Shown here: piece after piece, positions 1-64,000 of the stretch
How positions within the stretch are numbered: position 1 is the first letter of the stretch
How the letters are laid out: every line of letters begins with the position of its first letter
IMG/VR virus record: IMGVR_UViG_3300032238_000944
Coordinates: 18,926-82,925 of that record
Origin: a virus
Direction: 5' to 3' (one strand)
DNA length: 64,000 nt
Notes under the pieces: generated by a model
The model's input: only the letters and a program-made list of their open reading frames with translations
The model's database searches: none
What the model was told of the DNA's origin: nothing
Made by a program: the position numbers and the translations under genes

Positions 1-275
1 TTAAAGTTTATTCTCCACAAAATGTTAACATTATGTCAGGTGATTATAATTTGGCATCATTTAATAGTAATAGTGCAGCACAACTTTATAAAGGTGTAAT
101 AGTCACAGGATCAACTACTACAGATCAGTTAAGTGTTTCTGGTGTTTCTACTTGTACTGGAAGTGTAAGAGTTGGTGTTAGCACTGCTGCAGGTGTCATT
201 CTTACTTCACCTAATGGAACCAAGTATCAACTATTTGTTGAAAATGGTGGCACTTTGAAAACAGTTGCAGTATAA
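1..275 (+). CDS. C-terminal end of a tail-fibre-like virion protein (5' partial)
   Basis: The frame is open to the left edge of the window, so this is the tail of a longer gene and the ATG at 33 is probably internal. It is rich in Ser, Thr, Gly and Val, as beta-structured fibre proteins are. It ends in a TSPNGTKYQLFVENGGTLKTVAV-like terminus of a type I associate with cyanophage structural proteins. It lies directly upstream of other fibre genes and a late-promoter motif. Function beyond virion structure is inference. Confidence 0.6.
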   Translation, partial: KVYSPQNVNIMSGDYNLASFNSNSAAQLYKGVIVTGSTTTDQLSVSGVSTCTGSVRVGVSTAAGVILTSPNGTKYQLFVENGGTLKTVAV

Positions 276-281
276 CATACC

Positions 282-289
282 AATAAATA
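282..289 (+). promoter_or_regulatory. T4-type late promoter motif AATAAATA
   Basis: Matches the NATAAATA late -10 motif of T4-like phages, 20 nt before the ATG at 309. A purine-rich AGGAGA ribosome site follows at about 298. Confidence 0.6.
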
Positions 290-308
290 AAGATATCAGG
301 AGAAACCA

Positions 309-1664
309 ATGGCAGAAATAAGGAACAGAGAATTATCACAATTTAGTTCTTTTTTACACATTGAAGATGCTACACAAAGTATTGGTATCGCAACTGATGT
401 AACTCCTTTTGTTGGTATAGGAACCACAAGCCCAACATCAAAACTTACAGTCAATGGTGATGTTCTTGTATCTAGCGCATTAACTGCAACATCATCTAAT
501 TTTAATAATTTAACTGTCAACAGTTCTGGTAATATTGCAAATATTTCTGGATCTAATCTTTATTATGCTGGAATTGGTACAATCAATACTTTAAATTCTG
601 TTTCTGGAATTATTACCAATTTTACCAGCGGTATTGGTTCAATTACTCGACTCAATGCATATACTGGAATTGTAACCAATCTTTCTGGTACTGGAGTTAC
701 TTATACTTCTGGCAATTTAACAACACTAAATGCTACCACAGGAAATATTGTTACTGGAATTATCACAAATTTGACTGGTACTATCAATGCAAACATTGCG
801 ACATTAAATGCTACGACAGGAAATATTGTTACTGGTGTTGTTACAACTTTAACATCTACTAATGCATCTATAACAAATCTTACCATGGCTAGTATGAATT
901 ATACTGGTAGTGATATGAATATACCAACATTAAATGTCACTACAGGAAATATTGTTACTGGTGTTGTTACCACTCTTACTGGCAGTAGTATTAGTTACAG
1001 TGGTATTTCTACATTTAGTGGAGTTAAAATTTCTTCAGGTATTGTTACGGCTACAAACTCAGGAATTGTAACTTATTATGGAGATGGTAGTAAGTTACTT
1101 AATGTCACTGCATCTGTATATTTACAAAGCGATTCAAGTACTCCACTTTTAAATCCAACTGGAATTCTTTCCACATTCAATTTCGTAAATACAAATGGTG
1201 GCACAACGTACTCTGGGGGAATTGCATCAATTGATGTCGCTAGAGCCGCATCAGGTCCATCAAATGCAGTTCAATTTAAAAATGCTTCTGGTATTTTCTC
1301 CGGATCTTCAAACTTTACTTGGAATGGATCAATCGTATCGATTGCTGGAACTTGTGAGGCAACGAACTTTAATACAACATCAGATTTAAACTTTAAAGAA
1401 AATATCAAAACCGTTCAAGATGCATTGGCAATTGTATCAGATCTCCGTGGCGTAAGATTTGATTGGAAAACAACTCATCAACCAACAATTGGAGTGATTG
1501 CACAAGAAGTTGAAACCATTCTTCCAGAACTTGTAACAACTGCAGATCATAAAACGGTGAATTACAATGGTATTATTGGTGTTTTGATTGAGGCAATCAA
1601 AGAACTTAAAACTGAAGTTCAAACATTAAAAGACCAAATAAATAATCAGCAGGGAGGATTATAA
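309..1664 (+). CDS. Tail fibre / virion protein with C-terminal S74 intramolecular chaperone
   Basis: 451 residues. Residues 1-350 are low-complexity Thr/Gly/Asn/Ile beta-repeat sequence, including three near-identical repeats around LNATTGNIVTG (DNA from about 727, 802 and 928). From S358 the protein matches a peptidase S74 intramolecular chaperone: SDLNFKENI, then RGVRFDWK, GVIAQEVE, VNYNGIIGVLIEAIKEL and a terminal coiled coil. In this family the chaperone trimerises the fibre and is released by cleavage before the conserved Ser. AGGAGA precedes the ATG. It is very likely a receptor-facing fibre; the receptor is unknown. Confidence 0.8.
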   Translation: MAEIRNRELSQFSSFLHIEDATQSIGIATDVTPFVGIGTTSPTSKLTVNGDVLVSSALTATSSNFNNLTVNSSGNIANISGSNLYYAGIGTINTLNSVSGIITNFTSGIGSITRLNAYTGIVTNLSGTGVTYTSGNLTTLNATTGNIVTGIITNLTGTINANIATLNATTGNIVTGVVTTLTSTNASITNLTMASMNYTGSDMNIPTLNVTTGNIVTGVVTTLTGSSISYSGISTFSGVKISSGIVTATNSGIVTYYGDGSKLLNVTASVYLQSDSSTPLLNPTGILSTFNFVNTNGGTTYSGGIASIDVARAASGPSNAVQFKNASGIFSGSSNFTWNGSIVSIAGTCEATNFNTTSDLNFKENIKTVQDALAIVSDLRGVRFDWKTTHQPTIGVIAQEVETILPELVTTADHKTVNYNGIIGVLIEAIKELKTEVQTLKDQINNQQGGL

Positions 1665-1665
1665 A

Positions 1666-2049
1666 ATGGCATTCAAAATTTCTGGTACTACAATTGTTAA
1701 TGATAGTAGAGGGATTATTGGTTATGCCGAAACTCTGAATAATCTTGGAAATACTGGAGCAAATCCAAATATAGATCTTTCAAATGGAAATTTTGTGGTA
1801 GCAACATTAAATCAAAATGCTACTTTTACATTTTCAAATCCACCTGCAGGTGCTTGGTCTTTTACATTATTCCTTACTAATGATGCAACACCATCCAGAG
1901 TAATTGCTTGGCCTGCATCAGTTGTTTGGCCAAGTGGTACAACTCCAGCAAGAACTACAACTGCAAGTAAAACTGATGTTTATACATTTTTCACTGTAAA
2001 TGGTGGAACAACCTGGTACGCAAACATAGCGCAATACAATTATAGTTAA
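1666..2049 (+). CDS. Small fibre-tip-like virion protein
   Basis: 127 residues, starting 2 nt after the S74 fibre stop with GGAGG just upstream. Its last roughly 100 residues ([61 protein letters not shown]) are closely similar to the C-terminus of the collagen-like fibre ending at 62943. It therefore looks like a free-standing copy of a fibre head domain. The adhesive role is inferred from its position and the shared domain. Confidence 0.6.
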   Translation: MAFKISGTTIVNDSRGIIGYAETLNNLGNTGANPNIDLSNGNFVVATLNQNATFTFSNPPAGAWSFTLFLTNDATPSRVIAWPASVVWPSGTTPARTTTASKTDVYTFFTVNGGTTWYANIAQYNYS

Positions 2050-2057
2050 TTTTAATC

Positions 2058-2648
2058 ATGAACGCACGATACAATGATTTCATTGGTATGTATCAGAACG
2101 TCTTTCCAGACGGGTTCTGTTCACATGTAATTTCAGAATTTGAGAGATTACTATCTTCTGGTTCTTGTGCAAATCGACAAGATGTAGAAGGTACTCCAAA
2201 AACAAGCAAAGAAGATTATCATTATTTCTTGAATATGAAAAATCATGTGATGTCACCATTTAATAATGTTGATGTAATGGATATTTTTATGAATTCATTA
2301 CAGAATTGCTTTGATGAGTATATAAGTGAATTTGATATTCTGAAGGACATTCCTTTGAGATGTACAGCAGTTAAAATGCAAAAAACAGATCCTGGTGCTG
2401 GATATCATGTTTGGCATGGCGAACAAGGTGAAGGTCAAGCTAGTGCAAGATGCCTAGTTTATTCAGCATATCTCAATGATATTGATGATGCAGGAGAAAC
2501 TGAGTTCTTATATCAAAGATTAAGAATTGCTCCCAAAGAAAATACTATGATCTTATGGCCTGCTGCATTTACTCATACTCATCGAGGTAACGTAGTTCAT
2601 GGAAATAAATCTAAATATATAATAACAGGTTGGTTTTATATAGAGTGA
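2058..2648 (+). CDS. 2OG-Fe(II) oxygenase (prolyl-4-hydroxylase-like)
   Basis: 196 residues with the double-stranded beta-helix signature: an HxE iron motif at H120-G-E122, the strand SAYLNDIDDAGETEF, and a distal HTHRGN segment (H173/H175, R176) expected to give the third iron ligand and the 2-oxoglutarate contact. Family members hydroxylate protein side chains or small molecules using 2OG, O2 and Fe(II); the substrate cannot be read. It sits between two fibre/adhesin genes and ends 1 nt before the glycine-rich adhesin start, so modification of a virion protein is possible but unproven. Confidence 0.75.
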   Translation: MNARYNDFIGMYQNVFPDGFCSHVISEFERLLSSGSCANRQDVEGTPKTSKEDYHYFLNMKNHVMSPFNNVDVMDIFMNSLQNCFDEYISEFDILKDIPLRCTAVKMQKTDPGAGYHVWHGEQGEGQASARCLVYSAYLNDIDDAGETEFLYQRLRIAPKENTMILWPAAFTHTHRGNVVHGNKSKYIITGWFYIE

Positions 2649-2649
2649 T

Positions 2650-3552
2650 ATGAGTATTACTACCAGAAAAGTACTAAGTGGATCACAACAATATACAGGA
2701 AGTGTAACTTTCAATGCTCCGGGAACTTGGACTTCTCCAAATAGATTAGTTCAAGTTACAGTGCAGGGACGAGGCCAAGGTGGCAGCCCAGGAAATGCTG
2801 CAACAGCAGGAAATGCTGTCGCTCCTGGACAAGCAGGAACTGGCGGCGGCGCTGGCGGCGGCGGCGGCGGTGGCGGCGGTGGAGCCTCCAACCCCGGAAC
2901 TGCGGGAGGAAGTGTTGCTGGTGGTGGTAATGGTGGAGCAGCTGGTGGCGGTGGTGCTGCTGGCGTTCCTGGCCAGCCAGGTGGTGCTGGAAATCCAGGT
3001 AATGCTGGTGCCCCTGGTCCTATAAATCCAGCAATTCAGGGTAATCCCGGAAACACTGGACAAGCATCATCTGCATTTGGTTTAACATTTCCAGGTGGCC
3101 AACGTGGCAATGGCGGAACCGCAAATGCAGCACAACCAGGAGCTCCAGGACCTGCTGGCCAAGGAGGAGGTGGCGGAAATGGAGGCGGACCAGGATCTCA
3201 ACAAGGTACTGGAGGTGCTGGCGGAGTTCCTGGAGGCCAGCCTGGAAGTGGTACTGGTCCGGGTAGTACATTAAATTTTGTTGGAGGAACCGGTGGTGCT
3301 GGTGCTGCTACTGGTGGAAATGGTGGCCGAGCATCACCTGCCGCTAATTTTAGAGGTGGTGGCGGCGGTGGCGGCAGCGGCTCTGGTAGCGCAGGAGGAG
3401 CAGGAACCCCCGGCAATATTGCTACCAATCCAAACCCTGGCGTCTCAGCTCCGACAATCAATACACCAGGAGTTGTAGTTACTCCAGCAACTTCATATCC
3501 GATTACTGTAGGTCCAGGAGGTTCTGTTATTATCTCATGGAATACTCAATAA
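2650..3552 (+). CDS. Glycine-rich adhesin-like protein (polyglycine, gp38-like architecture)
   Basis: 300 residues. Residues 1-40 form a beta-type start (VTFNAPGTWTSP, VQVTVQGRGQGG) typical of glycine-rich phage tip proteins. Residues 40-260 are extremely Gly/Ala/Pro/Asn rich with runs of up to about 10 Gly, and the C-terminus (YPITVGPGGSVIISWNTQ) closes the fold. T-even gp38 adhesins use packed polyglycine helices to present host-range loops. The resemblance here is compositional, not a demonstrated homology. The DNA is locally GC-rich compared with its AT-rich neighbours. Confidence 0.6.
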   Translation: MSITTRKVLSGSQQYTGSVTFNAPGTWTSPNRLVQVTVQGRGQGGSPGNAATAGNAVAPGQAGTGGGAGGGGGGGGGGASNPGTAGGSVAGGGNGGAAGGGGAAGVPGQPGGAGNPGNAGAPGPINPAIQGNPGNTGQASSAFGLTFPGGQRGNGGTANAAQPGAPGPAGQGGGGGNGGGPGSQQGTGGAGGVPGGQPGSGTGPGSTLNFVGGTGGAGAATGGNGGRASPAANFRGGGGGGGSGSGSAGGAGTPGNIATNPNPGVSAPTINTPGVVVTPATSYPITVGPGGSVIISWNTQ

Positions 3553-3555
3553 ATA
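3548..3555 (+). promoter_or_regulatory. T4-type late promoter motif AATAAATA overlapping a stop codon
   Basis: The motif contains the TAA stop of the glycine-rich gene and lies 24 nt before the next ATG (3579). Confidence 0.55.
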
Positions 3556-3578
3556 TAAAAAATATTTGAATTTTAATT

Positions 3579-3995
3579 ATGCCACAAAAGAAATTATCAA
3601 AAACTCGTCAAAAAATTCATGGTCTTTATGAAGAAGCTGAATATTATAATGTAAAATCAAATCAAACCAGAGCAAGATCTTTATCTGTAGGAACTTGTGG
3701 TGGTGGATTAATTGAAGTAAATATAAGAGGTGATATTGGAAATCTTTGGTATCAACTCCAACCAGCAGAAGCAGTAGAAATCATAGGTCAATTAGCAGCT
3801 GCTGCTGGTGTAGAAATTGCAATGAGGCCTAGACAAGATTTTGCTGCTTGGAGATCTTGGGACACTTCACTTCCTGCAAGTATTCAATGGATTGGTGCAG
3901 CACCTTGGCAATTATCTGAAGATCAAAGATTGGAATTAGAAGAAGCAAAAGCAAAAAATATTAAACCAATTGAAGGTACGAATGAATCTGAATAA
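3579..3995 (+). CDS. Hypothetical protein, 138 aa
   Basis: Not recognised. Basic N-terminus (MPQKKLSKTRQKIHGLYEEAEYYN), then a compact predicted alpha/beta body with VNIRGDIGNLWYQL and an alanine-rich helix, ending acidic. It follows a late promoter motif inside the fibre cluster, so a fibre-associated or assembly role is possible. The next gene starts 14 nt before its stop. Confidence 0.5.
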   Translation: MPQKKLSKTRQKIHGLYEEAEYYNVKSNQTRARSLSVGTCGGGLIEVNIRGDIGNLWYQLQPAEAVEIIGQLAAAAGVEIAMRPRQDFAAWRSWDTSLPASIQWIGAAPWQLSEDQRLELEEAKAKNIKPIEGTNESE

Positions 3996-4521
3996 TTTTT
4001 ATGTTTTAGTTGATAATGAAAGAAATCAAATTATTGACAAAATTCAAAAATTGCCTCAAAATTGGAAAAATATTGCAGGACTTCCTGGACTTACTGATGA
4101 AGAACTTTGTGATTTAAAATGGGCTGGGCATCATAATCTTGCATGGATCAATATTCATTCAGAAAAAATTAAAGAATATACATCATCATTACAAAATCTA
4201 GAGCTTAATAAAAATACATTTAAGTTATTAGTTTCAGATCTAAGAAAAGAGAAACAATCAGAACCAATTGATTACTACGGAGCAAAAATAAAATGTGATT
4301 TTAGAACTCGTTGTTCGTTATACGTTCTAAAAGAAAAAGAAAAAGTAAATTTTAAATGTATCAATGGATATTATACGTTTACTTCATTGCAAATTTCAGA
4401 AATTTATGATAAAATAGAAGCACAAATTCAAACTTTATTTGATCAAGAACTTGAAATTTACAATCAAATAGATAAATGTCAATCAATATCTGACTTTTTT
4501 AATGTAAAATATGACTTCTGA
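3982..4521 (+). CDS. Hypothetical protein, 179 aa
   Basis: The first ATG in frame is at 3982; a TTG at 3970 would add four residues. Starts MNLNNFYVLVDNERNQIIDKIQ, a 'present-tense' N-terminus resembling the small protein at 5744 (MDYKLYAIVDQDNLVI). Contains LPGLTDEELCDLKWAG, then a helical charged region. Resembles small fibre-associated or fibre-assembly proteins in position only. The next ORF overlaps it by 11 nt. Confidence 0.5.
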   Translation: MNLNNFYVLVDNERNQIIDKIQKLPQNWKNIAGLPGLTDEELCDLKWAGHHNLAWINIHSEKIKEYTSSLQNLELNKNTFKLLVSDLRKEKQSEPIDYYGAKIKCDFRTRCSLYVLKEKEKVNFKCINGYYTFTSLQISEIYDKIEAQIQTLFDQELEIYNQIDKCQSISDFFNVKYDF

Positions 4522-5158
4522 GTTTTTTTCAAATAAAAATTCTTTTGATATTATTCAAGATCCAATTAAAAATAGTTGGGGGCCATATTGGCATCTTAAT
4601 ACAAAAGAATATGAACCATATTGCTGGAATAATCAAGTATTCACTTGTGAAGAAATAGAAAGAATTAAAGTGATTGGATGTAGATTAGGAGTAGATAGGG
4701 CAACAACTGGCAATGGAAAGGATTGTCTAGATCACAGAAGATCTTTTACTTCTTGGATAAATCCAAATGAACATACAAGTTGGATTTATGAAAAATTAAC
4801 TCAATTGATAGATCAAAATAATCAACAATATTTCAATTTTGATTTAACTATGATTGAAACTTTACAATTTACTTATTATTCTTCACAAGAAGATGGTTGT
4901 TACAAAAGTCATATTGATCCCTTAAATTGGAGATTACCTCACAACAGAAAATTAAGTGTTGTAGTTCAACTTTCGGATCCGTCAGAGTATGAAGGAGGAG
5001 ATTTAAAGTTGCATAATTCTTATAATCCAGTGATAATTAATAAAGAAAAAGGTCTTATCATTACTTTTCCATCGTATACATTGCACGAAGTTACTCCAGT
5101 AACTAAAGGAGAAAGATATTCTTTAGTTGCTTGGGTTCATGGGCCTGCCTTTAGATAA
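4511..5158 (+). CDS. 2OG-Fe(II) oxygenase, PKHD type
   Basis: 215 residues. The C-terminal half carries the PKHD-hydroxylase pattern: YKSHIDP (H134, D136), LSVVVQLSDPSEYEGGDLKL, then FPSYTLHEVTPVTKGERYSLVAWVHGP with H192 as third ligand and R202 as 2OG-binding Arg. An N-terminal helical region precedes it. Closely similar in design to the enzyme at 13929. The substrate is unknown. It overlaps the preceding gene by 11 nt and is separated by 5 nt from another oxygenase gene. Confidence 0.8.
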   Translation: MTSEFFSNKNSFDIIQDPIKNSWGPYWHLNTKEYEPYCWNNQVFTCEEIERIKVIGCRLGVDRATTGNGKDCLDHRRSFTSWINPNEHTSWIYEKLTQLIDQNNQQYFNFDLTMIETLQFTYYSSQEDGCYKSHIDPLNWRLPHNRKLSVVVQLSDPSEYEGGDLKLHNSYNPVIINKEKGLIITFPSYTLHEVTPVTKGERYSLVAWVHGPAFR

Positions 5159-5163
5159 TTATT

Positions 5164-5730
5164 ATGACATTTAAAGAAGATGGATATCAAATTATTCGTG
5201 GTTTTCTAGAACCAGACTTCGTTAAGTTTATTAATCAATATTTTTTTACAAGAATTACTGCAGGTCAAGCAGTAATTGGTGACGTTCAAGCACCAAATTC
5301 TTATATTTTTTATGGTGATCCTTTGATGGATACAATTCTTGGGGAAGCAGCAACAAAACTGAGTGAAGTTGCTGGTTATTCGTTATTGCCAACCTATACA
5401 TATACAAGACTGTATGGTAAAAGTGATGAACTTGTGATTCATCGTGATAGACCTTCTTGTGAATTATCGGGAACATTAGCACTTGGATTTCCTGATGGAG
5501 AAGAAATAAATCCAATTTATTTTAGTAAAAATGAAGACAAATCTGATGCAATTGAGATTAGGTTAAACCCTGGTGATTTGTGTTTATATCATGGATGCGA
5601 TTTGTATCATTGGAGACCACCATTCACTCAACGTTGGTATCTTCAAGCATTTTTACATTATGTAAATGCAGAAGGTCCTCATAAAGACTTTTTATATGAT
5701 AAAAGAACTTATCTAGGAATGTCTAAATAA
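5164..5730 (+). CDS. 2OG-Fe(II) oxygenase
   Basis: 188 residues beginning FKEDGYQIIRGFLEPDFVKFIN, the usual helix before the oxygenase core. Iron-binding HRD at H93 and D95, then GTLALGFP, LNPGDLCLYHGCDLYHWR with H149 and R151 as distal ligand and 2OG contact. All key residues are present, so it should be active. Downstream of the PKHD-type gene, presumably cotranscribed. Confidence 0.75.
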   Translation: MTFKEDGYQIIRGFLEPDFVKFINQYFFTRITAGQAVIGDVQAPNSYIFYGDPLMDTILGEAATKLSEVAGYSLLPTYTYTRLYGKSDELVIHRDRPSCELSGTLALGFPDGEEINPIYFSKNEDKSDAIEIRLNPGDLCLYHGCDLYHWRPPFTQRWYLQAFLHYVNAEGPHKDFLYDKRTYLGMSK

Positions 5731-5743
5731 AAATAAAACCAAA

Positions 5744-6022
5744 ATGGATTACAAATTATATGCCATTGTAGATCAAGATAATTTAGTAATTAATTGCACA
5801 ACTTGGTTAATCAATGAAAACATTCAAGATCTGATTACAAATACATATTCTAGCAGATACAGTGCTATTGAATATTCTATGGATCAAAGTATTACCAAAA
5901 ATCCAGCTGGAATAGGACTTACTTATGACGAATCTTTAAACGCATTTATTCGTAAAAAACCTGGAGATAATTACACATTAAATACAGAAACATTTGAATG
6001 GGAACCTAATCAAACTAATTAA
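5744..6022 (+). CDS. Hypothetical protein, 92 aa
   Basis: Starts MDYKLYAIVDQDNLVINC and ends PAGIGLTYDESLNAFIRKKPGDNY then TFEWEPNQTN. Short proteins of this build occur beside cyanophage structural genes. The function is not known. It is the last gene before a strong terminator at 6046, so it closes the fibre transcription unit. Confidence 0.55.
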   Translation: MDYKLYAIVDQDNLVINCTTWLINENIQDLITNTYSSRYSAIEYSMDQSITKNPAGIGLTYDESLNAFIRKKPGDNYTLNTETFEWEPNQTN

Positions 6023-6023
6023 C

Positions 6024-6076
6024 CACTTTACAAACTGTCCACTCAACCTCCCAGGGTCTCTGGGAGGTTTTATAAT
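6024..6076 (+). promoter_or_regulatory. Accessory-region promoter module 1 (box + -10 TATAAT)
   Basis: Box CACTTTACAAACTGTCCAC at 6024-6042; -10 TATAAT at 6071-6076 followed by AGC; box-to--10 distance 47. A terminator hairpin occupies the spacer. First member of the 12-copy family and left edge of the accessory region. Confidence 0.65.
6046..6074 (+). terminator. Intrinsic terminator at the end of the fibre cluster
   Basis: Perfect 9-bp stem (ACCTCCCAG at 6046-6054, CTGGGAGGT at 6060-6068, 5-nt loop) followed by TTTTAT. It sits between the upstream box and the -10 of the promoter module at 6024-6076. Confidence 0.85.
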
Positions 6077-6098
6077 AGCTTCGTGAACTCAGTTTCCT

Positions 6099-6206
6099 AT
6101 GCCTCTGACTGCCACTGAAAAGTTAATTTTTATAGCATCATTCGTCAATTTTCTTCACTGGGGCGCAAAAGTCACGGAATCTGTACTGAATCATGCTATT
6201 TCTTGA
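6099..6206 (+). CDS. Possible small protein, 35 aa
   Basis: ATG 6099 to TGA 6206, sequence MPLTATEKLIFIASFVNFL then HWGAKVTESVLNHAIS. It is the first ORF after the -10 at 6071, about 16 nt from the expected start site, and overlaps the metallopeptidase start by 14 nt. It has a hydrophobic middle. It may be a real peptide or a leader; no clear ribosome site is visible. Confidence 0.35.
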   Translation: MPLTATEKLIFIASFVNFLHWGAKVTESVLNHAIS

Positions 6207-6612
6207 AATTACTGGTTATAACTGCTCTAAAAGGCGCTGTGAGAGCATTGTAGAGTGGTTCATAGGGAAATACCTTCCCAACCATAAATTGGACGTTGTA
6301 GTGAACCACAGAGGTCTTCTGAGGGAAGGTGTATATGGTTGGTGTACCGTACTAGATTGTGATCATCGTCCAAGGGCTTTTGAAATTGAAATGCATAATC
6401 GTCTGAATGTAGAAGATTATGCTAAGACTTTGTTTCATGAGCTTTGGCATGTGTATCAACATGTACATGGAGATCTTCGTGATAAGTATCAGAAACGTCT
6501 TTGGAAAGGTGTTGATTGTTCTGAGTTGGATTATGATGATCAACCATGGGAACAAGAAGCAAACTCAATGGAATCTCAACTGTACCTGATGTACTTGACA
6601 GAAACCTCATAA
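6193..6612 (+). CDS. Zinc metallopeptidase-like protein with HExxH
   Basis: 139 residues. Contains LFHELWHVYQH, with H82-E83-x-x-H86 as the zincin motif, and a downstream EQEANSMESQLY segment (E122 region) that fits the third zinc ligand of an IrrE/SprT-like peptidase. The length suits a single minimal catalytic domain. A small early phage protease could cleave a host regulator, but the target is unknown. It leads the accessory region behind promoter module 1. Confidence 0.65.
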   Translation: MLFLEITGYNCSKRRCESIVEWFIGKYLPNHKLDVVVNHRGLLREGVYGWCTVLDCDHRPRAFEIEMHNRLNVEDYAKTLFHELWHVYQHVHGDLRDKYQKRLWKGVDCSELDYDDQPWEQEANSMESQLYLMYLTETS

Positions 6613-6644
6613 GTAATTAGAATTGCTTTGTCCGGGTTGATGAG

Positions 6645-7157
6645 ATGGCTATAAGTACTTTAGAGAGACACAAATATAATGGCAATGAGATCATCAAGAC
6701 TCGTACATTAACATACGAGCCTTACAGATATTGTGAATATAACATGGCACTGGTGATGGGTTTAATAAGACGCAAACTCACACCAGATTTGCTATCTACA
6801 AGATATCGGGAAGAAAACAAAACAAATCCAACATATGGACATTGCTATCACTCTACACAGGCATTGTTCTATCTGATGGATACTGATAAGTTACAACCAA
6901 TGAGTGGTATTGATTACCGTGGTGAAACTCATTGGTGGTTACAAGATGGAGATAACATTTATGATCTTACTGCGGAGCAGTATCTTTCCGTAGGAAAGTT
7001 GCCACCATATTCTGTAGGTAAGAAAAGTAAATGGTATGGTTGGAAAGGTCGTCCACATCAGAGATCATTGGATCTCATTGTGAGAGTTCTTGGCAATCGG
7101 GTGACAGACACTGTGACAGTTGCCGAAGTGGATGGGGCCTTGACACCTTTCTTTTGA
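6645..7157 (+). CDS. Putative papain-like/transglutaminase-like protein
   Basis: 170 residues. Spacing suggests a catalytic triad: GHCYHSTQALFYLM (C67), GETHWWLQDG (H96), NIYDLTAEQY (D107), an order seen in papain-fold peptidases and transglutaminases. No family was confirmed. It follows the HExxH protein by 32 nt, so the region opens with two candidate proteolytic or amide-acting proteins. Promoter module 2 overlaps its last 40 nt. Confidence 0.5.
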   Translation: MAISTLERHKYNGNEIIKTRTLTYEPYRYCEYNMALVMGLIRRKLTPDLLSTRYREENKTNPTYGHCYHSTQALFYLMDTDKLQPMSGIDYRGETHWWLQDGDNIYDLTAEQYLSVGKLPPYSVGKKSKWYGWKGRPHQRSLDLIVRVLGNRVTDTVTVAEVDGALTPFF

Positions 7158-7169
7158 TCCGTGTATAAT
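7117..7169 (+). promoter_or_regulatory. Accessory-region promoter module 2 (box, TTGACA, TATAAT)
   Basis: Box CAGTTGCCGAAGTGGATGG at 7117; TTGACA at 7140-7145; 18-nt spacer; TATAAT at 7164-7169 followed by AGCCA. The only family member with a consensus -35. It drives the gene at 7240 with a leader of about 64 nt. Confidence 0.8.
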
Positions 7170-7239
7170 AGCCAGGTAAGCAACGGACGAGAACTTAGTT
7201 CTGCCTTGATTACACACTGTAGTTTACTTAGTTTAACTT

Positions 7240-8412
7240 ATGACAGTTCAAATCCCTTTTATGCCTAGCGAAACTCAACTTGTTTGGGATCGTGTGGCAC
7301 AAACTTGCAACAATCCTTTGGGATTGACCGAAGAGATTCTTCAACAATCTCTTGAAGTTTGTCCCGCTCCTGAATATCAAGGAGCAGAGTATATTGGTCG
7401 ATATCTGGTTCCTCGTTCTTTTGTTCGCTATGATCAAGAAGAACAACCCCGTGATAAAAGTAATGATGCTGATCACGTTAATAATCTAGTCAATAATTTT
7501 GAGACGATTGGTTATCGTCTGGATGCACAACCTCCCATCAGTTGTTTTGATACAAATGATGTAGCATCTACCAAACTCAAAGCACAATCGGGTTATAACC
7601 GAAATGAAGCTTTGGATCGGATTGGTCAAGAACTTTATATCTTCGATGTTTATAAGTTTGAGAGTAGGTTTTGGGAAATTGTTGCTCGCAACCAGTCAAA
7701 TCACCACTCCAATCCTCAACTTAGTCAGTCTATTCAAGACTACATCAAAGAAGTTTGCAATGCTGTGGAAAATGAAATCATTCCTGGTGATGCAGATGCT
7801 ATTTCTGATTTTGTAGATCTGATTGCTACAGATAAAACTGCTAAAGCTCGTAAAAAAATTAAAGTTACTTGCTTTAACAACTGTCAGGTATTTCCTAACT
7901 TCCGTACCTACAATTCTGTTGGTGCTGGTAAAAATACTTTGAATGGATTCATTAAAGAAAATGGATTTGTAAAACAAGGTGTTGAAGGTCGTACTGATGA
8001 AGAGTTGAAAGCACAAGGTTATATTACCTATTGTGCTGGCAATGGTGACAACAAAAGCAGTTGGATGCGAGCACTCTATCACGGAACTCGTTTGGGTCTT
8101 CCCGTGTGGATCTTTGGTTATGCAGCAAATCGTGTAGATAACCTAGAACAGTTCCGTGCAGAATACATCAATGATTTCAATGAATTGAAACAAGTGATGC
8201 TTGAGTTTGCTTTCTCGATTGCTGATGGTGGAGAGCAATCTTCGATTGATGAAGATGCTTTTTGTGTCAAACTCGCTGGATTTTTGCCTCAGTATGTGAA
8301 ACCCAATCCTCAAGATAGGGGTCGTCCTACTGAAAATACATTGGTTGATGTATATGGCAATTCTATTCGGTTTGATCCTGATGGAGATTGTCTGACACTT
8401 TCCCAACCCTGA
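7240..8412 (+). CDS. ParB/sulfiredoxin-fold-like protein, 390 aa
   Basis: The N-terminal third has a ParB-like arrangement: YLVPRSFVRYDQ, then PPISCFDTNDV and the SGYNRNEAL segment, comparable to the GxHRxxA box of ParB/Srx nucleotide-binding folds. The rest (YNSVGAGKNTLNGFIKENGF, CAGNGDNKSSWMRALYHG) is unfamiliar and rich in Asn and aromatics. Similar phage proteins may bind or cut DNA; that is inference. It has its own strong promoter and is followed, after a terminator, by an SF2 helicase gene. Codon use is less AT-rich than in the oxygenase genes. Confidence 0.5.
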   Translation: MTVQIPFMPSETQLVWDRVAQTCNNPLGLTEEILQQSLEVCPAPEYQGAEYIGRYLVPRSFVRYDQEEQPRDKSNDADHVNNLVNNFETIGYRLDAQPPISCFDTNDVASTKLKAQSGYNRNEALDRIGQELYIFDVYKFESRFWEIVARNQSNHHSNPQLSQSIQDYIKEVCNAVENEIIPGDADAISDFVDLIATDKTAKARKKIKVTCFNNCQVFPNFRTYNSVGAGKNTLNGFIKENGFVKQGVEGRTDEELKAQGYITYCAGNGDNKSSWMRALYHGTRLGLPVWIFGYAANRVDNLEQFRAEYINDFNELKQVMLEFAFSIADGGEQSSIDEDAFCVKLAGFLPQYVKPNPQDRGRPTENTLVDVYGNSIRFDPDGDCLTLSQP

Positions 8413-8414
8413 TC

Positions 8415-8467
8415 CAATTTGTGAACTGTCACACGGGGTCCACACGGACCCCTTTTTGCTGTATAAT
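8415..8467 (+). promoter_or_regulatory. Accessory-region promoter module 3
   Basis: Box CAATTTGTGAACTGTCACA at 8415; TATAAT at 8462-8467 followed by GGCCA; distance 47. The -35 position (8438) has GTCCAC, no -35 match. Serves the helicase gene. Confidence 0.7.
8435..8457 (+). terminator. Intrinsic terminator after the ParB-like gene
   Basis: Perfect 7-bp stem GGGGTCC/GGACCCC with ACAC loop, followed by TTTTT. It lies in the spacer of promoter module 3. Confidence 0.85.
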
Positions 8468-8488
8468 GGCCATATCGAAACGAAAGCA

Positions 8489-9712
8489 ATGGAACTTCGC
8501 CCCCATCAACAACGTGCCCTAGATGCTCTCGTAAAGCATGTTATTGGGCAGGTGATCATCCCGACTGGCGGAGGTAAGACCAATGTTGCTATTTTTGATG
8601 CAATCCGTGAGTTTCAGTCTGATGCTCCTAAAACCATCGTAGTGGTTGCCCCGCGCATCCTTCTGGCAGAGCAGTTGTCTAGTGAGTTTCTTGAGTTTAT
8701 CACAAATGTTGCAGTATTGCACGTTCATAGTGGCGAAACTCATCACTTCAACACCACTAAACCTGCTGAGATCTACAACTGGTCTCGTCGTGCATACAAA
8801 CATCAACTGATCTTCACTACCTATAACTCACTCAAGCAACTTGTCACTGCTGGTATTCATGTTGATACCATCTATTTTGATGAGGCACATAATTCTGTGC
8901 AACGTCATTTCTATCCTGCCACTCAACATTTCAGTCAACATGCTGACCGCTGTTACTTTTTTACTGCTACTCCAAAGCATTCTCTTGCTGCTAGTAAACC
9001 TGGAATGAATGATACCCGAGTGTATGGCCAGGTGATTTGCAATGTACCTGCTCCCGAACTTGTAGATGGTGGTTATATTGTACCACCTAAAGTTGTGGTC
9101 AAACAACTACCGATGCTTGGCAAACATGCTCAGGTTGCTGATCGTGACAGCGAGAATCTGTTGGATACCATTGATGAACAAGGTGTCTCTAAGGTTCTCA
9201 TCTGTGCCAAAGCTGTCAAGCAGATTCTCAATCTGGTTGCAGAATCTGACTTCTGCCTGCAACTCCAACAGCGTGGATATTCCTATATGTACATCAGTGC
9301 AAAGACTGGTGGTGTGATTGATGGTCAGAAAGTCAATCGTGAGCAATTCTTTGACACTCTCACTGCATGGGGTAAGGATAACAATAAGAAGTTTGTTGTT
9401 CTACATCACTCCATTCTTTCTGAGGGTATCAATGTCAGTGGACTTGAGGCAGTGATTTTTATGCGCTCCATGGATTACATTGGTATCAGTCAGACTATTG
9501 GCCGTGTGATCCGTTTGCATCATGATGATGCTGCTGGACTGCGCTCTGGTCGTATTGCTCCTGGTGCTGTGCAAGACTATACTAAATCTTTTGGTCTTGT
9601 GTGCATTCCTGTGTTCAATAAGGTTGGCATCAGTACCGCGCAGAAAGTACAGTCGGTTGTTGATACCATCTTTGTTCAAGGTGAACCTGCAATCTCTACC
9701 GTAAGAAGATAA
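8489..9712 (+). CDS. Superfamily 2 DEAD/DEAH-type helicase
   Basis: 407 residues from ATG 8489; an upstream TTG would place the start before the transcription start of module 3, so it is rejected. Motifs in order: Q-like RPHQQRAL, Walker A PTGGGKT (P25-T31), motif Ia VVAPRILL, DEAH (D131-H134), TATP, then the C-terminal domain with ILSEGINV and QTIGRVIR (Q335-R342). It resembles phage SF2 helicases such as T4 UvsW but is shorter. Expected to be an ATP-dependent DNA or RNA remodelling enzyme in replication, recombination or defence escape. Confidence 0.85.
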   Translation: MELRPHQQRALDALVKHVIGQVIIPTGGGKTNVAIFDAIREFQSDAPKTIVVVAPRILLAEQLSSEFLEFITNVAVLHVHSGETHHFNTTKPAEIYNWSRRAYKHQLIFTTYNSLKQLVTAGIHVDTIYFDEAHNSVQRHFYPATQHFSQHADRCYFFTATPKHSLAASKPGMNDTRVYGQVICNVPAPELVDGGYIVPPKVVVKQLPMLGKHAQVADRDSENLLDTIDEQGVSKVLICAKAVKQILNLVAESDFCLQLQQRGYSYMYISAKTGGVIDGQKVNREQFFDTLTAWGKDNNKKFVVLHHSILSEGINVSGLEAVIFMRSMDYIGISQTIGRVIRLHHDDAAGLRSGRIAPGAVQDYTKSFGLVCIPVFNKVGISTAQKVQSVVDTIFVQGEPAISTVRR

Positions 9713-9715
9713 CAT

Positions 9716-10156
9716 ATGGAAGTCAAATTCACGCAAAATCATTTTAAAAAGTGTAAAGAAGTAACTTGGGATGATATAGTTGAAAAAATTGATAATGAAT
9801 TTTTTCACCAAACTCATAAAATTATTTGCCCTTCAGATCGTGCTCCAACAATCATTCTTCATAATGATTACTATCCACTATCAATTAAATCTGCATATAA
9901 TGAAGTTGAAACCGAAACTGGTATAAAAGATATGCATATCTATACTTCATTGGGTAGAAATGCTTCAACATTTGGAAGACACTGTGACACAATGGATGTT
10001 TTGATTGTTCAATCTAAAGGAAAAATTGATTATGAATTTGATTGTGGTACAATTGTAAGGATGAGTCCAGGGGATTCTCTTCACATTCCCAAAGGAGTTT
10101 ATCACAATCCAATTGTATCCGAACCTAGAATTACATTGAGTTTCTCTTGGCAATAA
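9716..10156 (+). CDS. Cupin / JmjC-like metal-binding protein
   Basis: 146 residues. Cupin core with GRHCDTMDVLIVQSKGK (H89, D91) and the second motif MSPGDSLHIPKGVYHNP (H130), which supply a 2-His-1-Asp metal site as in JmjC-type or cupin_8 oxygenases. It could be another 2OG-dependent hydroxylase or a simple metal-binding cupin. The DNA is clearly more AT-rich than the helicase gene 4 nt upstream and the gene downstream. Confidence 0.65.
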   Translation: MEVKFTQNHFKKCKEVTWDDIVEKIDNEFFHQTHKIICPSDRAPTIILHNDYYPLSIKSAYNEVETETGIKDMHIYTSLGRNASTFGRHCDTMDVLIVQSKGKIDYEFDCGTIVRMSPGDSLHIPKGVYHNPIVSEPRITLSFSWQ

Positions 10157-10159
10157 ATT

Positions 10160-10699
10160 ATGAAAGACTGGACAATCTACTGTGAGACTACCTACAACAG
10201 TCTCAGGGCCAATATTCACAACTGGGGTAAACCAGAGTTTGCTCGCCCCATCACCAGAATCTACTATATCGGTGTTTTTGATTGCGGTGTGCCCAATCCT
10301 ACGGGTCTGATCAGCGAAAATGCACTCAAAAACAAAAATATAAAACAGAAGGTCGTACATGACCATTATTTGTCTCCACAATTCATTGGACGGATGATTC
10401 TGGACAATCCTGAGGTGTATTTGACCGATTTTGACAAGTTCAAATCGATTTTTTGGCAGTCTTGTCAGACCATCGTGGTCACTCAGCAGGAAAACGATGC
10501 CCTGGCTGCTCTGACATCAAATGATGGTAACATATATAAAGTTCAAGTGCCAACCTATTTGAAGTACAATCATCTTAAGATTAAATTAAATAAACGTCCA
10601 GAAAATACAATCCGATGGAATACTTCAGTTCCAATTGAATCTAACATTCTAGAGGTTCCTGAAGAACTTACACAATATGAAAAGAGGTTTCTAGTATGA
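10160..10699 (+). CDS. Conserved-looking hypothetical protein, 179 aa
   Basis: Not assigned. Notable segments are DWTIYCETTYNSLRANIHNWG, YYIGVFDCGVPN, VVHDHYLSPQFIGRMIL and YEKRFLV. The DHxLSPQ segment recalls a nuclease-type His motif, but no full HNH or other catalytic set is visible. It ends in an ATGA overlap with the next small gene. Confidence 0.5.
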   Translation: MKDWTIYCETTYNSLRANIHNWGKPEFARPITRIYYIGVFDCGVPNPTGLISENALKNKNIKQKVVHDHYLSPQFIGRMILDNPEVYLTDFDKFKSIFWQSCQTIVVTQQENDALAALTSNDGNIYKVQVPTYLKYNHLKIKLNKRPENTIRWNTSVPIESNILEVPEELTQYEKRFLV

Positions 10700-10869
10700 G
10701 AGAAGGATTCATCACGGCAGACGGTTATGCGGCTGTCCCCTGGGGCAAAAAAAACCTGATTATCCTGTATAATGGCCATCAGATAGAGACGGTAAGCACA
10801 CCGCTCCAAGCACAAAAGTTCATTAAAAACCACCGCACTAATCCATCCAAAGGAACAGTATTCCTATGA
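10696..10869 (+). CDS. Small protein, 57 aa, carrying promoter module 4 in its coding sequence
   Basis: ATG 10696 overlaps the previous stop (ATGA), and its own TGA overlaps the ATG at 10866 (ATGA). Sequence begins MREGFITADGYAAVPWGKKN and continues IILYNGHQIETVST. The LYNGH codons are the -10/discriminator of promoter module 4. A short basic beta-hairpin-like protein; function unknown. Double overlap supports real translation. Confidence 0.6.
   Translation: MREGFITADGYAAVPWGKKNLIILYNGHQIETVSTPLQAQKFIKNHRTNPSKGTVFL
10722..10773 (+). promoter_or_regulatory. Accessory-region promoter module 4 (inside a gene)
   Basis: Box CGGTTATGCGGCTGTCCCC at 10722; TATAAT at 10768-10773 followed by GGCCA; distance 46. 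Wholly within the 57-codon gene; would serve the exported-protein gene at 10866. Confidence 0.55.
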
Positions 10870-11273
10870 AACTCCCAGCACTACTATCTCTTGCATTGTT
10901 TGCTCCAATGCCTGTGTTTGCACAACAGACAAACATCTATCAGGTATGTACAACCTATCAAGAGAACTATGCTCCTGGATATTATGATCAGTATGGTAAC
11001 TATCGTCAAGGAAATGTAAGCACTCAGGCTTATAATACTCAGTGTGGTACTGGTACATACTATCGCCCCAATACTGGTGGTACATATTATCCAACACCTG
11101 TTGTAGCTCCAGTTGCACAACCATATCGTAGGTCATGTGCTGCTGCTCCTATTGGCGCTATTCTTGGTGGTTTTGGTGCATACAAAGCAACCAGTAGTGT
11201 ACCCAATCGTTGGTGGTCTGTTCCTCTAGGTGTTGTAACTGGTGGAATTGTTGGAAATGCTCTCTGTAACTAA
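10866..11273 (+). CDS. Exported glycine-zipper protein
   Basis: 135 residues. Clear signal peptide (MKLPALLSLALFAPMPVFA, likely cut before QQ), then a Tyr/Gln/Asn-rich segment with two Cys, then PIGAILGGFGAYKA and VPLGVVTGGIVGNALC, a glycine-zipper-like membrane domain with further Cys residues. Resembles small periplasmic or outer-membrane glycine-zipper proteins. It probably acts in the host envelope, for example in superinfection exclusion, but this is inference. Confidence 0.6.
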   Translation: MKLPALLSLALFAPMPVFAQQTNIYQVCTTYQENYAPGYYDQYGNYRQGNVSTQAYNTQCGTGTYYRPNTGGTYYPTPVVAPVAQPYRRSCAAAPIGAILGGFGAYKATSSVPNRWWSVPLGVVTGGIVGNALCN

Positions 11274-11274
11274 A

Positions 11275-11469
11275 ATGAAAACTGAGTTTATTTGTGTCAA
11301 ACCTAAATCATCAAAAGCAAAGAATAGATTTGCAAATATGATGGATAGTCTTCATTCTTGTCGTGTTGAACAACGCAAGGATGGTAAAGTCTTTCTTGCA
11401 TCTATTAGTGGTAAATACTTCTTTTGGTTGAATGAAAGCGGTGATGATCATTGGGAAATTATAAAATAA
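11275..11469 (+). CDS. Hypothetical protein, 64 aa
   Basis: Start chosen at ATG 11275, 1 nt after the previous stop; an upstream in-frame start would lie inside the preceding gene. Basic N-terminus (MKTEFICVKPKSSKAKNRF), ending ISGKYFFWLNESGDDHWEII. Function unknown. Its stop overlaps the next ATG (TAATG). Confidence 0.5.
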   Translation: MKTEFICVKPKSSKAKNRFANMMDSLHSCRVEQRKDGKVFLASISGKYFFWLNESGDDHWEIIK

Positions 11470-12002
11470 TGGAACATATGTTCTATGTTCCATTATTTCA
11501 CTATAAAGTGGAAAATTGGACTTATAAAAAAAAATTTCTACTTGAACTATATGATTCAATTAAAACAGAATGTGAAATAAAAAAAGATACGACGGTAATT
11601 ACAAATTATCATCAAAATCATAAAAAATTAGTTCAAGATATTGCATATATTTTTTATTCCGAAATAAAAGAATTTGCTGAATCTGTTGAAATATCAAAAT
11701 ATGATGTTAAAGATGCTTGGTTTGAAAAATCTTACAGAAATAACTATCACGGGATTCATAATCACGGACCAATTGGTTATTCCTCAGTTTGTTTTATAAA
11801 TTATGATGAAAATGAACACAGTCCAACTCAATTTGTATCTCCGTTCAATAATTTTATGAATGGATCTACATTGATTCATAGTCCTCAAAATATAACAGAA
11901 GGATCTATTATATTTTTTCCATCTATTATAAATCATTATACAGATCCAAATCAATGCGATAAAGAAAGATTGATAGTATCTTTTAATTTAAACTTTACTT
12001 AA
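11469..12002 (+). CDS. 2OG-Fe(II) oxygenase-like protein (TIGR02466 type)
   Basis: 177 residues from ATG 11469, which overlaps the previous TAA. Begins with a strand leading to YVPLFHY, typical of the family. Putative metal site in NYHGIHNHG (H94, H97, H99) followed by GYSSVCFINY, and distal FFPSIINHYTDPN (H156) followed by ERLIVSFNLNF. Closely parallel to the protein at 18721. The HxD aspartate is not obvious, so activity is less certain. Very AT-rich DNA. Confidence 0.6.
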   Translation: MEHMFYVPLFHYKVENWTYKKKFLLELYDSIKTECEIKKDTTVITNYHQNHKKLVQDIAYIFYSEIKEFAESVEISKYDVKDAWFEKSYRNNYHGIHNHGPIGYSSVCFINYDENEHSPTQFVSPFNNFMNGSTLIHSPQNITEGSIIFFPSIINHYTDPNQCDKERLIVSFNLNFT

Positions 12003-12179
12003 ATGGATAAATCAGAAAAACGTAACCGAGCACTAGGTCTTTTTGTTGAAAGTGTACTCAAACCAGATCCAGAACTTCGCCAATGCTCTCACAATCAAGA
12101 GTGCTTTAATGAACTGCTTGAATGGAGATCTGAAGTTCTTGAGTATCTACAAAAACGAAGAGAAGAGGAATTTGGTTAA
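12003..12179 (+). CDS. Small acidic/basic helical protein, 58 aa
   Basis: ATG 12003 directly after the previous TAA; its TAA overlaps the next ATG at 12179. Sequence starts MDKSEKRNRALGLFVESVLK; contains two Cys (QCSHNQECF) and a charged C-terminal helix. No family recognised. Confidence 0.5.
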   Translation: MDKSEKRNRALGLFVESVLKPDPELRQCSHNQECFNELLEWRSEVLEYLQKRREEEFG

Positions 12180-12421
12180 TGAGCCCATACTACATCTATT
12201 TCATCATTTTTACTTGTATCGCATACTTAATTGTAACTGATGCAAGTGTTGCAAGACTATTTGTTCTTCTGATGGGAATTGCAAGAATAGAGTATGAAAA
12301 GATAAAGTGGTGGGTTCTTCACAATCCTGCAAATCCGATTGTTAAGTATCTAATGTGGCGAAGATCTTGGAAACTTGCAAAAGAATTGGAGAAAGAATTT
12401 AGCTCTCGTAATGATATATGA
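12179..12421 (+). CDS. Small membrane protein, 80 aa
   Basis: Residues about 3-35 are strongly hydrophobic (YYIYFIIFTCIAYLIV, then LFVLLMGIA), followed by a basic, Trp-rich cytoplasmic-type tail (KIKWWVL, WRRSWKLAKELEKEF). Likely one or two membrane passes in the host membrane. TAATG overlap upstream, ATG overlap downstream. Confidence 0.5.
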   Translation: MSPYYIYFIIFTCIAYLIVTDASVARLFVLLMGIARIEYEKIKWWVLHNPANPIVKYLMWRRSWKLAKELEKEFSSRNDI

Positions 12422-12588
12422 AGCAGCAACCTTATCATGTCCTAGATAGTACGACACCTTGGTATGAACTCTTGAGTTATTTGGAATGTTGTGCTAGCCT
12501 GGGTGTTGAACCATCACTCACTAGATGGATTCGGTACACTAATTATTACAGGAGTGTGTCAAATGTCAAGAACATATCGCAAAGTTGA
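12418..12588 (+). CDS. Hypothetical protein, 56 aa
   Basis: ATG 12418 overlaps the previous stop (ATGA). Sequence MKQQPYHVLDSTTPWYELLS then YLECCASLGVEPSLTRWIRY. Not recognised. Its end overlaps the next gene by 26 nt, so the exact pairing is uncertain. Confidence 0.4.
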   Translation: MKQQPYHVLDSTTPWYELLSYLECCASLGVEPSLTRWIRYTNYYRSVSNVKNISQS

Positions 12589-12799
12589 ATACATTCACAG
12601 TGGAGCATTTAGGCATCCACATACAGAGAATGAACGCAAACAACTTGACGGAATTATTCATGATGTAGAACTTGAATTAGACTATAAAGTTTCTGGATTG
12701 AACCACATGAAGGCACGGGAGCATCAGTTGCCTTCAACATATGATGACAAAGTAGTAAGTGCTTATTATGAATCTGACCACATGGCCTACGGAACCTAG
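12563..12799 (+). CDS. Hypothetical protein, 78 aa
   Basis: Start chosen at ATG 12563 because AGGAG lies at 12550-12554, 8 nt upstream. Sequence MSRTYRKVEYIHSGAFRHPH then TENERKQLDGIIHDVELE. His- and charge-rich; function unknown. Confidence 0.5.
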   Translation: MSRTYRKVEYIHSGAFRHPHTENERKQLDGIIHDVELELDYKVSGLNHMKAREHQLPSTYDDKVVSAYYESDHMAYGT

Positions 12800-13091
12800 T
12801 TTACTTGATCGCATAGCATCTTTAGAATATGAGAATGTTGAAACTTCCAACTGTCTCTATGAAATATATACATCCATAGAGACACTGGAGAATGTTAAAA
12901 TGTATGAAGAACTGACACAATTTGAAAGGGCATTGGCAAGATTTGGTGATAAAGTTGCTTTAATTGCTGGACTTGAAATTGCTGATAAAATTACTCCCGA
13001 AGATGCTTACCAACAAATTAAAACTCTTTATAAAGAACTCAAATCCCTTCGCAAAAAAGAACGTGATGATTGGGAATATCCCGACAATTAG
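12768..13091 (+). CDS. Coiled-coil hypothetical protein, 107 aa
   Basis: Begins MNLTTWPTEPSLLDRIASLE and overlaps the preceding gene by 32 nt. Mostly helical, ending IKTLYKELKSLRKKERDDWEY. A perfect 10-bp inverted repeat lies in its coding sequence at 12852-12884. Function unknown. Confidence 0.45.
   Translation: MNLTTWPTEPSLLDRIASLEYENVETSNCLYEIYTSIETLENVKMYEELTQFERALARFGDKVALIAGLEIADKITPEDAYQQIKTLYKELKSLRKKERDDWEYPDN
12852..12884. repeat. 10-bp inverted repeat within a gene
   Basis: TGTCTCTATG at 12852-12861 and CATAGAGACA at 12875-12884, 13-nt AT-rich loop. It could be an RNA hairpin or operator inside the gene at 12768. Confidence 0.5.
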
Positions 13092-13215
13092 ATCCTGTTC
13101 TAAATGTAAAGAAACCAAACCACTTGATTTAAATCATTATCAACAAGTGAAATACTTTTCAAGTGGTTTTTCCTATTATTGTAATGACTGTAACAAACCA
13201 AAGAAAAATGACTGA
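13066..13215 (+). CDS. Small zinc-ribbon protein, 49 aa
   Basis: Start at ATG 13066 inside the end of the previous gene. Carries SCSKCKETKPL then YYCNDC, a CxxC...CxxC zinc ribbon of the type found on phage HNH nucleases and small regulators, with the typical K-x-L after the first pair. The nuclease domain itself is absent, so it is a lone zinc finger. Confidence 0.55.
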   Translation: MIGNIPTIRSCSKCKETKPLDLNHYQQVKYFSSGFSYYCNDCNKPKKND

Positions 13216-13375
13216 ACAAGATGATGGACTGAAGGTAACAGAGAATGGTGATGGATCATTCACTTTAGAGTGGGATGAAAAAGATCCACGCTGGTCAATG
13301 CTGAATGGGTTGACACAAGAAGAAGTTACTGCTATACTAACCGAAGGTCTTCAAAAAATGCTTGATAATGACTGA
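13208..13375 (+). CDS. Small acidic protein, 55 aa
   Basis: Start at ATG 13208, overlapping the zinc-ribbon gene by 8 nt. Contains the beta-type TENGDGSFTLEWDEKDPRWS and a C-terminal helix LTQEEVTAILTEGLQKML. I recognise this build from cyanophages, but no function is known. Confidence 0.55.
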   Translation: MTEQDDGLKVTENGDGSFTLEWDEKDPRWSMLNGLTQEEVTAILTEGLQKMLDND

Positions 13376-13895
13376 CTACAAAAAATACTCATTGGGCCAA
13401 GTTGAGAACTTTCTGTATGATGCAATGAGTACAGATGCAACACCAAAAGAAATCTATGATGTCATTAAAGGTGTTGTTGAAGATAACTATAATACCTATA
13501 AGGTACAGACAGAAAAAGCGAGTGAACTTCTTGCTCTGCTGAATGGCCATCGTCCTGTAGATTTTGACTTTTGTGATAAAGATGACCCATCACCTGAATG
13601 TAAAAAGTCTTGGAATGACTTCTGGGAAGAAAATTACTGTTCAGAAGAACACCAACAGTACACAGAAGAAGAACTAAATGCAATGTGTGATGCTGCTGAA
13701 GCAAAAGATAAAGTAGTTAAGTGGTCTCTTCCTGTTGAAGCAGATCCAAGTGGTGAATACTTTGTAACTTTCCCTGATGATTTGTTAGAAGCAGCAGATC
13801 TTAAAGAGGGTGATCAAGTTGAATGGATTGCTCAAGATGGTGGATCTTATCTTCTTAAAAAAATAACTAACCCACTTGGAATGGAAAAATGTTGA
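13368..13895 (+). CDS. AbrB-like domain protein, 175 aa
   Basis: Start at ATG 13368, overlapping the previous stop by 8 nt. Residues 1-50 are helical (YSLGQVENFLYDAMSTDATP, EIYDVI). Residues about 120-165 (YFVTFPDDLLEAADLKEGDQ, VEWIAQDGGSYLLKK) match a SpoVT/AbrB swapped-hairpin domain, a DNA-binding fold of transition regulators and antitoxins. It may be an early transcription regulator, though the target is unknown. Confidence 0.6.
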   Translation: MTDYKKYSLGQVENFLYDAMSTDATPKEIYDVIKGVVEDNYNTYKVQTEKASELLALLNGHRPVDFDFCDKDDPSPECKKSWNDFWEENYCSEEHQQYTEEELNAMCDAAEAKDKVVKWSLPVEADPSGEYFVTFPDDLLEAADLKEGDQVEWIAQDGGSYLLKKITNPLGMEKC

Positions 13896-13928
13896 TGGTT
13901 TTTGGATTAAAGATTGGGAGTTGATAAA

Positions 13929-14552
13929 ATGGCTTTTCAATCTATATGGTATTATACAAATCTTGATCCTCGTATTGTAGATATTATTGAGGAAGATTTG
14001 AGCAAAACTTATGACTCATCTTTCACCGAATCCTTGATTAAACACAAAAATACTAGTATCTTAGACAAAAATGTGAGAAATTCTCATCATGCTTGGATTC
14101 CCACAAATCATTGGATATCTGGATTTATTTGGCATTATGCTCATAAAGCAAATAAAGAAAATTTTCTTTATGAATTGGATCATATTGTCACATCTTTACA
14201 ATATACCATATACCAACAAGGTCAGTTTTATAAATGGCATACTGATCAATCAACAGATAAGTTTTATAAACCTTTACCATCCAATACTGATGAAAATCTA
14301 AAAGAAAATTTTTTAAATCAAAATACAGAATCAGTTCGTAAATTGTCTGGTGTTTTGCAACTATCTGATCCCAATGATTATGAGGGTGGTGAATTGCAGA
14401 TTATGGCAGAAGATGGTAGTTCATATTTTGCTCCAAAGGAACAGGGAACAATAATTTTCTTTGATTCTAGATCTAATCATAGAGTTAGAAAAGTTGCCAA
14501 AGGAATTAGGAAAAGTTTAGTCTTTTGGGTAAAAGGCCCGAGATGGAAATGA
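13929..14552 (+). CDS. 2OG-Fe(II) oxygenase, PKHD type
   Basis: 207 residues. ATG 13929 is preferred because GGGAG lies about 8 nt upstream; 13914 is a less likely start. Core motifs: FYKWHTDQ (H104, D106), KLSGVLQLSDPNDYEGGELQI, FFDSRSNHRVRKV (H184) and IRKSLVFWVKGPRWK. Clear paralogue-like relation to the gene at 4511. Substrate unknown. AT-rich relative to flanking genes. Confidence 0.8.
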   Translation: MAFQSIWYYTNLDPRIVDIIEEDLSKTYDSSFTESLIKHKNTSILDKNVRNSHHAWIPTNHWISGFIWHYAHKANKENFLYELDHIVTSLQYTIYQQGQFYKWHTDQSTDKFYKPLPSNTDENLKENFLNQNTESVRKLSGVLQLSDPNDYEGGELQIMAEDGSSYFAPKEQGTIIFFDSRSNHRVRKVAKGIRKSLVFWVKGPRWK

Positions 14553-14605
14553 ATGATAAAGAGGAAGGAATCTATCCTACTGGTTTATCTGATGGATGTT
14601 CATGA
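14549..14605 (+). CDS. Possible micro-ORF, 18 aa
   Basis: ATG overlaps the oxygenase stop (ATGA); encodes MNDKEEGIYPTGLSDGCS; its TGA overlaps the ATG at 14602. Only the chained overlaps support it. Confidence 0.25.
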   Translation: MNDKEEGIYPTGLSDGCS

Positions 14606-14673
14606 TTCTCTTTGGTTTTATTATCACAATAATTTTATTAAGTAGTGTAAAGCAATCCCAAAGAGAATCTTAA
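14602..14673 (+). CDS. Possible micro-ORF, 23-aa membrane peptide
   Basis: Encodes MILFGFIITIILLSSVKQSQ and three more residues, a single hydrophobic helix with a charged tail. Chained by ATGA to the 18-aa ORF. The ends of its reading frame coincide with a 12-bp inverted repeat, so the DNA may be constrained for another reason. Confidence 0.3.
   Translation: MILFGFIITIILLSSVKQSQRES
14604..14669. repeat. Perfect 12-bp inverted repeat
   Basis: GATTCTCTTTGG at 14604-14615 and CCAAAGAGAATC at 14658-14669, 42 nt apart. Lies in the gap after the PKHD gene. No U-tract follows, so it is not a standard terminator. Confidence 0.6.
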
Positions 14674-14729
14674 GCAATCTTCATTCTCCTAGATATTGTG
14701 TTAGGATAGCAACATAATACTTGGACACA

Positions 14730-14903
14730 ATGACACTTGCAAAAACTGGTTCGGCAGACCTTACAACCGAAGAATGGAATGAATTAGTTGCACTTAAAGA
14801 AGCAATTAACTATTCTCCACAAACTGTAAGTCCAGAGAAAATGGAAAAGTTTACTGAGCTTATGGTAAGATCCTTAGAAGGTAAAGGAAATAGGCCAGTT
14901 TAA
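14730..14903 (+). CDS. Small conserved-type protein, 57 aa
   Basis: Start at ATG 14730 (TTG 14721 is the alternative). Helical: LTTEEWNELVALKEAINYSP then EKMEKFTELMVRSLEGKG, ending RPV. I have seen this form in cyanophages without a known function. The stop codon lies inside the box of promoter module 5. Confidence 0.55.
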   Translation: MTLAKTGSADLTTEEWNELVALKEAINYSPQTVSPEKMEKFTELMVRSLEGKGNRPV

Positions 14904-14949
14904 GAAGTGGCACATGGCAGTTCCACCTGCTCCCATTTTGCTGTATATT
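14896..14949 (+). promoter_or_regulatory. Accessory-region promoter module 5
   Basis: Box CAGTTTAAGAAGTGGCACA at 14896; TATATT at 14944-14949 followed by GGCCA; distance 48. Serves the gene at 14973. The box covers the RPV-stop codons of the preceding gene. Confidence 0.7.
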
Positions 14950-14972
14950 GGCCATGTTGAGATAAACACTAC

Positions 14973-15380
14973 ATGGCAACCCGCTCTCGCATTGGTATCG
15001 AACTTCGTGACGGTTCTATTCTGTCTGCCTATCATCATTGGGATGGCTATCCTTCCTGGTTGGGTCGCATTCTGAAGACTCACTACAATAGCAAAGAACT
15101 CGCTGCCGAACTGATTGATGGTGGCGATATGAGTTCTGCATGGACTAATGCAGGTTTCAAAAATGAAACTGTTGCTCAAGGTGCTCTTTATTATTCTTCC
15201 CGTGGTGAAGATTGCCCTCCTCGCCTTGATAAGAACTCAGGTGAGTTCTTGACTAAAGATGCTGAAGAATATGCATATCTTTATACTGAATCTGAAGGTT
15301 GGTTGTGCTATGATACTTGCGATTGGCATGAAACTTATCTTGAAAGTCAAGAAATCCCCTCTGTTGCTCTTGCTGTATGA
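14973..15380 (+). CDS. Conserved phage protein, 135 aa (MATRSRIGIE type)
   Basis: Opens MATRSRIGIELRDGSI and SAYHHWDGYPSWLGRILK, a distinctive signature that recurs in small proteins of phages and bacteria. Later segments are Glu/Tyr-rich (DAEEYAYLYTESEGWLCYDT). Biochemical role not known. First gene of a run of tightly overlapping genes reaching about 17.85 kb, so module 5 may drive a long operon. Confidence 0.6.
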   Translation: MATRSRIGIELRDGSILSAYHHWDGYPSWLGRILKTHYNSKELAAELIDGGDMSSAWTNAGFKNETVAQGALYYSSRGEDCPPRLDKNSGEFLTKDAEEYAYLYTESEGWLCYDTCDWHETYLESQEIPSVALAV

Positions 15381-15538
15381 CTGAAACTTCAATTAAATTG
15401 AATAAAGATGAATTGACTGTGCTTATTAGTTCTCTGAACTATATGTCACAACCAAATGAAGTTTACTTGCAAATGAATTATACAAATGTCAATCGTCTGT
15501 ATAATAAACTATTCTCTTTGTATGAGGGCTTGAAATGA
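15377..15538 (+). CDS. Small protein, 53 aa
   Basis: ATG overlaps the previous TGA (ATGA) and the TGA overlaps the next ATG. Sequence MTETSIKLNKDELTVLISSL then NYMSQPNEVYLQMNY, helical. Function unknown. Confidence 0.5.
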   Translation: MTETSIKLNKDELTVLISSLNYMSQPNEVYLQMNYTNVNRLYNKLFSLYEGLK

Positions 15539-16101
15539 CTTACAACGCAAAAGTAAAACTCTGTTACATCAATGATAGTGATGTAACTCCAAGTAAGTAT
15601 TTTCCTGAACTTGTTGATAGACAAACCATCACTGTAGAAGCACCTGCAAGTGACTTGAATGTTCATCAGTATTTTGAATTATTCAAGGGATTTCTTCGTG
15701 CTGTTGGATTTACTGATTATAACATTATGGATGCTGGATGTCGTCTGGCATTCAATGATAGTAATGATGAAGCACAGATGAAGAAGTTGATGGAAGAATA
15801 TGAACTGCAAGATAGGCAGGGATATGATGCTGACGATATTCTTGCTATGGAGGAAGAAATCCGCCAACTGAAAGAAAAACTTGCAAGGGTTCTTCCAGAG
15901 CAATATGTTGAGGAATATACTGATGAAGATGCTCCAAGAGATGATGGAACATCTTGGAATAAACCTTGGGGAGATTTAGTTCCTGGTTCAGATCAAGCAT
16001 ATAAAGCAGGTTGCAAGTGTCCAATTCTTGATAATCAAAATATGCCTGAAGGTAAAAAATGGGTGAATGGTGATTGTCCTCTTCATGGTAATGTAAAATG
16101 A
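15535..16101 (+). CDS. Hypothetical protein with C-terminal Cys cluster, 188 aa
   Basis: An N-terminal alpha/beta part (residues 1-80) is followed by a coiled coil (DILAMEEEIRQLKEKLARVL) and a C-terminal segment with GCKCPILDN and GDCPLHGNVK, a likely small zinc site. Contains DGTSWNKPWGDLVPGSD. Overlaps both neighbours by 4 nt. Function unknown. Confidence 0.55.
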   Translation: MTYNAKVKLCYINDSDVTPSKYFPELVDRQTITVEAPASDLNVHQYFELFKGFLRAVGFTDYNIMDAGCRLAFNDSNDEAQMKKLMEEYELQDRQGYDADDILAMEEEIRQLKEKLARVLPEQYVEEYTDEDAPRDDGTSWNKPWGDLVPGSDQAYKAGCKCPILDNQNMPEGKKWVNGDCPLHGNVK

Positions 16102-16316
16102 GATTTGAAAACCCAACAAAATGGGAACTTTTTCTTGATGGATTCCACTATATCTGCTCTGCCCTTGAAGCCTATAATGCTGGTGATTACTGGGGAATGA
16201 AAGAGTTTTGGGAAACTATCAATGTTGGATGGTATTATGAATATATCTACCCATATGATGACCCATTTGTTATACACATTCCTTCCCCTGAACGTAAACT
16301 AAGGTTAGCAGAATGA
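16098..16316 (+). CDS. Hypothetical protein, 72 aa
   Basis: Aromatic-rich (FLDGFHYICSALEAYNAGDY, YYEYIYPYDDPF). ATGA overlaps on both sides put it firmly in the operon. Not recognised. Confidence 0.5.
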   Translation: MRFENPTKWELFLDGFHYICSALEAYNAGDYWGMKEFWETINVGWYYEYIYPYDDPFVIHIPSPERKLRLAE

Positions 16317-16525
16317 ACAATCTTGATTATTACAGGGCAGTATTATTTGGTGCTGTAGTTGCTGCATTCTTTCTTTCTATGTTTTATGTCTTCACAAGAG
16401 AAGATAAACCACAAAAACCTCAAAGCAACTTTGAGGTAGTGGATTCATACAAAGGATGTGATGTTGTGCGTTATACTAATCCAAATCTTGCAAACTATCA
16501 ATATTTCTTGGACTGCAGAAAATGA
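16313..16525 (+). CDS. Single-pass membrane protein, 70 aa
   Basis: A transmembrane helix at residues about 8-27 (AVLFGAVVAAFFLSMFYVF) is followed by a Lys/Pro linker and a small C-terminal part (VVDSYKGCDVVRYTNPN, YFLDC) with two Cys that could pair in the periplasm. Function unknown. Confidence 0.55.
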   Translation: MNNLDYYRAVLFGAVVAAFFLSMFYVFTREDKPQKPQSNFEVVDSYKGCDVVRYTNPNLANYQYFLDCRK

Positions 16526-16800
16526 AACTCTTTCAAGTAGCAAAGTTTTATGTAAGAGAGGATTATGGTAAGGAATATTGTCTATCACTCTTCCTTACAG
16601 AAAAATATTCACTCTTACAAGTTGCTTTTGATATTGGTGAGTATGGTTCTTGGATAGAGTTTCCTTATCTACAAATCTCTATGGGTTATGGAAAGTTATT
16701 CTCATTCTTATTCACTTTGGGAAAATTAGGTTTCACTTTTGATATTGCTGGTAGAAATTGGAGAGATAAGCACTTTTATGTTCAAGGAAGTGAAGAATGA
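16522..16800 (+). CDS. Hypothetical protein, 92 aa
   Basis: Hydrophobic and aromatic, beta-strand rich (FYVREDYGKEYCLSLFL, LFSFLFTLGKLGFTFDIAG). No clear membrane helix pattern. Overlaps both neighbours by 4 nt. Confidence 0.5.
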   Translation: MKLFQVAKFYVREDYGKEYCLSLFLTEKYSLLQVAFDIGEYGSWIEFPYLQISMGYGKLFSFLFTLGKLGFTFDIAGRNWRDKHFYVQGSEE

Positions 16801-17075
16801 GTAGATTTCAAGAAAATCTTGATGAACAATTCTTAAAAGAAACGGCAACCAAAGTAGCAAATGTTCTTCATATGCCTTTAGGTGAAATTGAACCGTTAAA
16901 GCTTATAGAATTGTTCTCGTGTCTTTATATTCTTATGGGTGGTGATGAAGAACTTATGATACATTGGTTGAATACTCATAACAATCATCTTGGGTTTAAT
17001 CCTGCTGCAAGATTGACAGATGAACAATCTATGAATAAAATTATAGGATACTTAGAGAGTATGTGTTATCACTGA
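16797..17075 (+). CDS. DUF2384 (MbcA/ParS/Xre antitoxin)-like protein
   Basis: 92 residues. The C-terminal half, LFSCLYILMGGDEELMIHWL then NTHNNHLGFNPAARL, DEQSMNKIIGYLESM, follows the DUF2384 pattern (GDxxxAxxWLxxPNxxLGxxxPxxLL...IxxxLxxI). In MbcA/ParS antitoxins this domain neutralises a RES-domain toxin. No RES toxin gene is seen next to it, so it may act on a host toxin or be a repurposed domain. Confidence 0.6.
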   Translation: MSRFQENLDEQFLKETATKVANVLHMPLGEIEPLKLIELFSCLYILMGGDEELMIHWLNTHNNHLGFNPAARLTDEQSMNKIIGYLESMCYH

Positions 17076-17458
17076 TGACTTATTCTAAACCACTTCTAGG
17101 CACAAACAAAAAGAAAACCAAAATGACTTGGGCAGAGTATATCTTCACACATCTCATTCCTACTTGGTTTCAATCATTCAATGATAACTTTGTGATGTGG
17201 AGAGATCTTGTAACTGGTGATTATGAGAAGTATGTTCTTCTCAAAAATGATGATCCATTTCAAGAATGTTATGATTGGTTTTGGTGCAGTATCAATCTTG
17301 ATGAAACATATTCCAAAGAGTTTCTTGAGTATCTAATGCAAATGGTAGATGATATTGAAACTGGTAAAGAAAAAGTCTATCCGATGGATGAAGTTTTTGA
17401 TAGAGTTAGAAATCTTGTTGGAGATTTGATTGATGATGAAACCTCTAAACCAACTTAA
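17075..17458 (+). CDS. Hypothetical protein, 127 aa
   Basis: ATG 17075 overlaps the previous stop by one base. Helical, Trp/Tyr-rich (MTWAEYIFTHLIPTWFQSF, CYDWFWCSINLDETYSKEF), acidic C-terminus. Not recognised. The following gene begins 26 nt before its stop. Confidence 0.5.
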   Translation: MTYSKPLLGTNKKKTKMTWAEYIFTHLIPTWFQSFNDNFVMWRDLVTGDYEKYVLLKNDDPFQECYDWFWCSINLDETYSKEFLEYLMQMVDDIETGKEKVYPMDEVFDRVRNLVGDLIDDETSKPT

Positions 17459-17654
17459 ATCTGGTGATACTGGTGAGATTGTAAAGATTTCTTGTCCGCA
17501 TACTTTATTGTTTCGTATGAATGCATTAGGTATTCGTACTGGCCAAAAAATAAAAGTATTAAGAACTGGGTGGTTTCGTCCTATACATATTTGTATCTCC
17601 ACAACAGAGATGTTTATTCGCAGAAAAGATGCTAAAAACATTTGGATAGACTAA
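17433..17654 (+). CDS. FeoA-like SH3-fold protein
   Basis: 73 residues from ATG 17433, which has GGAG 9 nt upstream; ATG 17436 is possible. Shows the FeoA pattern: LNQLKSGDTGEIVKIS, MNALGIRTGQKIKVL, then a strand pair and the RRKDAKNIWI ending. In bacteria FeoA accompanies the FeoB ferrous-iron transporter or is fused to iron regulators. In a phage rich in Fe(II) oxygenases an iron link is attractive but unproven. Confidence 0.6.
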   Translation: MMKPLNQLKSGDTGEIVKISCPHTLLFRMNALGIRTGQKIKVLRTGWFRPIHICISTTEMFIRRKDAKNIWID

Positions 17655-17854
17655 TGGCAAACTTCAATGTAGAACAACAAAAAATAATCTATAATGCTGT
17701 TCGTTATTATCAAATCAATCGCGTTACATTAGACAGCAAATTATATAAAGACTGCGATGCAATTCTAAATGAATTATTTCCAACTGTAATACAGCATGTG
17801 CCAGTTGATCAAGAGGCCCCTGCAAACACAACAAAACCTGGAACTACTGTATAG
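17654..17854 (+). CDS. Small protein, 66 aa
   Basis: ATG 17654 overlaps the FeoA-like stop (TAATG). Helical N-terminus (MANFNVEQQKIIYNAVRYYQ) and a Pro/Thr-rich tail. The C-terminal codons hold the box of promoter module 6. Function unknown. Confidence 0.5.
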   Translation: MANFNVEQQKIIYNAVRYYQINRVTLDSKLYKDCDAILNELFPTVIQHVPVDQEAPANTTKPGTTV

Positions 17855-17855
17855 T
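17802..17855 (+). promoter_or_regulatory. Accessory-region promoter module 6 (weaker match)
   Basis: Box CAGTTGATCAAGAGGCCCC at 17802; TATAGT at 17850-17855 followed by GGCTA; distance 48. ATG of the next gene lies 12 nt after the first base of the -10, that is, at the expected transcription start. Confidence 0.5.
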
Positions 17856-17861
17856 GGCTAC

Positions 17862-18032
17862 ATGGACAAACAAACTAAATTGTTATTTGCATTGTCACAA
17901 ATTGAAAATGTTTCTAATTTGATTAAAGACAATGAGTATGAAAGTTATCTCATTCGTCATATTATCTCTGTTCAATCTGAATTACAACGTCAGTTGACAA
18001 ATCTTACACAATCCATTACAATTAAGGAGTAA
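17862..18032 (+). CDS. Small helical protein, 56 aa
   Basis: Starts MDKQTKLLFALSQIENVSNL, ends QLTNLTQSITIKE. ATG is at the predicted start site of module 6 with no ribosome site in front, so a leaderless message is possible. Function unknown. Confidence 0.5.
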   Translation: MDKQTKLLFALSQIENVSNLIKDNEYESYLIRHIISVQSELQRQLTNLTQSITIKE

Positions 18033-18045
18033 TTTACAAACACAA

Positions 18046-18279
18046 ATGAAACAGATTTATCTTGTTGACTACTGGGTTCCTTTTCCTTCCTCTGAATATG
18101 GTGGAATCATCAATGTCATTGCAGAAAATGATAATGAATGTCACGATCTGTTGGTAAACTATGGTGGTTTTGATGACATCTACAATGATCGCATCATGAC
18201 AAATGTAGCAAAAGCATCACGGTTTGAACTTGTTAATCAAGAAGAAGAATCTCGTATCGTTGACGCATTTTTGACCTAA
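18046..18279 (+). CDS. Hypothetical protein, 77 aa
   Basis: MKQIYLVDYWVPFPSSEYGG then IINVIAENDNECHDLLVNYG; compact alpha/beta, acidic. Its stop overlaps the next ATG. Not recognised. Confidence 0.5.
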   Translation: MKQIYLVDYWVPFPSSEYGGIINVIAENDNECHDLLVNYGGFDDIYNDRIMTNVAKASRFELVNQEEESRIVDAFLT

Positions 18280-18560
18280 TGGATTTTGAGTTTCCTCATA
18301 CTGCACCACAAGGATGTTACTATGAAATTGAACAATTCAAACGTAATGTTCTTTCTATTTGGTTGTGTAATAACCGCGAGTTTGATTACAATCTTGGTAA
18401 ACCAACAAAAACAATCTGGGGATTCTACAATTCAAAGAAACGTGAGTATTATGCACCAATCAATTCAAAAACAGTTGGTAAAGCAGTAGAAATCAATCAT
18501 ACTCGTAACTTTACGGCTATGCAAATCAAACAAACAGTTTTGGAACAATGCTTTTCGTAG
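18279..18560 (+). CDS. Hypothetical protein, 93 aa
   Basis: Contains TIWGFYNSKKREYYAPINSK and a C-terminal helix. Overlaps the next small gene by 13 nt. No family recognised. Confidence 0.5.
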   Translation: MDFEFPHTAPQGCYYEIEQFKRNVLSIWLCNNREFDYNLGKPTKTIWGFYNSKKREYYAPINSKTVGKAVEINHTRNFTAMQIKQTVLEQCFS

Positions 18561-18724
18561 AAGGAACATCTGTATCATATAAAGATATTATTGGTGTTGT
18601 TTCGTTTTGTAGTAAAGGGTACGTTTCAATTTTAATCAAGAAAGGAAATCATCCTTCACAAGATGTAAATGTTGTGGTATATCAAAGTGATTTCAAAAAC
18701 ATTCATTTGCTTGACGAAAAATGA
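18548..18724 (+). CDS. Small beta-rich protein, 58 aa
   Basis: ATG 18548 to TGA 18724, overlapping the oxygenase ATG at 18721 (ATGA). Sequence MLFVEGTSVSYKDIIGVVSF then CSKGYVSILIKKGN, NVVVYQSDFKNIHLL; SH3-like strand pattern. Function unknown. Confidence 0.5.
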   Translation: MLFVEGTSVSYKDIIGVVSFCSKGYVSILIKKGNHPSQDVNVVVYQSDFKNIHLLDEK

Positions 18725-19308
18725 ATATAATCAACTATACACTATTTCCAACGATTGTCACTGAAGTTGAATGTGATCTATTCAAATACATTCAAGGTGA
18801 TTTAATTCGTTGGATTTATAACTACAAATCTAAAACTGAAAGTGTAGTGTATAGTAATCGTGGAGGGTGGCAATCTCCAAACGATTTTCACAATGATCCT
18901 TCGTTTTCTGAGTTTAGAAATTATATTGTAACAAATGCAAATCATGCACTTTGTTATTATAATTGCCAATTTAGTTTAGACAACATGTGGATCAATATAA
19001 ACAAAAAAGGTGATTATAACATTTGCCATGATCATCCTGCATCCACAATGTCAGGTGTAATCTGGATTAAAACACCAGAAAATTGTGGTAAATTGAGTTT
19101 TCGTTCACCTCACGAATATGTTGAACATTCTTTATTAAAATGTGCTGATGAAGATGTAAAAAAAGAAAGAAATTATCGTGATACATTTGATTTTATGCCA
19201 AAAGAAGGAACTATGATATTATTTGCATCACATTTAATGCATTGGGTAGAGATGAATGAATCTGATGAGGATAGAATCTCAATTGCATTTAATTTGAATA
19301 TTGTATGA
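18721..19308 (+). CDS. 2OG-Fe(II) oxygenase-like protein (TIGR02466 type)
   Basis: 195 residues. Begins NIINYTLFPTIVTEVECDLF, then WININKKGDYNICHDHPAST with H103 and H105 and the MSGVIWIKTP strand characteristic of this family, followed by SFRSPH, MPKEGTMILFASHLMHWVE (H174) and DRISIAFNLNI. Paralogue-like to the gene at 11469. Expected Fe(II)/2OG hydroxylase with unknown substrate. Confidence 0.7.
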   Translation: MNIINYTLFPTIVTEVECDLFKYIQGDLIRWIYNYKSKTESVVYSNRGGWQSPNDFHNDPSFSEFRNYIVTNANHALCYYNCQFSLDNMWININKKGDYNICHDHPASTMSGVIWIKTPENCGKLSFRSPHEYVEHSLLKCADEDVKKERNYRDTFDFMPKEGTMILFASHLMHWVEMNESDEDRISIAFNLNIV

Positions 19309-19544
19309 AACAACGTAAAAACTTGTGGAGATTGTGGGCAAAATCATTAGGTGAAAAAGCATCTAAATGTGATCGTGAGAGTGACACAATCGCTTTCATT
19401 CGTTCTTTCATCTTTATCACATATCTTATCACCAACTGTTTTATCATTTATGGTGTAGTTCGTACTCATATATTTCCAAAAACACAAAATCCAATTAAAT
19501 GTATTGTCATTAATAAATATGAATACGCTAAGAAAGTTCTATGA
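19305..19544 (+). CDS. Small membrane protein, 79 aa
   Basis: Basic N-terminus (MKQRKNLWRLWAKSLGEKAS) and one transmembrane helix near residues 31-52 (FIRSFIFITYLITNCFIIYG). ATGA overlaps on both sides. The AATAAATA late motif at 19512 lies in its last codons. Function unknown. Confidence 0.5.
   Translation: MKQRKNLWRLWAKSLGEKASKCDRESDTIAFIRSFIFITYLITNCFIIYGVVRTHIFPKTQNPIKCIVINKYEYAKKVL
19512..19519 (+). promoter_or_regulatory. T4-type late promoter motif AATAAATA
   Basis: Lies 21 nt before ATG 19541, within the end of the preceding gene; an isolated late motif inside the early region. Confidence 0.55.
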
Positions 19545-19744
19545 AATCCTTCCATCAATTTTTTGAAGATTTGGGTGAAAGAAGGCAACAACTTGCTCAA
19601 AGACAAAGAGATAAAGTTGTTGCATTCAAAGATAGAGCAAAAGCAAACATACAAAAACAAGCAGCAACTCATGCGGCTATTAAAAAACGTTATGATGCTA
19701 TGCAACAAGAAAGAGCAGAAAGAATGGCAAACAAATCTAGATAA
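19541..19744 (+). CDS. Putative head-internal protein with capsid-targeting-like N-terminus
   Basis: 67 residues, strongly charged and helical. N-terminus MKSFHQFFEDLGE resembles the T4 capsid targeting sequence (MKTYQEFIxE) that directs internal proteins into the prohead and is cut by gp21. The rest is Arg/Lys/Gln/Ala-rich, compatible with DNA association. A late motif precedes it. The role is inference from the N-terminus, composition and promoter. Confidence 0.5.
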   Translation: MKSFHQFFEDLGERRQQLAQRQRDKVVAFKDRAKANIQKQAATHAAIKKRYDAMQQERAERMANKSR

Positions 19745-19746
19745 AT
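19739..19746 (+). promoter_or_regulatory. Late-promoter-like motif GATAAATA overlapping a stop codon
   Basis: Contains the TAA of the putative internal protein gene. No gene start nearby except the downstream endonuclease; weaker candidate than 19809. Confidence 0.35.
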
Positions 19747-19780
19747 AATGGTGCTTATGTGTTTGGCGACTTATAAGCAG

Positions 19781-19804
19781 AAAGGGGGCAGAAATGCTCC
19801 TTTT
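19781..19804 (+). terminator. Probable intrinsic terminator or leader hairpin
   Basis: AAAGGGGGCA at 19781-19790 pairs with TGCTCCTTT at 19795-19803 (one bulge, one wobble) around a GAAA loop, followed by T residues. A second inverted pair GCTTAT/ATAAGC lies at 19753-19778. It separates the internal protein gene from the endonuclease gene. Confidence 0.5.
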
Positions 19805-19808
19805 CTTG

Positions 19809-19816
19809 TATAAATA
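19809..19816 (+). promoter_or_regulatory. Exact T4 late promoter motif TATAAATA
   Basis: Perfect match to the T4 late -10, 23 nt before the GIY-YIG gene start. T4 homing endonuclease genes are likewise often late-promoted. Confidence 0.7.
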
Positions 19817-19839
19817 CTAATGCCAAACATATAAAGCAG

Positions 19840-20466
19840 ATGGAATACTACACTTACGCTTATTTGCGTGAAAATAGAACACCTTACTACATTGGTAAAG
19901 GTAAAGGTAATAGAGTTTACCAAAAAAATAGAAAATCAATAAACCCACCAAAAGATAAATCTAGAATAATATTTCTAAAACGAAATTTAACTGAAAAGGA
20001 AGCATTTAAACATGAAGTTTATATGATTTCTGTGTTTGGTAGAAAAGATTTGGGTACAGGTATTCTTTATAATCTTACAAATGGTGGAGAGGGAACTTCT
20101 GGAGCAAATAATTCGGGAAAAAGAAACGGTTTCTATCAAAAATCTCATACGGAAGAAACAAAACTAAAAATATCTAAAGCAAAAATTGGAACCAAGTTTC
20201 CTGAAGAATTAAAACCATTAGTATCCAAGAGAACTAAAAAAATGTGGGAAGATGGTGGTGTGTTTTCTACACCAAAGTTTAGACAAAAACTATCACAATC
20301 TTTATGCAAAAAGCAATATCAACTTACTAATGAAGAAGGGGAGGTATATTATACTAATAACATAGTGCTATTTTCCAAAGAACACAATTTAGATTACAGT
20401 TCAATGTACAAAGTTGTTAAAGGAAAACTAAAGTATTATAAAGGATGGGTAGGAAAAATCATATGA
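19840..20466 (+). CDS. GIY-YIG homing endonuclease (free-standing)
   Basis: 208 residues. N-terminal GIY-YIG nuclease domain: YYTYAYLRENRTPYYIGKGK, GNRVYQKN, then EAFKHEVYMISVFGR (catalytic Glu region) and LYNLTNGGEG. Middle part has SGKRNGFYQKSHTEETKLKI, a NUMOD-type DNA-binding repeat (SEEHKKK-like), and the C-terminus (FSKEHNLDYSSMYKVVKGKL) fits a helix-turn-helix NUMOD1-like module. Seg-family layout. Inserted between two genes with similar MKxFxQFxE starts, with its own late promoter. No intron is evident. Confidence 0.85.
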   Translation: MEYYTYAYLRENRTPYYIGKGKGNRVYQKNRKSINPPKDKSRIIFLKRNLTEKEAFKHEVYMISVFGRKDLGTGILYNLTNGGEGTSGANNSGKRNGFYQKSHTEETKLKISKAKIGTKFPEELKPLVSKRTKKMWEDGGVFSTPKFRQKLSQSLCKKQYQLTNEEGEVYYTNNIVLFSKEHNLDYSSMYKVVKGKLKYYKGWVGKII

Positions 20467-20473
20467 CTGGAAC

Positions 20474-20481
20474 GATAAATA
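20474..20481 (+). promoter_or_regulatory. Late-promoter-like motif GATAAATA
   Basis: 17 nt before ATG 20499. Same motif class as at 19512 in front of the sister gene. Confidence 0.5.
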
Positions 20482-20498
20482 TATAAAAAACGAAATAA

Positions 20499-20717
20499 AT
20501 GAAAACGTTTCAACAATTTCAAGAACAGTTGGAAAGAGGTAGATTAACTCCAGCAACACCTGCACAAACACAACAACAACGTGTTTCAAGTGTAAAGAGA
20601 GCAAGCATGATTGCTACAAAGATGCGTGGTCGTGCATCAGATGAATTAGATTCTCATCAATCCAACATGAGAACACTACTCAAAAAGTCTGGAGAAGATA
20701 TTAAAGGGGCCCACTAA
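20499..20717 (+). CDS. Putative head-internal protein with capsid-targeting-like N-terminus
   Basis: 72 residues. N-terminus MKTFQQFQEQLE is close to the T4 capsid targeting sequence. The remainder is basic, Gln/Thr/Ser-rich and helical (SVKRASMIATKMRGRASDEL). Sister of the gene at 19541, separated from it by the GIY-YIG gene. Late motif upstream. An injected or head-packaged role is inferred. Confidence 0.5.
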   Translation: MKTFQQFQEQLERGRLTPATPAQTQQQRVSSVKRASMIATKMRGRASDELDSHQSNMRTLLKKSGEDIKGAH

Positions 20718-20763
20718 TCAGGCTGTCCACTATTCTCCCCAAATGCCCTCAGAACCTGTATAT
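20712..20763 (+). promoter_or_regulatory. Accessory-region promoter module 7
   Basis: Box CACTAATCAGGCTGTCCAC at 20712; TATATT at 20758-20763 followed by GGCCA; distance 46. The -10 is framed by a perfect 10-bp inverted repeat, CCCTCAGAAC at 20745-20754 and GTTCTGAGGG at 20771-20780. Confidence 0.7.
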
Positions 20764-20787
20764 TGGCCATGTTCTGAGGGATTTCTA

Positions 20788-20922
20788 ATGTTTGAAGAAC
20801 TTTGGTCTGAGATTGCTGATGCTCCTGGCGAGATCTATGATCTACCCGAGATGCGTGAGTTTGATGACAACTACGATGATAAATCGTTCGCTACACTACT
20901 TGAAACTTCCTACGATTTCTGA
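20788..20922 (+). CDS. Small acidic protein, 44 aa
   Basis: ATG 20788 to TGA 20922: MFEELWSEIADAPGEIYDLP then EMREFDDNYDDKSF. Very acidic, 30 nt after the -10 of module 7. DNA-mimic-like composition, but too short to claim. Its stop overlaps the next ATG. Confidence 0.5.
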   Translation: MFEELWSEIADAPGEIYDLPEMREFDDNYDDKSFATLLETSYDF

Positions 20923-21047
20923 TGCCTGACACCTATTCGTTCTCTGGTGATGCTGTAACATTCCTGGGCCTGGTTGGAGTTATCTCCACGGCAATTATTA
21001 TGGTTACAGTGTATAAACGTTACTGGAACTCTCCCTACCGCAAATAA
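20922..21047 (+). CDS. Small membrane protein, 41 aa
   Basis: MPDTYSFSGDAVTFLGLVGV then ISTAIIMVTVYKRYW: one transmembrane helix with a short basic tail. TGATG overlap with the acidic protein gene. Function unknown. Confidence 0.5.
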   Translation: MPDTYSFSGDAVTFLGLVGVISTAIIMVTVYKRYWNSPYRK

Positions 21048-21049
21048 TC

Positions 21050-21358
21050 ATGGCAACTTGGCAAGCAGATGTATTCGTAAACTCACAAGTTGGGCGAATC
21101 AAAACTGAAGTAGAGGCAGCATCATTTGCTGGTGCCAAACAACAAATCTATGCAAAGCATGGTGATGTTCAGCAAATCACTAATTTACAACAAGTAAGGT
21201 CATCTTCGTTATCTTCGAGTTCTAGCAGCTCAGATAGTGGTGGCGGAGCAATCTTGTTACTCGGATTCATTGTCATTGCGTTAATTATGAACTATTGGTA
21301 TTATATTGTACCAGCAGCTATTATAATTGGTTTGCTTTGGTGGTTTGCAAATAAATGA
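21050..21358 (+). CDS. Membrane protein with soluble N-domain, 102 aa
   Basis: Residues 1-45 look like a small soluble domain (WQADVFVNSQVGRIKTEVEA, GAKQQIYAKHGDVQQI), then a Ser-rich linker (nine consecutive-rich Ser region) and two hydrophobic helices ending in the C-terminus. Build recalls small phage membrane proteins with an N-terminal domain facing the cytoplasm. Function unknown. Confidence 0.5.
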   Translation: MATWQADVFVNSQVGRIKTEVEAASFAGAKQQIYAKHGDVQQITNLQQVRSSSLSSSSSSSDSGGGAILLLGFIVIALIMNYWYYIVPAAIIIGLLWWFANK

Positions 21359-21537
21359 CAATGAATGTAACCGAACATAACATCAGTGATTGGGAGTTGA
21401 GTAATAGTGAAATTGAAGAGATCATTCGTCTCACTAAACTTGAGATGAAAAAGTATCCTGAAGATAAAGAAACTCAAATGTTCTATGGTATGATAGTTGG
21501 AAAGCTTATGATCATGAAGAATAATGAGGACACTTGA
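21355..21537 (+). CDS. Small helical protein, 60 aa
   Basis: ATGA overlap with the previous gene; a second ATG at 21361. Contains ISDWELSNSEIEEIIRLTKL. Its 3' end holds the box of promoter module 8. Function unknown. Confidence 0.45.
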   Translation: MTMNVTEHNISDWELSNSEIEEIIRLTKLEMKKYPEDKETQMFYGMIVGKLMIMKNNEDT

Positions 21538-21584
21538 AGAACTGTCACAAGGGCCCTTGCAAGAGGGTCTTTTTGCTGTATGAT
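21531..21584 (+). promoter_or_regulatory. Accessory-region promoter module 8
   Basis: Box CACTTGAAGAACTGTCACA at 21531; TATGAT at 21579-21584 followed by GGCCA; distance 48. ATG 21591 is 12 nt after the first base of the -10. Confidence 0.7.
21551..21574 (+). terminator. Intrinsic terminator
   Basis: GGCCCT at 21552-21557 pairs with AGGGTC at 21564-21569 (one G-T), 6-nt loop, then TTTTT. Lies between box and -10 of module 8. Confidence 0.7.
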
Positions 21585-21590
21585 GGCCAC

Positions 21591-22487
21591 ATGAAGAACA
21601 CACACCTTAACCATCCTGAAGATGAAGTTCTTAATGGCAAAGATGCTGCCAAAAATGTTATTAAGTTTTTGCGTGAACGTAACTCTACATTGAGTGTAAA
21701 ATACGATGGAAGTCCAGCTGTAGTTTGGGGCACTTGTCCTTTCACTGGTTGGTTCTTTGTAGGCACAAAAAGTGTCTTCAACAAGAAGAAAATCAAGATC
21801 AATTATTCTCACTATGATATTGAAGTAAATCATGGTGATGTACCAAAGGTTGCATCAATTCTTCATGTTTGCTTTGACAATCTTCCTCGCATCAAAGGTA
21901 TTGTCCAGGGTGATTTCATCGGTTTCGGTGGTAATGACTTCTACAAGCCTAACACGATTGAGTATAACTTCGGTCGTCTTGTGAATGAGAATGTAATCAT
22001 TGCTGCTCATACATCCTACAACAGTTCTACTCATCTCAAAGATGCAATTGCGTCATTCGGTGTCAATGAGGAACTGCAATCTCCCAATGTTAAGTTTCTG
22101 AATACCAATGCACAGTTTGCCTCCCGTCGTCGTAGAATTGATTTGCTTTGTAGTCTTGCAAGTGTGGCTATCAATTTTGTTAAGTTCCCTGATGCAAAAG
22201 AGGGACAAGAACTCAAGATAGCCATCAATCGTTGTATTCGTGAACAACGTGACATTGCAGAGTCTGGTATGAACAACAATCTCGCAATTCTCTACAAACT
22301 GATCATTGAGATCAAAGAATTGCTGATGGAAGGTATTGTATCTGATGAAAATGTTGAGTGTTACATTGGCAATGACAAATGTGATCATGAGGGTTATGTC
22401 ATGACCAATGAGTTTGGTACATTCAAATTTGTCAATCGTGAAGTCTTCAGTTATAATAACTTTGTGCGTCCTAAGAGTTGGTCATGA
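21591..22487 (+). CDS. Covalent nucleotidyltransferase (DNA/RNA ligase superfamily)-like protein
   Basis: 298 residues from ATG 21591, the first start compatible with module 8. Ligase-type motifs in order: I, SVKYDGSPAVVWG with K37-x-D39-G40; a GDFIGFGG strand; IV, DHEGYVM with E267-G; V, TFKFVNREVF with K279. In this superfamily the motif I Lys takes a nucleotide from ATP, GTP or NAD. No OB-fold or BRCT is visible, so it is likely a minimal or divergent RNA-ligase-like enzyme. Substrate and partner unknown; the message may be leaderless. Confidence 0.6.
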   Translation: MKNTHLNHPEDEVLNGKDAAKNVIKFLRERNSTLSVKYDGSPAVVWGTCPFTGWFFVGTKSVFNKKKIKINYSHYDIEVNHGDVPKVASILHVCFDNLPRIKGIVQGDFIGFGGNDFYKPNTIEYNFGRLVNENVIIAAHTSYNSSTHLKDAIASFGVNEELQSPNVKFLNTNAQFASRRRRIDLLCSLASVAINFVKFPDAKEGQELKIAINRCIREQRDIAESGMNNNLAILYKLIIEIKELLMEGIVSDENVECYIGNDKCDHEGYVMTNEFGTFKFVNREVFSYNNFVRPKSWS

Positions 22488-23041
22488 AATATAAAAATGT
22501 ATCTACAAGTGATGGAAAAGTTATTCACATTTATGATGAGGTTTTTTCTGAATTTGAAAAAAGTTTTCATGAAAAGTTTTGTTTTGAATCTAATTTTAGA
22601 TTAAGTTGGCAGTCATTTTTGTTGCCTTATTTTAGATGTAATCTTAGTGAAGAAGATGTAAAAAACTTTCGTTTTTTTGATAATGAAAACATCGTTAATA
22701 TAATTAAAAATCATGTGGGGGAAAATGTTAAAGTAATTGCAAGCTGGATTATTGTTACAACACCCTCTTTGATTCCTTACAATTTTCATCATGATGCCAC
22801 TGATGATGATAAAGATAATCAAAAAATCATTTTATATTATGTAAATAATGAATGGAATCGTAATTGGCACGGTCAAACATTATATGCAAATGACAATGGT
22901 GAATGTGAAATTGCAGTAGAATATAAACCGGGAAGAATTACTGTATATGATGCAAAAACTTGTCACGCTTCGGGTCCAATTACAAGTCCTACTTCTAAAC
23001 CAAAGTTTATTTTTGCGATGCACTTAGAATCTCAATCTTAA
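22484..23041 (+). CDS. 2OG-Fe(II) oxygenase-like protein
   Basis: 185 residues; ATG 22484 overlaps the previous stop (ATGA). Iron motif YNFHHDATDDD (H102 or H103 with D104), NRNWHGQTLYAND strand, then YKPGRITVYDAKTCHASGP (H161). The 2OG-binding Arg is replaced by a KPKFIFAMHLE segment, so cosubstrate binding may differ. Very AT-rich. Substrate unknown. Confidence 0.6.
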   Translation: MKYKNVSTSDGKVIHIYDEVFSEFEKSFHEKFCFESNFRLSWQSFLLPYFRCNLSEEDVKNFRFFDNENIVNIIKNHVGENVKVIASWIIVTTPSLIPYNFHHDATDDDKDNQKIILYYVNNEWNRNWHGQTLYANDNGECEIAVEYKPGRITVYDAKTCHASGPITSPTSKPKFIFAMHLESQS

Positions 23042-23072
23042 AATGGTAAATAGAAAATAAAGAGTATCACAA

Positions 23073-23366
23073 ATGGAAGAACAGATTGAGATTACAAATG
23101 GCATCAATCATCACACTTGTTCATCACTTGAGGAAGCATACATTCTAGGGCAGCATTATGCAACAGAATTGCAAGGGGAAATCACAATTTTCGTAAATGG
23201 TGCAAAAGTTGATACAATCGCACCACAAAATAGATCATCTGAATTGTTTGGAGAGATTCCACCTAATCTAGAAGAAATGATTGCTGATGGTTATAATCCT
23301 AACGCAAAAGATGGTGACGGTGATGGACTCTTACAGGATGGCACAAAATGGGAAAGGCCAGTTTGA
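23073..23366 (+). CDS. Protein with Ca2+-loop-like Asp/Gly tail, 97 aa
   Basis: Residues 1-70 mixed alpha/beta. The C-terminus NPNAKDGDGDGLLQDGTKWE resembles an EF-hand or dockerin calcium loop (DxDxDG...D), a recurring tail in cyanophage proteins. Ends ERPV, and like the gene at 14730 its RPV-stop codons fall in the box of a promoter module. Function unknown. Confidence 0.55.
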   Translation: MEEQIEITNGINHHTCSSLEEAYILGQHYATELQGEITIFVNGAKVDTIAPQNRSSELFGEIPPNLEEMIADGYNPNAKDGDGDGLLQDGTKWERPV

Positions 23367-23411
23367 GGGCTGTCCACCATTTCACCCACTGGCAGCCAAA
23401 TGATGTATATT
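23359..23411 (+). promoter_or_regulatory. Accessory-region promoter module 9
   Basis: Box CAGTTTGAGGGCTGTCCAC at 23359; TATATT at 23406-23411 followed by GGCCA; distance 47. Near-identical over about 64 nt to module 10. Confidence 0.75.
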
Positions 23412-23433
23412 GGCCATGTTGAGAGATGAATCA
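23370..23433 (+). repeat. 64-nt direct repeat, copy A
   Basis: Matches 24174-24237 with about six differences. Includes the right half of the box, the spacer, -10, discriminator and the GAGATGAATCAC start region. Confidence 0.8.
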
Positions 23434-23665
23434 CATGGATCGCAAGTTTCACACCGTCAGCATTGAAGATCGTGAGATGTTTGCTTATAATGCTGCCTAC
23501 AACAAATCGAAGGCAGAGATTGCACGAATCAACGCACATCCTGAACAGCGTATGAAATATTGTTTTGAGTTTATGACACATGCTGATGACGAAATGCGTG
23601 TGAAATGCTACAACGCAATCGCAAAGTATTCCGCACAACTTGACTACTCCGAAGCACACTTCTGA
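23426..23665 (+). CDS. Hypothetical protein, 79 aa
   Basis: Start at ATG 23426 (GAGAG just before) or 23435. Starts MNHMDRKFHTVSIEDREMFA, helical with MKYCFEFMTHADDEMRVKCY. Function unknown; behind module 9. Confidence 0.5.
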   Translation: MNHMDRKFHTVSIEDREMFAYNAAYNKSKAEIARINAHPEQRMKYCFEFMTHADDEMRVKCYNAIAKYSAQLDYSEAHF

Positions 23666-23686
23666 ATCCTTCACTAACACAAATCC

Positions 23687-23962
23687 ATGCTCGATTACCT
23701 CTGCATTTGTTTCGGTCATTCTGACATTCCGAACCACTGGTATAACATGAAGAGTCGTCATTCGACTGCTCGTGCTGCTGAAAGATTCGGTCTTGATAAT
23801 ATGTGTGTGGCAGGACAATTTGGTTTCGTTGTGATTGAAGAGACCAAAGATACCTGGAAGGTGTTAGATGATCGTTCGATGTTGCCTCCTTCTGGTTATA
23901 GTATTGGTTGCAACAATACCAACCTTTATGTTCAACCTGCTCCCCAACTTGTTCTTGTTTGA
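23687..23962 (+). CDS. Hypothetical protein, 91 aa
   Basis: MLDYLCICFGHSDIPNHWYN; beta-rich middle (QFGFVVIEETKDTWKVLDD) and hydrophobic end. Cys-rich N-terminus. Not recognised. Confidence 0.5.
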   Translation: MLDYLCICFGHSDIPNHWYNMKSRHSTARAAERFGLDNMCVAGQFGFVVIEETKDTWKVLDDRSMLPPSGYSIGCNNTNLYVQPAPQLVLV

Positions 23963-23970
23963 TGATGATG

Positions 23971-24102
23971 ATGACTGATGATGAACTGTTTCGTAATCTC
24001 CTTGCCACATTGATTTGTGAGGATAAGTTAGAAGAATGGGAAACAAAAGCCGCTGAGTTAGAGTTACCATTGGACTACTACATTCAGGAGTTTGTAGGAT
24101 GA
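23971..24102 (+). CDS. Small acidic helical protein, 43 aa
   Basis: Four consecutive in-frame ATGs lie at 23962-23973; the last gives MTDDELFRNLLATLICEDKL then EEWETKAAELELPLDYYIQ. A cyanophage-type small protein of unknown function. Confidence 0.55.
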   Translation: MTDDELFRNLLATLICEDKLEEWETKAAELELPLDYYIQEFVG

Positions 24103-24233
24103 AAGCTACGGTCTTTGCATTAGTCTGTCTTGGAATTGGTCAGGCAATTCTAATCAGTGTGCCAGTTCCCGAAGTGTCCACCATTTCACCCACTGGGTCT
24201 CAAATGATGTATATTGGCCATGTTAAGAGATGA
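24099..24233 (+). CDS. Small membrane/secreted peptide, 44 aa, spanning promoter module 10
   Basis: ATG 24099 overlaps the previous stop; TGA at 24231 overlaps the next ATG at 24230. MKATVFALVCLGIGQAILIS looks like a signal or membrane helix, then VPVPEVSTISPTGSQMMYIG. The whole of promoter module 10 is coding here. Confidence 0.5.
   Translation: MKATVFALVCLGIGQAILISVPVPEVSTISPTGSQMMYIGHVKR
24163..24215 (+). promoter_or_regulatory. Accessory-region promoter module 10 (inside a gene)
   Basis: Box CAGTTCCCGAAGTGTCCAC at 24163; TATATT at 24210-24215 followed by GGCCA; distance 47. Best match to the box consensus. Confidence 0.75.
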
Positions 24234-24237
24234 ATCA
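24174..24237 (+). repeat. 64-nt direct repeat, copy B
   Basis: Pairs with 23370-23433; the differing positions cluster in a 4-nt patch before CAAATGATG. Confidence 0.8.
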
Positions 24238-24406
24238 CCAAATGCGAATTGATGTCAAATGCCATGCTGCTCCCTGGGAGAATACCACCACTGATGTGGA
24301 TCGTGCCTATGATCTCGCATATGATTTGAGTGAAGAATACCAATGCGATGTGGATCTTCGCTATAATGAAACTGGCATCATTTTCACCACTGTTTCTAAC
24401 TATTGA
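24230..24406 (+). CDS. Hypothetical protein, 58 aa
   Basis: Start at ATG 24230 or 24242. MNHQMRIDVKCHAAPWENTT then DVDRAYDLAYDLSEEYQCDV; alpha/beta, about 80% of the length of the protein behind module 9 and sharing the MNH start through the repeated promoter. Function unknown. Confidence 0.5.
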   Translation: MNHQMRIDVKCHAAPWENTTTDVDRAYDLAYDLSEEYQCDVDLRYNETGIIFTTVSNY

Positions 24407-24409
24407 ATC

Positions 24410-24610
24410 ATGAAAAACATGACTTTTGTTGAAGGATTGATCGCATCTGGTTATGTATTTGATGATGAGAACTATGATGGTTGTTATGTAAAACAAGATG
24501 CAGATGGTTTCATTCATTGTTATCAAGAAGGAGAAGATGAAGGTGAATGGAATTATGTGAAAATGACTGATGAGTTTGATATTATCACTGAGAAAACATT
24601 TGCACTCTGA
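24410..24610 (+). CDS. Small acidic protein, 66 aa
   Basis: MKNMTFVEGLIASGYVFDDE then NYDGCYVKQDADGFIHCYQE; beta-type, acidic. TGATG overlap with the next gene. Function unknown. Confidence 0.5.
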   Translation: MKNMTFVEGLIASGYVFDDENYDGCYVKQDADGFIHCYQEGEDEGEWNYVKMTDEFDIITEKTFAL

Positions 24611-24873
24611 TGATCTATTCAAATCTGTCAAAGATCAAACCAAAACTGAGAACAACTGGTCGCGTCTCTGGTAACTTTGGACGCAACAAAGTTCAAGCAG
24701 GTTCTTCACTTAATGAGATTGGAATGAGTACCAAAGAGACAATCAAATGTACCACACAAGATGAATATCTGAAGCGTCTACATGATGCCTTTGATCATAC
24801 CACAGATTCAAAACTGCGTCAGTTCATTTATACTGAGATTCGCAAGATTCATGTTCAACGCGGGACATGGTGA
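24610..24873 (+). CDS. Basic hypothetical protein, 87 aa
   Basis: Lys/Arg-rich N-terminus (IKPKLRTTGRVSGNFGRNKV) and helical C-terminus (LKRLHDAFDHTTDSKLRQF, IYTEIRKIHVQRG). It could bind nucleic acid on charge grounds only. Unrecognised. Confidence 0.45.
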   Translation: MIYSNLSKIKPKLRTTGRVSGNFGRNKVQAGSSLNEIGMSTKETIKCTTQDEYLKRLHDAFDHTTDSKLRQFIYTEIRKIHVQRGTW

Positions 24874-24928
24874 CAGTCTGACAAGTGGCACAAGGCCCCT
24901 TGTGGACAGCCCCCATCTCATGTATTAT
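24874..24928 (+). promoter_or_regulatory. Accessory-region promoter module 11
   Basis: Box CAGTCTGACAAGTGGCACA at 24874; TATTAT at 24923-24928 followed by GGCCA; distance 49. Two inverted repeats: CACAAGG/CCTTGTG (24889-24904) in the spacer, and CTCATGT/ACATGAG (24917-24939) framing the -10. Confidence 0.7.
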
Positions 24929-24934
24929 GGCCAC

Positions 24935-24994
24935 ATGAGGGAAAGGGATTGCCCCAAACCTCACACTTCACTCGCTAATCACTCTCATGCGTAA
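24935..24994 (+). CDS. Possible leader peptide, 19 aa
   Basis: ATG lies 12 nt after the first base of the -10. Encodes MRERDCPKPHTSLANHSHA and its stop overlaps the next gene's start (24987). If translated it would be a leaderless upstream peptide coupled to that gene. Confidence 0.25.
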   Translation: MRERDCPKPHTSLANHSHA

Positions 24995-25310
24995 GATTGA
25001 ACAACTGATGAATGATGCAATTTCCAACAAGAAAGATTGGAAACTTGCTAACACTTGTGTCGAGTATTTCAGTGGTCATGATATTTCTCGTGTGTATCTG
25101 CATGACAATTTGATTGCTGAGATTGGTCCTACTTATGTTCAACTGTTCGATGGTGGATGGCAAACCAACACCACCAAATCGCGTCTCAATGCTATTCTTT
25201 CTGCACACGGATTGCCTGGAGAAGGTGTATTCCAAAAGAACTTTAATTGGTTCTTTCAGTCTCATGACTATGGCACGATTCCTTTCTTTTCAGGTATGCG
25301 AATTGCCTGA
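24987..25310 (+). CDS. Conserved phage-type protein, 107 aa
   Basis: Segments RKIEQLMNDAISNKKDWKLA, SRVYLHDNLIA, FDGGWQTNTTKSRLNAIL and EGVFQKNFNWFF form a recognisable small-protein family in phages, with NTTKSRLN as the hallmark. Biochemical function not known to me. First full gene after module 11. Confidence 0.6.
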   Translation: MRKIEQLMNDAISNKKDWKLANTCVEYFSGHDISRVYLHDNLIAEIGPTYVQLFDGGWQTNTTKSRLNAILSAHGLPGEGVFQKNFNWFFQSHDYGTIPFFSGMRIA

Positions 25311-25348
25311 TTCTTTGTTCACCTTTTTCACAAACTTCGATTGATAAA

Positions 25349-25522
25349 ATGACTGACAACAAACTTGAAATGTTGAGTGCTCGTGAACAACTTATGAGCG
25401 ATATTGATTGTATCATCGAAAGTTTCTTTTATGATACCTGGGGCGATGAATACAACGAAGAACAACAAGAATTGGTGAAAACCTTGTGTGATGCTGTCTG
25501 TGCAAACTTTCCTTCTAAATGA
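25349..25522 (+). CDS. Small acidic protein, 57 aa
   Basis: ATG 25349: MTDNKLEMLSAREQLMSDID then CIIESFFYDTWGDEYNEEQQ. Helical, acidic. Its TGA overlaps the next ATG at 25519. Unknown. Confidence 0.5.
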   Translation: MTDNKLEMLSAREQLMSDIDCIIESFFYDTWGDEYNEEQQELVKTLCDAVCANFPSK

Positions 25523-25686
25523 CAATGACTAACACCAAAGATCTTTATTATACTGATGCCAAAGATGGCAAAGAACGTATGATTCAAGTTCCCGAAAATC
25601 TTGCATGGATTATGGTTCAGTCAATGCACATTGCTGGTGTTGATGCTTATATTGATCTCACTCCTACTGATACCATTGCTGCCTAA
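25519..25686 (+). CDS. Small protein, 55 aa
   Basis: MTMTNTKDLYYTDAKDGKER then MIQVPENLAWIMVQSMHIAG; ATGA overlap with the previous gene. Unknown. Confidence 0.5.
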   Translation: MTMTNTKDLYYTDAKDGKERMIQVPENLAWIMVQSMHIAGVDAYIDLTPTDTIAA

Positions 25687-25690
25687 TCTC

Positions 25691-25924
25691 ATGATCATTC
25701 CAATTCTAAACAAACGTGGAAACACTCCCAAACCTTATCAAATCTCAAAGGAGAAAGTAGATCATAAAGAAGGAAGATTTATCGTCTGGAAGTATCACAA
25801 AAAAGTCATTGTGAATCATCAAGTGATGTACAAGTATTCACCGATTCGATATGATCAAGAACTCGCAAGGTTTAAGACAATGAAAGATGCAAAAGAGTTT
25901 GGACGTTATATCGTAGGACTATGA
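25691..25924 (+). CDS. Basic hypothetical protein, 77 aa
   Basis: Start at ATG 25691. Lys-rich beta-type sequence (KVDHKEGRFIVWKYHKKVIV, MYKYSPIRYDQELARF), ending in a helix. Overlaps the next ATG (ATGA). It may bind nucleic acid; not recognised. Confidence 0.5.
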   Translation: MIIPILNKRGNTPKPYQISKEKVDHKEGRFIVWKYHKKVIVNHQVMYKYSPIRYDQELARFKTMKDAKEFGRYIVGL

Positions 25925-26091
25925 GTAAGGTTATCGCATTGCATCACACAGAGGTTATACTTCTGAGAACAGATCAGGTTCATTTTATCAAGAATCTGTT
26001 ACGAGACTATGTGATAAGAACTGATAACAAAAGAAAATGTAATGATGCCATTCACATTCTTACTACTATTAGTAAGCAGTTAAATGATTAA
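25921..26091 (+). CDS. Small basic protein, 56 aa
   Basis: MSKVIALHHTEVILLRTDQV then HFIKNLLRDYVIRTDNKRK. Basic, helical. Last gene before the largest gene-free gap of the accessory region. Unknown. Confidence 0.5.
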   Translation: MSKVIALHHTEVILLRTDQVHFIKNLLRDYVIRTDNKRKCNDAIHILTTISKQLND

Positions 26092-26125
26092 AAAAGCCTT
26101 TTTTTAATTAAGCTGAGTTTAAGAA

Positions 26126-26169
26126 GTTTTCCACAAGCTGTTGAAAATTATGTGTTAATTGTGGAAAAC
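26126..26169. repeat. Inverted pair of cyanobacterial-type DnaA boxes
   Basis: GTTTTCCACA at 26126-26135 and TGTGGAAAAC at 26160-26169, a perfect 10-bp inverted repeat. TTTTCCACA is the DnaA-box form typical of cyanobacteria. The intervening 24 nt is AT-rich, and box centres are 33-34 bp apart (about three helical turns). Confidence 0.55.
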
Positions 26170-26302
26170 ATTGATACTTTAAAGCCCTTGGTTGTTGTGC
26201 ATTAGGACCCTTATAAACCCTTCTAGTCCTTGTGATCTTTGCGTGCAAGCTATCACAACCGCACAAAAATGTCAAGGCCCCTGATAAATACTCCCATGCC
26301 CC

Positions 26303-26332
26303 TTGACATAACCGCACAGGGGGGATTATACT
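26303..26332 (+). promoter_or_regulatory. Sigma70-type promoter TTGACA-N18-TATACT
   Basis: Consensus -35 at 26303-26308 and -10 at 26327-26332, followed by GGCCA as in the box family, but no upstream box is present. Drives the gene at 26364. Confidence 0.8.
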
Positions 26333-26363
26333 GGCCACAGTACAACAAACCCTCCGAGGTCTT

Positions 26364-26531
26364 ATGTCAGTTTCCTACCTTCAAGCTCAGAAAAAGCATG
26401 TGCGTGTGACACTGGATCTTTCAGTTTACAGTGACTTCGATGCCCGACAGATTGACTATGCAAAACTATTCGGATTGGATGGAGATGAGTCAGTCTCAGT
26501 ATACGTGGAGGACATGGAGATTGACTGGTAG
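26364..26531 (+). CDS. Small acidic protein, 55 aa
   Basis: MSVSYLQAQKKHVRVTLDLS then VYSDFDARQIDYAKLFGLDG, ending EDMEIDW. GAGGT ribosome site upstream. A cyanophage-type small protein of unknown role, directly after the strongest host-type promoter of the window. Confidence 0.55.
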   Translation: MSVSYLQAQKKHVRVTLDLSVYSDFDARQIDYAKLFGLDGDESVSVYVEDMEIDW

Positions 26532-26546
26532 CTTATAACGATGTGA

Positions 26547-26600
26547 CAGTTGTAGAAGTGTCACAGTAAATGAGCACAACCCCCTCAGATGATGTATATT
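26547..26600 (+). promoter_or_regulatory. Accessory-region promoter module 12
   Basis: Box CAGTTGTAGAAGTGTCACA at 26547; TATATT at 26595-26600 followed by AGCCA; distance 48. Serves the gene at 26624. Confidence 0.75.
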
Positions 26601-26623
26601 AGCCATGTTGAGAGGAACACCCA

Positions 26624-26911
26624 ATGCCCACCACACTTTCCACCTCTTCCGAAACTTTCATGACCTCTGCCACTTATAACGGTTGGGCAAATTATGAGAC
26701 CTGGAATGTATCTCTGTGGATTCAGAATGATCAATTCCTTTATAACACTGCAAAAGCATGTGTAGAGTATTGCGGCAAAGATGAAACCCCTTATGATAAG
26801 TTCGTCCGCTGCATGTTCAATGGCGGAATGAACAAAACTCGTGATGGTGTTTCGTATTCGTCCTCAAAGCTAGATCATCAGGAACTCAACGAAATGCTGA
26901 AAGATATCTGA
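26624..26911 (+). CDS. DUF7249-like small protein, 95 aa
   Basis: Core YNGWANYETWNVSLWIQND then LYNTAKACVEYC is the signature of a small family common in phages (NYETW). C-terminal helix LDHQELNEMLKDI. Function unknown. Behind module 12 with GAGAGG as ribosome site. Confidence 0.6.
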   Translation: MPTTLSTSSETFMTSATYNGWANYETWNVSLWIQNDQFLYNTAKACVEYCGKDETPYDKFVRCMFNGGMNKTRDGVSYSSSKLDHQELNEMLKDI

Positions 26912-26976
26912 GATCTTATAAGGAATGAGATGCGCCTTAAAGACACTCAACCCCGTACACTAACTAACACTTAACA

Positions 26977-27117
26977 ATGTCTACTTCTGTGATGATCTCC
27001 CTGCTGGATCGTGCTAACACTGGCAACGAACTCCTGCAGATTCTTGATAGTCTCGTGACGGACAGTGAGCAACAGTCTGCCAGCGAAACTGCATACGTGG
27101 AGGGTATCGCTATCTGA
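26977..27117 (+). CDS. Small protein, 46 aa
   Basis: ATG 26977: MSTSVMISLLDRANTGNELL then QILDSLVTDSEQQSASETAY. Helical, acidic. More GC-rich than neighbours. Cyanophage-type, unknown. Confidence 0.5.
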   Translation: MSTSVMISLLDRANTGNELLQILDSLVTDSEQQSASETAYVEGIAI

Positions 27118-27133
27118 TGACATCTGCGGGTGC

Positions 27134-27240
27134 TGCTTATAACAGTGGCACCCGTTATTCGTATTGACAGTTATTCGTGAGCCCAGTTATTTGGCGGTTG
27201 CGGTTATACGGGGCGGGCGGCGTACCCGTTATAAAAAGCT
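27134..27240. repeat. GTTAT cluster with about 16-bp spacing and a GC-rich core
   Basis: GTTAT starts at 27154, 27170, 27186, 27203 and 27228 (steps 16, 16, 17, 25), with the reverse form CTTATAAC just before at 27136. A GC-rich stretch (27208-27226) is framed by CGGG/CCCG. Iteron-like or operator-like. Confidence 0.5.
27164..27192 (+). promoter_or_regulatory. Possible promoter TTGACA-N17-TTATTT
   Basis: -35 consensus at 27164-27169; weak -10 TTATTT at 27187 followed by GGCGG, a degenerate echo of the family discriminator. AGTGGCACC at 27144 resembles a right half-box but lies about 5 bp too far away. Confidence 0.4.
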
Positions 27241-27312
27241 ATAAGTCCCTAACCTACAGAGGTGACAAAACGACCTAGCTATATCATTCTATAAAAAAAT
27301 TCCCGGAGAAAA

Positions 27313-27432
27313 ATGGCACCCAAAAAACCAAAAAAGAATCCTACATTTGGCAATGGGGACAAAAGAAAAGCAACAGGTCAATGTAGATCCACGGCACAGA
27401 AGAATGCATCGAACAAGAGGAAGAAGAAATAA
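27313..27432 (+). CDS. Very basic small protein, 39 aa
   Basis: GGAGA at 27304 precedes the ATG. MAPKKPKKNPTFGNGDKRKA then TGQCRSTAQKNASNKRKKK: nearly half Lys/Arg. Likely nucleic-acid-binding, by charge only. The next gene overlaps by 29 nt. Confidence 0.55.
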   Translation: MAPKKPKKNPTFGNGDKRKATGQCRSTAQKNASNKRKKK

Positions 27433-27550
27433 ACCATATTGGAATTTTTTCCGAGTTGTTCTTGCAGGATGGATGATACGGTATCCACGACCATTCTTTG
27501 TGACTCTTGGTATTGTTATAGTGACCATATATAATGCAGTCACAAAATAA
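27404..27550 (+). CDS. Small membrane protein, 48 aa
   Basis: Start at ATG 27404 preferred; an upstream ATG at 27353 is possible. Basic start MHRTRGRRNKPYWNFF, then hydrophobic VVLAGWMIRYPRPFFVTLGI and VIVTIYNAVTK. Contains the TATAAT at 27530 in its last codons. Confidence 0.5.
   Translation: MHRTRGRRNKPYWNFFRVVLAGWMIRYPRPFFVTLGIVIVTIYNAVTK
27507..27535 (+). promoter_or_regulatory. Possible promoter TTGGTA-N17-TATAAT with GTGAC/GTCAC dyad
   Basis: TATAAT at 27530-27535 lies between GTGAC (27521) and GTCAC (27539-27543), an operator-like dyad. Would serve the GTG-start gene at 27556. Confidence 0.45.
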
Positions 27551-27555
27551 TTTTC

Positions 27556-27747
27556 GTGGAAAAAATTTATCACATCTATGCAAAGGATAGATGTTTATTC
27601 CATTCGATTAAAGAAGAAGAATTTCAGACGACATGGAATACGATTAAGAATATGGTTGGTATTATGAAGACTGACTATAATGAAAGTGATTTGTCCTATG
27701 AAGAACTGATTGTAAATAAAGAACTTGCAAGAACTTCTTCACATTGA
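27556..27747 (+). CDS. Hypothetical protein, 63 aa, GTG start
   Basis: Starts at GTG 27556: MEKIYHIYAKDRCLFHSIKE then EEFQTTWNTIKNMVGIMKTD. Cyanophage-type short protein. No nearer ATG gives the conserved start. Its TGA overlaps the TTGACA of the next promoter. Confidence 0.55.
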   Translation: MEKIYHIYAKDRCLFHSIKEEEFQTTWNTIKNMVGIMKTDYNESDLSYEELIVNKELARTSSH

Positions 27748-27772
27748 CAAATCATATATACTCTGATAAAAT
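27744..27772 (+). promoter_or_regulatory. Sigma70-type promoter TTGACA-N17-TAAAAT
   Basis: Perfect -35 at 27744-27749 and near-consensus -10 at 27767-27772. Drives the glycosyltransferase at 27795. Confidence 0.75.
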
Positions 27773-27794
27773 TGATCTGAAGTGATTTCAACTT

Positions 27795-28562
27795 ATGGCA
27801 AAAGGATTTACTGTTAAAGCAAATACTCCCAAACCAAAAACAGAGGAATGGGATTATGATGCAATCAAAGAAAGAATGAGAGGTAAGAGTATTGTCTTCT
27901 GTCTTCCAGGAAGAGGATGCTCATATGTATTTCTCAAGGCATTTGTACAACTGTGTTTTGATCTTGTACAAAATCAGATGAGTATTCAGATTTCTCAGGA
28001 TTACTCATCCATGGTAAACTTTGCACGTTGTAAAGTTCTTGGGGCTAATGTATTGCGTGGTCCAAAGCAAGTACCTTGGGATGGTAAACTGAATTATGAT
28101 TATCAACTCTGGATTGATAATGACATTGTATTCAACACAGAAAAGTTCTGGCAACTCTGTGATTTGGCTCTGAATGCAGAAGGAGAAGAGAAAGGTATTG
28201 TTGCTGGATGGTATGCCACAGAAGATGGGCACACGACCTCAGTAGCACACTGGTTAGAAGAAGATGATTTCCGCCGTAATGGTGGTGTGATGAATCACGA
28301 AAATGTGGAGAGTATCTCGAAACGTCGTAAGCCTTTCACAGTTGATTATACTGGTTTTGGTTGGGTTCTGATTCAGAAAGGTGTCTTTGAATCTCTTGAG
28401 TATCCTTGGTTTGCACCAAAGATGCAAGTCTTTGAATCTGGTGCGGTTCAGGATATGTGTGGAGAAGATGTTTCATTCTGTCTCGATGCAAAAGAAAAAG
28501 GATTTGAGATCTGGTGTGATCCCAGAATTCGTGTGGGGCACGAAAAAACTCGCGTAATCTGA
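27795..28562 (+). CDS. GT-A fold glycosyltransferase-like protein
   Basis: 255 residues. After a basic start, FCLPGRGCSYVFLKAFVQL opens the Rossmann-like part. YQLWIDNDIVF holds the D-x-D metal motif, and the end CGEDVSFCLDAKEKGFEIWC then DPRIRVGHEKTRVI is the classic family-2-type ED...H finish. Such enzymes transfer sugar from a nucleotide-sugar; the acceptor (virion protein, DNA base or host glycan) is unknown. Strong host-type promoter implies early expression. Confidence 0.7.
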   Translation: MAKGFTVKANTPKPKTEEWDYDAIKERMRGKSIVFCLPGRGCSYVFLKAFVQLCFDLVQNQMSIQISQDYSSMVNFARCKVLGANVLRGPKQVPWDGKLNYDYQLWIDNDIVFNTEKFWQLCDLALNAEGEEKGIVAGWYATEDGHTTSVAHWLEEDDFRRNGGVMNHENVESISKRRKPFTVDYTGFGWVLIQKGVFESLEYPWFAPKMQVFESGAVQDMCGEDVSFCLDAKEKGFEIWCDPRIRVGHEKTRVI

Positions 28563-28711
28563 TGAATAAGTTTAATATCTTATACAAAGGTAGAAAGATC
28601 TATCAGAATCTCTCACATGAAGAATGTAGTGAGATTCTGATGAATCTCTCAGAAACTTATTATAATGATGAAACTTTTGATGTTAATGAAATTGAATTGG
28701 AGGAAATTTAA
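28562..28711 (+). CDS. Small acidic protein, 49 aa
   Basis: ATG overlaps the glycosyltransferase stop. MNKFNILYKGRKIYQNLSHE then ECSEILMNLSETYYNDETFD. Unknown. GGAGG in its last codons serves the next gene. Confidence 0.5.
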   Translation: MNKFNILYKGRKIYQNLSHEECSEILMNLSETYYNDETFDVNEIELEEI

Positions 28712-28855
28712 ATGGCAAAAGGTGGATCGATGAATAAGGTGCTTCATGTACCTGGAGCTCCGAAAAAAACTCGTCAAGGACGATCAGCACGCACTCTTCT
28801 CTCGGCTACTTCTCGTAATGGTCGTAAAAAAAAGTATAGAGGTCAAGGTCGGTGA
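28712..28855 (+). CDS. Very basic small protein, 47 aa
   Basis: Starts directly after the previous TAA, with GGAGG 7 nt upstream. MAKGGSMNKVLHVPGAPKKT then RQGRSARTLLSATSRNGRKK, ending GQGR. A cyanophage-type basic protein sitting just ahead of the baseplate genes; possibly head- or DNA-associated. Confidence 0.6.
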   Translation: MAKGGSMNKVLHVPGAPKKTRQGRSARTLLSATSRNGRKKKYRGQGR

Positions 28856-29070
28856 TTCAATTGAATCCTCAAATCCCAGTTCTGACTCCGAAAGGATCAG
28901 GCTGGGCATTTTTTTTGATTGATCGTTCACAAGAACATGACCTTGAGTGGGTTGTGTTCCTAGATAATGGTGGGTATTGTTGGACTTTTCGCAATTCTGA
29001 CATTCGAATACAAAAAAACTTAACTCATCATCGTTCAAATATAGCAGATTTCGGGATAGCAACCCCGTAA
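28852..29070 (+). CDS. Hypothetical protein, 72 aa, GTG start
   Basis: GTG 28852 overlaps the previous TGA. MIQLNPQIPVLTPKGSGWAF then FLIDRSQEHDLEWVVFLDNG, CWTFRNSDIRIQKN: small beta-barrel-like protein of cyanophage type. Unknown role. Confidence 0.55.
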   Translation: MIQLNPQIPVLTPKGSGWAFFLIDRSQEHDLEWVVFLDNGGYCWTFRNSDIRIQKNLTHHRSNIADFGIATP

Positions 29071-29076
29071 AAAGTT

Positions 29077-29097
29077 CTGATTTACTTAAATCAGGAG
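29077..29097 (+). promoter_or_regulatory. Hairpin next to a ribosome binding site
   Basis: CTGATTT/AAATCAG stem (29077-29094) with ACTT loop; the AGGAG ribosome site (29093-29097) begins in the 3' arm, so folding could limit access for the gene at 29103. Confidence 0.4.
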
Positions 29098-29102
29098 CTA
29101 AA

Positions 29103-29264
29103 ATGGAACAAAGAATGCTTAGAGAGATCAATAATGATGATCTTACGCCAAAAAAACATGATTTTTGGCATCAAAATGAAATTCATGAGAAAATTCGTAA
29201 TGATGAGGACTATGATGACTGGGAATATGGTACAGAACCCCTTTATGAAGTCAAAAAAGTCTAA
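29103..29264 (+). CDS. Small acidic protein, 53 aa
   Basis: MEQRMLREINNDDLTPKKHD then FWHQNEIHEKIRNDEDYDDW; charged, acidic. AGGAG upstream. Its stop is followed at once by the late promoter motif. Unknown. Confidence 0.5.
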   Translation: MEQRMLREINNDDLTPKKHDFWHQNEIHEKIRNDEDYDDWEYGTEPLYEVKKV

Positions 29265-29270
29265 TAAATA
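29263..29270 (+). promoter_or_regulatory. T4-type late promoter motif AATAAATA overlapping a stop codon
   Basis: Starts the virion block: 22 nt before the gp25 ATG at 29292; overlaps the TAA of the preceding gene. Confidence 0.7.
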
Positions 29271-29291
29271 AGTTATGTTTATTACTTTTGT

Positions 29292-29693
29292 ATGCCTGTA
29301 GAACGAGTTAGTAAGGCATTTAAGGACATTAGTGCATCTTTTCAGGTTAATCCCCTGAATTATGACCTAATTGCGATTAAAAATGAGACTGCAATTGCTC
29401 GTTCTATTCGAAATTTGGTTCTTACACTTCCTGGAGAACGATTTTTTAATCAAAATCTAGGTTCTAGAGTTTCGAGAGCACTTTTTAACAATATTGATAG
29501 CGTTTCAGCATCAATTATTCAGGATGAAATTGAAAATACTATCAAAAATTATGAACCACGAGTGAATTTAACTGAAGTTAATGTAGCTCCAGACTATGAT
29601 AACAATAATTTTAATGTAACTATCAGATATACGATTGTAGGAATTGATGTATTACCGCAACAATTGGCATTTGCTTTACAACAAACTCGATAA
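29292..29693 (+). CDS. 25: Baseplate wedge protein gp25
   Basis: 133 residues, almost the length of T4 gp25 (132). Pattern DLIAIKNETAIARSIRNLVL, TLPGERFFNQNLGSRVSRAL and a beta-rich C-terminus (FNVTIRYTIVG) is that of the gp25/GPW family, which forms the baseplate hub-wedge joint together with gp6 and gp53 at the start of sheath assembly. Its stop is adjacent to the gp6 ATG. Opens the late block. Confidence 0.9.
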   Translation: MPVERVSKAFKDISASFQVNPLNYDLIAIKNETAIARSIRNLVLTLPGERFFNQNLGSRVSRALFNNIDSVSASIIQDEIENTIKNYEPRVNLTEVNVAPDYDNNNFNVTIRYTIVGIDVLPQQLAFALQQTR

Positions 29694-31607
29694 ATGGCAC
29701 TAGTAAACTTCAGTAATTTAGATTTCGATCAAATTAAGACTTCGATTAAGGATTACCTTAGGTCGAATTCAAATTTTACTGATTATGATTTTGAAGGATC
29801 TAACTTATCGACGATTGTTGATATGTTAGCCTATAACACTTATATTACCTCATACAATGCTAACATGATTAGCAATGAGGTTTTTATTGATAGTGCAACA
29901 TTAAGAGAGAATGTTGTTTCTTTAGCAAGAAATATTGGATATGTTCCAAGATCAAGAAGAGCATCTGTATCAAATATTTCATTTTTTGTAGATACAACCG
30001 CATTTACAACAAATCCAATTTCCTTAACTCTACAAAAAGGAATTGTTTGTACTAGTGCATCCTCTTTTGGAGGAGATAGTTATACATTTACAATTCAAGA
30101 TGATGTTACCGCAAATGTTATTGATGGAATTGCATCCTTCAATAATATTGCAGTTTATGAGGGAACATATCTTACTCAAAATTTTACTGTAAATGCAAAC
30201 GATCCAAATCAAAGATTTATTTTAAACAATCCAAATATTGATACAAAGACAATTCGAGTTACAGTTAGAAATACTCAACAAAGCACAATTACTCGTAAAT
30301 TCACTCTTGCTGAAAATTTAATTGATATTGATGGCACATCTTTAGTATTTTTCATTCAAGAAATCGAAGATCAAAGATATGAATTAATTTTTGGTGATGA
30401 TGTATTTGGTAAAAAACTTGATAGTTCCAATTATATTCAAGTTTCCTATGTGGTTACAAATGGAAAAGATGCAAATGGAATTCCAGCATTTACCTATAGT
30501 GGAAGAATTTTTGATAATAATGGAGCAATTGTTGCATCAGGCATTTCTTTAATTACAACAGATGCTGCATCACAAGGAGGAACTGAAATTGAATCGGTAA
30601 ATTCAATTAAAAGATATGCTCCAAGAATATATTCCTCTCAAAATAGAGCAGTAACTGCTACAGATTACGAAACCATTATTCCAACCATTTATCCTGAAAC
30701 TGAATCTATTTCCGTATTTGGTGGCGAAGATTTAAATCCACCAAAATATGGCAAAGTCTTTATTTCTATTAAGCCATATAATGGAACCTTTATTTCAAAT
30801 CCAATCAAAGATAATATAAAGGCAGCACTTAGAAAATATAGCGTTGCTGGAATTGTTCCTGAGATTTTAGATCTCAAATATCTTTATGTTGAATTTGATT
30901 CAACAGTTTATTATAACACAAATACTTCTCCTGGAGCAAGTACTGTAAAATCAATCATTTCATCAAACATTGAAAAATATTCGGATTCCAGTGAATTAAA
31001 CAAATATGGAGCAAGATTTAAATATAGCAAATTTCAAAAAATCATTGATGATAGCCACCAATCAATAACGTCTAATATTACCAAAATTACAATGCGTCGT
31101 GATCTTCAAATTAAAGTAAATCAACTTGCAACATATGAAATTTGTTTTGGAAATCAATTCCATATTCGAAATTTCAAAAATGGATATAATATTAAATCCT
31201 CTGGATTTACTATTGCTGGTTCATCAGATACTTTATACCTATCAGATTTGCCAAATTCTGATGGTAAAAATGGAACAATATTTTTCTTTAAATTAAAGTC
31301 ACCAACAGAACCCATTATTATTAAAAATAATGCCGGAACCATTAATTATGATCGTGGAGAGATTAATTTGTCCGTAGTTAATTTTTCTTCGGCATTAAAA
31401 AACAATGGTGGAGTTCCGATTATTCAAATTTCATCTATTCCACAATCAAATGATGTAATCGGATTACAGGATCTTTATTTGCAACTAGATATTAATAACA
31501 GTGTATTAAATATGCAATCAGATGCTATCTCATCTGGTGCTGATATTTCTGGATCATCTTATACAGTAACTTCAAGTTACACAAACGGAGCCCTCGTAAG
31601 ATCATAA
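29694..31607 (+). CDS. 6: Baseplate wedge protein gp6
   Basis: 637 residues (T4 gp6 is 660). N-terminus IKTSIKDYLRSNSNFTDYDF then EGSNLSTIVDMLAYNTYITS, NMISNEVFIDSATLRENVVS is the hallmark of gp6/baseplate-J-like proteins; RAVTATDYETIIPTIYPETE follows in the middle. gp6 forms the iris-like ring that joins wedges in the contractile baseplate. Lies in standard T4 order after gp25. Confidence 0.9.
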   Translation: MALVNFSNLDFDQIKTSIKDYLRSNSNFTDYDFEGSNLSTIVDMLAYNTYITSYNANMISNEVFIDSATLRENVVSLARNIGYVPRSRRASVSNISFFVDTTAFTTNPISLTLQKGIVCTSASSFGGDSYTFTIQDDVTANVIDGIASFNNIAVYEGTYLTQNFTVNANDPNQRFILNNPNIDTKTIRVTVRNTQQSTITRKFTLAENLIDIDGTSLVFFIQEIEDQRYELIFGDDVFGKKLDSSNYIQVSYVVTNGKDANGIPAFTYSGRIFDNNGAIVASGISLITTDAASQGGTEIESVNSIKRYAPRIYSSQNRAVTATDYETIIPTIYPETESISVFGGEDLNPPKYGKVFISIKPYNGTFISNPIKDNIKAALRKYSVAGIVPEILDLKYLYVEFDSTVYYNTNTSPGASTVKSIISSNIEKYSDSSELNKYGARFKYSKFQKIIDDSHQSITSNITKITMRRDLQIKVNQLATYEICFGNQFHIRNFKNGYNIKSSGFTIAGSSDTLYLSDLPNSDGKNGTIFFFKLKSPTEPIIIKNNAGTINYDRGEINLSVVNFSSALKNNGGVPIIQISSIPQSNDVIGLQDLYLQLDINNSVLNMQSDAISSGADISGSSYTVTSSYTNGALVRS

Positions 31608-31611
31608 TAAA

Positions 31612-34600
31612 ATGACAGAAACAAGAGTAAAGATCAGTCAAGTTGTAGACAGTCAACTTCCAAATTTTATTAAAGAAGAGTTTCCATTAGTATCTGAATT
31701 TTTATCTCAATACTATCTTTCTTTAGAATATCAAAGTGGACCTTCTGACCTTTTTCAAAATATTGATCAATATGTAAAAGTTGACACTTTAGCAAATTTA
31801 ACAGATTCAACTACTCTTAGTTCTGATATAACTTTTGGCGATAGCACGATTTCTGTAGAATCAACCTATGGATTCCCAAATTCATACGGTTTACTTTTAA
31901 TCGATGGTGAGATCATTACATATACATCAAAGACTTCAACCGCCTTCCAGGGGTGTATAAGAGGGTTTAGTGGCGTTACATCATACAATGATCCAACAAC
32001 TCCAGATCAACTTATATTTACAGAATCTGATTCTGCAGATCATACTTCTGGATCAACAGTCTCAAATTTGAGTATTCTTTTCCTAAAAGAATTTTTTAAT
32101 AAAGTTAAAAAACAAGTTAGTCCAGGATTTGAAAGTAGAAAATTATATTCTGGATTAAATGAGGCTTTGTTTGTAAAGCAGTCTAAAGATTTTTATTCTA
32201 CTAAAGGAACTGATAATTCATTTAAAATTCTTTTTAGAGCACTCTATGGTGTAGATGTTGAGGTCATTAAACCAAGAGATTATTTGATCCAACCATCAGA
32301 TGCTCAATATAGAATTACAAAAGATTTGGCTGTTCAGGCATTATCTGGAAATCCTTTAGATCTTTTGAATAAAACATTCTATCAAGATCAAATTGGCAGT
32401 ATCAATAAAGCAGAAGGTACAATATCGAATGTACAAAAGATTAATCGCGGATCAAAAGATTATTATATAATCAGTGTTGATTATGATTATGATAAAGATA
32501 TCACAGTTTCGGGAACAGTAACAGGAGAATTTTCTATTCATCCAATCACCCAATTGGTTACTAATGCTAGTATTGGTGATACTACTCTTGATGTAGATTC
32601 TACAGTTGGATTTCCTTCATCAGGTGAATTAGTAATAGATCTTTCAAATGGATCTTCATTAACTGTCAATTATACTTCAAAATCATTAAATCAATTTTTT
32701 GGATGTTCTGGAATTACTCAAACAATTTCTGAGAAACAAGAATTAAGATTAAACGTTTTTGCATATGGATATTCTGGAAATACAACTGACGATATAGTCA
32801 AAGTCAGAATTACTGGAGTACTTTCTGATCTTTCAATTCCAACCAAAAATTATTATTATGAAAAAAATGATCTTATTCAAGTAAAAACTCTTGGAATAGA
32901 TTTAAAGGATCCAAAATCAAATAATTGGTTTTTTAATATTTCTACGAGATATGATGTAAAATCGATTGCTTTGCTTGATCAATCAGATTATACTTATCGG
33001 GTAACTTTATATGATCCACATACATTTAATGTTGGAGACTCTATAGTATTAATTTCTTCAACCAATCAAGAATTTTTTGGCAGTATTATTGAGGAAAATA
33101 TTGATTTAACATCAAGTTCAAATGTCATTTCATTCCAAAATACAACTTCATTTGATATCAAAGGTCAAGGACCATTGAATGTTAATTTATTTTATACGAT
33201 CAAAAAGAATATTTTAAAAGTCAATTCATCTAATCATCCAGAATTAAACAAATATTCTGCAGATATTCAAAATCTTTATAGTGATTTAAATGATTCTTTA
33301 TATGTAGCTGCACCTTCTCTTCCAAACTATATCAATTTGCCAATTTCAATTGATGATAGATCAATAACTTTTTCTGGAACTTTTGAAGGTACTGATTTGC
33401 AAATTGGAACTCATGGATTATATACTGGAGATGCAATTGTTTATAATCCAGAAGGTGAATCGAATAAACTTGATATGCTGAAAGGAATTTATTTTGTAAA
33501 AAAAGTTGATGAGACTACAATTAAACTGGCCAGAAGTAAGCAAAATATATTTTCAGAAAATTTTGTATCTGTAGCATCTACAACTATTTCGAATAATCAA
33601 TTTTATTTTTACAATTTTTCAGATTCAAATTTAAATTTAAAAACTGTACAAACTCAAAAATTAATTAGAAAATTATCTCCTGCAGTTGAAGATAGTTTTG
33701 ATTATGAAACTCTTCCAGGAACAACTGGAATTTTTATTAATGGCGTCGAACTTTTAAATTATAAATCTGACGATGTTGTCTATTATGGAGAAATTAAAAC
33801 CATTTCTCCAACTGCACCCGGTAAGGGATACGATATCGTAAATCCACCAATATTATCAATTCAAGATAATATTGGATCTGGAGCAGCTGCATATTGTTCA
33901 GTTATTGGTAATCTTGAAAGAATTAATATTGTTGATCCTGGATTCGATTATCTTCAAGAACCAGTTATTACAATTTCTGGAGGTAATGGTTCTGGTGCGA
34001 AAGTAAAGGCAAATTTAATTGAATTTGATCATTCTGCAGAATTTAATTCTATTGCCTCTGCACTTCAAGTAGATTTATCAAATGATACTATTGGATTTTC
34101 TAGTTATCATAAATTTAGAGATTCTGAAAAAGTAATTTATTCCTCGGAAGGTCAAACAGATGTTGGAGGCCTTTACTCTGGAGCATTTTATTTTGTTTCT
34201 GTTCAAGATGCATATACAATTAAACTTCATAAAACTTTTGATGATTCTGCAGTAGGAATTAATACAATCAATTTAACTTCTTATGGTACTGGAAACCATA
34301 AATTTTTATCAATTAATAAAAAGAAAAAAATTGGATCAATATCAGTTATTGATTCTGGATCAAATTATCAAAACAAAAAATTAACTGCTTCAGTATCAGG
34401 AATCAATACTGCATCCAATACAATTTTTGTTAGAGAACATGGATTACAAAGTGGTGAAATTGTAACGTATGATTATACAGAAACTCCTATAGAAGGATTA
34501 TCTCAATCGTCATATTATGTTACCAAAGTTTCAAATGATGAATTTAAATTATCAGAATTGGGAACAGGAACTTATTCTGAAGATTTCTACTATAAAACAA

Positions 34601-37600
34601 ATCAATATGTTAATTTAATTTCAACTGGAACTGGAACTCATATTTTTAATTATCCAGAAATACAAATTAATATTCAAGGGAGTATTGGCGTATCTACTCT
34701 TTCTGGACAAGATTTTAATGCAATTTTAGAACCAATTTTTAGAGGAAAAATTAATTCTGTTCACGTATCTGTTGGCGGAAATTCTTACGGTTCTGAAGAT
34801 ATTCTAAATTATAATCGTCAACCATTGTTCACTTTAATTAATGGTTCTGGAGCTCAAGTTACTCCTGTCATTTCTAATGGAAAAATAGAACAAGTTTTTG
34901 TAGTAAATGGGGGAAGTGGATATAATTCTATTCCAAATTTAATTATTGATGGTGCAGGTTCAGGAGCATCTTTAATTCCGATTGTTTCAAATGGATCCTT
35001 AGTGGATGTAAAAGTTGTTTCTAAAGGAAATGGTTATTCATCATCAAATACTTCAATCAATGTAGTTTCTGCAGGATCTGAAGCTTTATTCGAGGCAAAA
35101 ATTAAATCTTGGAGAATTAATATAATTGAACGTCTTATAGATTCAAATTATATTACTGCTGATGATGGTATTGTCCATCGTTCTTTAAATGAATCTTATG
35201 GATTACAGTATACTCATGCATATTCTCCAAGAAAACTAAGATCTTCAGTATTGGCAACCAAATATAAGGATGGTTTGCCAATTTTTGTGCCAGATTTGCA
35301 AGTTTCTTCTGGTCTTGAAATAGCCTCTGATGCACATTCTCCAATTATTGGTTGGGCATATGATGGAAATCCAATTTATGGGCCATATGGATATACATCT
35401 CCTTCTGGCGGAACTGTTCGATCAATGGTTTCAGGTTATGAACTTTCTTTACAAGAGGGTCGTCCAAGCACCTCATTGTATCCAGTTGGATTCTTTATTG
35501 AAGATTATCAATTTAAAAATTCTGGAGATTTAGATGATCATAATGGAAGATTTTGTGTGACCCCAGAATATCCAAATGGAATTTATGCATATTTTCTTAC
35601 GATTAATCCTCTTGCAGCAGAATCGGTAGGACCATTTAAAGGATATAAAAAACCAACATTTCCATATGCAATTGGAAATCTATATAAATCAAAATTAATA
35701 GACTTTAATCTGTCAAAAAAATCTAATCAAGATGATATTGATATTAATGAAACCGGTTGGATTAGAAATACCACTCCATACAATTTAACCAATAATAGAA
35801 GTTATTATGATTATCTGATTGATCCAAATAAAATTAAAAAACAATTTTCTATAGTCAAAAATTCCACCAAAGGTGGAATCAATTCAATTGGAATATTGAC
35901 TGGTGGTAGAGATTATCAAGTTGGCGATGAAATTATTTTTGATAACACAGGATCTGGTGGTCAAGGATTAATTGCAAATGTTTCTAAAGTTTCTGGAAAA
36001 GAAATAACTCAAGTTAGTGTTGCAAATTCTACTTTATATAATGTCGAATTTGTTCCTTTAGCAAATCAAAATTACTTCGTTGGTTTTGCAACTTTGCCAC
36101 ATTTGTTTGCAAATAATGATTTGGTAACGATTAGTTCTTTATATGATTATCAAAAATCTGGAAATATAAAAGTTACAAGTAATGCTCTTACTTTAGTTTC
36201 TGGAATTGGTTCTGTTGGGTATACTGGATTAGTAACTTATTTAAATGTTCAAGGAAATTTAACATTCCCAAATATCAAAGAAAATGACATCTATCAAATT
36301 GGAAGTGAACAAGTAAAGATTTTAAACATTGATACATTATCTTCAAGAATTAAAGTACTTCGTAATCAAAACGGAACTACTGGATTAACTACATCTTCTG
36401 CTGGTATTGCTTTAACAGAAATTACAAGAAAACTTCAACTTACTTTTGGAATTTCAACATCTTATCAATTTGATTTAAATTCACAAATATATTTTGATCC
36501 TTCAGAATCTGTTGGATTAGGAACAACTTCTGGCCCAGGAATTGGATATACACTTTCTTTCACAAATCCTGGAGCAGGAATTACTCAGATCAATATTCCA
36601 ACTAGAGCAATTTATTTGCAAAATCATAATCTTCAAACAGGAACTCAATTAATCTATTCCTCAAATGGAGGAACTCCATTATCAGTTTCCACAAATGGAG
36701 TTTCTAGTTTTTCATTAGGTGAACAATCTATAGTATATGCTACTAAATTCACAAATGATCTGATTGGAATTTCTACAGTTAAAGTTGGTCTTGGATCCAC
36801 TGGAACTTATGTTGGAATTGGTAGTACAGCAGCAGCATTACTATACTTCACCAATGTGGGTGTTGGGAATACACATAATTTCAAAACAAATTATTCAAAT
36901 ATATTAAATGCAACTGTTAGTAAAAATATAGTAACAGTATCAACAGCATCTTCTCATGGACTGCAAACCGATGATATAGTAACAATTTCAGCGAAGGCTG
37001 AAGGAACAACTACTTCTGTAGTTGCATATGATGATTACAATAGAAGATTAGTAATTAATCCAACAAATTTTGTTGCAACTAATATCAATGTTGATGAAGA
37101 TACTATTGAAATTGATGATCACAAATATTTTACGGGACAAAAAGTTATTCATACTTCAAATTCTCCATCAGGAGGATTAATCAATGAAGCAATTTATTAT
37201 GTTGTAGTTGTTGATAACAATAAATTTAAATTATCAGAAACTTATTATGAAGCAACAAAAATAAATCCAAATGTTGTTGGAATTTCTTCAGCATCTACAG
37301 GAACAATTTCTTTAGTCAATCCACAAATTTTATTGACTAAGAACAATAATTTAATTTTTGATTTATCAGATTCTTCTTTATCATTTACAAAAAATTCGAT
37401 CAAATATTCTGCGTTTGAATTAGAATTTTATACCGATCCTTATTTCCAAAATATATTTAATTCATCATCTTCATCAAGTTCCTTCGAAGTTATTAGAACA
37501 GGCAACGTTGGAATAGATTCCTATGCAAAAGTTATTCTAAAAGCAAATGATTTTATTCCAAAAACTCTTTATTATAGATTAAATCCAATCGATCTTGCAA

Positions 37601-40600
37601 ATAATTTAGATGTTAAAAAAGAAATCATCATTGATGATGAAATTTTAGGAAATAGTCAAGTGGTATTGGTTGATAGTTTATATTCGGGAACTTATAAAAT
37701 TGCCGGAATTTCATCAACTCAATTTACTTATAATGTATTAAACAATCCAGAAGTATCTCAATACAATTCTGATGAAGCAAAATTATATTATTCTACAAAT
37801 TCTCCAACTGCTTATGGACCTATAAATTCAATTTCGATTAAATCTTCTGGAAGAAATTATCAAAAACTGCCACATATAACTAAAGTCGTTTCTGGATTGG
37901 GTACAGATGCAATTTTAACCGTATTTGGAGATAATGTTGGATCCATCAATAAAATTGAAATTCAAGATATTGGATTTGATTATCCATCAGATTTAAGTAT
38001 TAGAGCAACAGCAAAACTTCCAGAAGTCTTAAAAATTGAAACACTATCTTCATTTAAATCTATTGGGATTTCTTCAGTTGGCAAAAACTATATAATTGCT
38101 CCAAATTTAGTTGTTCTGGATGCGATTACAAATGAAGTTATTTCTGATGTCGATTTATCATATAAAGTTGGAGATTCTCAAGTATCTATTTTAAAAAATA
38201 CAAAAGGAATTAGTAGTGCAATTCCAACAATTATTCCAATAAACAATTGTAATGGAGTTGGAATCAGTACAATTAAATTTATTTCATCTTCAAAAGATGT
38301 AGTTGTAACATTAGGAGCTAGTTTTAGCAATCTATCGGATTTTCCATTTGAAATCGGAGATCGAGTACTTATCGAAAATATTAGTGTAGGAACTGCTTCT
38401 ACAGTAAAAGGATATAATTCTGAAAATTACAATTATGCTTTATTTACGATTGTAAACATTGATCCAAATATTGGTGGAATAGGAGCTACTATATCGTACA
38501 ATATTTCAAACTATATTTCATCATCAGAAATTCCTGGAACTTATGATCCAGTAAATTCTTATGGCAGAATTATTCCAGAAAAACATTTCCCAATCTTTAA
38601 TATTGAACTTAAAAGAAATCAATTTTTTATTGGTGAAAATGTTATATCTTCATCTGCAGATGGAATTGTTCAAAACTTTGATGAAATTAATGGATATTTA
38701 AAAGTTTCAACTAATAAAGATTTTGTAATTGGAGAAACTATTGTTGGAGAATCTTCTTTTACTGAAGCAAAAATTGAAAACATTATCAAATTCAATAGTG
38801 TTTATTCAACCAAAGCATTTTCTATTGTTAAAGAGGGATGGAAAAGAGAAACCGGATTCTTAAATAATAGTCTACAAAGAATTCACGACAATGATTATTA
38901 TCAGTATTTTTCATATTCATTAAAATCAGCAATTCCTTTTGATACTTGGAATAGTGCCGTAAGTGATCTGAATCATACTGCAGGTTTTAAAAAATTTAGT
39001 GATTTAATTATTGAAAATGGAGATCTTTCTTCTGGTATTGCAACATCTCAGGATAATGGAGATTTTACTGGAGTTGTAGATTATTCTTCGTTTATTGATT
39101 TAAATTGTTATTCAGACTTTGACTTAGCTACAGAAAATAATTTAATGCTGAATGGCAACATCAAATCAAATGAAATAATTTTTAATTCTACAATCGTTCA
39201 AGATTATTTTGAATCTATTGGTAACAGAGTTCTTATGATTGATGATCTAAGTACTCAATTCAATAGTAGTCCCAGAACTACTAATTTTAGTATTGTTGAT
39301 CAATTTTCTGTAGATACTTATGGTCTAGATACCATTAGATTTAGAAAATATATTTCATTAGTAATAGATAGAATTTATACTTATCAAAGACAAACATCTT
39401 TAATATCTCTTTTACATGATGGAACGTTTGGATATTTGAATCAATATGCGACAGTTTATAGTGATACTGATTTGGGATCGTTTGATTTTTCAATTTCTGG
39501 TACGCAAGCAAACTTCTTATTTTATCCATTTTACAGTTCAATTAATAACTATGATGTTAGTTTGGCATCATATGATCTTTATGATTCTATAAGTGGTATT
39601 GGATCAGTATCTATTGGAAATATTGCAAAAATTCAAACCTCTACAAAAACTATTTCAATAGGATCAACTTCAGCATCGACTATTGTTGGAATTGCTTCTA
39701 CTTATAGAGCATCAAAAGTTTTAGTTCTTTTAGAGGCTTCAGATAAATCGTGGTTTGGAATTGATGAGTTAACAACAATTCATGATGGAACAAATGTCAA
39801 TTTGCTTGAATATGGCCAACTCTCGACAAATAATTTAAATCCTTATGAATCTGCTGGATTAGGAACTTATAGTGCTTATATTTCTGGATCTAATTTAAAC
39901 ATTGATTTGACACCTTATTCTGGATTGTCCACGAATTTTTATATTAATGCACTTGCAGTTTCTATTGGCAGCACACTATCTACAACAGCAGGAAATCAAG
40001 CAATTACTGATTCTGTTCTGAGTACTTCAATTACTTCAATTGCATCTTCTACATCTCCAACACAAAATTTAGTATCAACTTATACTAATGAATCTTGTGC
40101 ATATTATATTGCAGTTGTAGAAGATACTGTCAATAACAAGCATCAGATATCAGAATTGATGTCAATTACTAATGGGACTGATTGTGGGTTAACTGAATTT
40201 GGTATTGTTGAAACATCTTCTTCTTTAGGTGAATTTTCAATTAGCATATCTGGTTCCGATACAAATCTTTATTTCACTCCAATAGCAAATGTTGGCGTTA
40301 CAGTTCGTGTTTTTCAACATTCATTAAACAATCAACACAACCTAACTTTACCATCAACTATTAATTTAATTAATGGCGAAATTGATTCTGGTTTTGGTTC
40401 CTATGAAGGAACTGATTTAGATGTTAGAAAATCTTTCAATTTAACTTATAAACAACATCCAATTTTTGAAAGATATTTTGATGGAAGCAATTCATCAATT
40501 GTAGATGTTACAAACAATGACATTAAAATTCCATCCAACTTCTTTGTAACTGGAGAAGAAATCGTTTATTCTCATATTGGTGCAGGAAGTTCAAATGCAA

Positions 40601-43600
40601 TCGGAATTACTACTACAACAATTGTTGGAATTGGAACAACAGATAAACTTCCAGAAAAACTTTATGTTGTCAAAAAGAATGATTTATCAATTCAAGTTGC
40701 AGCTTCAGCTTCAGAGGCATTAAAGTCAGTTCCATCAGTATTAACACTTTCAAGTGTTGGTATTGGCACATCACATGTATTCCGTGCTAAAAATCAAAAT
40801 GCAAAATCACTAATTGCAATTGATAATTTAATTCAATCTCCAATTGTTGCAACTTCAGTAACTACAACTTTATCAAATAATGTATCATTATCTGATAGTC
40901 TAATTACAGTTTCCGGAATAACTTCATTCTCAGGTGGAGATTTAATTAAAATTGATAATGAAATTATGAGAATTACTGCAGTTGGTTATGGCGCAACTAA
41001 TGTCATTCAAATTTTCAGACCTTATATGGGTACTGGAATTTCAACTCATGGTGCAGGAAGTGTTGTTTATAAAGTTCTTGGTTCATATAATATTGTTAAT
41101 AATGTTATTAATTTTGTTGACGCACCATACGGGAAAGTTCCTTTTCCAAATCCATCAACTCGTGCAGATGAACAAGATTATGTTGGATTAGAAACATCAT
41201 CTACTTTTGATGGAAGAATTTTCTTAAAATCTGGAACTCCTAACACTGTTCAAGAACCTTATTATAGAAATTATATTTTTGATGATATATCATATAATTT
41301 CAGTGGAATTAAAACGGATTTTATTCTGAAATCAAATGGATCGGATATTACTGGAATTTCAACAAGTAATGCAATTGTTTTAATTAATAATATATTCCAA
41401 AGCCCAGCAAGAAACACTGCAGTTAATATTTCTGGAGATTATTCGATTAAAGAATCTTCTGGAATTAGTACAATCAGTTTTGTTGGGTCAGCAACATCAA
41501 TTTCATCAAAAGATGTTAATACAGCAGCATTTCCTCGTGGGGGTGTAATTGTTTCGGTAGCATCCACACCAGGATTTGGATATCAACCATTAGTTGCTGC
41601 TGGAGGAACCGCAACTGTTTCTATTGCGGGAACAATTTCTGCAATTAGTATTGGAAATAGTGGTTCTGGATATAGATCTGGAGTTCAAACTGTTAGAGTT
41701 GGTGTAGCGACATCATCAACGGGAATTCAAAATATTACTTATATTGGTATTGCTTCAATCGGTACAACAACTAATCAAGGTCGTATTGTAAGTATTGCAA
41801 TCACTAACCCAGGAACTGGATTTACTTCTACAAATCCACCATATGTCATTTTTGATTCTCCATTATCGTATTCAAATATTCCACTAATTTATAGTTCTTC
41901 GTCAAGAAGTGGAGTTGGAACAGCAGCATATGTTGATATTGTTGTTGGCCAAGGATCAAGCGTAACTAATTTTGAAATTAGAAATACTGGGTATTCTTAT
42001 GGGCAAGGAGAAATTTTAACCTTTGCATCTGGAGGCACATCTGGAATTCCAACAAATACAAGTTTAACATTCAAAGAATTCCAACTTACAGTAGATCAAA
42101 TTTATAATGATAGTTTTGCTGGGTGGACAATTGGAGATCTTCAAGTTTTTGATATTATTGACCAATTATTTGATGGACAACAACAAGCTTTCCCACTTTC
42201 AATTGATGGTTTACAAACTACGATCAAATCTAAAAAAGGATCTAATATTGATGTTCAAGCAACGCTTTTAGTGTTTATTAATGATGTTCTTCAAGTTCCT
42301 GGTCAAGGTTACATATTCACTGGCGGCAGTATTATCAGATTCCCAGAACCACCTAAACAAGGAGATACTTGCAAAATTATTTTCTATAAGGGAAATAGTG
42401 AAATTGATGTTGTATTTGTTGATGTTCTTGATAATATTAAAGTTGGAGATGATTTAACCTTATATTCGCAAAATACTGCATTCAATGAAAATCAAAGATT
42501 GGTTACTCAAATTAAATCTTCTGATAGTGTTTTGACCAATTTGTATTCGGGTCCAGGAATCAGTGAAGATCCATTTTTAGAAAGATCTGTTACCTGGTGT
42601 AAACAAAGTGAAGATATGATAATTGATGGGCAACAGGTTGGAAAAGATAGAGTTCTTTATGAACCTTTAATTCAACCAACCACAAATATTATTCAAAGTG
42701 TAGGAATTAGTTCTAATGTAATCTTTGTTGAAAGTGTTAAAACTTTCTTTGACAACTCGAAAGAATATACGACAATAGATAAATTACCTAAGAAAATAAC
42801 TCTCATTTCTCAAGACATAAGAGTTGCAGCAGCTGCAACGGCTATTGTTTCTATTGCAGGAACAATTAGTTCAATTGCTATTTCTGATGGCGGCGTCGGT
42901 TATTCAACTACACCATCAGTGACAATTGCAAGTGCAGTTGGATTTGGAACTACTCAAAGAGCAGCTGCGGCTGCAACTTTAACAGGAGATTATGTATCTT
43001 CAATCTCAATTACAAATCCTGGGACTGGATATACTACAACAAATCCACCGCAAGTTTTGATTGAGTCTCCATCTCCAAAAATAGAAGTAATTACAAATGC
43101 AAGTTATGAAGGTGATTTTGGAGTTATCACTGGGATTAAAACAACTTCTGTCGGAGTTGCTTCAACTGGAATTATCTTTGATTTCTTCATTCCCAAAAAT
43201 TCTTTCTTAAGAGACTTAAGTGTAAATTCTGTAGGAATTGCAACTACGGGAGTAAGCGGAATTCAAACTGGTTATTATTTCGTAGTATCAAATTCAAATG
43301 TTGGTAGAGGAATTACTTCACTTTATCAAAATGGATCTGTAGTTGGATTTGGTAGTACTTTCATAGATAACATCTATGAAGTTGCTGCAGTTTCAATTGC
43401 ACAAACAAGCGTAACTGGAGTTGGTTTAACTTATGTTGCAAAAGTAACTGTAAGTGTTGCCAATTATAATGGATTGACTGGTCTTGGATTTAGTAATTTT
43501 TATGGCGAATATAGTTGGGGTAGGATTACTAATATAACAAGAAGCAATCCAAAATCATTTACGATTTATAATACTGGACTTTCTGGAATTTCTACTTCAC

Positions 43601-43650
43601 CTATAGTCCAAAGATATAATCCCCTTAAGTATCGTAATTACTATACATAA
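31612..43650 (+). CDS. Giant baseplate wedge protein in the gp7 position, 4012 aa
   Basis: Occupies the gp7 slot between gp6 and gp8 but is about four times T4 gp7 (1032 residues). The N-terminus (VSQFLPNFIKEEFPLVSEF-type segment: SQLPNFIKEEFPLVSEFLSQ) and FKILFRALYGVDVEVIKPRD are typical of the cyanophage protein at this position. Internal parts: many glycine-rich SGY repeats; a YHYH-like domain near residues 1235-1335 (HSPIIGWAYDGNPIYGPYGY, EYPNGIYAYFLT); a domain repeated three times near 2580-2900; several 'RG' beta modules. One continuous frame of 12 kb, no frameshift. Very AT-rich. Confidence 0.75.
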   Translation: MTETRVKISQVVDSQLPNFIKEEFPLVSEFLSQYYLSLEYQSGPSDLFQNIDQYVKVDTLANLTDSTTLSSDITFGDSTISVESTYGFPNSYGLLLIDGEIITYTSKTSTAFQGCIRGFSGVTSYNDPTTPDQLIFTESDSADHTSGSTVSNLSILFLKEFFNKVKKQVSPGFESRKLYSGLNEALFVKQSKDFYSTKGTDNSFKILFRALYGVDVEVIKPRDYLIQPSDAQYRITKDLAVQALSGNPLDLLNKTFYQDQIGSINKAEGTISNVQKINRGSKDYYIISVDYDYDKDITVSGTVTGEFSIHPITQLVTNASIGDTTLDVDSTVGFPSSGELVIDLSNGSSLTVNYTSKSLNQFFGCSGITQTISEKQELRLNVFAYGYSGNTTDDIVKVRITGVLSDLSIPTKNYYYEKNDLIQVKTLGIDLKDPKSNNWFFNISTRYDVKSIALLDQSDYTYRVTLYDPHTFNVGDSIVLISSTNQEFFGSIIEENIDLTSSSNVISFQNTTSFDIKGQGPLNVNLFYTIKKNILKVNSSNHPELNKYSADIQNLYSDLNDSLYVAAPSLPNYINLPISIDDRSITFSGTFEGTDLQIGTHGLYTGDAIVYNPEGESNKLDMLKGIYFVKKVDETTIKLARSKQNIFSENFVSVASTTISNNQFYFYNFSDSNLNLKTVQTQKLIRKLSPAVEDSFDYETLPGTTGIFINGVELLNYKSDDVVYYGEIKTISPTAPGKGYDIVNPPILSIQDNIGSGAAAYCSVIGNLERINIVDPGFDYLQEPVITISGGNGSGAKVKANLIEFDHSAEFNSIASALQVDLSNDTIGFSSYHKFRDSEKVIYSSEGQTDVGGLYSGAFYFVSVQDAYTIKLHKTFDDSAVGINTINLTSYGTGNHKFLSINKKKKIGSISVIDSGSNYQNKKLTASVSGINTASNTIFVREHGLQSGEIVTYDYTETPIEGLSQSSYYVTKVSNDEFKLSELGTGTYSEDFYYKTNQYVNLISTGTGTHIFNYPEIQINIQGSIGVSTLSGQDFNAILEPIFRGKINSVHVSVGGNSYGSEDILNYNRQPLFTLINGSGAQVTPVISNGKIEQVFVVNGGSGYNSIPNLIIDGAGSGASLIPIVSNGSLVDVKVVSKGNGYSSSNTSINVVSAGSEALFEAKIKSWRINIIERLIDSNYITADDGIVHRSLNESYGLQYTHAYSPRKLRSSVLATKYKDGLPIFVPDLQVSSGLEIASDAHSPIIGWAYDGNPIYGPYGYTSPSGGTVRSMVSGYELSLQEGRPSTSLYPVGFFIEDYQFKNSGDLDDHNGRFCVTPEYPNGIYAYFLTINPLAAESVGPFKGYKKPTFPYAIGNLYKSKLIDFNLSKKSNQDDIDINETGWIRNTTPYNLTNNRSYYDYLIDPNKIKKQFSIVKNSTKGGINSIGILTGGRDYQVGDEIIFDNTGSGGQGLIANVSKVSGKEITQVSVANSTLYNVEFVPLANQNYFVGFATLPHLFANNDLVTISSLYDYQKSGNIKVTSNALTLVSGIGSVGYTGLVTYLNVQGNLTFPNIKENDIYQIGSEQVKILNIDTLSSRIKVLRNQNGTTGLTTSSAGIALTEITRKLQLTFGISTSYQFDLNSQIYFDPSESVGLGTTSGPGIGYTLSFTNPGAGITQINIPTRAIYLQNHNLQTGTQLIYSSNGGTPLSVSTNGVSSFSLGEQSIVYATKFTNDLIGISTVKVGLGSTGTYVGIGSTAAALLYFTNVGVGNTHNFKTNYSNILNATVSKNIVTVSTASSHGLQTDDIVTISAKAEGTTTSVVAYDDYNRRLVINPTNFVATNINVDEDTIEIDDHKYFTGQKVIHTSNSPSGGLINEAIYYVVVVDNNKFKLSETYYEATKINPNVVGISSASTGTISLVNPQILLTKNNNLIFDLSDSSLSFTKNSIKYSAFELEFYTDPYFQNIFNSSSSSSSFEVIRTGNVGIDSYAKVILKANDFIPKTLYYRLNPIDLANNLDVKKEIIIDDEILGNSQVVLVDSLYSGTYKIAGISSTQFTYNVLNNPEVSQYNSDEAKLYYSTNSPTAYGPINSISIKSSGRNYQKLPHITKVVSGLGTDAILTVFGDNVGSINKIEIQDIGFDYPSDLSIRATAKLPEVLKIETLSSFKSIGISSVGKNYIIAPNLVVLDAITNEVISDVDLSYKVGDSQVSILKNTKGISSAIPTIIPINNCNGVGISTIKFISSSKDVVVTLGASFSNLSDFPFEIGDRVLIENISVGTASTVKGYNSENYNYALFTIVNIDPNIGGIGATISYNISNYISSSEIPGTYDPVNSYGRIIPEKHFPIFNIELKRNQFFIGENVISSSADGIVQNFDEINGYLKVSTNKDFVIGETIVGESSFTEAKIENIIKFNSVYSTKAFSIVKEGWKRETGFLNNSLQRIHDNDYYQYFSYSLKSAIPFDTWNSAVSDLNHTAGFKKFSDLIIENGDLSSGIATSQDNGDFTGVVDYSSFIDLNCYSDFDLATENNLMLNGNIKSNEIIFNSTIVQDYFESIGNRVLMIDDLSTQFNSSPRTTNFSIVDQFSVDTYGLDTIRFRKYISLVIDRIYTYQRQTSLISLLHDGTFGYLNQYATVYSDTDLGSFDFSISGTQANFLFYPFYSSINNYDVSLASYDLYDSISGIGSVSIGNIAKIQTSTKTISIGSTSASTIVGIASTYRASKVLVLLEASDKSWFGIDELTTIHDGTNVNLLEYGQLSTNNLNPYESAGLGTYSAYISGSNLNIDLTPYSGLSTNFYINALAVSIGSTLSTTAGNQAITDSVLSTSITSIASSTSPTQNLVSTYTNESCAYYIAVVEDTVNNKHQISELMSITNGTDCGLTEFGIVETSSSLGEFSISISGSDTNLYFTPIANVGVTVRVFQHSLNNQHNLTLPSTINLINGEIDSGFGSYEGTDLDVRKSFNLTYKQHPIFERYFDGSNSSIVDVTNNDIKIPSNFFVTGEEIVYSHIGAGSSNAIGITTTTIVGIGTTDKLPEKLYVVKKNDLSIQVAASASEALKSVPSVLTLSSVGIGTSHVFRAKNQNAKSLIAIDNLIQSPIVATSVTTTLSNNVSLSDSLITVSGITSFSGGDLIKIDNEIMRITAVGYGATNVIQIFRPYMGTGISTHGAGSVVYKVLGSYNIVNNVINFVDAPYGKVPFPNPSTRADEQDYVGLETSSTFDGRIFLKSGTPNTVQEPYYRNYIFDDISYNFSGIKTDFILKSNGSDITGISTSNAIVLINNIFQSPARNTAVNISGDYSIKESSGISTISFVGSATSISSKDVNTAAFPRGGVIVSVASTPGFGYQPLVAAGGTATVSIAGTISAISIGNSGSGYRSGVQTVRVGVATSSTGIQNITYIGIASIGTTTNQGRIVSIAITNPGTGFTSTNPPYVIFDSPLSYSNIPLIYSSSSRSGVGTAAYVDIVVGQGSSVTNFEIRNTGYSYGQGEILTFASGGTSGIPTNTSLTFKEFQLTVDQIYNDSFAGWTIGDLQVFDIIDQLFDGQQQAFPLSIDGLQTTIKSKKGSNIDVQATLLVFINDVLQVPGQGYIFTGGSIIRFPEPPKQGDTCKIIFYKGNSEIDVVFVDVLDNIKVGDDLTLYSQNTAFNENQRLVTQIKSSDSVLTNLYSGPGISEDPFLERSVTWCKQSEDMIIDGQQVGKDRVLYEPLIQPTTNIIQSVGISSNVIFVESVKTFFDNSKEYTTIDKLPKKITLISQDIRVAAAATAIVSIAGTISSIAISDGGVGYSTTPSVTIASAVGFGTTQRAAAAATLTGDYVSSISITNPGTGYTTTNPPQVLIESPSPKIEVITNASYEGDFGVITGIKTTSVGVASTGIIFDFFIPKNSFLRDLSVNSVGIATTGVSGIQTGYYFVVSNSNVGRGITSLYQNGSVVGFGSTFIDNIYEVAAVSIAQTSVTGVGLTYVAKVTVSVANYNGLTGLGFSNFYGEYSWGRITNITRSNPKSFTIYNTGLSGISTSPIVQRYNPLKYRNYYT
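35300..35640 (+). other. YHYH-like domain inside the giant wedge protein
   Basis: The segment encodes SPIIGWAYDGNPIYGPYGYT, then DLDDHNGRFCVTPEYPNGIY and YFLT, matching the YHYH domain pattern found on secreted proteins of marine microbes and on cyanophage structural proteins. Role unknown; possibly carbohydrate-facing. Confidence 0.55.
39340..40320 (+). repeat. Threefold domain repeat inside the giant wedge protein
   Basis: Three copies of a roughly 110-residue unit: ISLVIDR...LHDGTFGYLNQYA...FDFSISGTQANFLFYP, then KVLVLLEA...IHDGTNVNLLEYG...YSAYISGSNLNIDLTP, then YIAVVED...ITNGTDCGLTEFG...FSISISGSDTNLYFTP. Diverged at sequence level, so an old duplication. Confidence 0.65.
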
Positions 43651-43653
43651 ATA
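43646..43653 (+). promoter_or_regulatory. T4-type late promoter motif CATAAATA overlapping a stop codon
   Basis: Includes the TAA of the giant gene; 18 nt before the gp8 ATG. Confidence 0.6.
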
Positions 43654-43670
43654 GATAAAAAAACGGCAAA

Positions 43671-45224
43671 ATGTCAGCAATTATAACTGATCAACTAAGA
43701 ATTTTGAATGCGAAGAACTTTGTTGCTGCAGCAACTTCTTCCACTAATGCATATTATACTTTTGTTGGTCTACCCAATGCAACTGATTATTCTTCCAGCT
43801 GGGATTCAAATCCACCTGCACCAAAAGATAGTTTTGATCAAGAAAATGATTATTGGGATACTACTATTGCATTAAAAAAAATTAAAGCAGATGACGTAAA
43901 ACAAGTAGTTAAGAAAAATACTTGGTTATCTGGAACAACTTATGATATGTATCGTCATGATATTAGTAGAACCAATACTTCAAAACCTTCTGGAGCTACA
44001 CATTTATACTCTGCAAATTATTATGTTGTAAATAGCGATTATAAAGTTTATATTTGTATTTGTAATGGCACTGATCCCGAAAATCCTGAAGGAAAACCTT
44101 CATTAGATGAGCCAACTTTTACAGATCTCGAACCAAGATCTGCTGGCAATAGTGGAGATGGATATCTTTGGAAATATCTTTACACAATTAAACCTAGCGA
44201 TATTGTAAAATTTGATTCTATTAATTTTATGCCAGTCCCTAAAGACTGGGAAAATAATTCTACAGATTCTGCCGTAAGAAATAATGCTGCAACAAGTGGA
44301 CAACTTAAAGTTGCAGTAATTACAAATCGTGGAGTAGGAATTGGTACTGCCAATAAAACTTATAGTAGAGTTCCGATCAAAGGTGATGGATCTGGAGCTG
44401 AAGCCACAATTGTTGTAAATAATGATTCTAAAGTAGAATCAATAACTATTTCTAATGGGGGATCTGGATATACTTATGGATCTGTAGATTTGGTTGCTGG
44501 AAATATTCCAACTGCAACAACAAATCCATCTTTTGACGTAATTATTCCACCTAAAGGCGGACACGGTGCTGACATCTATAGAGAACTTGGTGCTTATAAT
44601 GTTTTAATTTATTCAAGGATTGAGAATGATAATCAAAATCCAGATTTTATAATCGGAAATCAAATTGCAAGAGTTGGAATCGTTGAAAATCCTCAAGCAT
44701 ATTCTTCAACTTCATTATTGGGTTTAGATAAAGCAAGTGCTGTGTATGCATTAAAACTTACTGGAGTTGGATATAGTGCTGCCACATTTGTAGGTGATAG
44801 TAGGATTACGCAAACAATTGGAATAGGATCTACATCTGTTGGCAGAGTGATTTCTTATGATCAAAATACTGGAGTATTAAAATATTGGCAAGATAGGAGT
44901 TTGGTTGGATTTAACACCGATGGAACTCAAAATACTTCACCAACATATGGATTTAGATTAAATCAATTTACATCAGTACCAGGTGTTGGTGGTACAACAA
45001 TTATTCAAGGTGGTAGTACCAATTTGTCAATTGATACTGGATTTAGTGGTCTATCAACGTCAATAAATAGTAAGACATATTACCTTGGTCAATCTTTTAC
45101 TAGTGGTGTTGCAAATCCAGAAGTTAAAAAATATTCTGGAAATATAATTTACGTTGATAATAGACCTTCGATTACTAGGTCAACAAACCAAAAAGAAGAT
45201 ATTAAAGTCATTTTGCAATTTTAA
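43671..45224 (+). CDS. 8: Baseplate wedge protein gp8
   Basis: 517 residues, longer than T4 gp8 (334). N-terminal two-thirds follows gp8: YTFVGLPNATDY, DDVKQVVKKNTWLSGTTYDM, YRHDIS, YYVVNSDYKVYICICNGTD and GDGYLWKYLYTIKPSD. The extra C-terminal part contains an SNGGSGYTYGSVDL repeat and beta structure shared with other virion proteins of this phage. gp8 dimers link wedge components in the T4 baseplate. Confidence 0.85.
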   Translation: MSAIITDQLRILNAKNFVAAATSSTNAYYTFVGLPNATDYSSSWDSNPPAPKDSFDQENDYWDTTIALKKIKADDVKQVVKKNTWLSGTTYDMYRHDISRTNTSKPSGATHLYSANYYVVNSDYKVYICICNGTDPENPEGKPSLDEPTFTDLEPRSAGNSGDGYLWKYLYTIKPSDIVKFDSINFMPVPKDWENNSTDSAVRNNAATSGQLKVAVITNRGVGIGTANKTYSRVPIKGDGSGAEATIVVNNDSKVESITISNGGSGYTYGSVDLVAGNIPTATTNPSFDVIIPPKGGHGADIYRELGAYNVLIYSRIENDNQNPDFIIGNQIARVGIVENPQAYSSTSLLGLDKASAVYALKLTGVGYSAATFVGDSRITQTIGIGSTSVGRVISYDQNTGVLKYWQDRSLVGFNTDGTQNTSPTYGFRLNQFTSVPGVGGTTIIQGGSTNLSIDTGFSGLSTSINSKTYYLGQSFTSGVANPEVKKYSGNIIYVDNRPSITRSTNQKEDIKVILQF

Positions 45225-45230
45225 CGAGTC

Positions 45231-48200
45231 ATGCCCCAGCAAACCAATCTCAACGTATCGCCATATTTTGACGATTTTGACGCAAATAAAAATTATCATA
45301 GAGTTTTATTTAAACCGGGGTATCCTGTTCAAGCTAGAGAATTAACTACACTACAGTCAATTCTTCAAAATCAAATTGAACAGCAAGGTAATTTTACCTT
45401 TAAAGAAGGATCTATTGTAATTCCAGGACAAATTAATTACAATGATCGTTTTAATGCAGTAAAAATTGAAAATTCTTATTTGGGAGTGGATGTAGGATTA
45501 TATGCAAATGATCTAGTTGGGAAGAAGATTAAAGGAGATACTTCAAAGGTTGAAGCAAAAATTGCATATGTTATTAGTGAAAATGAAATAGGAAATGAAT
45601 ATACAACTTTATATGTTTCTTATTTGGCTTCTGGTATTAATAATGATCAATCAAAATTTTCAGATCAAGAAAAATTAGTTCTTGAGGAATCTTTTACTAA
45701 AGATGGAATTAATATTCAATCTGGGGAGGGATTTGCAAACACCACAATTGATTCTACTGCGATAGGATCAGCAGCCATTTTATCTTCAGGAGTTTATTTT
45801 CTAAGAGGAACTTTTGTTAATGTTGAAGATCAAATTTTAATTCTTGATCCATATTCAAATACACCTTCTTATAAGGTCGGTTTTGATGTCATTGAAGAAA
45901 TTATTACTTCGGATGAAGATGATTCATTAAATGATAATGCACAAGGATTTTCAAATTATGCCGCTCCAGGGGCAGACAGATTTAAAATTAGTGCTGTACT
46001 AAGCAAAAGAGAATTAACTGATACAAATACAGAAAACTTTGTAGGTCTTTTAGAAGTAAGAGATGGCAATTTAATTAAAAATTCAGCAACTGATCCAACT
46101 TTAAATATCTTAGCATCAGAATTAGCTAAAAGAACCTCCGATGAGTCTGGAGATTATTATGTAAAACCACTAGATGTTTCTTCAAAAGAAACTTTAAATG
46201 ATAGGTTGGGAAATAGTGGAGTTTTTACTGAAAATCAATTAACCTATGATAACAATACCCCAAGGGAAGATCTAGGCACATATAGAATTTCGCCAGGAAA
46301 AGCATACATTCAAGGTTTTGAAGTTGAAAATATTTCTGCAACATATGTAGATTTTGAAAAACCAAGAACAACAAATACAAATACAGATGTTAATGTTACA
46401 TATTTAACTGGACCAACATATACTTTAAATAGGGTCACTGGAGCACCAAATTTAAATCTTGCAAGTCCTTTTATTGTAAGTTTACAAAATTCTAGAGTAG
46501 GAATTTCTTCCACAACAGCAGGAGGAAAAGAAATTGGTCTCGCCAGAGTCTATGATTTTGCATTAGAATCCGGATCATATAGTGCTTCAAATCCAAATTT
46601 AAATCAATGGGATCTTGCATTATTTGACATTGATGTTTATACTGAAATTGTATTAAATCAAAATACAACTTTAACAACTCCAACTTATATTCAAGGAAAA
46701 TCTAGTGGAGCCACAGCACATTTAAGATATAATGTTAATAATGCAGGAATTATGACTGCATATGGAGTTAAAGGGTCATTTGTAGTTGGTGAAAAATTTA
46801 TCTTCAACGGTGTAGAAACAACTAGTAGAGTATCAATTGCAGTTACTGAGTACACAACAAAAGATATTCAATCAGTATGTCAAGTAAGCACATCATCTAC
46901 AATTTTTACTGGTGATGTTATTCCATCAAGTCAATATTTTGTAGGACTTTCTTCAATTACTGCAAGATCTGACTCGGGGATTAGTAGCATTTCTGTTTCT
47001 ACAAATACAAACTTTACATTTACAAATAATGTAAAAGTAGGTGGATTGGTTGGATTTACTGCATCAGGATCAACCGTTCCAACATATTGTAAAGTAGTAT
47101 CAGTATCTGATAAATCAATCACCGTAACCGGAGTAACAACAGTAACTGGAATTTGTGAAGGATCAGCACCATCATCCTCTGCAACACTCAATGATCTTAA
47201 AATTTTAGGATCCAGTTTTCAATCTTCTACAGATAATACATTATATACATATCTCAAAAAACCAGTTGTTAAATCTGTAGATCTTACAAGTTCATCTCTT
47301 ACTATTAAAAAAGAATTTGCTGTAACAATTACAAGTAATCAATCAAATACAATTACTGCAGAATCTAATCAATTTTTCTTGCCATTTGATGAAGAAAGAT
47401 ATGTCTTAACTCGCTCAGATGGATCTTTTGAAAATTTAAGTTCGGATAAATTAGTATTTGATGAGCAAGCAAAGCAACTCACAATTTATGGTCTTGGATC
47501 AAATGACAGTAATGCAAGATTAATTGCAACTTTAAGAAAAGAAAAAGTAACTTCAAAAGTTAAAAATAAAAATAGAATTGTATCTTTAGTAGTAGATAAG
47601 TCAAAATATAGTTCTTCTGGAATTGGATCTACAACTACAAATGATGGATTAAGTTATGGTTCTTTCCCATATGGAACTAGAGTTCAAGATAATGAAATTT
47701 CATTGAATACTGCTGATGTTACAAAAATATATGGTATTTTTGAATCTAGCGGCACATCAGCAGCTGCATTACCAAAAATAACTTTCAATAGTTTGAATGG
47801 TCCTACTAATAAAACTACTGATTTATTGGTAGGTGAACAATTTATTGGACAAACTAGTGGATCAGTTGGCGTATACGTTGTAAGGAATAATGATTTGCAA
47901 ATTGATTTTGTCTATCTAAATGATATTTCCTTCTTGATAGGCGAATCAGTAAAATTTAAAGATTCTGGAATAACTGCAATTATTTCAGCAGTTACTTTGT
48001 CTGACAAAGATATTACCGACAATTATACGATTGACTCTTCTAGAAAAGATACAATTCTTGATTATTCTAGAATTATTAGAAAACCAAATACAAAAGAACC
48101 TGTAAGACAGATTAAAGTTATTTTTGAATCTGCAAGTTTCTTATCATCTGATTTGGGAGATATTACAACAGCAAACTCTTATGATCAGTTTGATTATGGC

Positions 48201-51200
48201 ACACTTCCTCTTGTAACTGATAGAAGCACAAGAACAAATGCTGATATTTTAGATATTAGACCGATAGTTTCAAATTATACTGTTACTTCTGGTTCTCGTT
48301 CTCCATTTGAATTTTTATCAAGATCATTTTCAACAGTTTCAAATAGTGGCAGAAATATTTTAGCATCAGATGAATCTATTATTTTATCTTATGATAATTA
48401 TTTGGGTAGAATTGATAGAATTTTCTTGAACAAAAATGGACAATTTCAATTAATTAAAGGAGAACCATCTGAAAATCCTCAAACACCAAAATCTATAGAT
48501 GATGCATTAGAAATAGCATCTATAGAACTGCCACCATATCTTGCAGATGCAACTAAGACTTCAATAACACTTTATGATTATAAGCGATATCAAATGAAAG
48601 ATATTGCAAAACTTGAGACAAGAATTAAAAATCTTGAAAATTATACAACATTGAATCTTTTAGAAGTAAATGCAAATAATTTTAAAGTAAAAGATGTCAA
48701 TGGATTGGATAGATTTAAATCAGGATTTTTTGTTGATAATTTTAGAACTACAGATTATCAAAACAAATCTACAATAATTAAAAATTCTATTGATGTTGCA
48801 AACTCCGAATTAAGGCCAGCGCCATATGTAACATCATTAGATTTGCTAATTGGATCTAAATCTTTGGTTGGAATTGGACAATCCGTAGATCCAACTGCTG
48901 ATGCAAAATTTGTTACTGATTTAGTTGCTAACAATATTCGAAGAACTGGACAAGTAATTACATTAGACTATACTGATGAATCCTATATTATTCAACCATA
49001 TGCAACAAGATCCGAAAATGTAACTCCATATCTGGTTACAAAATATGTTGGATCAATTGAGTTATATCCAACATCTGATACTTGGACAGATCAGGTAAGA
49101 CTTGCACCTAAAACAATTGCAGTTGATAATTATACACCTTCAGTTGAGCAGTTAAATGCTCAAGGTTATGATCCTCAATCTGGTGGTGGATTTATTCAAT
49201 GGTCAGATTGGGAAACTACTTGGTCGGGTGTTACTAGAACACAACGTGTTAGAACTAGAGGTGGAAAAATTCAAAGATTCGATACAATTACTACAAATCA
49301 AATAAAAGTAGGAACAGAACTTCAAGTAACAGAAAATGTTACAACAACTTCTTTGGGAGACAAAGTTGTCTCAACTGAACTTGTGAAGTATATGAGGTCT
49401 AGAAATGTTGAGTTTACGGCAAGAAGATTTAGACCATTTACAAGAGTATATTCCTTCTTTGATGGTAAAGATGTAAACAATTATATTGTTCCAAAACTTC
49501 TTGAAATTACAATGCAATCTGGCGTTTTCCAAGTTGGAGAAACTGTTATTGGAACTTTCTCATCATCCTACACAGATTCAAATAAAACTCCTGGACAAAC
49601 AACAACTGAAATTTCATTCAGAGTTGCAACAGCAAATCATAAATACGGTCCTTATAATACTCCAATCGACATTTACACAAGAAATCCATATGATCAGCAA
49701 AATACTGCATCTCTCCCCTCAATTTATTCATCAACATCAACAATATTAAATGTTGATACTAGCAGTCTTTCTGCAGAAGTTGAAGGACAATTTTATGGTA
49801 GAGTTTTAAGTGGACTTACCTTAAAAGGTCAAACTAGTGGAGCGCAGGCAGTCATTAATAATGTAAGATTGACTGCCGATAATGTAGGTACTGTAATTGG
49901 ATCTTTTTATATTCCAAATCCAAATACAGCATCAAACCCATCTTTTGAATCAGGTACTAAAACATTTAAACTCACAAGTAATTCATCCAATTCCTCAATA
50001 GAAGGAGATGCAGATTCTATAGGTGAAACTAATTATTCTTCTTCTGGATTAATTACCACTGTTCAACAAGAAATTCTTTCAGTAAGAGAAGCAATTGTAA
50101 CTCCAACAACTGTAACAGACACTAGAACTCTAACTACAAAAGTTCCTGTTGGACGACCATATGATCCACTAGCACAATCTTTTCTTGTTACTGATGAAAC
50201 TGGAATTTTTGTTACTAAAGCTGACATTTATGTCAGAACTAAAGATGATACATTGCCATTGATTGTTCAATTGAGGCCTATGGAACTTGGAATACCAAAG
50301 GCAACAATTTATCCATTTAGTGAGGTTATAATAGATCCAAAAGATATTAATATTTCTCAAGATGGTTCTGTTGCAACTACTGTTACATTCCCATCACCAA
50401 TTTATTTACAAGGTGGAAAAGAACACGCTATTGTTCTTTTATCTGAGGCAAATACTTATAATGTTTGGATTTCTCGATTAGGTGAAACAGAAATTTCAAC
50501 TATAAATCTAGCAGAATCTCAAAAAATTGTTGTATATGAACAACCAAATTTAGGATCCTTATTTAAATCTCAAAATGGATCAACCTGGGATCCAAGTCAA
50601 TATGAAGATTTAAAATTCTCAATATATCAAGCTAAATTTACAACTAATCCTGGAGATATTAATTTCTATAATCCAAAACTTGACATTGGAAACAGACAAA
50701 TTGCAAATCTTTTAAATAATTCTTTTGAATTTAATGCAAGAAAAGTTGTTGTTGGTCTTGGAACAACTGTAACTGATACAAACCTAACTTTAGGTAATAC
50801 TATTATTCAAAGAAATTCAAATGCTACAGGAAAATATGTTGGCGCCGCTGGGTCAGCAACTGGAACACTGAATTTGATTAATACTGGTATTGGGTATTCA
50901 AACGGAGCATTTACAAATCTTACTTTAAAAAATCTCACTGGTTCTGGCATAAATGCAACAGCAAATATTACGATTGCTAACGGAGTAGCAGTTGGTGCCA
51001 CAATTAATAGTGGTGGTTCTGGTTATAGTGTTGGTGATGTATTGACAATTACCAATTTCAATGGAAGTACTCTTGGAAGTAATTTAAAACTTTCTGTCCA
51101 ACAAATTTTTGGAGTTAATCAATTAATTCTTGATAATGTTCAGGGAACATTTACAACAGGTGCAGGAAGCACACTTGCTTTTGTAGGAACTGCTACTACA

Positions 51201-52634
51201 AATATTAATGGCACAAATGGAAATGTTACAGCTTCATCTGTAGGTGTTGTTTCAGAAGAAAAACAAGGACTTTATATTAAAGTAAATCATAAAAATCACG
51301 GAATGTATGCATTGAATAATGATGTTATTATTCGTGATGTGTACTCTGATATTAATCCAACCAAACTTGCTGCTGCATATTCAAATCAAGATAGTGGAGT
51401 TATCACACTTTCTGATATGATTATCGATCCATCTACTTCATTGAGTACTTTTAATACATTTGAAAATGTCAGTGTAAGTTCAACAAATCCAGGATATATT
51501 CGCATTGAAGATGAAATTATTTCTTATGAGGGAGTGAGTGGAAGCACTTTAACAGGAATTACAAGACAAATTGATCAAACTCCAAAATTCTCATATGCCG
51601 TAGGAACACCTGTATTTAAATATGAGTTGAATGGAATTTCCTTAAGAAGAATTAATAAAACACATTCTCTTCAAGATTCTGACATTGATAGATCAATTGA
51701 TTTAGATTATTATTACATAAAAATCGATCCAAGTGCTTCTGGAATTGATAGAAGTGTTGGAACTAGTTTCCCACTTCTATACATTAAAGAAACTAAATCC
51801 ACTGGCGGTCCAAATGCTTATGCTACACAAAATATTCCATTTGAAATTGTAAGACCAAATATTCAAACATTAACTTTAACAGGAACTTCTGTTTCTGGAA
51901 GAATCCAAACAACTAGTGGAAGTAGTGTTGATGGAACTGAAGAATCCTATAATAATCAAGGATTTGAACAAATTTCTTTAGATGAAAATAATTATCTTTC
52001 TTCACCAAGAATTGTTGCATCTCAAGTAAATGAAACAGCAAGACTCAAATCTTTACCTGGAAATAAATCATTTACTCTCAACTTAGTTTTAAATACAAAC
52101 AATTCTAATATTTCTCCTGTAATTGATCTTGAAAGAGTAAATATGATTTTTGTCAGCAATAGGGTTAACAGTCCTATTGCAGATTATACTGCAGATTTTA
52201 GAACTTCTACATTACAAGAAGATCCATCTTCGTTTGTTTACGCTTCAAATCCAGTTTCTCTTCAGGCCGCAGCATCATCAATTAAAATAATTGCATCTGC
52301 ATATGTAAATAGAGTTAATGACTTGAGAGCATTTTATGCAATTATGAAAGATCCAAATGAAACTCCAGTTTATTATCCTTTCCCAGGATATAGTAATTTA
52401 AGTAGTAATGGTACAATTATTAATGTATCTGCTAGTGATGGAACTTCGGATACAAATATTTCTAAATCTGATAATTTTAATTTCTTATCGGAAGATTTGG
52501 AATTTGTAGATTATGAATTTACTAGAAACAATCTTCCAGAATTTAGATATTTTAGTATTAAATTAGTTGGAACTTCTACTAATATGGCTCATCCTCCAAG
52601 AGTAAAAGATCTTCGCGTAATTGCTTTGGCATAA
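45231..52634 (+). CDS. Very large baseplate/virion protein with DUF4815-like N-terminus, 2467 aa
   Basis: Begins MPQQTNLNVSPYFDDFDANK then NYHRVLFKPGYPVQARELTT, LQNQIEQQGNFTFKEGSIVI: the DUF4815 signature found in cyanophage virion proteins. Later come a coiled-coil (MKDIAKLETRIKNLENYTTL), WETTWSGVTRTQRVRTRGG and a conserved C-terminal half with DPLAQSFLV, IYVRTKDDTLPLIVQLRPME, YLQGGKEHAIVLLSEANTYN. It occupies the gp9/gp10 position and probably does their work of attaching fibres to the baseplate rim; that is inferred from order. Confidence 0.75.
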   Translation: MPQQTNLNVSPYFDDFDANKNYHRVLFKPGYPVQARELTTLQSILQNQIEQQGNFTFKEGSIVIPGQINYNDRFNAVKIENSYLGVDVGLYANDLVGKKIKGDTSKVEAKIAYVISENEIGNEYTTLYVSYLASGINNDQSKFSDQEKLVLEESFTKDGINIQSGEGFANTTIDSTAIGSAAILSSGVYFLRGTFVNVEDQILILDPYSNTPSYKVGFDVIEEIITSDEDDSLNDNAQGFSNYAAPGADRFKISAVLSKRELTDTNTENFVGLLEVRDGNLIKNSATDPTLNILASELAKRTSDESGDYYVKPLDVSSKETLNDRLGNSGVFTENQLTYDNNTPREDLGTYRISPGKAYIQGFEVENISATYVDFEKPRTTNTNTDVNVTYLTGPTYTLNRVTGAPNLNLASPFIVSLQNSRVGISSTTAGGKEIGLARVYDFALESGSYSASNPNLNQWDLALFDIDVYTEIVLNQNTTLTTPTYIQGKSSGATAHLRYNVNNAGIMTAYGVKGSFVVGEKFIFNGVETTSRVSIAVTEYTTKDIQSVCQVSTSSTIFTGDVIPSSQYFVGLSSITARSDSGISSISVSTNTNFTFTNNVKVGGLVGFTASGSTVPTYCKVVSVSDKSITVTGVTTVTGICEGSAPSSSATLNDLKILGSSFQSSTDNTLYTYLKKPVVKSVDLTSSSLTIKKEFAVTITSNQSNTITAESNQFFLPFDEERYVLTRSDGSFENLSSDKLVFDEQAKQLTIYGLGSNDSNARLIATLRKEKVTSKVKNKNRIVSLVVDKSKYSSSGIGSTTTNDGLSYGSFPYGTRVQDNEISLNTADVTKIYGIFESSGTSAAALPKITFNSLNGPTNKTTDLLVGEQFIGQTSGSVGVYVVRNNDLQIDFVYLNDISFLIGESVKFKDSGITAIISAVTLSDKDITDNYTIDSSRKDTILDYSRIIRKPNTKEPVRQIKVIFESASFLSSDLGDITTANSYDQFDYGTLPLVTDRSTRTNADILDIRPIVSNYTVTSGSRSPFEFLSRSFSTVSNSGRNILASDESIILSYDNYLGRIDRIFLNKNGQFQLIKGEPSENPQTPKSIDDALEIASIELPPYLADATKTSITLYDYKRYQMKDIAKLETRIKNLENYTTLNLLEVNANNFKVKDVNGLDRFKSGFFVDNFRTTDYQNKSTIIKNSIDVANSELRPAPYVTSLDLLIGSKSLVGIGQSVDPTADAKFVTDLVANNIRRTGQVITLDYTDESYIIQPYATRSENVTPYLVTKYVGSIELYPTSDTWTDQVRLAPKTIAVDNYTPSVEQLNAQGYDPQSGGGFIQWSDWETTWSGVTRTQRVRTRGGKIQRFDTITTNQIKVGTELQVTENVTTTSLGDKVVSTELVKYMRSRNVEFTARRFRPFTRVYSFFDGKDVNNYIVPKLLEITMQSGVFQVGETVIGTFSSSYTDSNKTPGQTTTEISFRVATANHKYGPYNTPIDIYTRNPYDQQNTASLPSIYSSTSTILNVDTSSLSAEVEGQFYGRVLSGLTLKGQTSGAQAVINNVRLTADNVGTVIGSFYIPNPNTASNPSFESGTKTFKLTSNSSNSSIEGDADSIGETNYSSSGLITTVQQEILSVREAIVTPTTVTDTRTLTTKVPVGRPYDPLAQSFLVTDETGIFVTKADIYVRTKDDTLPLIVQLRPMELGIPKATIYPFSEVIIDPKDINISQDGSVATTVTFPSPIYLQGGKEHAIVLLSEANTYNVWISRLGETEISTINLAESQKIVVYEQPNLGSLFKSQNGSTWDPSQYEDLKFSIYQAKFTTNPGDINFYNPKLDIGNRQIANLLNNSFEFNARKVVVGLGTTVTDTNLTLGNTIIQRNSNATGKYVGAAGSATGTLNLINTGIGYSNGAFTNLTLKNLTGSGINATANITIANGVAVGATINSGGSGYSVGDVLTITNFNGSTLGSNLKLSVQQIFGVNQLILDNVQGTFTTGAGSTLAFVGTATTNINGTNGNVTASSVGVVSEEKQGLYIKVNHKNHGMYALNNDVIIRDVYSDINPTKLAAAYSNQDSGVITLSDMIIDPSTSLSTFNTFENVSVSSTNPGYIRIEDEIISYEGVSGSTLTGITRQIDQTPKFSYAVGTPVFKYELNGISLRRINKTHSLQDSDIDRSIDLDYYYIKIDPSASGIDRSVGTSFPLLYIKETKSTGGPNAYATQNIPFEIVRPNIQTLTLTGTSVSGRIQTTSGSSVDGTEESYNNQGFEQISLDENNYLSSPRIVASQVNETARLKSLPGNKSFTLNLVLNTNNSNISPVIDLERVNMIFVSNRVNSPIADYTADFRTSTLQEDPSSFVYASNPVSLQAAASSIKIIASAYVNRVNDLRAFYAIMKDPNETPVYYPFPGYSNLSSNGTIINVSASDGTSDTNISKSDNFNFLSEDLEFVDYEFTRNNLPEFRYFSIKLVGTSTNMAHPPRVKDLRVIALA

Positions 52635-52638
52635 AATT

Positions 52639-52872
52639 ATGAATTCAAATCATTATAAAGTGGAAGGTCATAATGACCTAATAAGAGATATAAAAACAAA
52701 TGCAATTATAAACACAAATATGAATGAATATGAAAATTATAAAATTCTTAAAAAAATAAAAGAACAAGAAAAACAAAGAATGGAATGTCTTGAAAATGAT
52801 GTAAGTGAAATGAAAAATGATTTGAATGAAATTAAAAATCTTTTGAGGGATTTAGCAAATGGATCCAACTAG
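52639..52872 (+). CDS. Coiled-coil virion-region protein, 77 aa
   Basis: Start at ATG 52639. MNSNHYKVEGHNDLIRDIKT then NAIINTNMNEYENYK, followed by a charged coiled coil (MECLENDVSEMKNDLNEIKN). Small proteins of this form sit before gp13 in cyanophages. Probably structural or assembly; overlaps the next gene by 14 nt. Confidence 0.55.
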   Translation: MNSNHYKVEGHNDLIRDIKTNAIINTNMNEYENYKILKKIKEQEKQRMECLENDVSEMKNDLNEIKNLLRDLANGSN

Positions 52873-53023
52873 TATTACGTTAGAAGACATTAATAAACTT
52901 TTTGAATATGAAAAAATTGTTAGGGATATAGATAGTATAGATGATATTGAAACCGTAAGGAACTTTGCAAAAGCATATGTTAGATTATACTTGAAACAAC
53001 AAGAAATAGTAGCTAAATTCTAA
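52859..53023 (+). CDS. Small helical protein, 54 aa
   Basis: ATG 52859 to TAA 53023 (TAATG overlap with gp13). MDPTSITLEDINKLFEYEKI then VRDIDSIDDIETVRNFAKAY, acidic helical. Unknown assembly role; tightly packed between virion genes. Confidence 0.55.
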   Translation: MDPTSITLEDINKLFEYEKIVRDIDSIDDIETVRNFAKAYVRLYLKQQEIVAKF

Positions 53024-53871
53024 TGGCACAACCATCTACAAGACAAGAACTCATTGATTATTGCAAGAGAAAACTGGGATATCCAGTTTTGGAAATCAAT
53101 GTTGCTGATGAGCAAATTGAAGACCTTGTAGATGATGCTATTCAATTCTTTCAAGAAAGACACTTCGATGGTGTTTTTCAAACTTATTTGAAATATCAAA
53201 TTACTCAGGATGATATTGATAGGGGTAGGGCAAGAGGTGCAAATAATAATAGTAAAGTGGGAATTACAACTACTACTGTAAATGAGTCAGTTGGTCTCAG
53301 CACATCATTTAAATATGAAGAAAATGGAAATTATTTGCCTGTTCCACCATCAGTAATTGGTGTCAATAAAATATTTCATTTTGATGGTGTAAATAGCATC
53401 ACCAATAATATGTTTAGTGTCAAATATCAATTATTCTTAAATGATGTTTATTATTGGGGATCAACAGAGCTTTTGACTTATGCGATGGTCAAAACATATC
53501 TTGAGGATATTGAATTCTTACTTACTACACAAAAACAAATTAGATTTAATAAAAGACAAGATAGACTTTATTTGGACATTGATTGGATGAGTGTAAATGT
53601 TGGAAGTTATCTTGTAATCGATTGTTTTAGAACAATGGATCCAAATGATTATCCAAGAGTTTGGAATGATTCTTTTCTAAAACCATATCTGACCGCATTA
53701 ATCAAACGTCAATGGGGTCAGAATCTTATTAAATTCCAAGGAGTAAAACTTCCTGGAGGTGTAGAACTAAATGGGAGACAATTTTATGAAGATGCTCAAA
53801 GAGAAATTGATATTATTATGGAAAGAATGTCTAATACTTACGAACTACCACCATTAGATATGATAGGTTAA
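53023..53871 (+). CDS. 13: Neck protein gp13
   Basis: 282 residues (T4 gp13 is 309). Recognised from RQELIDYCKRKLGYPVLEIN, QIEDLVDDAIQFFQERHFDG and LKPYLTALIKRQWGQNLIKF then GGVELNGRQFYEDAQREID. gp13 and gp14 close the packaged head and make the tail joint. Followed 1 nt later by gp14 as in T4. Confidence 0.9.
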   Translation: MAQPSTRQELIDYCKRKLGYPVLEINVADEQIEDLVDDAIQFFQERHFDGVFQTYLKYQITQDDIDRGRARGANNNSKVGITTTTVNESVGLSTSFKYEENGNYLPVPPSVIGVNKIFHFDGVNSITNNMFSVKYQLFLNDVYYWGSTELLTYAMVKTYLEDIEFLLTTQKQIRFNKRQDRLYLDIDWMSVNVGSYLVIDCFRTMDPNDYPRVWNDSFLKPYLTALIKRQWGQNLIKFQGVKLPGGVELNGRQFYEDAQREIDIIMERMSNTYELPPLDMIG

Positions 53872-53872
53872 T

Positions 53873-55252
53873 ATGCTCAATCCATTTTTCTTACAAGGAT
53901 CAAAAACAGAGCAATCGTTAGTTCAAGATTTGATTAACGAACAACTTCGCATGTATGGAGTTGAAATTTATTATGTGCCAAGACAATATATCACCAAAAA
54001 AACAGTAATTAGGGAAGTTATTGAATCTAAGTTTCAACATGCATATCCACTTGAGGCTTATGTGGATACTTATGATGGATACGAGGGACAGGGAACTATT
54101 CTATCAAAATTTGGCGTTCAACCATTAACAGATTTGACTTTGACAATTTCAAAGGAAAGATATGAAACATATATTACACCTTTAATTGAAAATATACCAA
54201 ACATTGAATTGCCAACAAGACCAAAAGAAGGAGATTTGATTTATTTTCCTCTTGGTGATCGTTTATTTGAGATTAAATTTGTTGAACATGAAAAACCATT
54301 TTATCAACTTCAAAAAACTTATGTTTATCAATTGAAATGTGAACTCTTCCGTTATGAGGATGAAATTGTTGATACTGGAATTGAAGAATTGGACGATAAT
54401 ATTAAAAAAGAAGGATATATTCAAACACTTAACTTAATTGGATCTGGTGTAACCGCAACTGCGTTTACTAGCGTTGTAAATGGTGGTGTGAGATATGTGA
54501 CCGTTACAAATCGAGGAAATGGATATACATCAACTCCTAGGGTTGCAATTTCTTCTTCTCCAAGTGGAGGATTAACGGCTGTTGGTATAGCAACAATGAT
54601 CGGAGGTATTATAGATTGCAATGGAACTACATCTCTCAAAGTTCAAGGAGTCGAAGTCATAAATCCTGGTTATGGCTATACTGTCGCACCATCAGTGATA
54701 TTTTTGGGTGGTGGGGGATCAGGTGCTGCTGCAACAGCAATTATTGGGACTGGAATTGTTGGTATTATAACAGTATCAAATGGAGGATCTGGATATGCAA
54801 ATGCACCCGCTGTTACAATTAGTGCTCCTGGACCTGGAGGAATAACAGCAACGGCAAAGGCAAAAATTAATAGTGTTGGGATTGTTACTCAAATTGCAAT
54901 CACAAATGCTGGATCTGGTTATACATCCACTCCAACAATTTCAATTTCTTCTCCATATATGATCGGAGTAGGTACATACATTTACAATGAAATTGTAACC
55001 GGCAGTATTAGCAATACAACAGCAAGAGTAAGAAATTGGAATGTACCAACCGGACAACTTGAAGTTTATGAAATTGATGGAACTTTTGTTGATGGTGATG
55101 TCATTACAGGCACAGGATCTTCTGCTGTTTATAAATTAAGAGCATTAACTACTGATAATATTGAAGATGCATTTGCGGAAAATGCAGAAATAGAAGAAGA
55201 GTCGGATTTGATTATTGATTTTACCGAAAAAAATCCATTTGGAATTCCATAA
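53873..55252 (+). CDS. 14: Neck protein gp14 with inserted glycine-rich repeat domain
   Basis: 459 residues against 256 in T4. Residues 1-185 are standard gp14: NPFFLQGSKTEQSLVQDLIN, YYVPRQYITKKTVIREVIES, then FPLGDRLFEIKFVEHEKPFY and LKCELFRYEDE. Residues about 190-365 are four or five repeats of the GxGYxxxPxVxI type (GNGYTSTPRVAISS, GYGYTVAPSVIFLG, GSGYANAPAVTISA, GSGYTSTPTISISS). The normal C-terminal part resumes at the end (EEESDLIIDFTEKNPFGIP). The insertion probably decorates the neck. Confidence 0.85.
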   Translation: MLNPFFLQGSKTEQSLVQDLINEQLRMYGVEIYYVPRQYITKKTVIREVIESKFQHAYPLEAYVDTYDGYEGQGTILSKFGVQPLTDLTLTISKERYETYITPLIENIPNIELPTRPKEGDLIYFPLGDRLFEIKFVEHEKPFYQLQKTYVYQLKCELFRYEDEIVDTGIEELDDNIKKEGYIQTLNLIGSGVTATAFTSVVNGGVRYVTVTNRGNGYTSTPRVAISSSPSGGLTAVGIATMIGGIIDCNGTTSLKVQGVEVINPGYGYTVAPSVIFLGGGGSGAAATAIIGTGIVGIITVSNGGSGYANAPAVTISAPGPGGITATAKAKINSVGIVTQIAITNAGSGYTSTPTISISSPYMIGVGTYIYNEIVTGSISNTTARVRNWNVPTGQLEVYEIDGTFVDGDVITGTGSSAVYKLRALTTDNIEDAFAENAEIEEESDLIIDFTEKNPFGIP

Positions 55253-55255
55253 ATA
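55248..55255 (+). promoter_or_regulatory. T4-type late promoter motif CATAAATA overlapping a stop codon
   Basis: Contains the TAA of gp14; 23 nt before the gp15 ATG. Confidence 0.6.
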
Positions 55256-55277
55256 GTAAATATCAGGATTTCATAAT

Positions 55278-56267
55278 ATGTTTGAATATTTTTACCACGA
55301 AATTATAAGAAATACAATCATTGGATTTGGCACGTTATTTAACAATATTTCAATCAAACATGTAAATGATCAGGATCAAACTGTAAGTGTAATAAAAGTT
55401 CCTATTGCATATGGTCCGACACAGAAATTTTTAGCAAGATTACAGCAGGTTCCAAATCTTAATAAACCTGTTCAAATTTCAGTACCCAGAATGTCTTTTG
55501 AGTTTACTGGATTAACTTATGATGCAACAAGAAAAACTACAACAACTCAAACATTTTTAAGCGGCCTTGCTTCTGACGGAAAGCAAATTAGAAAAACATA
55601 TATGCCCGTTCCATATAATATGCAATTTGAACTTGCAATTTTTACAAAATTGAATGATGATATGCTTCAAATTGTTGAACAAATTTTACCATATTTCCAA
55701 CCAGCATATACTTTATCAATTAAGTTGGTTGATACAATTAATGAAAAAAGAGATATACCAATTGTTTTTGAAGGAATTTCGATGGATGACGATTATGAAG
55801 GGAATTATGAGACAAGAAGATCTTTAATTTATACTCTTCGTTTTACTGCAAAGACTTATTTGTTTGGCCCAGTTTCCGACGTTTCAAAAGATATTATTTC
55901 CAAGGTTTCTATCGGTTTTGTTGCTGGTGGTGCTGGTGGAAGAGATGTTACTTATTCAGTTGAACCAAGAGCAATTCAAAATTATAGTGGAGATGCAACA
56001 ACAACTTTAACTGATGATATCGACGATACCACTAAATTTATATCTGTAAATGATAGTTCGTCAATTAATGTTGGAGATTATATTACAATAGATACTGAGG
56101 AAATGTATGTTGAATCAAAATCTGGAAATAATCTAACTGTTAAACGTGGTGCAGATAATACAATTATAACTCCACACGTATCTGGAACTGGAGTAGGATT
56201 AATTACTGCTGCTGACACAGCATTAATTCCTGCAGGCGATGATTTTGGATTTAATGGTGATCTATGA
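55278..56267 (+). CDS. 15: Tail completion and sheath stabiliser protein gp15
   Basis: 329 residues (T4 gp15 is 272). N-terminus MFEYFYHEIIRNTIIGFGTL matches the MFGYFYN start of gp15, and FELAIFTKLNDDMLQIVEQI then LPYFQPAY matches its most conserved stretch. gp15 caps the contracted-tail tube and sheath and binds the head. Residues about 245-310 add a beta module (VGDYITIDTEEMYVE, LTVKRGADNT) that also occurs in other virion proteins of this phage. Confidence 0.9.
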   Translation: MFEYFYHEIIRNTIIGFGTLFNNISIKHVNDQDQTVSVIKVPIAYGPTQKFLARLQQVPNLNKPVQISVPRMSFEFTGLTYDATRKTTTTQTFLSGLASDGKQIRKTYMPVPYNMQFELAIFTKLNDDMLQIVEQILPYFQPAYTLSIKLVDTINEKRDIPIVFEGISMDDDYEGNYETRRSLIYTLRFTAKTYLFGPVSDVSKDIISKVSIGFVAGGAGGRDVTYSVEPRAIQNYSGDATTTLTDDIDDTTKFISVNDSSSINVGDYITIDTEEMYVESKSGNNLTVKRGADNTIITPHVSGTGVGLITAADTALIPAGDDFGFNGDL

Positions 56268-56698
56268 AAATGACGAAAAAATTTGATAATCTAAATGATA
56301 CTTTCAATGTTGCAGGAGAAATTGTTTCTGCAGAAGTAGAAACTGTTGAAGAAAAGATTGAAAAAGTCGCAGCAGTATCTGATGATATAAAAAAAGATTA
56401 TGATTATACAAGAGGTAATTTATATTCTCTTATAGAAAAAGGACAAGAAGCAATTAATGGTATTTTAGAACTTGCTGGAGAAAGTGAAATGCCTCGGGCA
56501 TATGAAGTTGCCGGACAATTAATTAAAAATGTTGCCGACGCTACAGATAAATTAATGGATCTCCAAAAGAAACTTAAAGATATTGATGAAACCAAGAGTT
56601 CTAAGGGCCCAACAAATGTTACAAATGCACTATTTGTTGGGTCAACTGCGGAATTATCTAAACTTTTGAAAAATGGATTGAACGCAGAAGATAAATAA
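56264..56698 (+). CDS. 16: Terminase small subunit gp16
   Basis: 144 residues (T4 gp16 is 164). Central coiled coil, with YDYTRGNLYSLIEKGQEAIN, MPRAYEVAGQLIKNVADATD and the C-terminal NALFVGSTAELSKLLKNG typical of cyanophage gp16. Small terminase regulates DNA recognition and the gp17 packaging motor. ATGA overlap with gp15. gp17 is not next to it; a fibre gene intervenes. Confidence 0.85.
   Translation: MKMTKKFDNLNDTFNVAGEIVSAEVETVEEKIEKVAAVSDDIKKDYDYTRGNLYSLIEKGQEAINGILELAGESEMPRAYEVAGQLIKNVADATDKLMDLQKKLKDIDETKSSKGPTNVTNALFVGSTAELSKLLKNGLNAEDK
56690..56697 (+). promoter_or_regulatory. T4-type late promoter motif GATAAATA overlapping a stop codon
   Basis: Covers the last codons and the stop of gp16; 16 nt before ATG 56714, with AAAAAGGGAAA as ribosome region. 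Confidence 0.55.
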
Positions 56699-56713
56699 TT
56701 AAAAAAAGGGAAA

Positions 56714-57052
56714 ATGGCAGTACCAGCAGTTAATATTACAATAGAGCAAGGTACAGATTTTGAAAACGTTTATACCGTTACAAATCCTGATGGTACTCCT
56801 TTGGATTTAACTGGATATACTGCTGCTGCAAAAATTATAAAATTCCCAGGATCATCAACTACATCTTCATCATTTAGTGTTGGAATTATAACTTCTGCTG
56901 GCCAAGTTCTTGTATCTATGGCACATACAGTTAGTAGTGAATTAAATGCCGGTAGATATTACTATGATGTAATTATAACATCGGGTATAAGTGGCAAAAA
57001 AACTAAAATTATTGACGGAATGGCTCTTGTAACTCCATCTGCATCAATCTAA
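56714..57052 (+). CDS. Small beta-sandwich virion protein (BppU-N-like), 112 aa
   Basis: [20 protein letters not shown] then [35 protein letters not shown], ending ALVTPSASI. This is the build of small beta domains that anchor fibres in phage tails and of cyanophage structural proteins. Its stop overlaps the ATG of the collagen-like fibre, so it is probably that fibre's adaptor. Confidence 0.6.
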
Positions 57053-60000
57053 TGCCTACAGTATCAGTCGCAAGCACTAGTTATAACGTTACAGTAGGTT
57101 ATCAACCTAGTCTGGGAGTAACTCAGGCTGCTAGATCATTGCAAGGTGTTCAGGGATTGCAGGGAAGTCAAGGAACACAAGGATTTACAGGTAGTCAAGG
57201 TAGTCAAGGTCTTCAAGGTCTCGACGGTGCTTTTGCCGGACAAGGTGTACAAGGAACCCAAGGTAGGCAAGGAACCCAAGGATCACAAGGTCTTCAAGGT
57301 CTTCAAGGTACTTTAGGTTCTCAAGGACTTCAAGGACTGCAAGGTCTTCAAGGAACTCAAGGAACTCAAGGTGTTCAAGGTGGATTAAGTGCTCAAGGAT
57401 CTATCGGTATTCAAGGAAATTCTGGAACACAAGGATCACAGGGCGTTCAAGGTGGATTAAGTGCTCAAGGAAGAGTAGGTATTCAGGGATCACAAGGTCT
57501 TCAAGGAACTCAAGGACTTCAGGGGCATCAAGGAATTCAAGGTCTTCAAGGATCTCAAGGTGGACAAGGAACTTTTGGAATTCAGGGTAGTATTGGATAT
57601 CAAGGAACATCTGGGGCTCAAGGATTAAAAGGAGTTCAAGGCCTTCAAGGAACTCAAGGTCTCCAAGGTGTTCAAGGACAATTAGGTTCTCAAGGAACTC
57701 AAGGTCTTCAAGGAACTCAAGGTCTCCAAGGTCTTCAAGGTCTTCAGGGAACTCAAGGTCTCCAAGGTCTTCAAGGTCTTCAGGGAACTCAGGGTCTTCA
57801 GGGTCTTCAAGGTTTACAAGGGCTCCAGGGTCTTCAGGGTACACAGGGAACTCAAGGACTTCAAGGTTTACAAGGTCTTCAAGGTCTTCAGGGAACTCAG
57901 GGACTTCAGGGTCTTCAAGGAACTCAAGGACTTCAGGGTCTTCAGGGTACACAAGGTACTCAAGGTCTCTGGGGTGCTCAAGGAACACAAGGAGCATTAG
58001 GTCTTCAAGGAACCACCGGATCTCAGGGTTCAGTGGGAATTCAAGGTGCATTTGGTTCTCAAGGAACACAAGGTCTTCAGGGAACTCAAGGAACTCAAGG
58101 ACACCAAGGCACTCAAGGACTTCAAGGACTTCAAGGTTTACAGGGTGTTCAGGGATTAAGTAATCAAGGTGTTCAAGGTACTCAAGGTTTGCAAGGTTTG
58201 CAAGGTCTTCAGGGAACCCAGGGTCTTCAAGGTTTACAAGGTCTTCAAGGTCTCCAGGGTCTGCAAGGATTACAAGGTGTTCAAGGAACTCAAGGACTTC
58301 AAGGTGTTCAGGGTGAAGTAGGTAGTTTTGGTGGTGCTACGTTTGATTACACATTTAGCACCAATACATCAGATTCTGATCCTGGAACTGGAAAATTAAG
58401 ATTTGATAATTCTAATATTTCTTCAGCATTACATCTTTATATCAATGAATATGATGATGGTGGAGTCTATATTCACAATTTCTTACAGACAATTGATGAT
58501 AGTACATCAACAATTAAAGGACATTTTAAAGTTTCTGAAAAATTAAATGCAGAAAATTTTGCTTTATATACAATATCAGCTCTCACATATACTACAACAT
58601 ATTTTAAAGTTGATTGTGCATATGTTTCTGGAAGCGTAATAACATTTCCAAACCTTGATGATGTCATTATTACCTTCGCAAGAACTGGTGATAAAGGTGA
58701 TACAGGTTCTCAAGGAATTCAAGGAACTCAAGGGACCCAAGGCCTTTGGGGTGCTCAAGGAACTCAAGGTCTCCAAGGTCTCCAAGGTCTTCAGGGAACA
58801 CAAGGACTTCAAGGTCTTCAAGGTCTTTGGGGTGCTCAAGGAACACAAGGACTTCAAGGTTTACAAGGTCTTCAGGGTGTTCAGGGTACACAGGGAACTC
58901 AAGGTCTTCAAGGACTTCAGGGACTTCAGGGTACTCAAGGACTTCAAGGAACTCAAGGTCTTCAGGGTCTTCAAGGTCTTTGGGGTGCTCAAGGAACTAC
59001 AGGTGCTCAAGGATCTACAGGTTCTCAGGGATCTACAGGTTCTCAAGGAACTCAAGGAACATTGGGTCTTCAAGGAACCACCGGATCTCAAGGATCAGTA
59101 GGAATTCAGGGTGCTGTTGGTTCTCAAGGTGCAGTGGGATCTCAAGGATCTCAAGGACTCCAAGGACTCCAAGGACTCCAAGGACTCCAAGGTCTTCAAG
59201 GAACACAAGGACTTCAAGGTGTTCAAGGTTTAAGTAATCAAGGTGTTCAAGGAACACAAGGTCTTCAAGGTTTACAAGGTGTTCAAGGAACTCAAGGTTT
59301 ACAAGGTCTTCAAGGAGCTCAAGGACACCAAGGAACACAAGGAACTCAAGGTTTACAAGGTGTTCAAGGAACACAAGGTCTTCAAGGTTTACAAGGTCTT
59401 CAAGGAACTCAAGGTTTACAAGGTCTTCAAGGAACTCAAGGTTTACAAGGTGTTCAAGGTTTACAAGGTGTTCAAGGAACACAAGGAACTCAAGGACTTC
59501 AAGGTGTTCAGGGTCTTGTGGGTGGAAATGCAGGTAAAATTTATTACTTTGATAAGACTGCTTCAGGTGTTGGAACTTATTATGAAGCATTAGAAAGTCC
59601 ATCAATAAATGGAATTCAGACTACATCAGTCACAGTCAATACATCCGTTGCATTAGTTTATGTTGATTCATTTATCACACCTTCAGGTTCTCCAGGTGTT
59701 CTTTCTTTACCAACAGGAGAAGGTGAAATTAGTGTTTATACCACATTAAGTAATGCAAATGGTGTTGCATCATTAACACTTGAAGTTCTTAAATGCAATA
59801 ATGACGGAACTGGTTTAACAACAGTTTCATCATCAACTTCAAATAGTTTTGCAGGAAACACAAGACAAGACATTCATTTTAATTATCTCATATCTACTGC
59901 AATACCATTATTAATTACAGACCGTCTTGTTTTTAGACTTTATGCAACAAGAATAAGTGGTCCAAATAGTTTTGATGTACTTGTTAATTATGCAGATAAT

Positions 60001-62943
60001 ACTGAAAGTAATATCAAAACTACGATTAGTGCTGGTGCAGTAGGTGCTCAGGGCGCTCAAGGTATTCAAGGTTTACAAGGTCTTCAAGGAACTCAAGGTC
60101 TTCAGGGAACACAAGGTTTAATTGGACCATTACCAGAAACTGTAACATATTATCCAAATAATGTTGCTATGGAACCTGGATTTGGTTCTTATAGTTCTGG
60201 ATCTCTTGTTGGAATTCAAACATTTAATGATTGGCCACAAGGATATTTTTATGGTCTTTATGATACTGCAACAACTCCTGGATTTGATGTTCGTGTTGGG
60301 TTTACGAGTGTAACAAAATTTAACAAAGTTGTCTTATTCGTAAATTATCAGGGATCTTCATCTCATACTGTTGACGTTGATCTATACAACTGGACCAATA
60401 GTACTTGGGATACGGTTCAAACATATAGTGGATTGGGAACTTTTACTCAGTTCCAACCTGGAGTCATTGATAGTGCTCCATATATTAATGCGGGTATTGT
60501 TTCTGCAAGACTTTATCATATATCTACTGGTTTTCCATCACATTATACTCAAATTGATTATTTTGCACTTGAAGACTCAATTGCTGGAGGTCAAGGACCT
60601 AGAGGAGCGCAAGGAAAAACTGGTGCTCAAGGAACACAAGGTCTTCAGGGAACTCAAGGACTACAAGGTCTTCAAGGAACACAAGGTCTTCAGGGTGTTC
60701 AGGGACTTCAAGGAACTCAAGGTCTTCAGGGTGTTCAAGGAACCCAAGGTCTTCAAGGAACACAAGGTCTTCAGGGTGTTCAGGGACTCCAAGGACTCCA
60801 AGGACTCCAAGGTCTTCAGGGTGTTCAGGGACTTCAAGGAACACAAGGTCTTCAGGGTCTTCAGGGTGTTCAAGGAACTCAAGGTCTTCAAGGAACTCAA
60901 GGCCTTTGGGGAGCACAAGGAACTCAAGGAACGTTAGGTGTTCAAGGAACTACAGGTTCACAAGGATCTACAGGAATTCAAGGGGATGTTGGATCTCAAG
61001 GAACTCAAGGAACATTAGGTATTCAAGGATCTACAGGTTCTCAAGGTTCTACTGGAATTCAAGGGGATGTTGGTTCTCAAGGTACAATAGGTTCTCAAGG
61101 AACACAAGGACTTCAGGGTCTTCAAGGTTTACAAGGTCTTCAAGGAGAATTAGGTGCTCAAGGAATTCAAGGACTTCAAGGTACTTTAGGTTCTCAAGGT
61201 ATTCAAGGTTTACAGGGACTTCAAGGCACTCAAGGACATCAAGGAACTCAAGGTGGATTAAGTGCTCAAGGAACTCAAGGAACTCAAGGAACATTAGGGT
61301 CTCAAGGTACTCAAGGACTTCAAGGAACTCAAGGTGTACAAGGACAGGTAGGTAGTTTTGGTGGTGCCACTTTTGATTATACTTTTGATAGTTCTACTAC
61401 AGATTCTGATCCAGGAACAGGAAAATTAAGATTCAGCAATTCAAATATTACTTCTGCACTTCATCTTTATATTAGTGATAGTGATGATGGTGGAATTAAT
61501 ATTGATAGTTTTATGCAAACGATTGATGATAGTACATCAAATATTAAGGGACACTTCAAAGTTTCAAATAAAACAAATGCAGAAAACTTTGTTCTGTTCA
61601 CAATTGCAGCATTATCAGACAATGGAACTTATTATGATGTTGATTGTGCATATGTTTCGGGTAGTCTAACAACCTTTAGTGATACTGATGTTATTATTAC
61701 CTTTGCAAGAACTGGCGATAAAGGTGATACAGGTTCTCAAGGATCTACTGGATCTCAAGGTACTGTAGGATCTCAAGGAGAAATTGGTTCTCAGGGTGCT
61801 GTAGGATCTCAAGGAGCAATTGGTTCTCAGGGTGCTGTAGGATCTCAAGGTGCAATAGGATCTCAAGGAACTCAAGGTATTCAGGGCGGTTTAAGTGCTC
61901 AAGGTGCTGTAGGCTCTCAAGGTGCGGTAGGTTCTCAAGGATCTGTTGGATATGTTGGTGCCGATGGGGCTCAAGGTAATGTAGGATCTCAGGGTGCAAC
62001 AGGAACTCAAGGTGCATCAGGTGCTCAAGGAACACAAGGAGCATTAGGTGCTCAAGGAACTACAGGTGCTCAAGGATCTACAGGTTCTCAAGGATCTACA
62101 GGTTCTCAAGGAACACAAGGAGCATTAGGTACTCAAGGTAATTCTGGTGCTCAAGGTTCCACTGGTATTCAAGGCACATCTGGTACGGTAGGCTCTCAGG
62201 GTTCATCAGGTTCTCAAGGATCTAAAGGAATTCAAGGGGATGTTGGTTCTCAAGGTACTTCAGGACCATCAACAACAATTAATGCTGCTGATGATACTAC
62301 AACCACAACTCTTTATCCTGTTATGGTTGCAGCAACCGGAAGCAACCAAACTGCAAAAGCAAGAAGTACTGCTACTGCATTTAGTTTTAATGCAAGCACT
62401 AATACATTATCTGCATCTGCAGTAAATGCATCTGGAGGTCTTACTAATGGTGGATTTGATTTTATATTAGGTAATACAGACCAATCATCAAGGGGAAATA
62501 GTGCCAATTCTAGAGCACTCGTTAAAGATAGCAATGCAACTCTTGTAATTAATTATGCTGGTGATTTTGGTGGTGGTGTAAGAGTTGATAGTAGTATGAT
62601 TGCAACTTTAAAGAATTATGCAGAAACAATCAACGCAGTTGGAAACACTGGAACCGCAGCAACAATCAACCTTGCAAATGGAAACTTTGTTACTGCAACT
62701 CTTACAGGTAACTGTACATTCACATTTACTACAGGAATAACAAGTGGCGCAGTTTCATTCACATTATTCCTTACTAATGATGGCACAGCGGGTAGAACAA
62801 TTGCATGGCCTGCAGCAGTTGTTTGGCCTGGAGGAACAGTTCCTACCAGAACTACAACAGCAAATAAAACTGATGTTTATACATTCTTTACCACCAATAA
62901 TGGAAGTACTTGGTACGGAAACCTTGCTCAATACAACTACTAA
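57052..62943 (+). CDS. Collagen-like fibre protein, 1963 aa
   Basis: Short N-terminal domain (1-30), then five Gly-X-Y blocks (residues about 32-420, 547-822, 999-1024, 1180-1432, 1556-1738) separated by four globular domains. The triplets are almost all Gly-X-Gln with X = Leu, Thr, Val, Ser, Ile; proline is virtually absent. Globular domains 1 and 4 ([36 protein letters not shown]) are paralogues. The C-terminal 105 residues match the small tip protein at 1666. Likely a long trimeric fibre made late. TAATG overlap with the adaptor. Confidence 0.85.
57145..58310 (+). repeat. Tandem Gly-X-Gln coding repeat, block 1
   Basis: Degenerate 9-18 bp units built on GGTCTTCAAGGAACTCAA. It produces long open frames on both strands that are not genes. 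Confidence 0.9.
58690..59515 (+). repeat. Tandem Gly-X-Gln coding repeat, block 2
   Basis: Same units as block 1, after the first globular domain. Confidence 0.9.
60590..61350 (+). repeat. Tandem Gly-X-Gln coding repeat, block 4
   Basis: Same units; a very short block 3 lies at about 60045-60120. Confidence 0.9.
61716..62265 (+). repeat. Tandem collagen-like coding repeat, block 5
   Basis: Serine- and alanine-rich variant ([16 protein letters not shown] type) before the C-terminal tip. Confidence 0.9.
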
Positions 62944-62946
62944 ATA
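62939..62946 (+). promoter_or_regulatory. Possible late promoter variant ACTAAATA
   Basis: Overlaps the TAA of the collagen-like gene; 21 nt before ATG 62968. One base from NATAAATA. Confidence 0.35.
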
Positions 62947-62967
62947 ATTGAAACAATTTACTTTGTT

Positions 62968-63933
62968 ATGAATTTTGTACAACGTGCTCTAGAGCATGGT
63001 GGAAGCATTAAACCTCTGATTATTCCATCTGAACTTACAAATGGAACTGGTCTTTGCAATCCATCAGTATTTGTAGAAGACGATAAAATATTTCTAAATC
63101 TTCGTCATATTCAATATACACTTTACCATTCTGAACTCTGCAACTATGAGCATCAGTATGGTCCTTTGGTGTATCTCAATCCAGAGAATGATATCACACT
63201 TACAACCACAAATTATCTTTGTCAGTTGAATGACAATCTTGATATTGTCCATTATGCAAAAGTGGATACATCTGCTTTTGATAAGAAACCATTATGGGAA
63301 TTTGTTGGACTTGAGGATGCAAGACTTGTAAAATGGAACAATAAGTATTATCTTTCAGGAGTTCGTAGAGATTTAGATACGATTGGTACTGGAAGAATGG
63401 AATTAAGTGAAATTGAAATTACTGATACTGAAGTCAAAGAAATTTCAAGATTTCGCATTCCAGCTCCTGGAGATGACAATTCTTATTGCGAAAAGAACTG
63501 GATGCCAATCCTAGACCAACCATTTCATTATGTAAAATGGACAAATGGAACAGAAGTTGTAAAAGTAGATCCTGAAAATAAAACATGCGAGACTGTAGTA
63601 TTAAAAGATTGGACTTGGGCTCCTAAAGATTTACGTGGTGGTTCTCAGGTGATTCCCTATAAAGATGGATACTTAACACTCAATCATGAAACTGATTTGT
63701 ATAAGTCAGAAGCAGGTAGAAAGGATGCAACGTATAGACATAAGTTTACTTACTGGGATAAGAACTGGAACATTCGAAAGTTCTCTGAGGTGTTTTCATT
63801 TTTAGATGCAAAGATTGAGTTTGCTTGTGGTATGGCAAAATATAAAAATGATTATCTGATTTCTTTTGGATATCAAGATAATGCTGCATATATTCTTCGT
63901 GTTCCTGGAAATTTATTTGAGGAGTTTGTATGA
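62968..63933 (+). CDS. Beta-propeller protein, GH43/GH130-like
   Basis: 321 residues with recurring propeller-blade motifs: NPSVFVEDDKIFLNLRHIQY, WEFVGLEDARLVKWNNKYYL, GGSQVIPYKDGYLTLNHETD, YWDKNWNIRKFSEVF, IEFACGMAKYKNDYLISFGY. These fit five-bladed glycoside-hydrolase or phosphorylase-type propellers (the LEDAR/D acidic residues are the expected catalytic region), often found beside glycosyltransferases. Substrate unknown. ATGA overlap with the following glycosyltransferase-like gene suggests a shared glycan pathway. Confidence 0.6.
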   Translation: MNFVQRALEHGGSIKPLIIPSELTNGTGLCNPSVFVEDDKIFLNLRHIQYTLYHSELCNYEHQYGPLVYLNPENDITLTTTNYLCQLNDNLDIVHYAKVDTSAFDKKPLWEFVGLEDARLVKWNNKYYLSGVRRDLDTIGTGRMELSEIEITDTEVKEISRFRIPAPGDDNSYCEKNWMPILDQPFHYVKWTNGTEVVKVDPENKTCETVVLKDWTWAPKDLRGGSQVIPYKDGYLTLNHETDLYKSEAGRKDATYRHKFTYWDKNWNIRKFSEVFSFLDAKIEFACGMAKYKNDYLISFGYQDNAAYILRVPGNLFEEFV

Positions 63934-64000
63934 ATAAGTTAGAAGGATTTCCGTCAGTTTATTATTTGAGTTTAGAAGAAAGTCTTGATAGAAGAACTGA
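63930..64000 (+). CDS. Start of a GT25-like glycosyltransferase (3' partial)
   Basis: Only 23 codons are inside the window: MNKLEGFPSVYYLSLEESLD then RRT. The xxYYLSLxxxxDRR pattern is the N-terminal strand of family-25-type glycosyltransferases (LPS galactosyltransferases, collagen galactosyltransferases). ATG overlaps the previous stop. Confidence 0.5.
   Translation, partial: MNKLEGFPSVYYLSLEESLDRRT

Follow-up and report, generated by a model that had tools for sequence, protein, structure and literature searches.

Most of the cyanophages related to the marine cyanobacterial virus studied here use a widespread promoter module, a control element built on a 24-bp inverted repeat (dyad) at a near-constant distance upstream of a -10 hexamer. 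It occurs twelve times in the window, a 64,000-nt stretch of an 82,925-b IMG/VR contig with 18.9 kb of contig to its left (Table 1). The module probably represents a class of early promoters for the host sigma-A RNA polymerase, in which a predicted dimeric activator on the dyad replaces the -35 element. T4-like cyanophages rank among the commonest viruses of photosynthetic bacteria in the sea. They lack Alt, MotA and AsiA of T4, and a 2010 review considered the control of their early transcription unclear (PMC2984593; for motA and asiA also PMC5780444).

A sequence-only reading of this DNA had described twelve boxes, each followed by a -10 hexamer 46–49 bp past the box start, and both statements held for all 12 copies. 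It had also described a left and a right box half, exactly 11 bp apart in every copy. The columns are indeed near-constant (1, 4 and 14 invariant, 12 always C or G), but columns 2, 13 and 16 each deviate once and column 5 twice, and the 11-bp-spaced halves capture only half of the symmetry. Each box is part of the dyad TGTGMCASTT-N4-AASTGKCACA; this dyad and the frequent terminators in the spacers had been overlooked. The dyad ends 27–30 bp before the -10 in these twelve copies (27–31 bp in the wider set), spans about -65 to -42 and is centered near -53.5, and the ATG typically follows at a stereotyped distance of 20–30 nt past the -10.

Table 1 Promoter modules and a box-less companion promoter in the window (positions are those of the window).
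Feature	Position	Strand	Dyad	Spacer or -35 element	-10 hexamer	Driven ORF or ATG
Module 1	6019..6076	+	6019-6042	terminator hairpin ~6047-6067	TATAAT 6071-6076	ORF 6193-6612
Module 2	7112..7169	+	7112-7135	TTGACA 7140-7145	TATAAT 7164-7169	ORF 7240-8412
Module 3	8410..8467	+	8410-8433	terminator hairpin ~8435-8452, then TTTTT	TATAAT 8462-8467	helicase ORF, ATG 8489
Module 4	10717..10773	+	10717-10740		TATAAT 10768-10773	ORF 10866-11273
Module 5	14891..14949	+	14891-14914		TATATT 14944-14949	ORF 14973-15380 (PHROG 1987)
Module 6	17797..17855	+	17797-17820		TATAGT 17850-17855	ATG 17862
Module 7	20707..20764	+	20707-20730, lowest symmetric score of the 12 (14.2)		TATATT 20759-20764	ATG 20788
Module 8	21526..21584	+	21526-21549	terminator hairpin ~21552-21569, then TTTTT	TATGAT 21579-21584	DUF6267 gene, ATG 21591
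Module 9	23354..23411	+	23354-23377		TATATT 23406-23411	ORF 23426-23665
Module 10	24158..24215	+	24158-24181		TATATT 24210-24215	ATG 24230
Module 11	24869..24928	+	24869-24892		TATTAT 24923-24928	Kyano_Gp96 gene 24987-25310
Module 12	26542..26600	+	26542-26565, the only dyad that fits the consensus perfectly, TGTGACAGTTGTAGAAGTGTCACA		TATATT 26595-26600	ORF 26624-26911 (DUF7249)
Box-less companion promoter	26303..26337	+		TTGACA 26303-26308, 18 bp to the -10	TATACT 26327-26332, then GGCCA	55-aa ORF 26364-26531

The same reading had proposed a motif search of the whole genome and of related cyanophages. A weight matrix combining box, spacing and -10 was run over the full 82,925-b record on both strands and recovered exactly the 12 copies, with scores of 30.6–43.7 against 16.4 for the next-best place and a top score of 21.4 in 20 first-order Markov shuffles. 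The symmetric matrix alone, at a cut-off of ≥ 12, returned exactly the same 12 sites, while shuffles averaged 1.5. Together with mirrored-pattern controls, the shuffles ruled out chance or low complexity as the origin of the module. The scan found no module in the 18.9 kb that precede the window and none in tail, baseplate and neck genes, in line with the earlier remark that no copies had been noticed in the virion blocks. No Rfam families or tRNAs were found in the window.

The two arms of the dyad are conserved independently: pairing equals the expectation under independence at nearly every position and falls below chance at position 8 (0.34 vs 0.47). Conserved arms without covariation mark the dyad as the predicted DNA site of a dimeric protein and not as an RNA hairpin. 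We therefore reject the reading of the dyad as an RNA hairpin that closes the upstream transcript at its 3' end, acting in processing or termination beside a separate promoter. Several boxes do start at the upstream gene's stop codon or close to it, and terminators lie nearby, but the real terminator hairpins sit downstream in the spacer and the spacing to the -10 is constant with or without them, which leaves this explanation most improbable.

In ten T4-like cyanophages we counted 104 modules, and the same search returned 0 copies in the T4-like pelagiphage HTVC008M. Syn9 carries 8 modules at a stricter threshold, several of them in its 43–53 kb small-gene block, with the -10 at a spacer of 28–29. 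Modules preceded orthologous genes in 120 of 311 comparisons in cyanophages and in 0 of 19 in HTVC008M. The module description sets T4-like cyanophages apart from a T4-like pelagiphage in which some of these genes have orthologs. Confinement to the accessory region, as first described, holds in this contig but not in relatives, where the module also precedes conserved peptidase, cobS, helicase and DUF6267 genes. In distinct environmental regions the module lay upstream of orthologs of the Module 5 gene (31 of 57) and of Kyano_Gp96 (31 of 66), with control counts of 0 in both cases. When the strict dyad was used as bait in IMG/VR, TATNNT hexamers followed at spacers of 29 (62 times), 30 (33 times) and 28 (10 times), against 1.8 per offset elsewhere; promoter geometry was present at 89 of 119 dyad loci, and cyanophage-like proteins were encoded at 109 of 119. 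The exact pattern with GGCYA downstream bases matched nothing in IMG/VR, so the GGCYA part is phage-specific.

An intrinsic terminator lies in 31 of the 104 spacers (~30%; 3.45 in shuffled sequence). The promoter-early stem-loops (PeSLs, a name used in PMC4503421) of other T4-type phages are likewise short composite terminator-promoter units in variable regions, whereas the cyanophage module places its terminator between dyad and -10, and in only ~30% of copies. PeSLs were judged sparse in S-PM2 (PMC4503421); our count there is 20 modules, 5 with a terminator. This composite layout, and the clustering of modules in the variable, gene-rich stretch before gp25–gp6 (in S-PM2, in a region including its ORFanage), would suit a recombination cassette kept more for gene shuffling than for regulation. 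We consider such a main role very unlikely, since what is conserved is a set of spaced protein-recognition bases rather than extended runs of identity, and since the module keeps its association with particular orthologous genes. Recombination and regulatory roles are compatible.

Only one of the twelve copies, at 7140, has a consensus -35, in agreement with the earlier description. Among the 104 copies, a TTGACA-like hexamer 15–19 bp before the -10 was perfect in 2 and had at most one mismatch in 15 (1.65 in shuffled sequence); this over-representation indicates that replacement of the -35 by the box is not universal. The boxed modules do not show the canonical sigma70 (-35/-10) layout in these 104 copies, and the two box-less promoters of this phage do. 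TG stands immediately before the -10 in 31 of 104 copies, and the majority have neither a -35 nor this TG, so that something must assist the polymerase. The dyad could alternatively be a repressor operator that shuts off or delays genes whose promoters fire on an extended -10 alone, given that dyads are typical of repressor operators and the TG of those 31 copies could allow -35-independent activity. This is unlikely: the dyad lies clear of the core promoter, at a constant distance from the -10 that a repressor would not need, and most copies leave the polymerase in need of help.

We also considered that the phage has borrowed the site of a host transcription factor. Host machinery transcribes early genes immediately, some other cyanobacteria have an excess of perfect dyads (~14 of 44 GTDB matches), and gel shifts have demonstrated the borrowing of PhoB sites by cyanophage S-PM2d (PMC10976474). 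In 300 Cyanobium-family genomes, however, the dyad with at most one mismatch gave 12 sites in 9 genomes (control 1) and no regulon, and a looser pattern in 41 picocyanobacterial genomes gave 10 sites against 2 in the control, again with no conserved host regulon. The dyad was also absent from siphoviral and T7-like cyanophages that infect hosts of this kind. A host factor is therefore doubtful, and we infer that the binder is phage-specific and not a host regulator.

The AbrB-like protein (13362–13895), proposed by the sequence-only reading as a local candidate, is an unlikely binder: its AbrB/MazE part was not found in most module-rich phages and, within the tested set, was seen in this phage alone, apart from a weak match in Syn9. 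By co-occurrence, 32 Syn9 ORFs recurred in six or more module-rich phages and were absent from HTVC008M. The only regulator-labelled ORF among them belongs to PHROG 385, a family without a Pfam domain and confined to cyanophage and marine phage records; we regard its protein as a candidate binder, as a lead only. A 66-aa ORF that split module-rich from module-poor phages proved to be a gene-calling artefact.

From the sequence evidence above we infer activation by a dyad-bound protein and early timing. In the proposed mechanism, host sigma-A RNA polymerase would read these promoters, and a dimeric DNA-binding protein would occupy the 24-bp dyad and take over the role of the -35. The fixed 27–31-bp spacing would keep this protein at a constant distance and on a constant helical face for contact with the polymerase, probably via the alpha-CTD and/or sigma region 4. 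The spacer would need no sequence of its own and so could often house the terminator of the gene before it, which would place a compact ~60-bp terminator-promoter unit ahead of each short early operon. More tentatively, T4-like cyanophages may share one phage-specific dimeric activator at the -53.5 dyad, which would free the spacer for terminators and turn the whole early region into a string of interchangeable 60-bp cassettes, each combining terminator, activator and promoter. This portable description (24-bp dyad, 27–31 bp, -10, ATG 20–30 nt on) makes early operons annotatable in any cyanophage contig, and the dyad offers an exact bait for isolating the binding protein.

Doron et al. (2016, ISME J) reportedly described, for the early genes of cyanophage Syn9, a "novel regulatory element" that is frequent in T4-like cyanophages and conserved among them. 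The present module is very probably the same element; it shares the setting of (predicted) early genes in T4-like cyanophages, and Syn9 itself carries it. The present analysis contributed the symmetry of the dyad, the independence of its arms, the overlap with terminators and the scan of host genomes, some of which may already stand in the Syn9 report. T4 middle promoters, with a MotA box and AsiA-modified sigma70, resemble the module in combining a protein-bound upstream box (predicted here) with a sigma70 -10 while lacking a consensus -35. However, the MotA box lies near -30 and is not a 24-bp dyad; the modules have no such box directly before the -10, their dyad ending 27–31 bp upstream. 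A phage promoter class with an upstream protein-binding box, usually no consensus -35 and a build unlike T4 MotA promoters, as first proposed, is well supported by the sequence. Class I and II activator promoters (CRP, NtcA, PhoB) share a dimeric site at a fixed distance upstream of a sigma70 -10, but the module matches none of them in half-site sequence, 24-bp length or center position. The CRP site is TGTGA-N6-TCACA, and the NtcA site is GTA-N8-TAC at -41.5. The cyanobacterial Pho box is a direct repeat (PMC10976474).

Against the activator reading stand the -53.5 center, which is not among the textbook activator positions (-41.5 and -61.5), the over-represented -35-like hexamers noted above, and the need for a phage-made early activator to come with the virion or from a box-less promoter. 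The 55-aa ORF driven by the box-less promoter at 26327 encodes no recognizable DNA-binding feature. A second box-less promoter with the same -10 and GGCCA and a TTGACA lies at contig position 8126, outside the window. In favor of the activator reading, perfect TTGACA is present in both box-less GGCCA promoters and in only 1 of the 12 boxed ones, although these numbers are small.

The parent IMG/VR record has 82,925 bases, of which the window covers 18,926-82,925. T4-type baseplate, neck and tail proteins are encoded in the window, their nearest relatives being those of Synechococcus and Prochlorococcus myoviruses (gp6, ~60% identity with S-SM2 and P-TIM68), and the window is a piece of a T4-like cyanophage genome. 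All 12 of the 19-bp boxes described in the sequence-only reading were recovered at their reported starts, with the -10 hexamer beginning 46-49 bases past the box start; columns 1, 4 and 14 are invariant. The whole record was scanned on both strands with a matrix combining box, spacing and -10. The boxes scored 30.6-43.7, values inflated because the matrix derives from the same 12 sites, and all other places scored at most 16.4; the independent tests that follow are free of that bias. In 20 Markov shuffles the highest score was 21.4. The boxes sit in the small-gene block upstream of gp25-gp6, where module clusters also lie in P-SSM2, S-SKS1, DSL-LC02 and S-SCSM1. An ORF with a NUMOD3 motif, which is homing-endonuclease-associated, lies within this early block.

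The matrix also scored high on the minus strand at the same positions, which showed the box to be most of a 24-bp inverted repeat with the consensus TGTGMCASTT-N4-AASTGKCACA; the copy at window 26542 fits it without a mismatch. If the -10 bases occupy -12 to -7 and the spacer has its most frequent length, 29, the dyad extends from about -65 to -42, centred at -53.5. Both arms are conserved over 104 modules (dyad, 27-31-bp spacer and -10) from ten phages, without covariation: complementary positions are as frequent as independent arms would predict, and less so at position 8. Such a pattern is characteristic of two protein half-sites rather than of an RNA stem.

We searched IMG/VR with the strict dyad alone, excluding the promoter from the pattern. 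At least 119 stretches matched. Among the matches listed, 367 oriented flanks held TATNNT 62x at spacer 29, 33x at 30 and 10x at 28, while other offsets averaged 1.8; the full module was present at 89 of 119 dyad loci, and 109 of 119 encode proteins resembling the cyanophage genome set. In IMGVR_UViG_3300008113_001711 (L133 and L090), at least five dyads form a tandem array, mostly 57-62 bp apart, most copies being followed by a TATTGACA-like stretch; similarity of this record to the cyanophage set was not detectable.

In isolate genomes, dyad sites with at most two mismatches numbered 14 in S-PM2, 13 in P-SSM2, 10 in S-SKS1, 7 in P-HM2 (mirrored control 3), 5 each in DSL-LC02 and S-SCSM1, 4 in Syn9 and 1 each in S-SM2 and S-TIM5. 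None was found at this threshold in P-TIM68, Ma-LMM01, T4, the T4-like Pelagibacter phage HTVC008M, the T7-like P-SSP7 and Syn5 or the siphovirus S-CBS2. With the module matrix, ten cyanophages together yielded 104 modules, S-SM2 contributing 3 and P-TIM68 1; HTVC008M yielded 0. The ATG of the next gene is commonly 20-30 bases past the -10. Right after the -10, this phage mostly has GGCCA(T), and in many other phages (C)ATA or GGTA stands about 6 bases on; the start-site region is conserved but phage-dependent.

The module also stays with orthologous genes. It precedes orthologs of the peptidase in 7 phages, CobS in 6 and DUF7717 in 4, and those of the helicase in 5 and DUF6267 in 4, the last two counts including this phage. 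When module-led genes were compared with their orthologs in other cyanophages, the ortholog carried it too in 120 of 311 comparisons, which are pairwise cells and hence not independent events; in HTVC008M this was so in 0 of 19. On environmental contigs, 31 of the 57 distinct orthologs of the window 14973 gene have it upstream, as do 31 of the 66 for the window 24987 gene, with 0 in the mirrored-matrix and within-gene controls.

Of 104 modules, 31 hold an intrinsic terminator (hairpin plus U-run) within the spacer, including three in this window; shuffling gave 3.45. TTGACA-like hexamers (at most one mismatch) occur in 15 of 104 spacers (1.65 after shuffling), so the -35 is an occasional extra outside the class definition. 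Two box-less promoters of this phage have the same -10 plus GGCCA and a perfect TTGACA 17-18 bp upstream, which suggests, from small numbers, that box and -35 are alternatives to each other. If the dyad binder is phage-made, these promoters could fire first. A tRNA-like sequence lies downstream of one of them.

Positions of individual features
Feature	Sequence	Position
Box-less promoter	Window	26303-26337
Box-less promoter (outside window)	Contig (L007)	8126
Leucine-type tRNA-like sequence (judged by eye), downstream of the preceding promoter	L007	~8560-8650
ORF of AbrB-like protein	Window	13362-13895
ORF with NUMOD3 motif	Window	19840-20466
PHROG 385 ORF	L011	25642-25872
PHROG 385 ORF	L015	38134-38379
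Tandem dyad array	L133	12-330

A dimeric activator on the dyad, touching sigma-A polymerase, would fit the constant -10 distance, the upstream site clear of the core promoter, the usually missing -35 and the terminator tolerated between dyad and -10. Sequence, geometry, conservation and distribution of the module are directly observed; activation, early timing and the identity of the protein we infer. Doron et al. 2016 reportedly described, in Syn9 and P-TIM40, a novel element that regulates early genes, and such elements are said to be abundant in T4-like cyanophages. Since the Syn9 small-gene block carries the module, we take the two to be very probably the same. The dyad, arm independence, terminator and host-genome results would be additions to the Syn9-type element, which that study may or may not already contain. 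Early control in cyanomyoviruses was called unclear in a 2010 review (PMC2984593). Few units resembling PeSLs, the composite terminator-promoter stem-loops of T4-type phages, were reported in S-PM2 (PMC4503421), whereas we counted 20 modules there.

As to the binder, the AbrB-like protein proposed in the sequence-only reading is not conserved together with the element. In 300 Cyanobium-family genomes, taken as picocyanobacteria from the Cyanobium anchor, the dyad (at most one mismatch) occurred in 9 genomes, with 12 sites in all (mirrored control 1); a looser pattern gave 10 against 2 in 41 genomes, and neither scan revealed a conserved host regulon. Together with the absence of the dyad from T7-like cyanophages and from a T4-like phage that infects a different host, this points to a factor that would be tied to T4-like cyanophages, although the binder may be a host protein without other such sites. 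For a phage factor, PHROG 385 is only a lead as candidate regulator: the family, labelled 'transcriptional regulator' and without a Pfam domain, occurs only in the records of cyanophages and marine phages (202).

Perfect dyads are over-represented in filamentous and other cyanobacteria (L016, L019, L020, L038, L042, L045, L049, L051, L056 and L057), a possible source of the phage factor; in L020 and at the second copy in L016 the dyad immediately precedes a TTGAC(A/T) hexamer. The acidobacterial Pyrinomonadaceae MAG SSF56 (G006; L018, L025 and others) carries 11 dyads nearly identical to that of the module (control 0), perhaps sites of an unrelated regulator sharing the half-site, and two of the copies inspected lie a short way upstream of ORFs.
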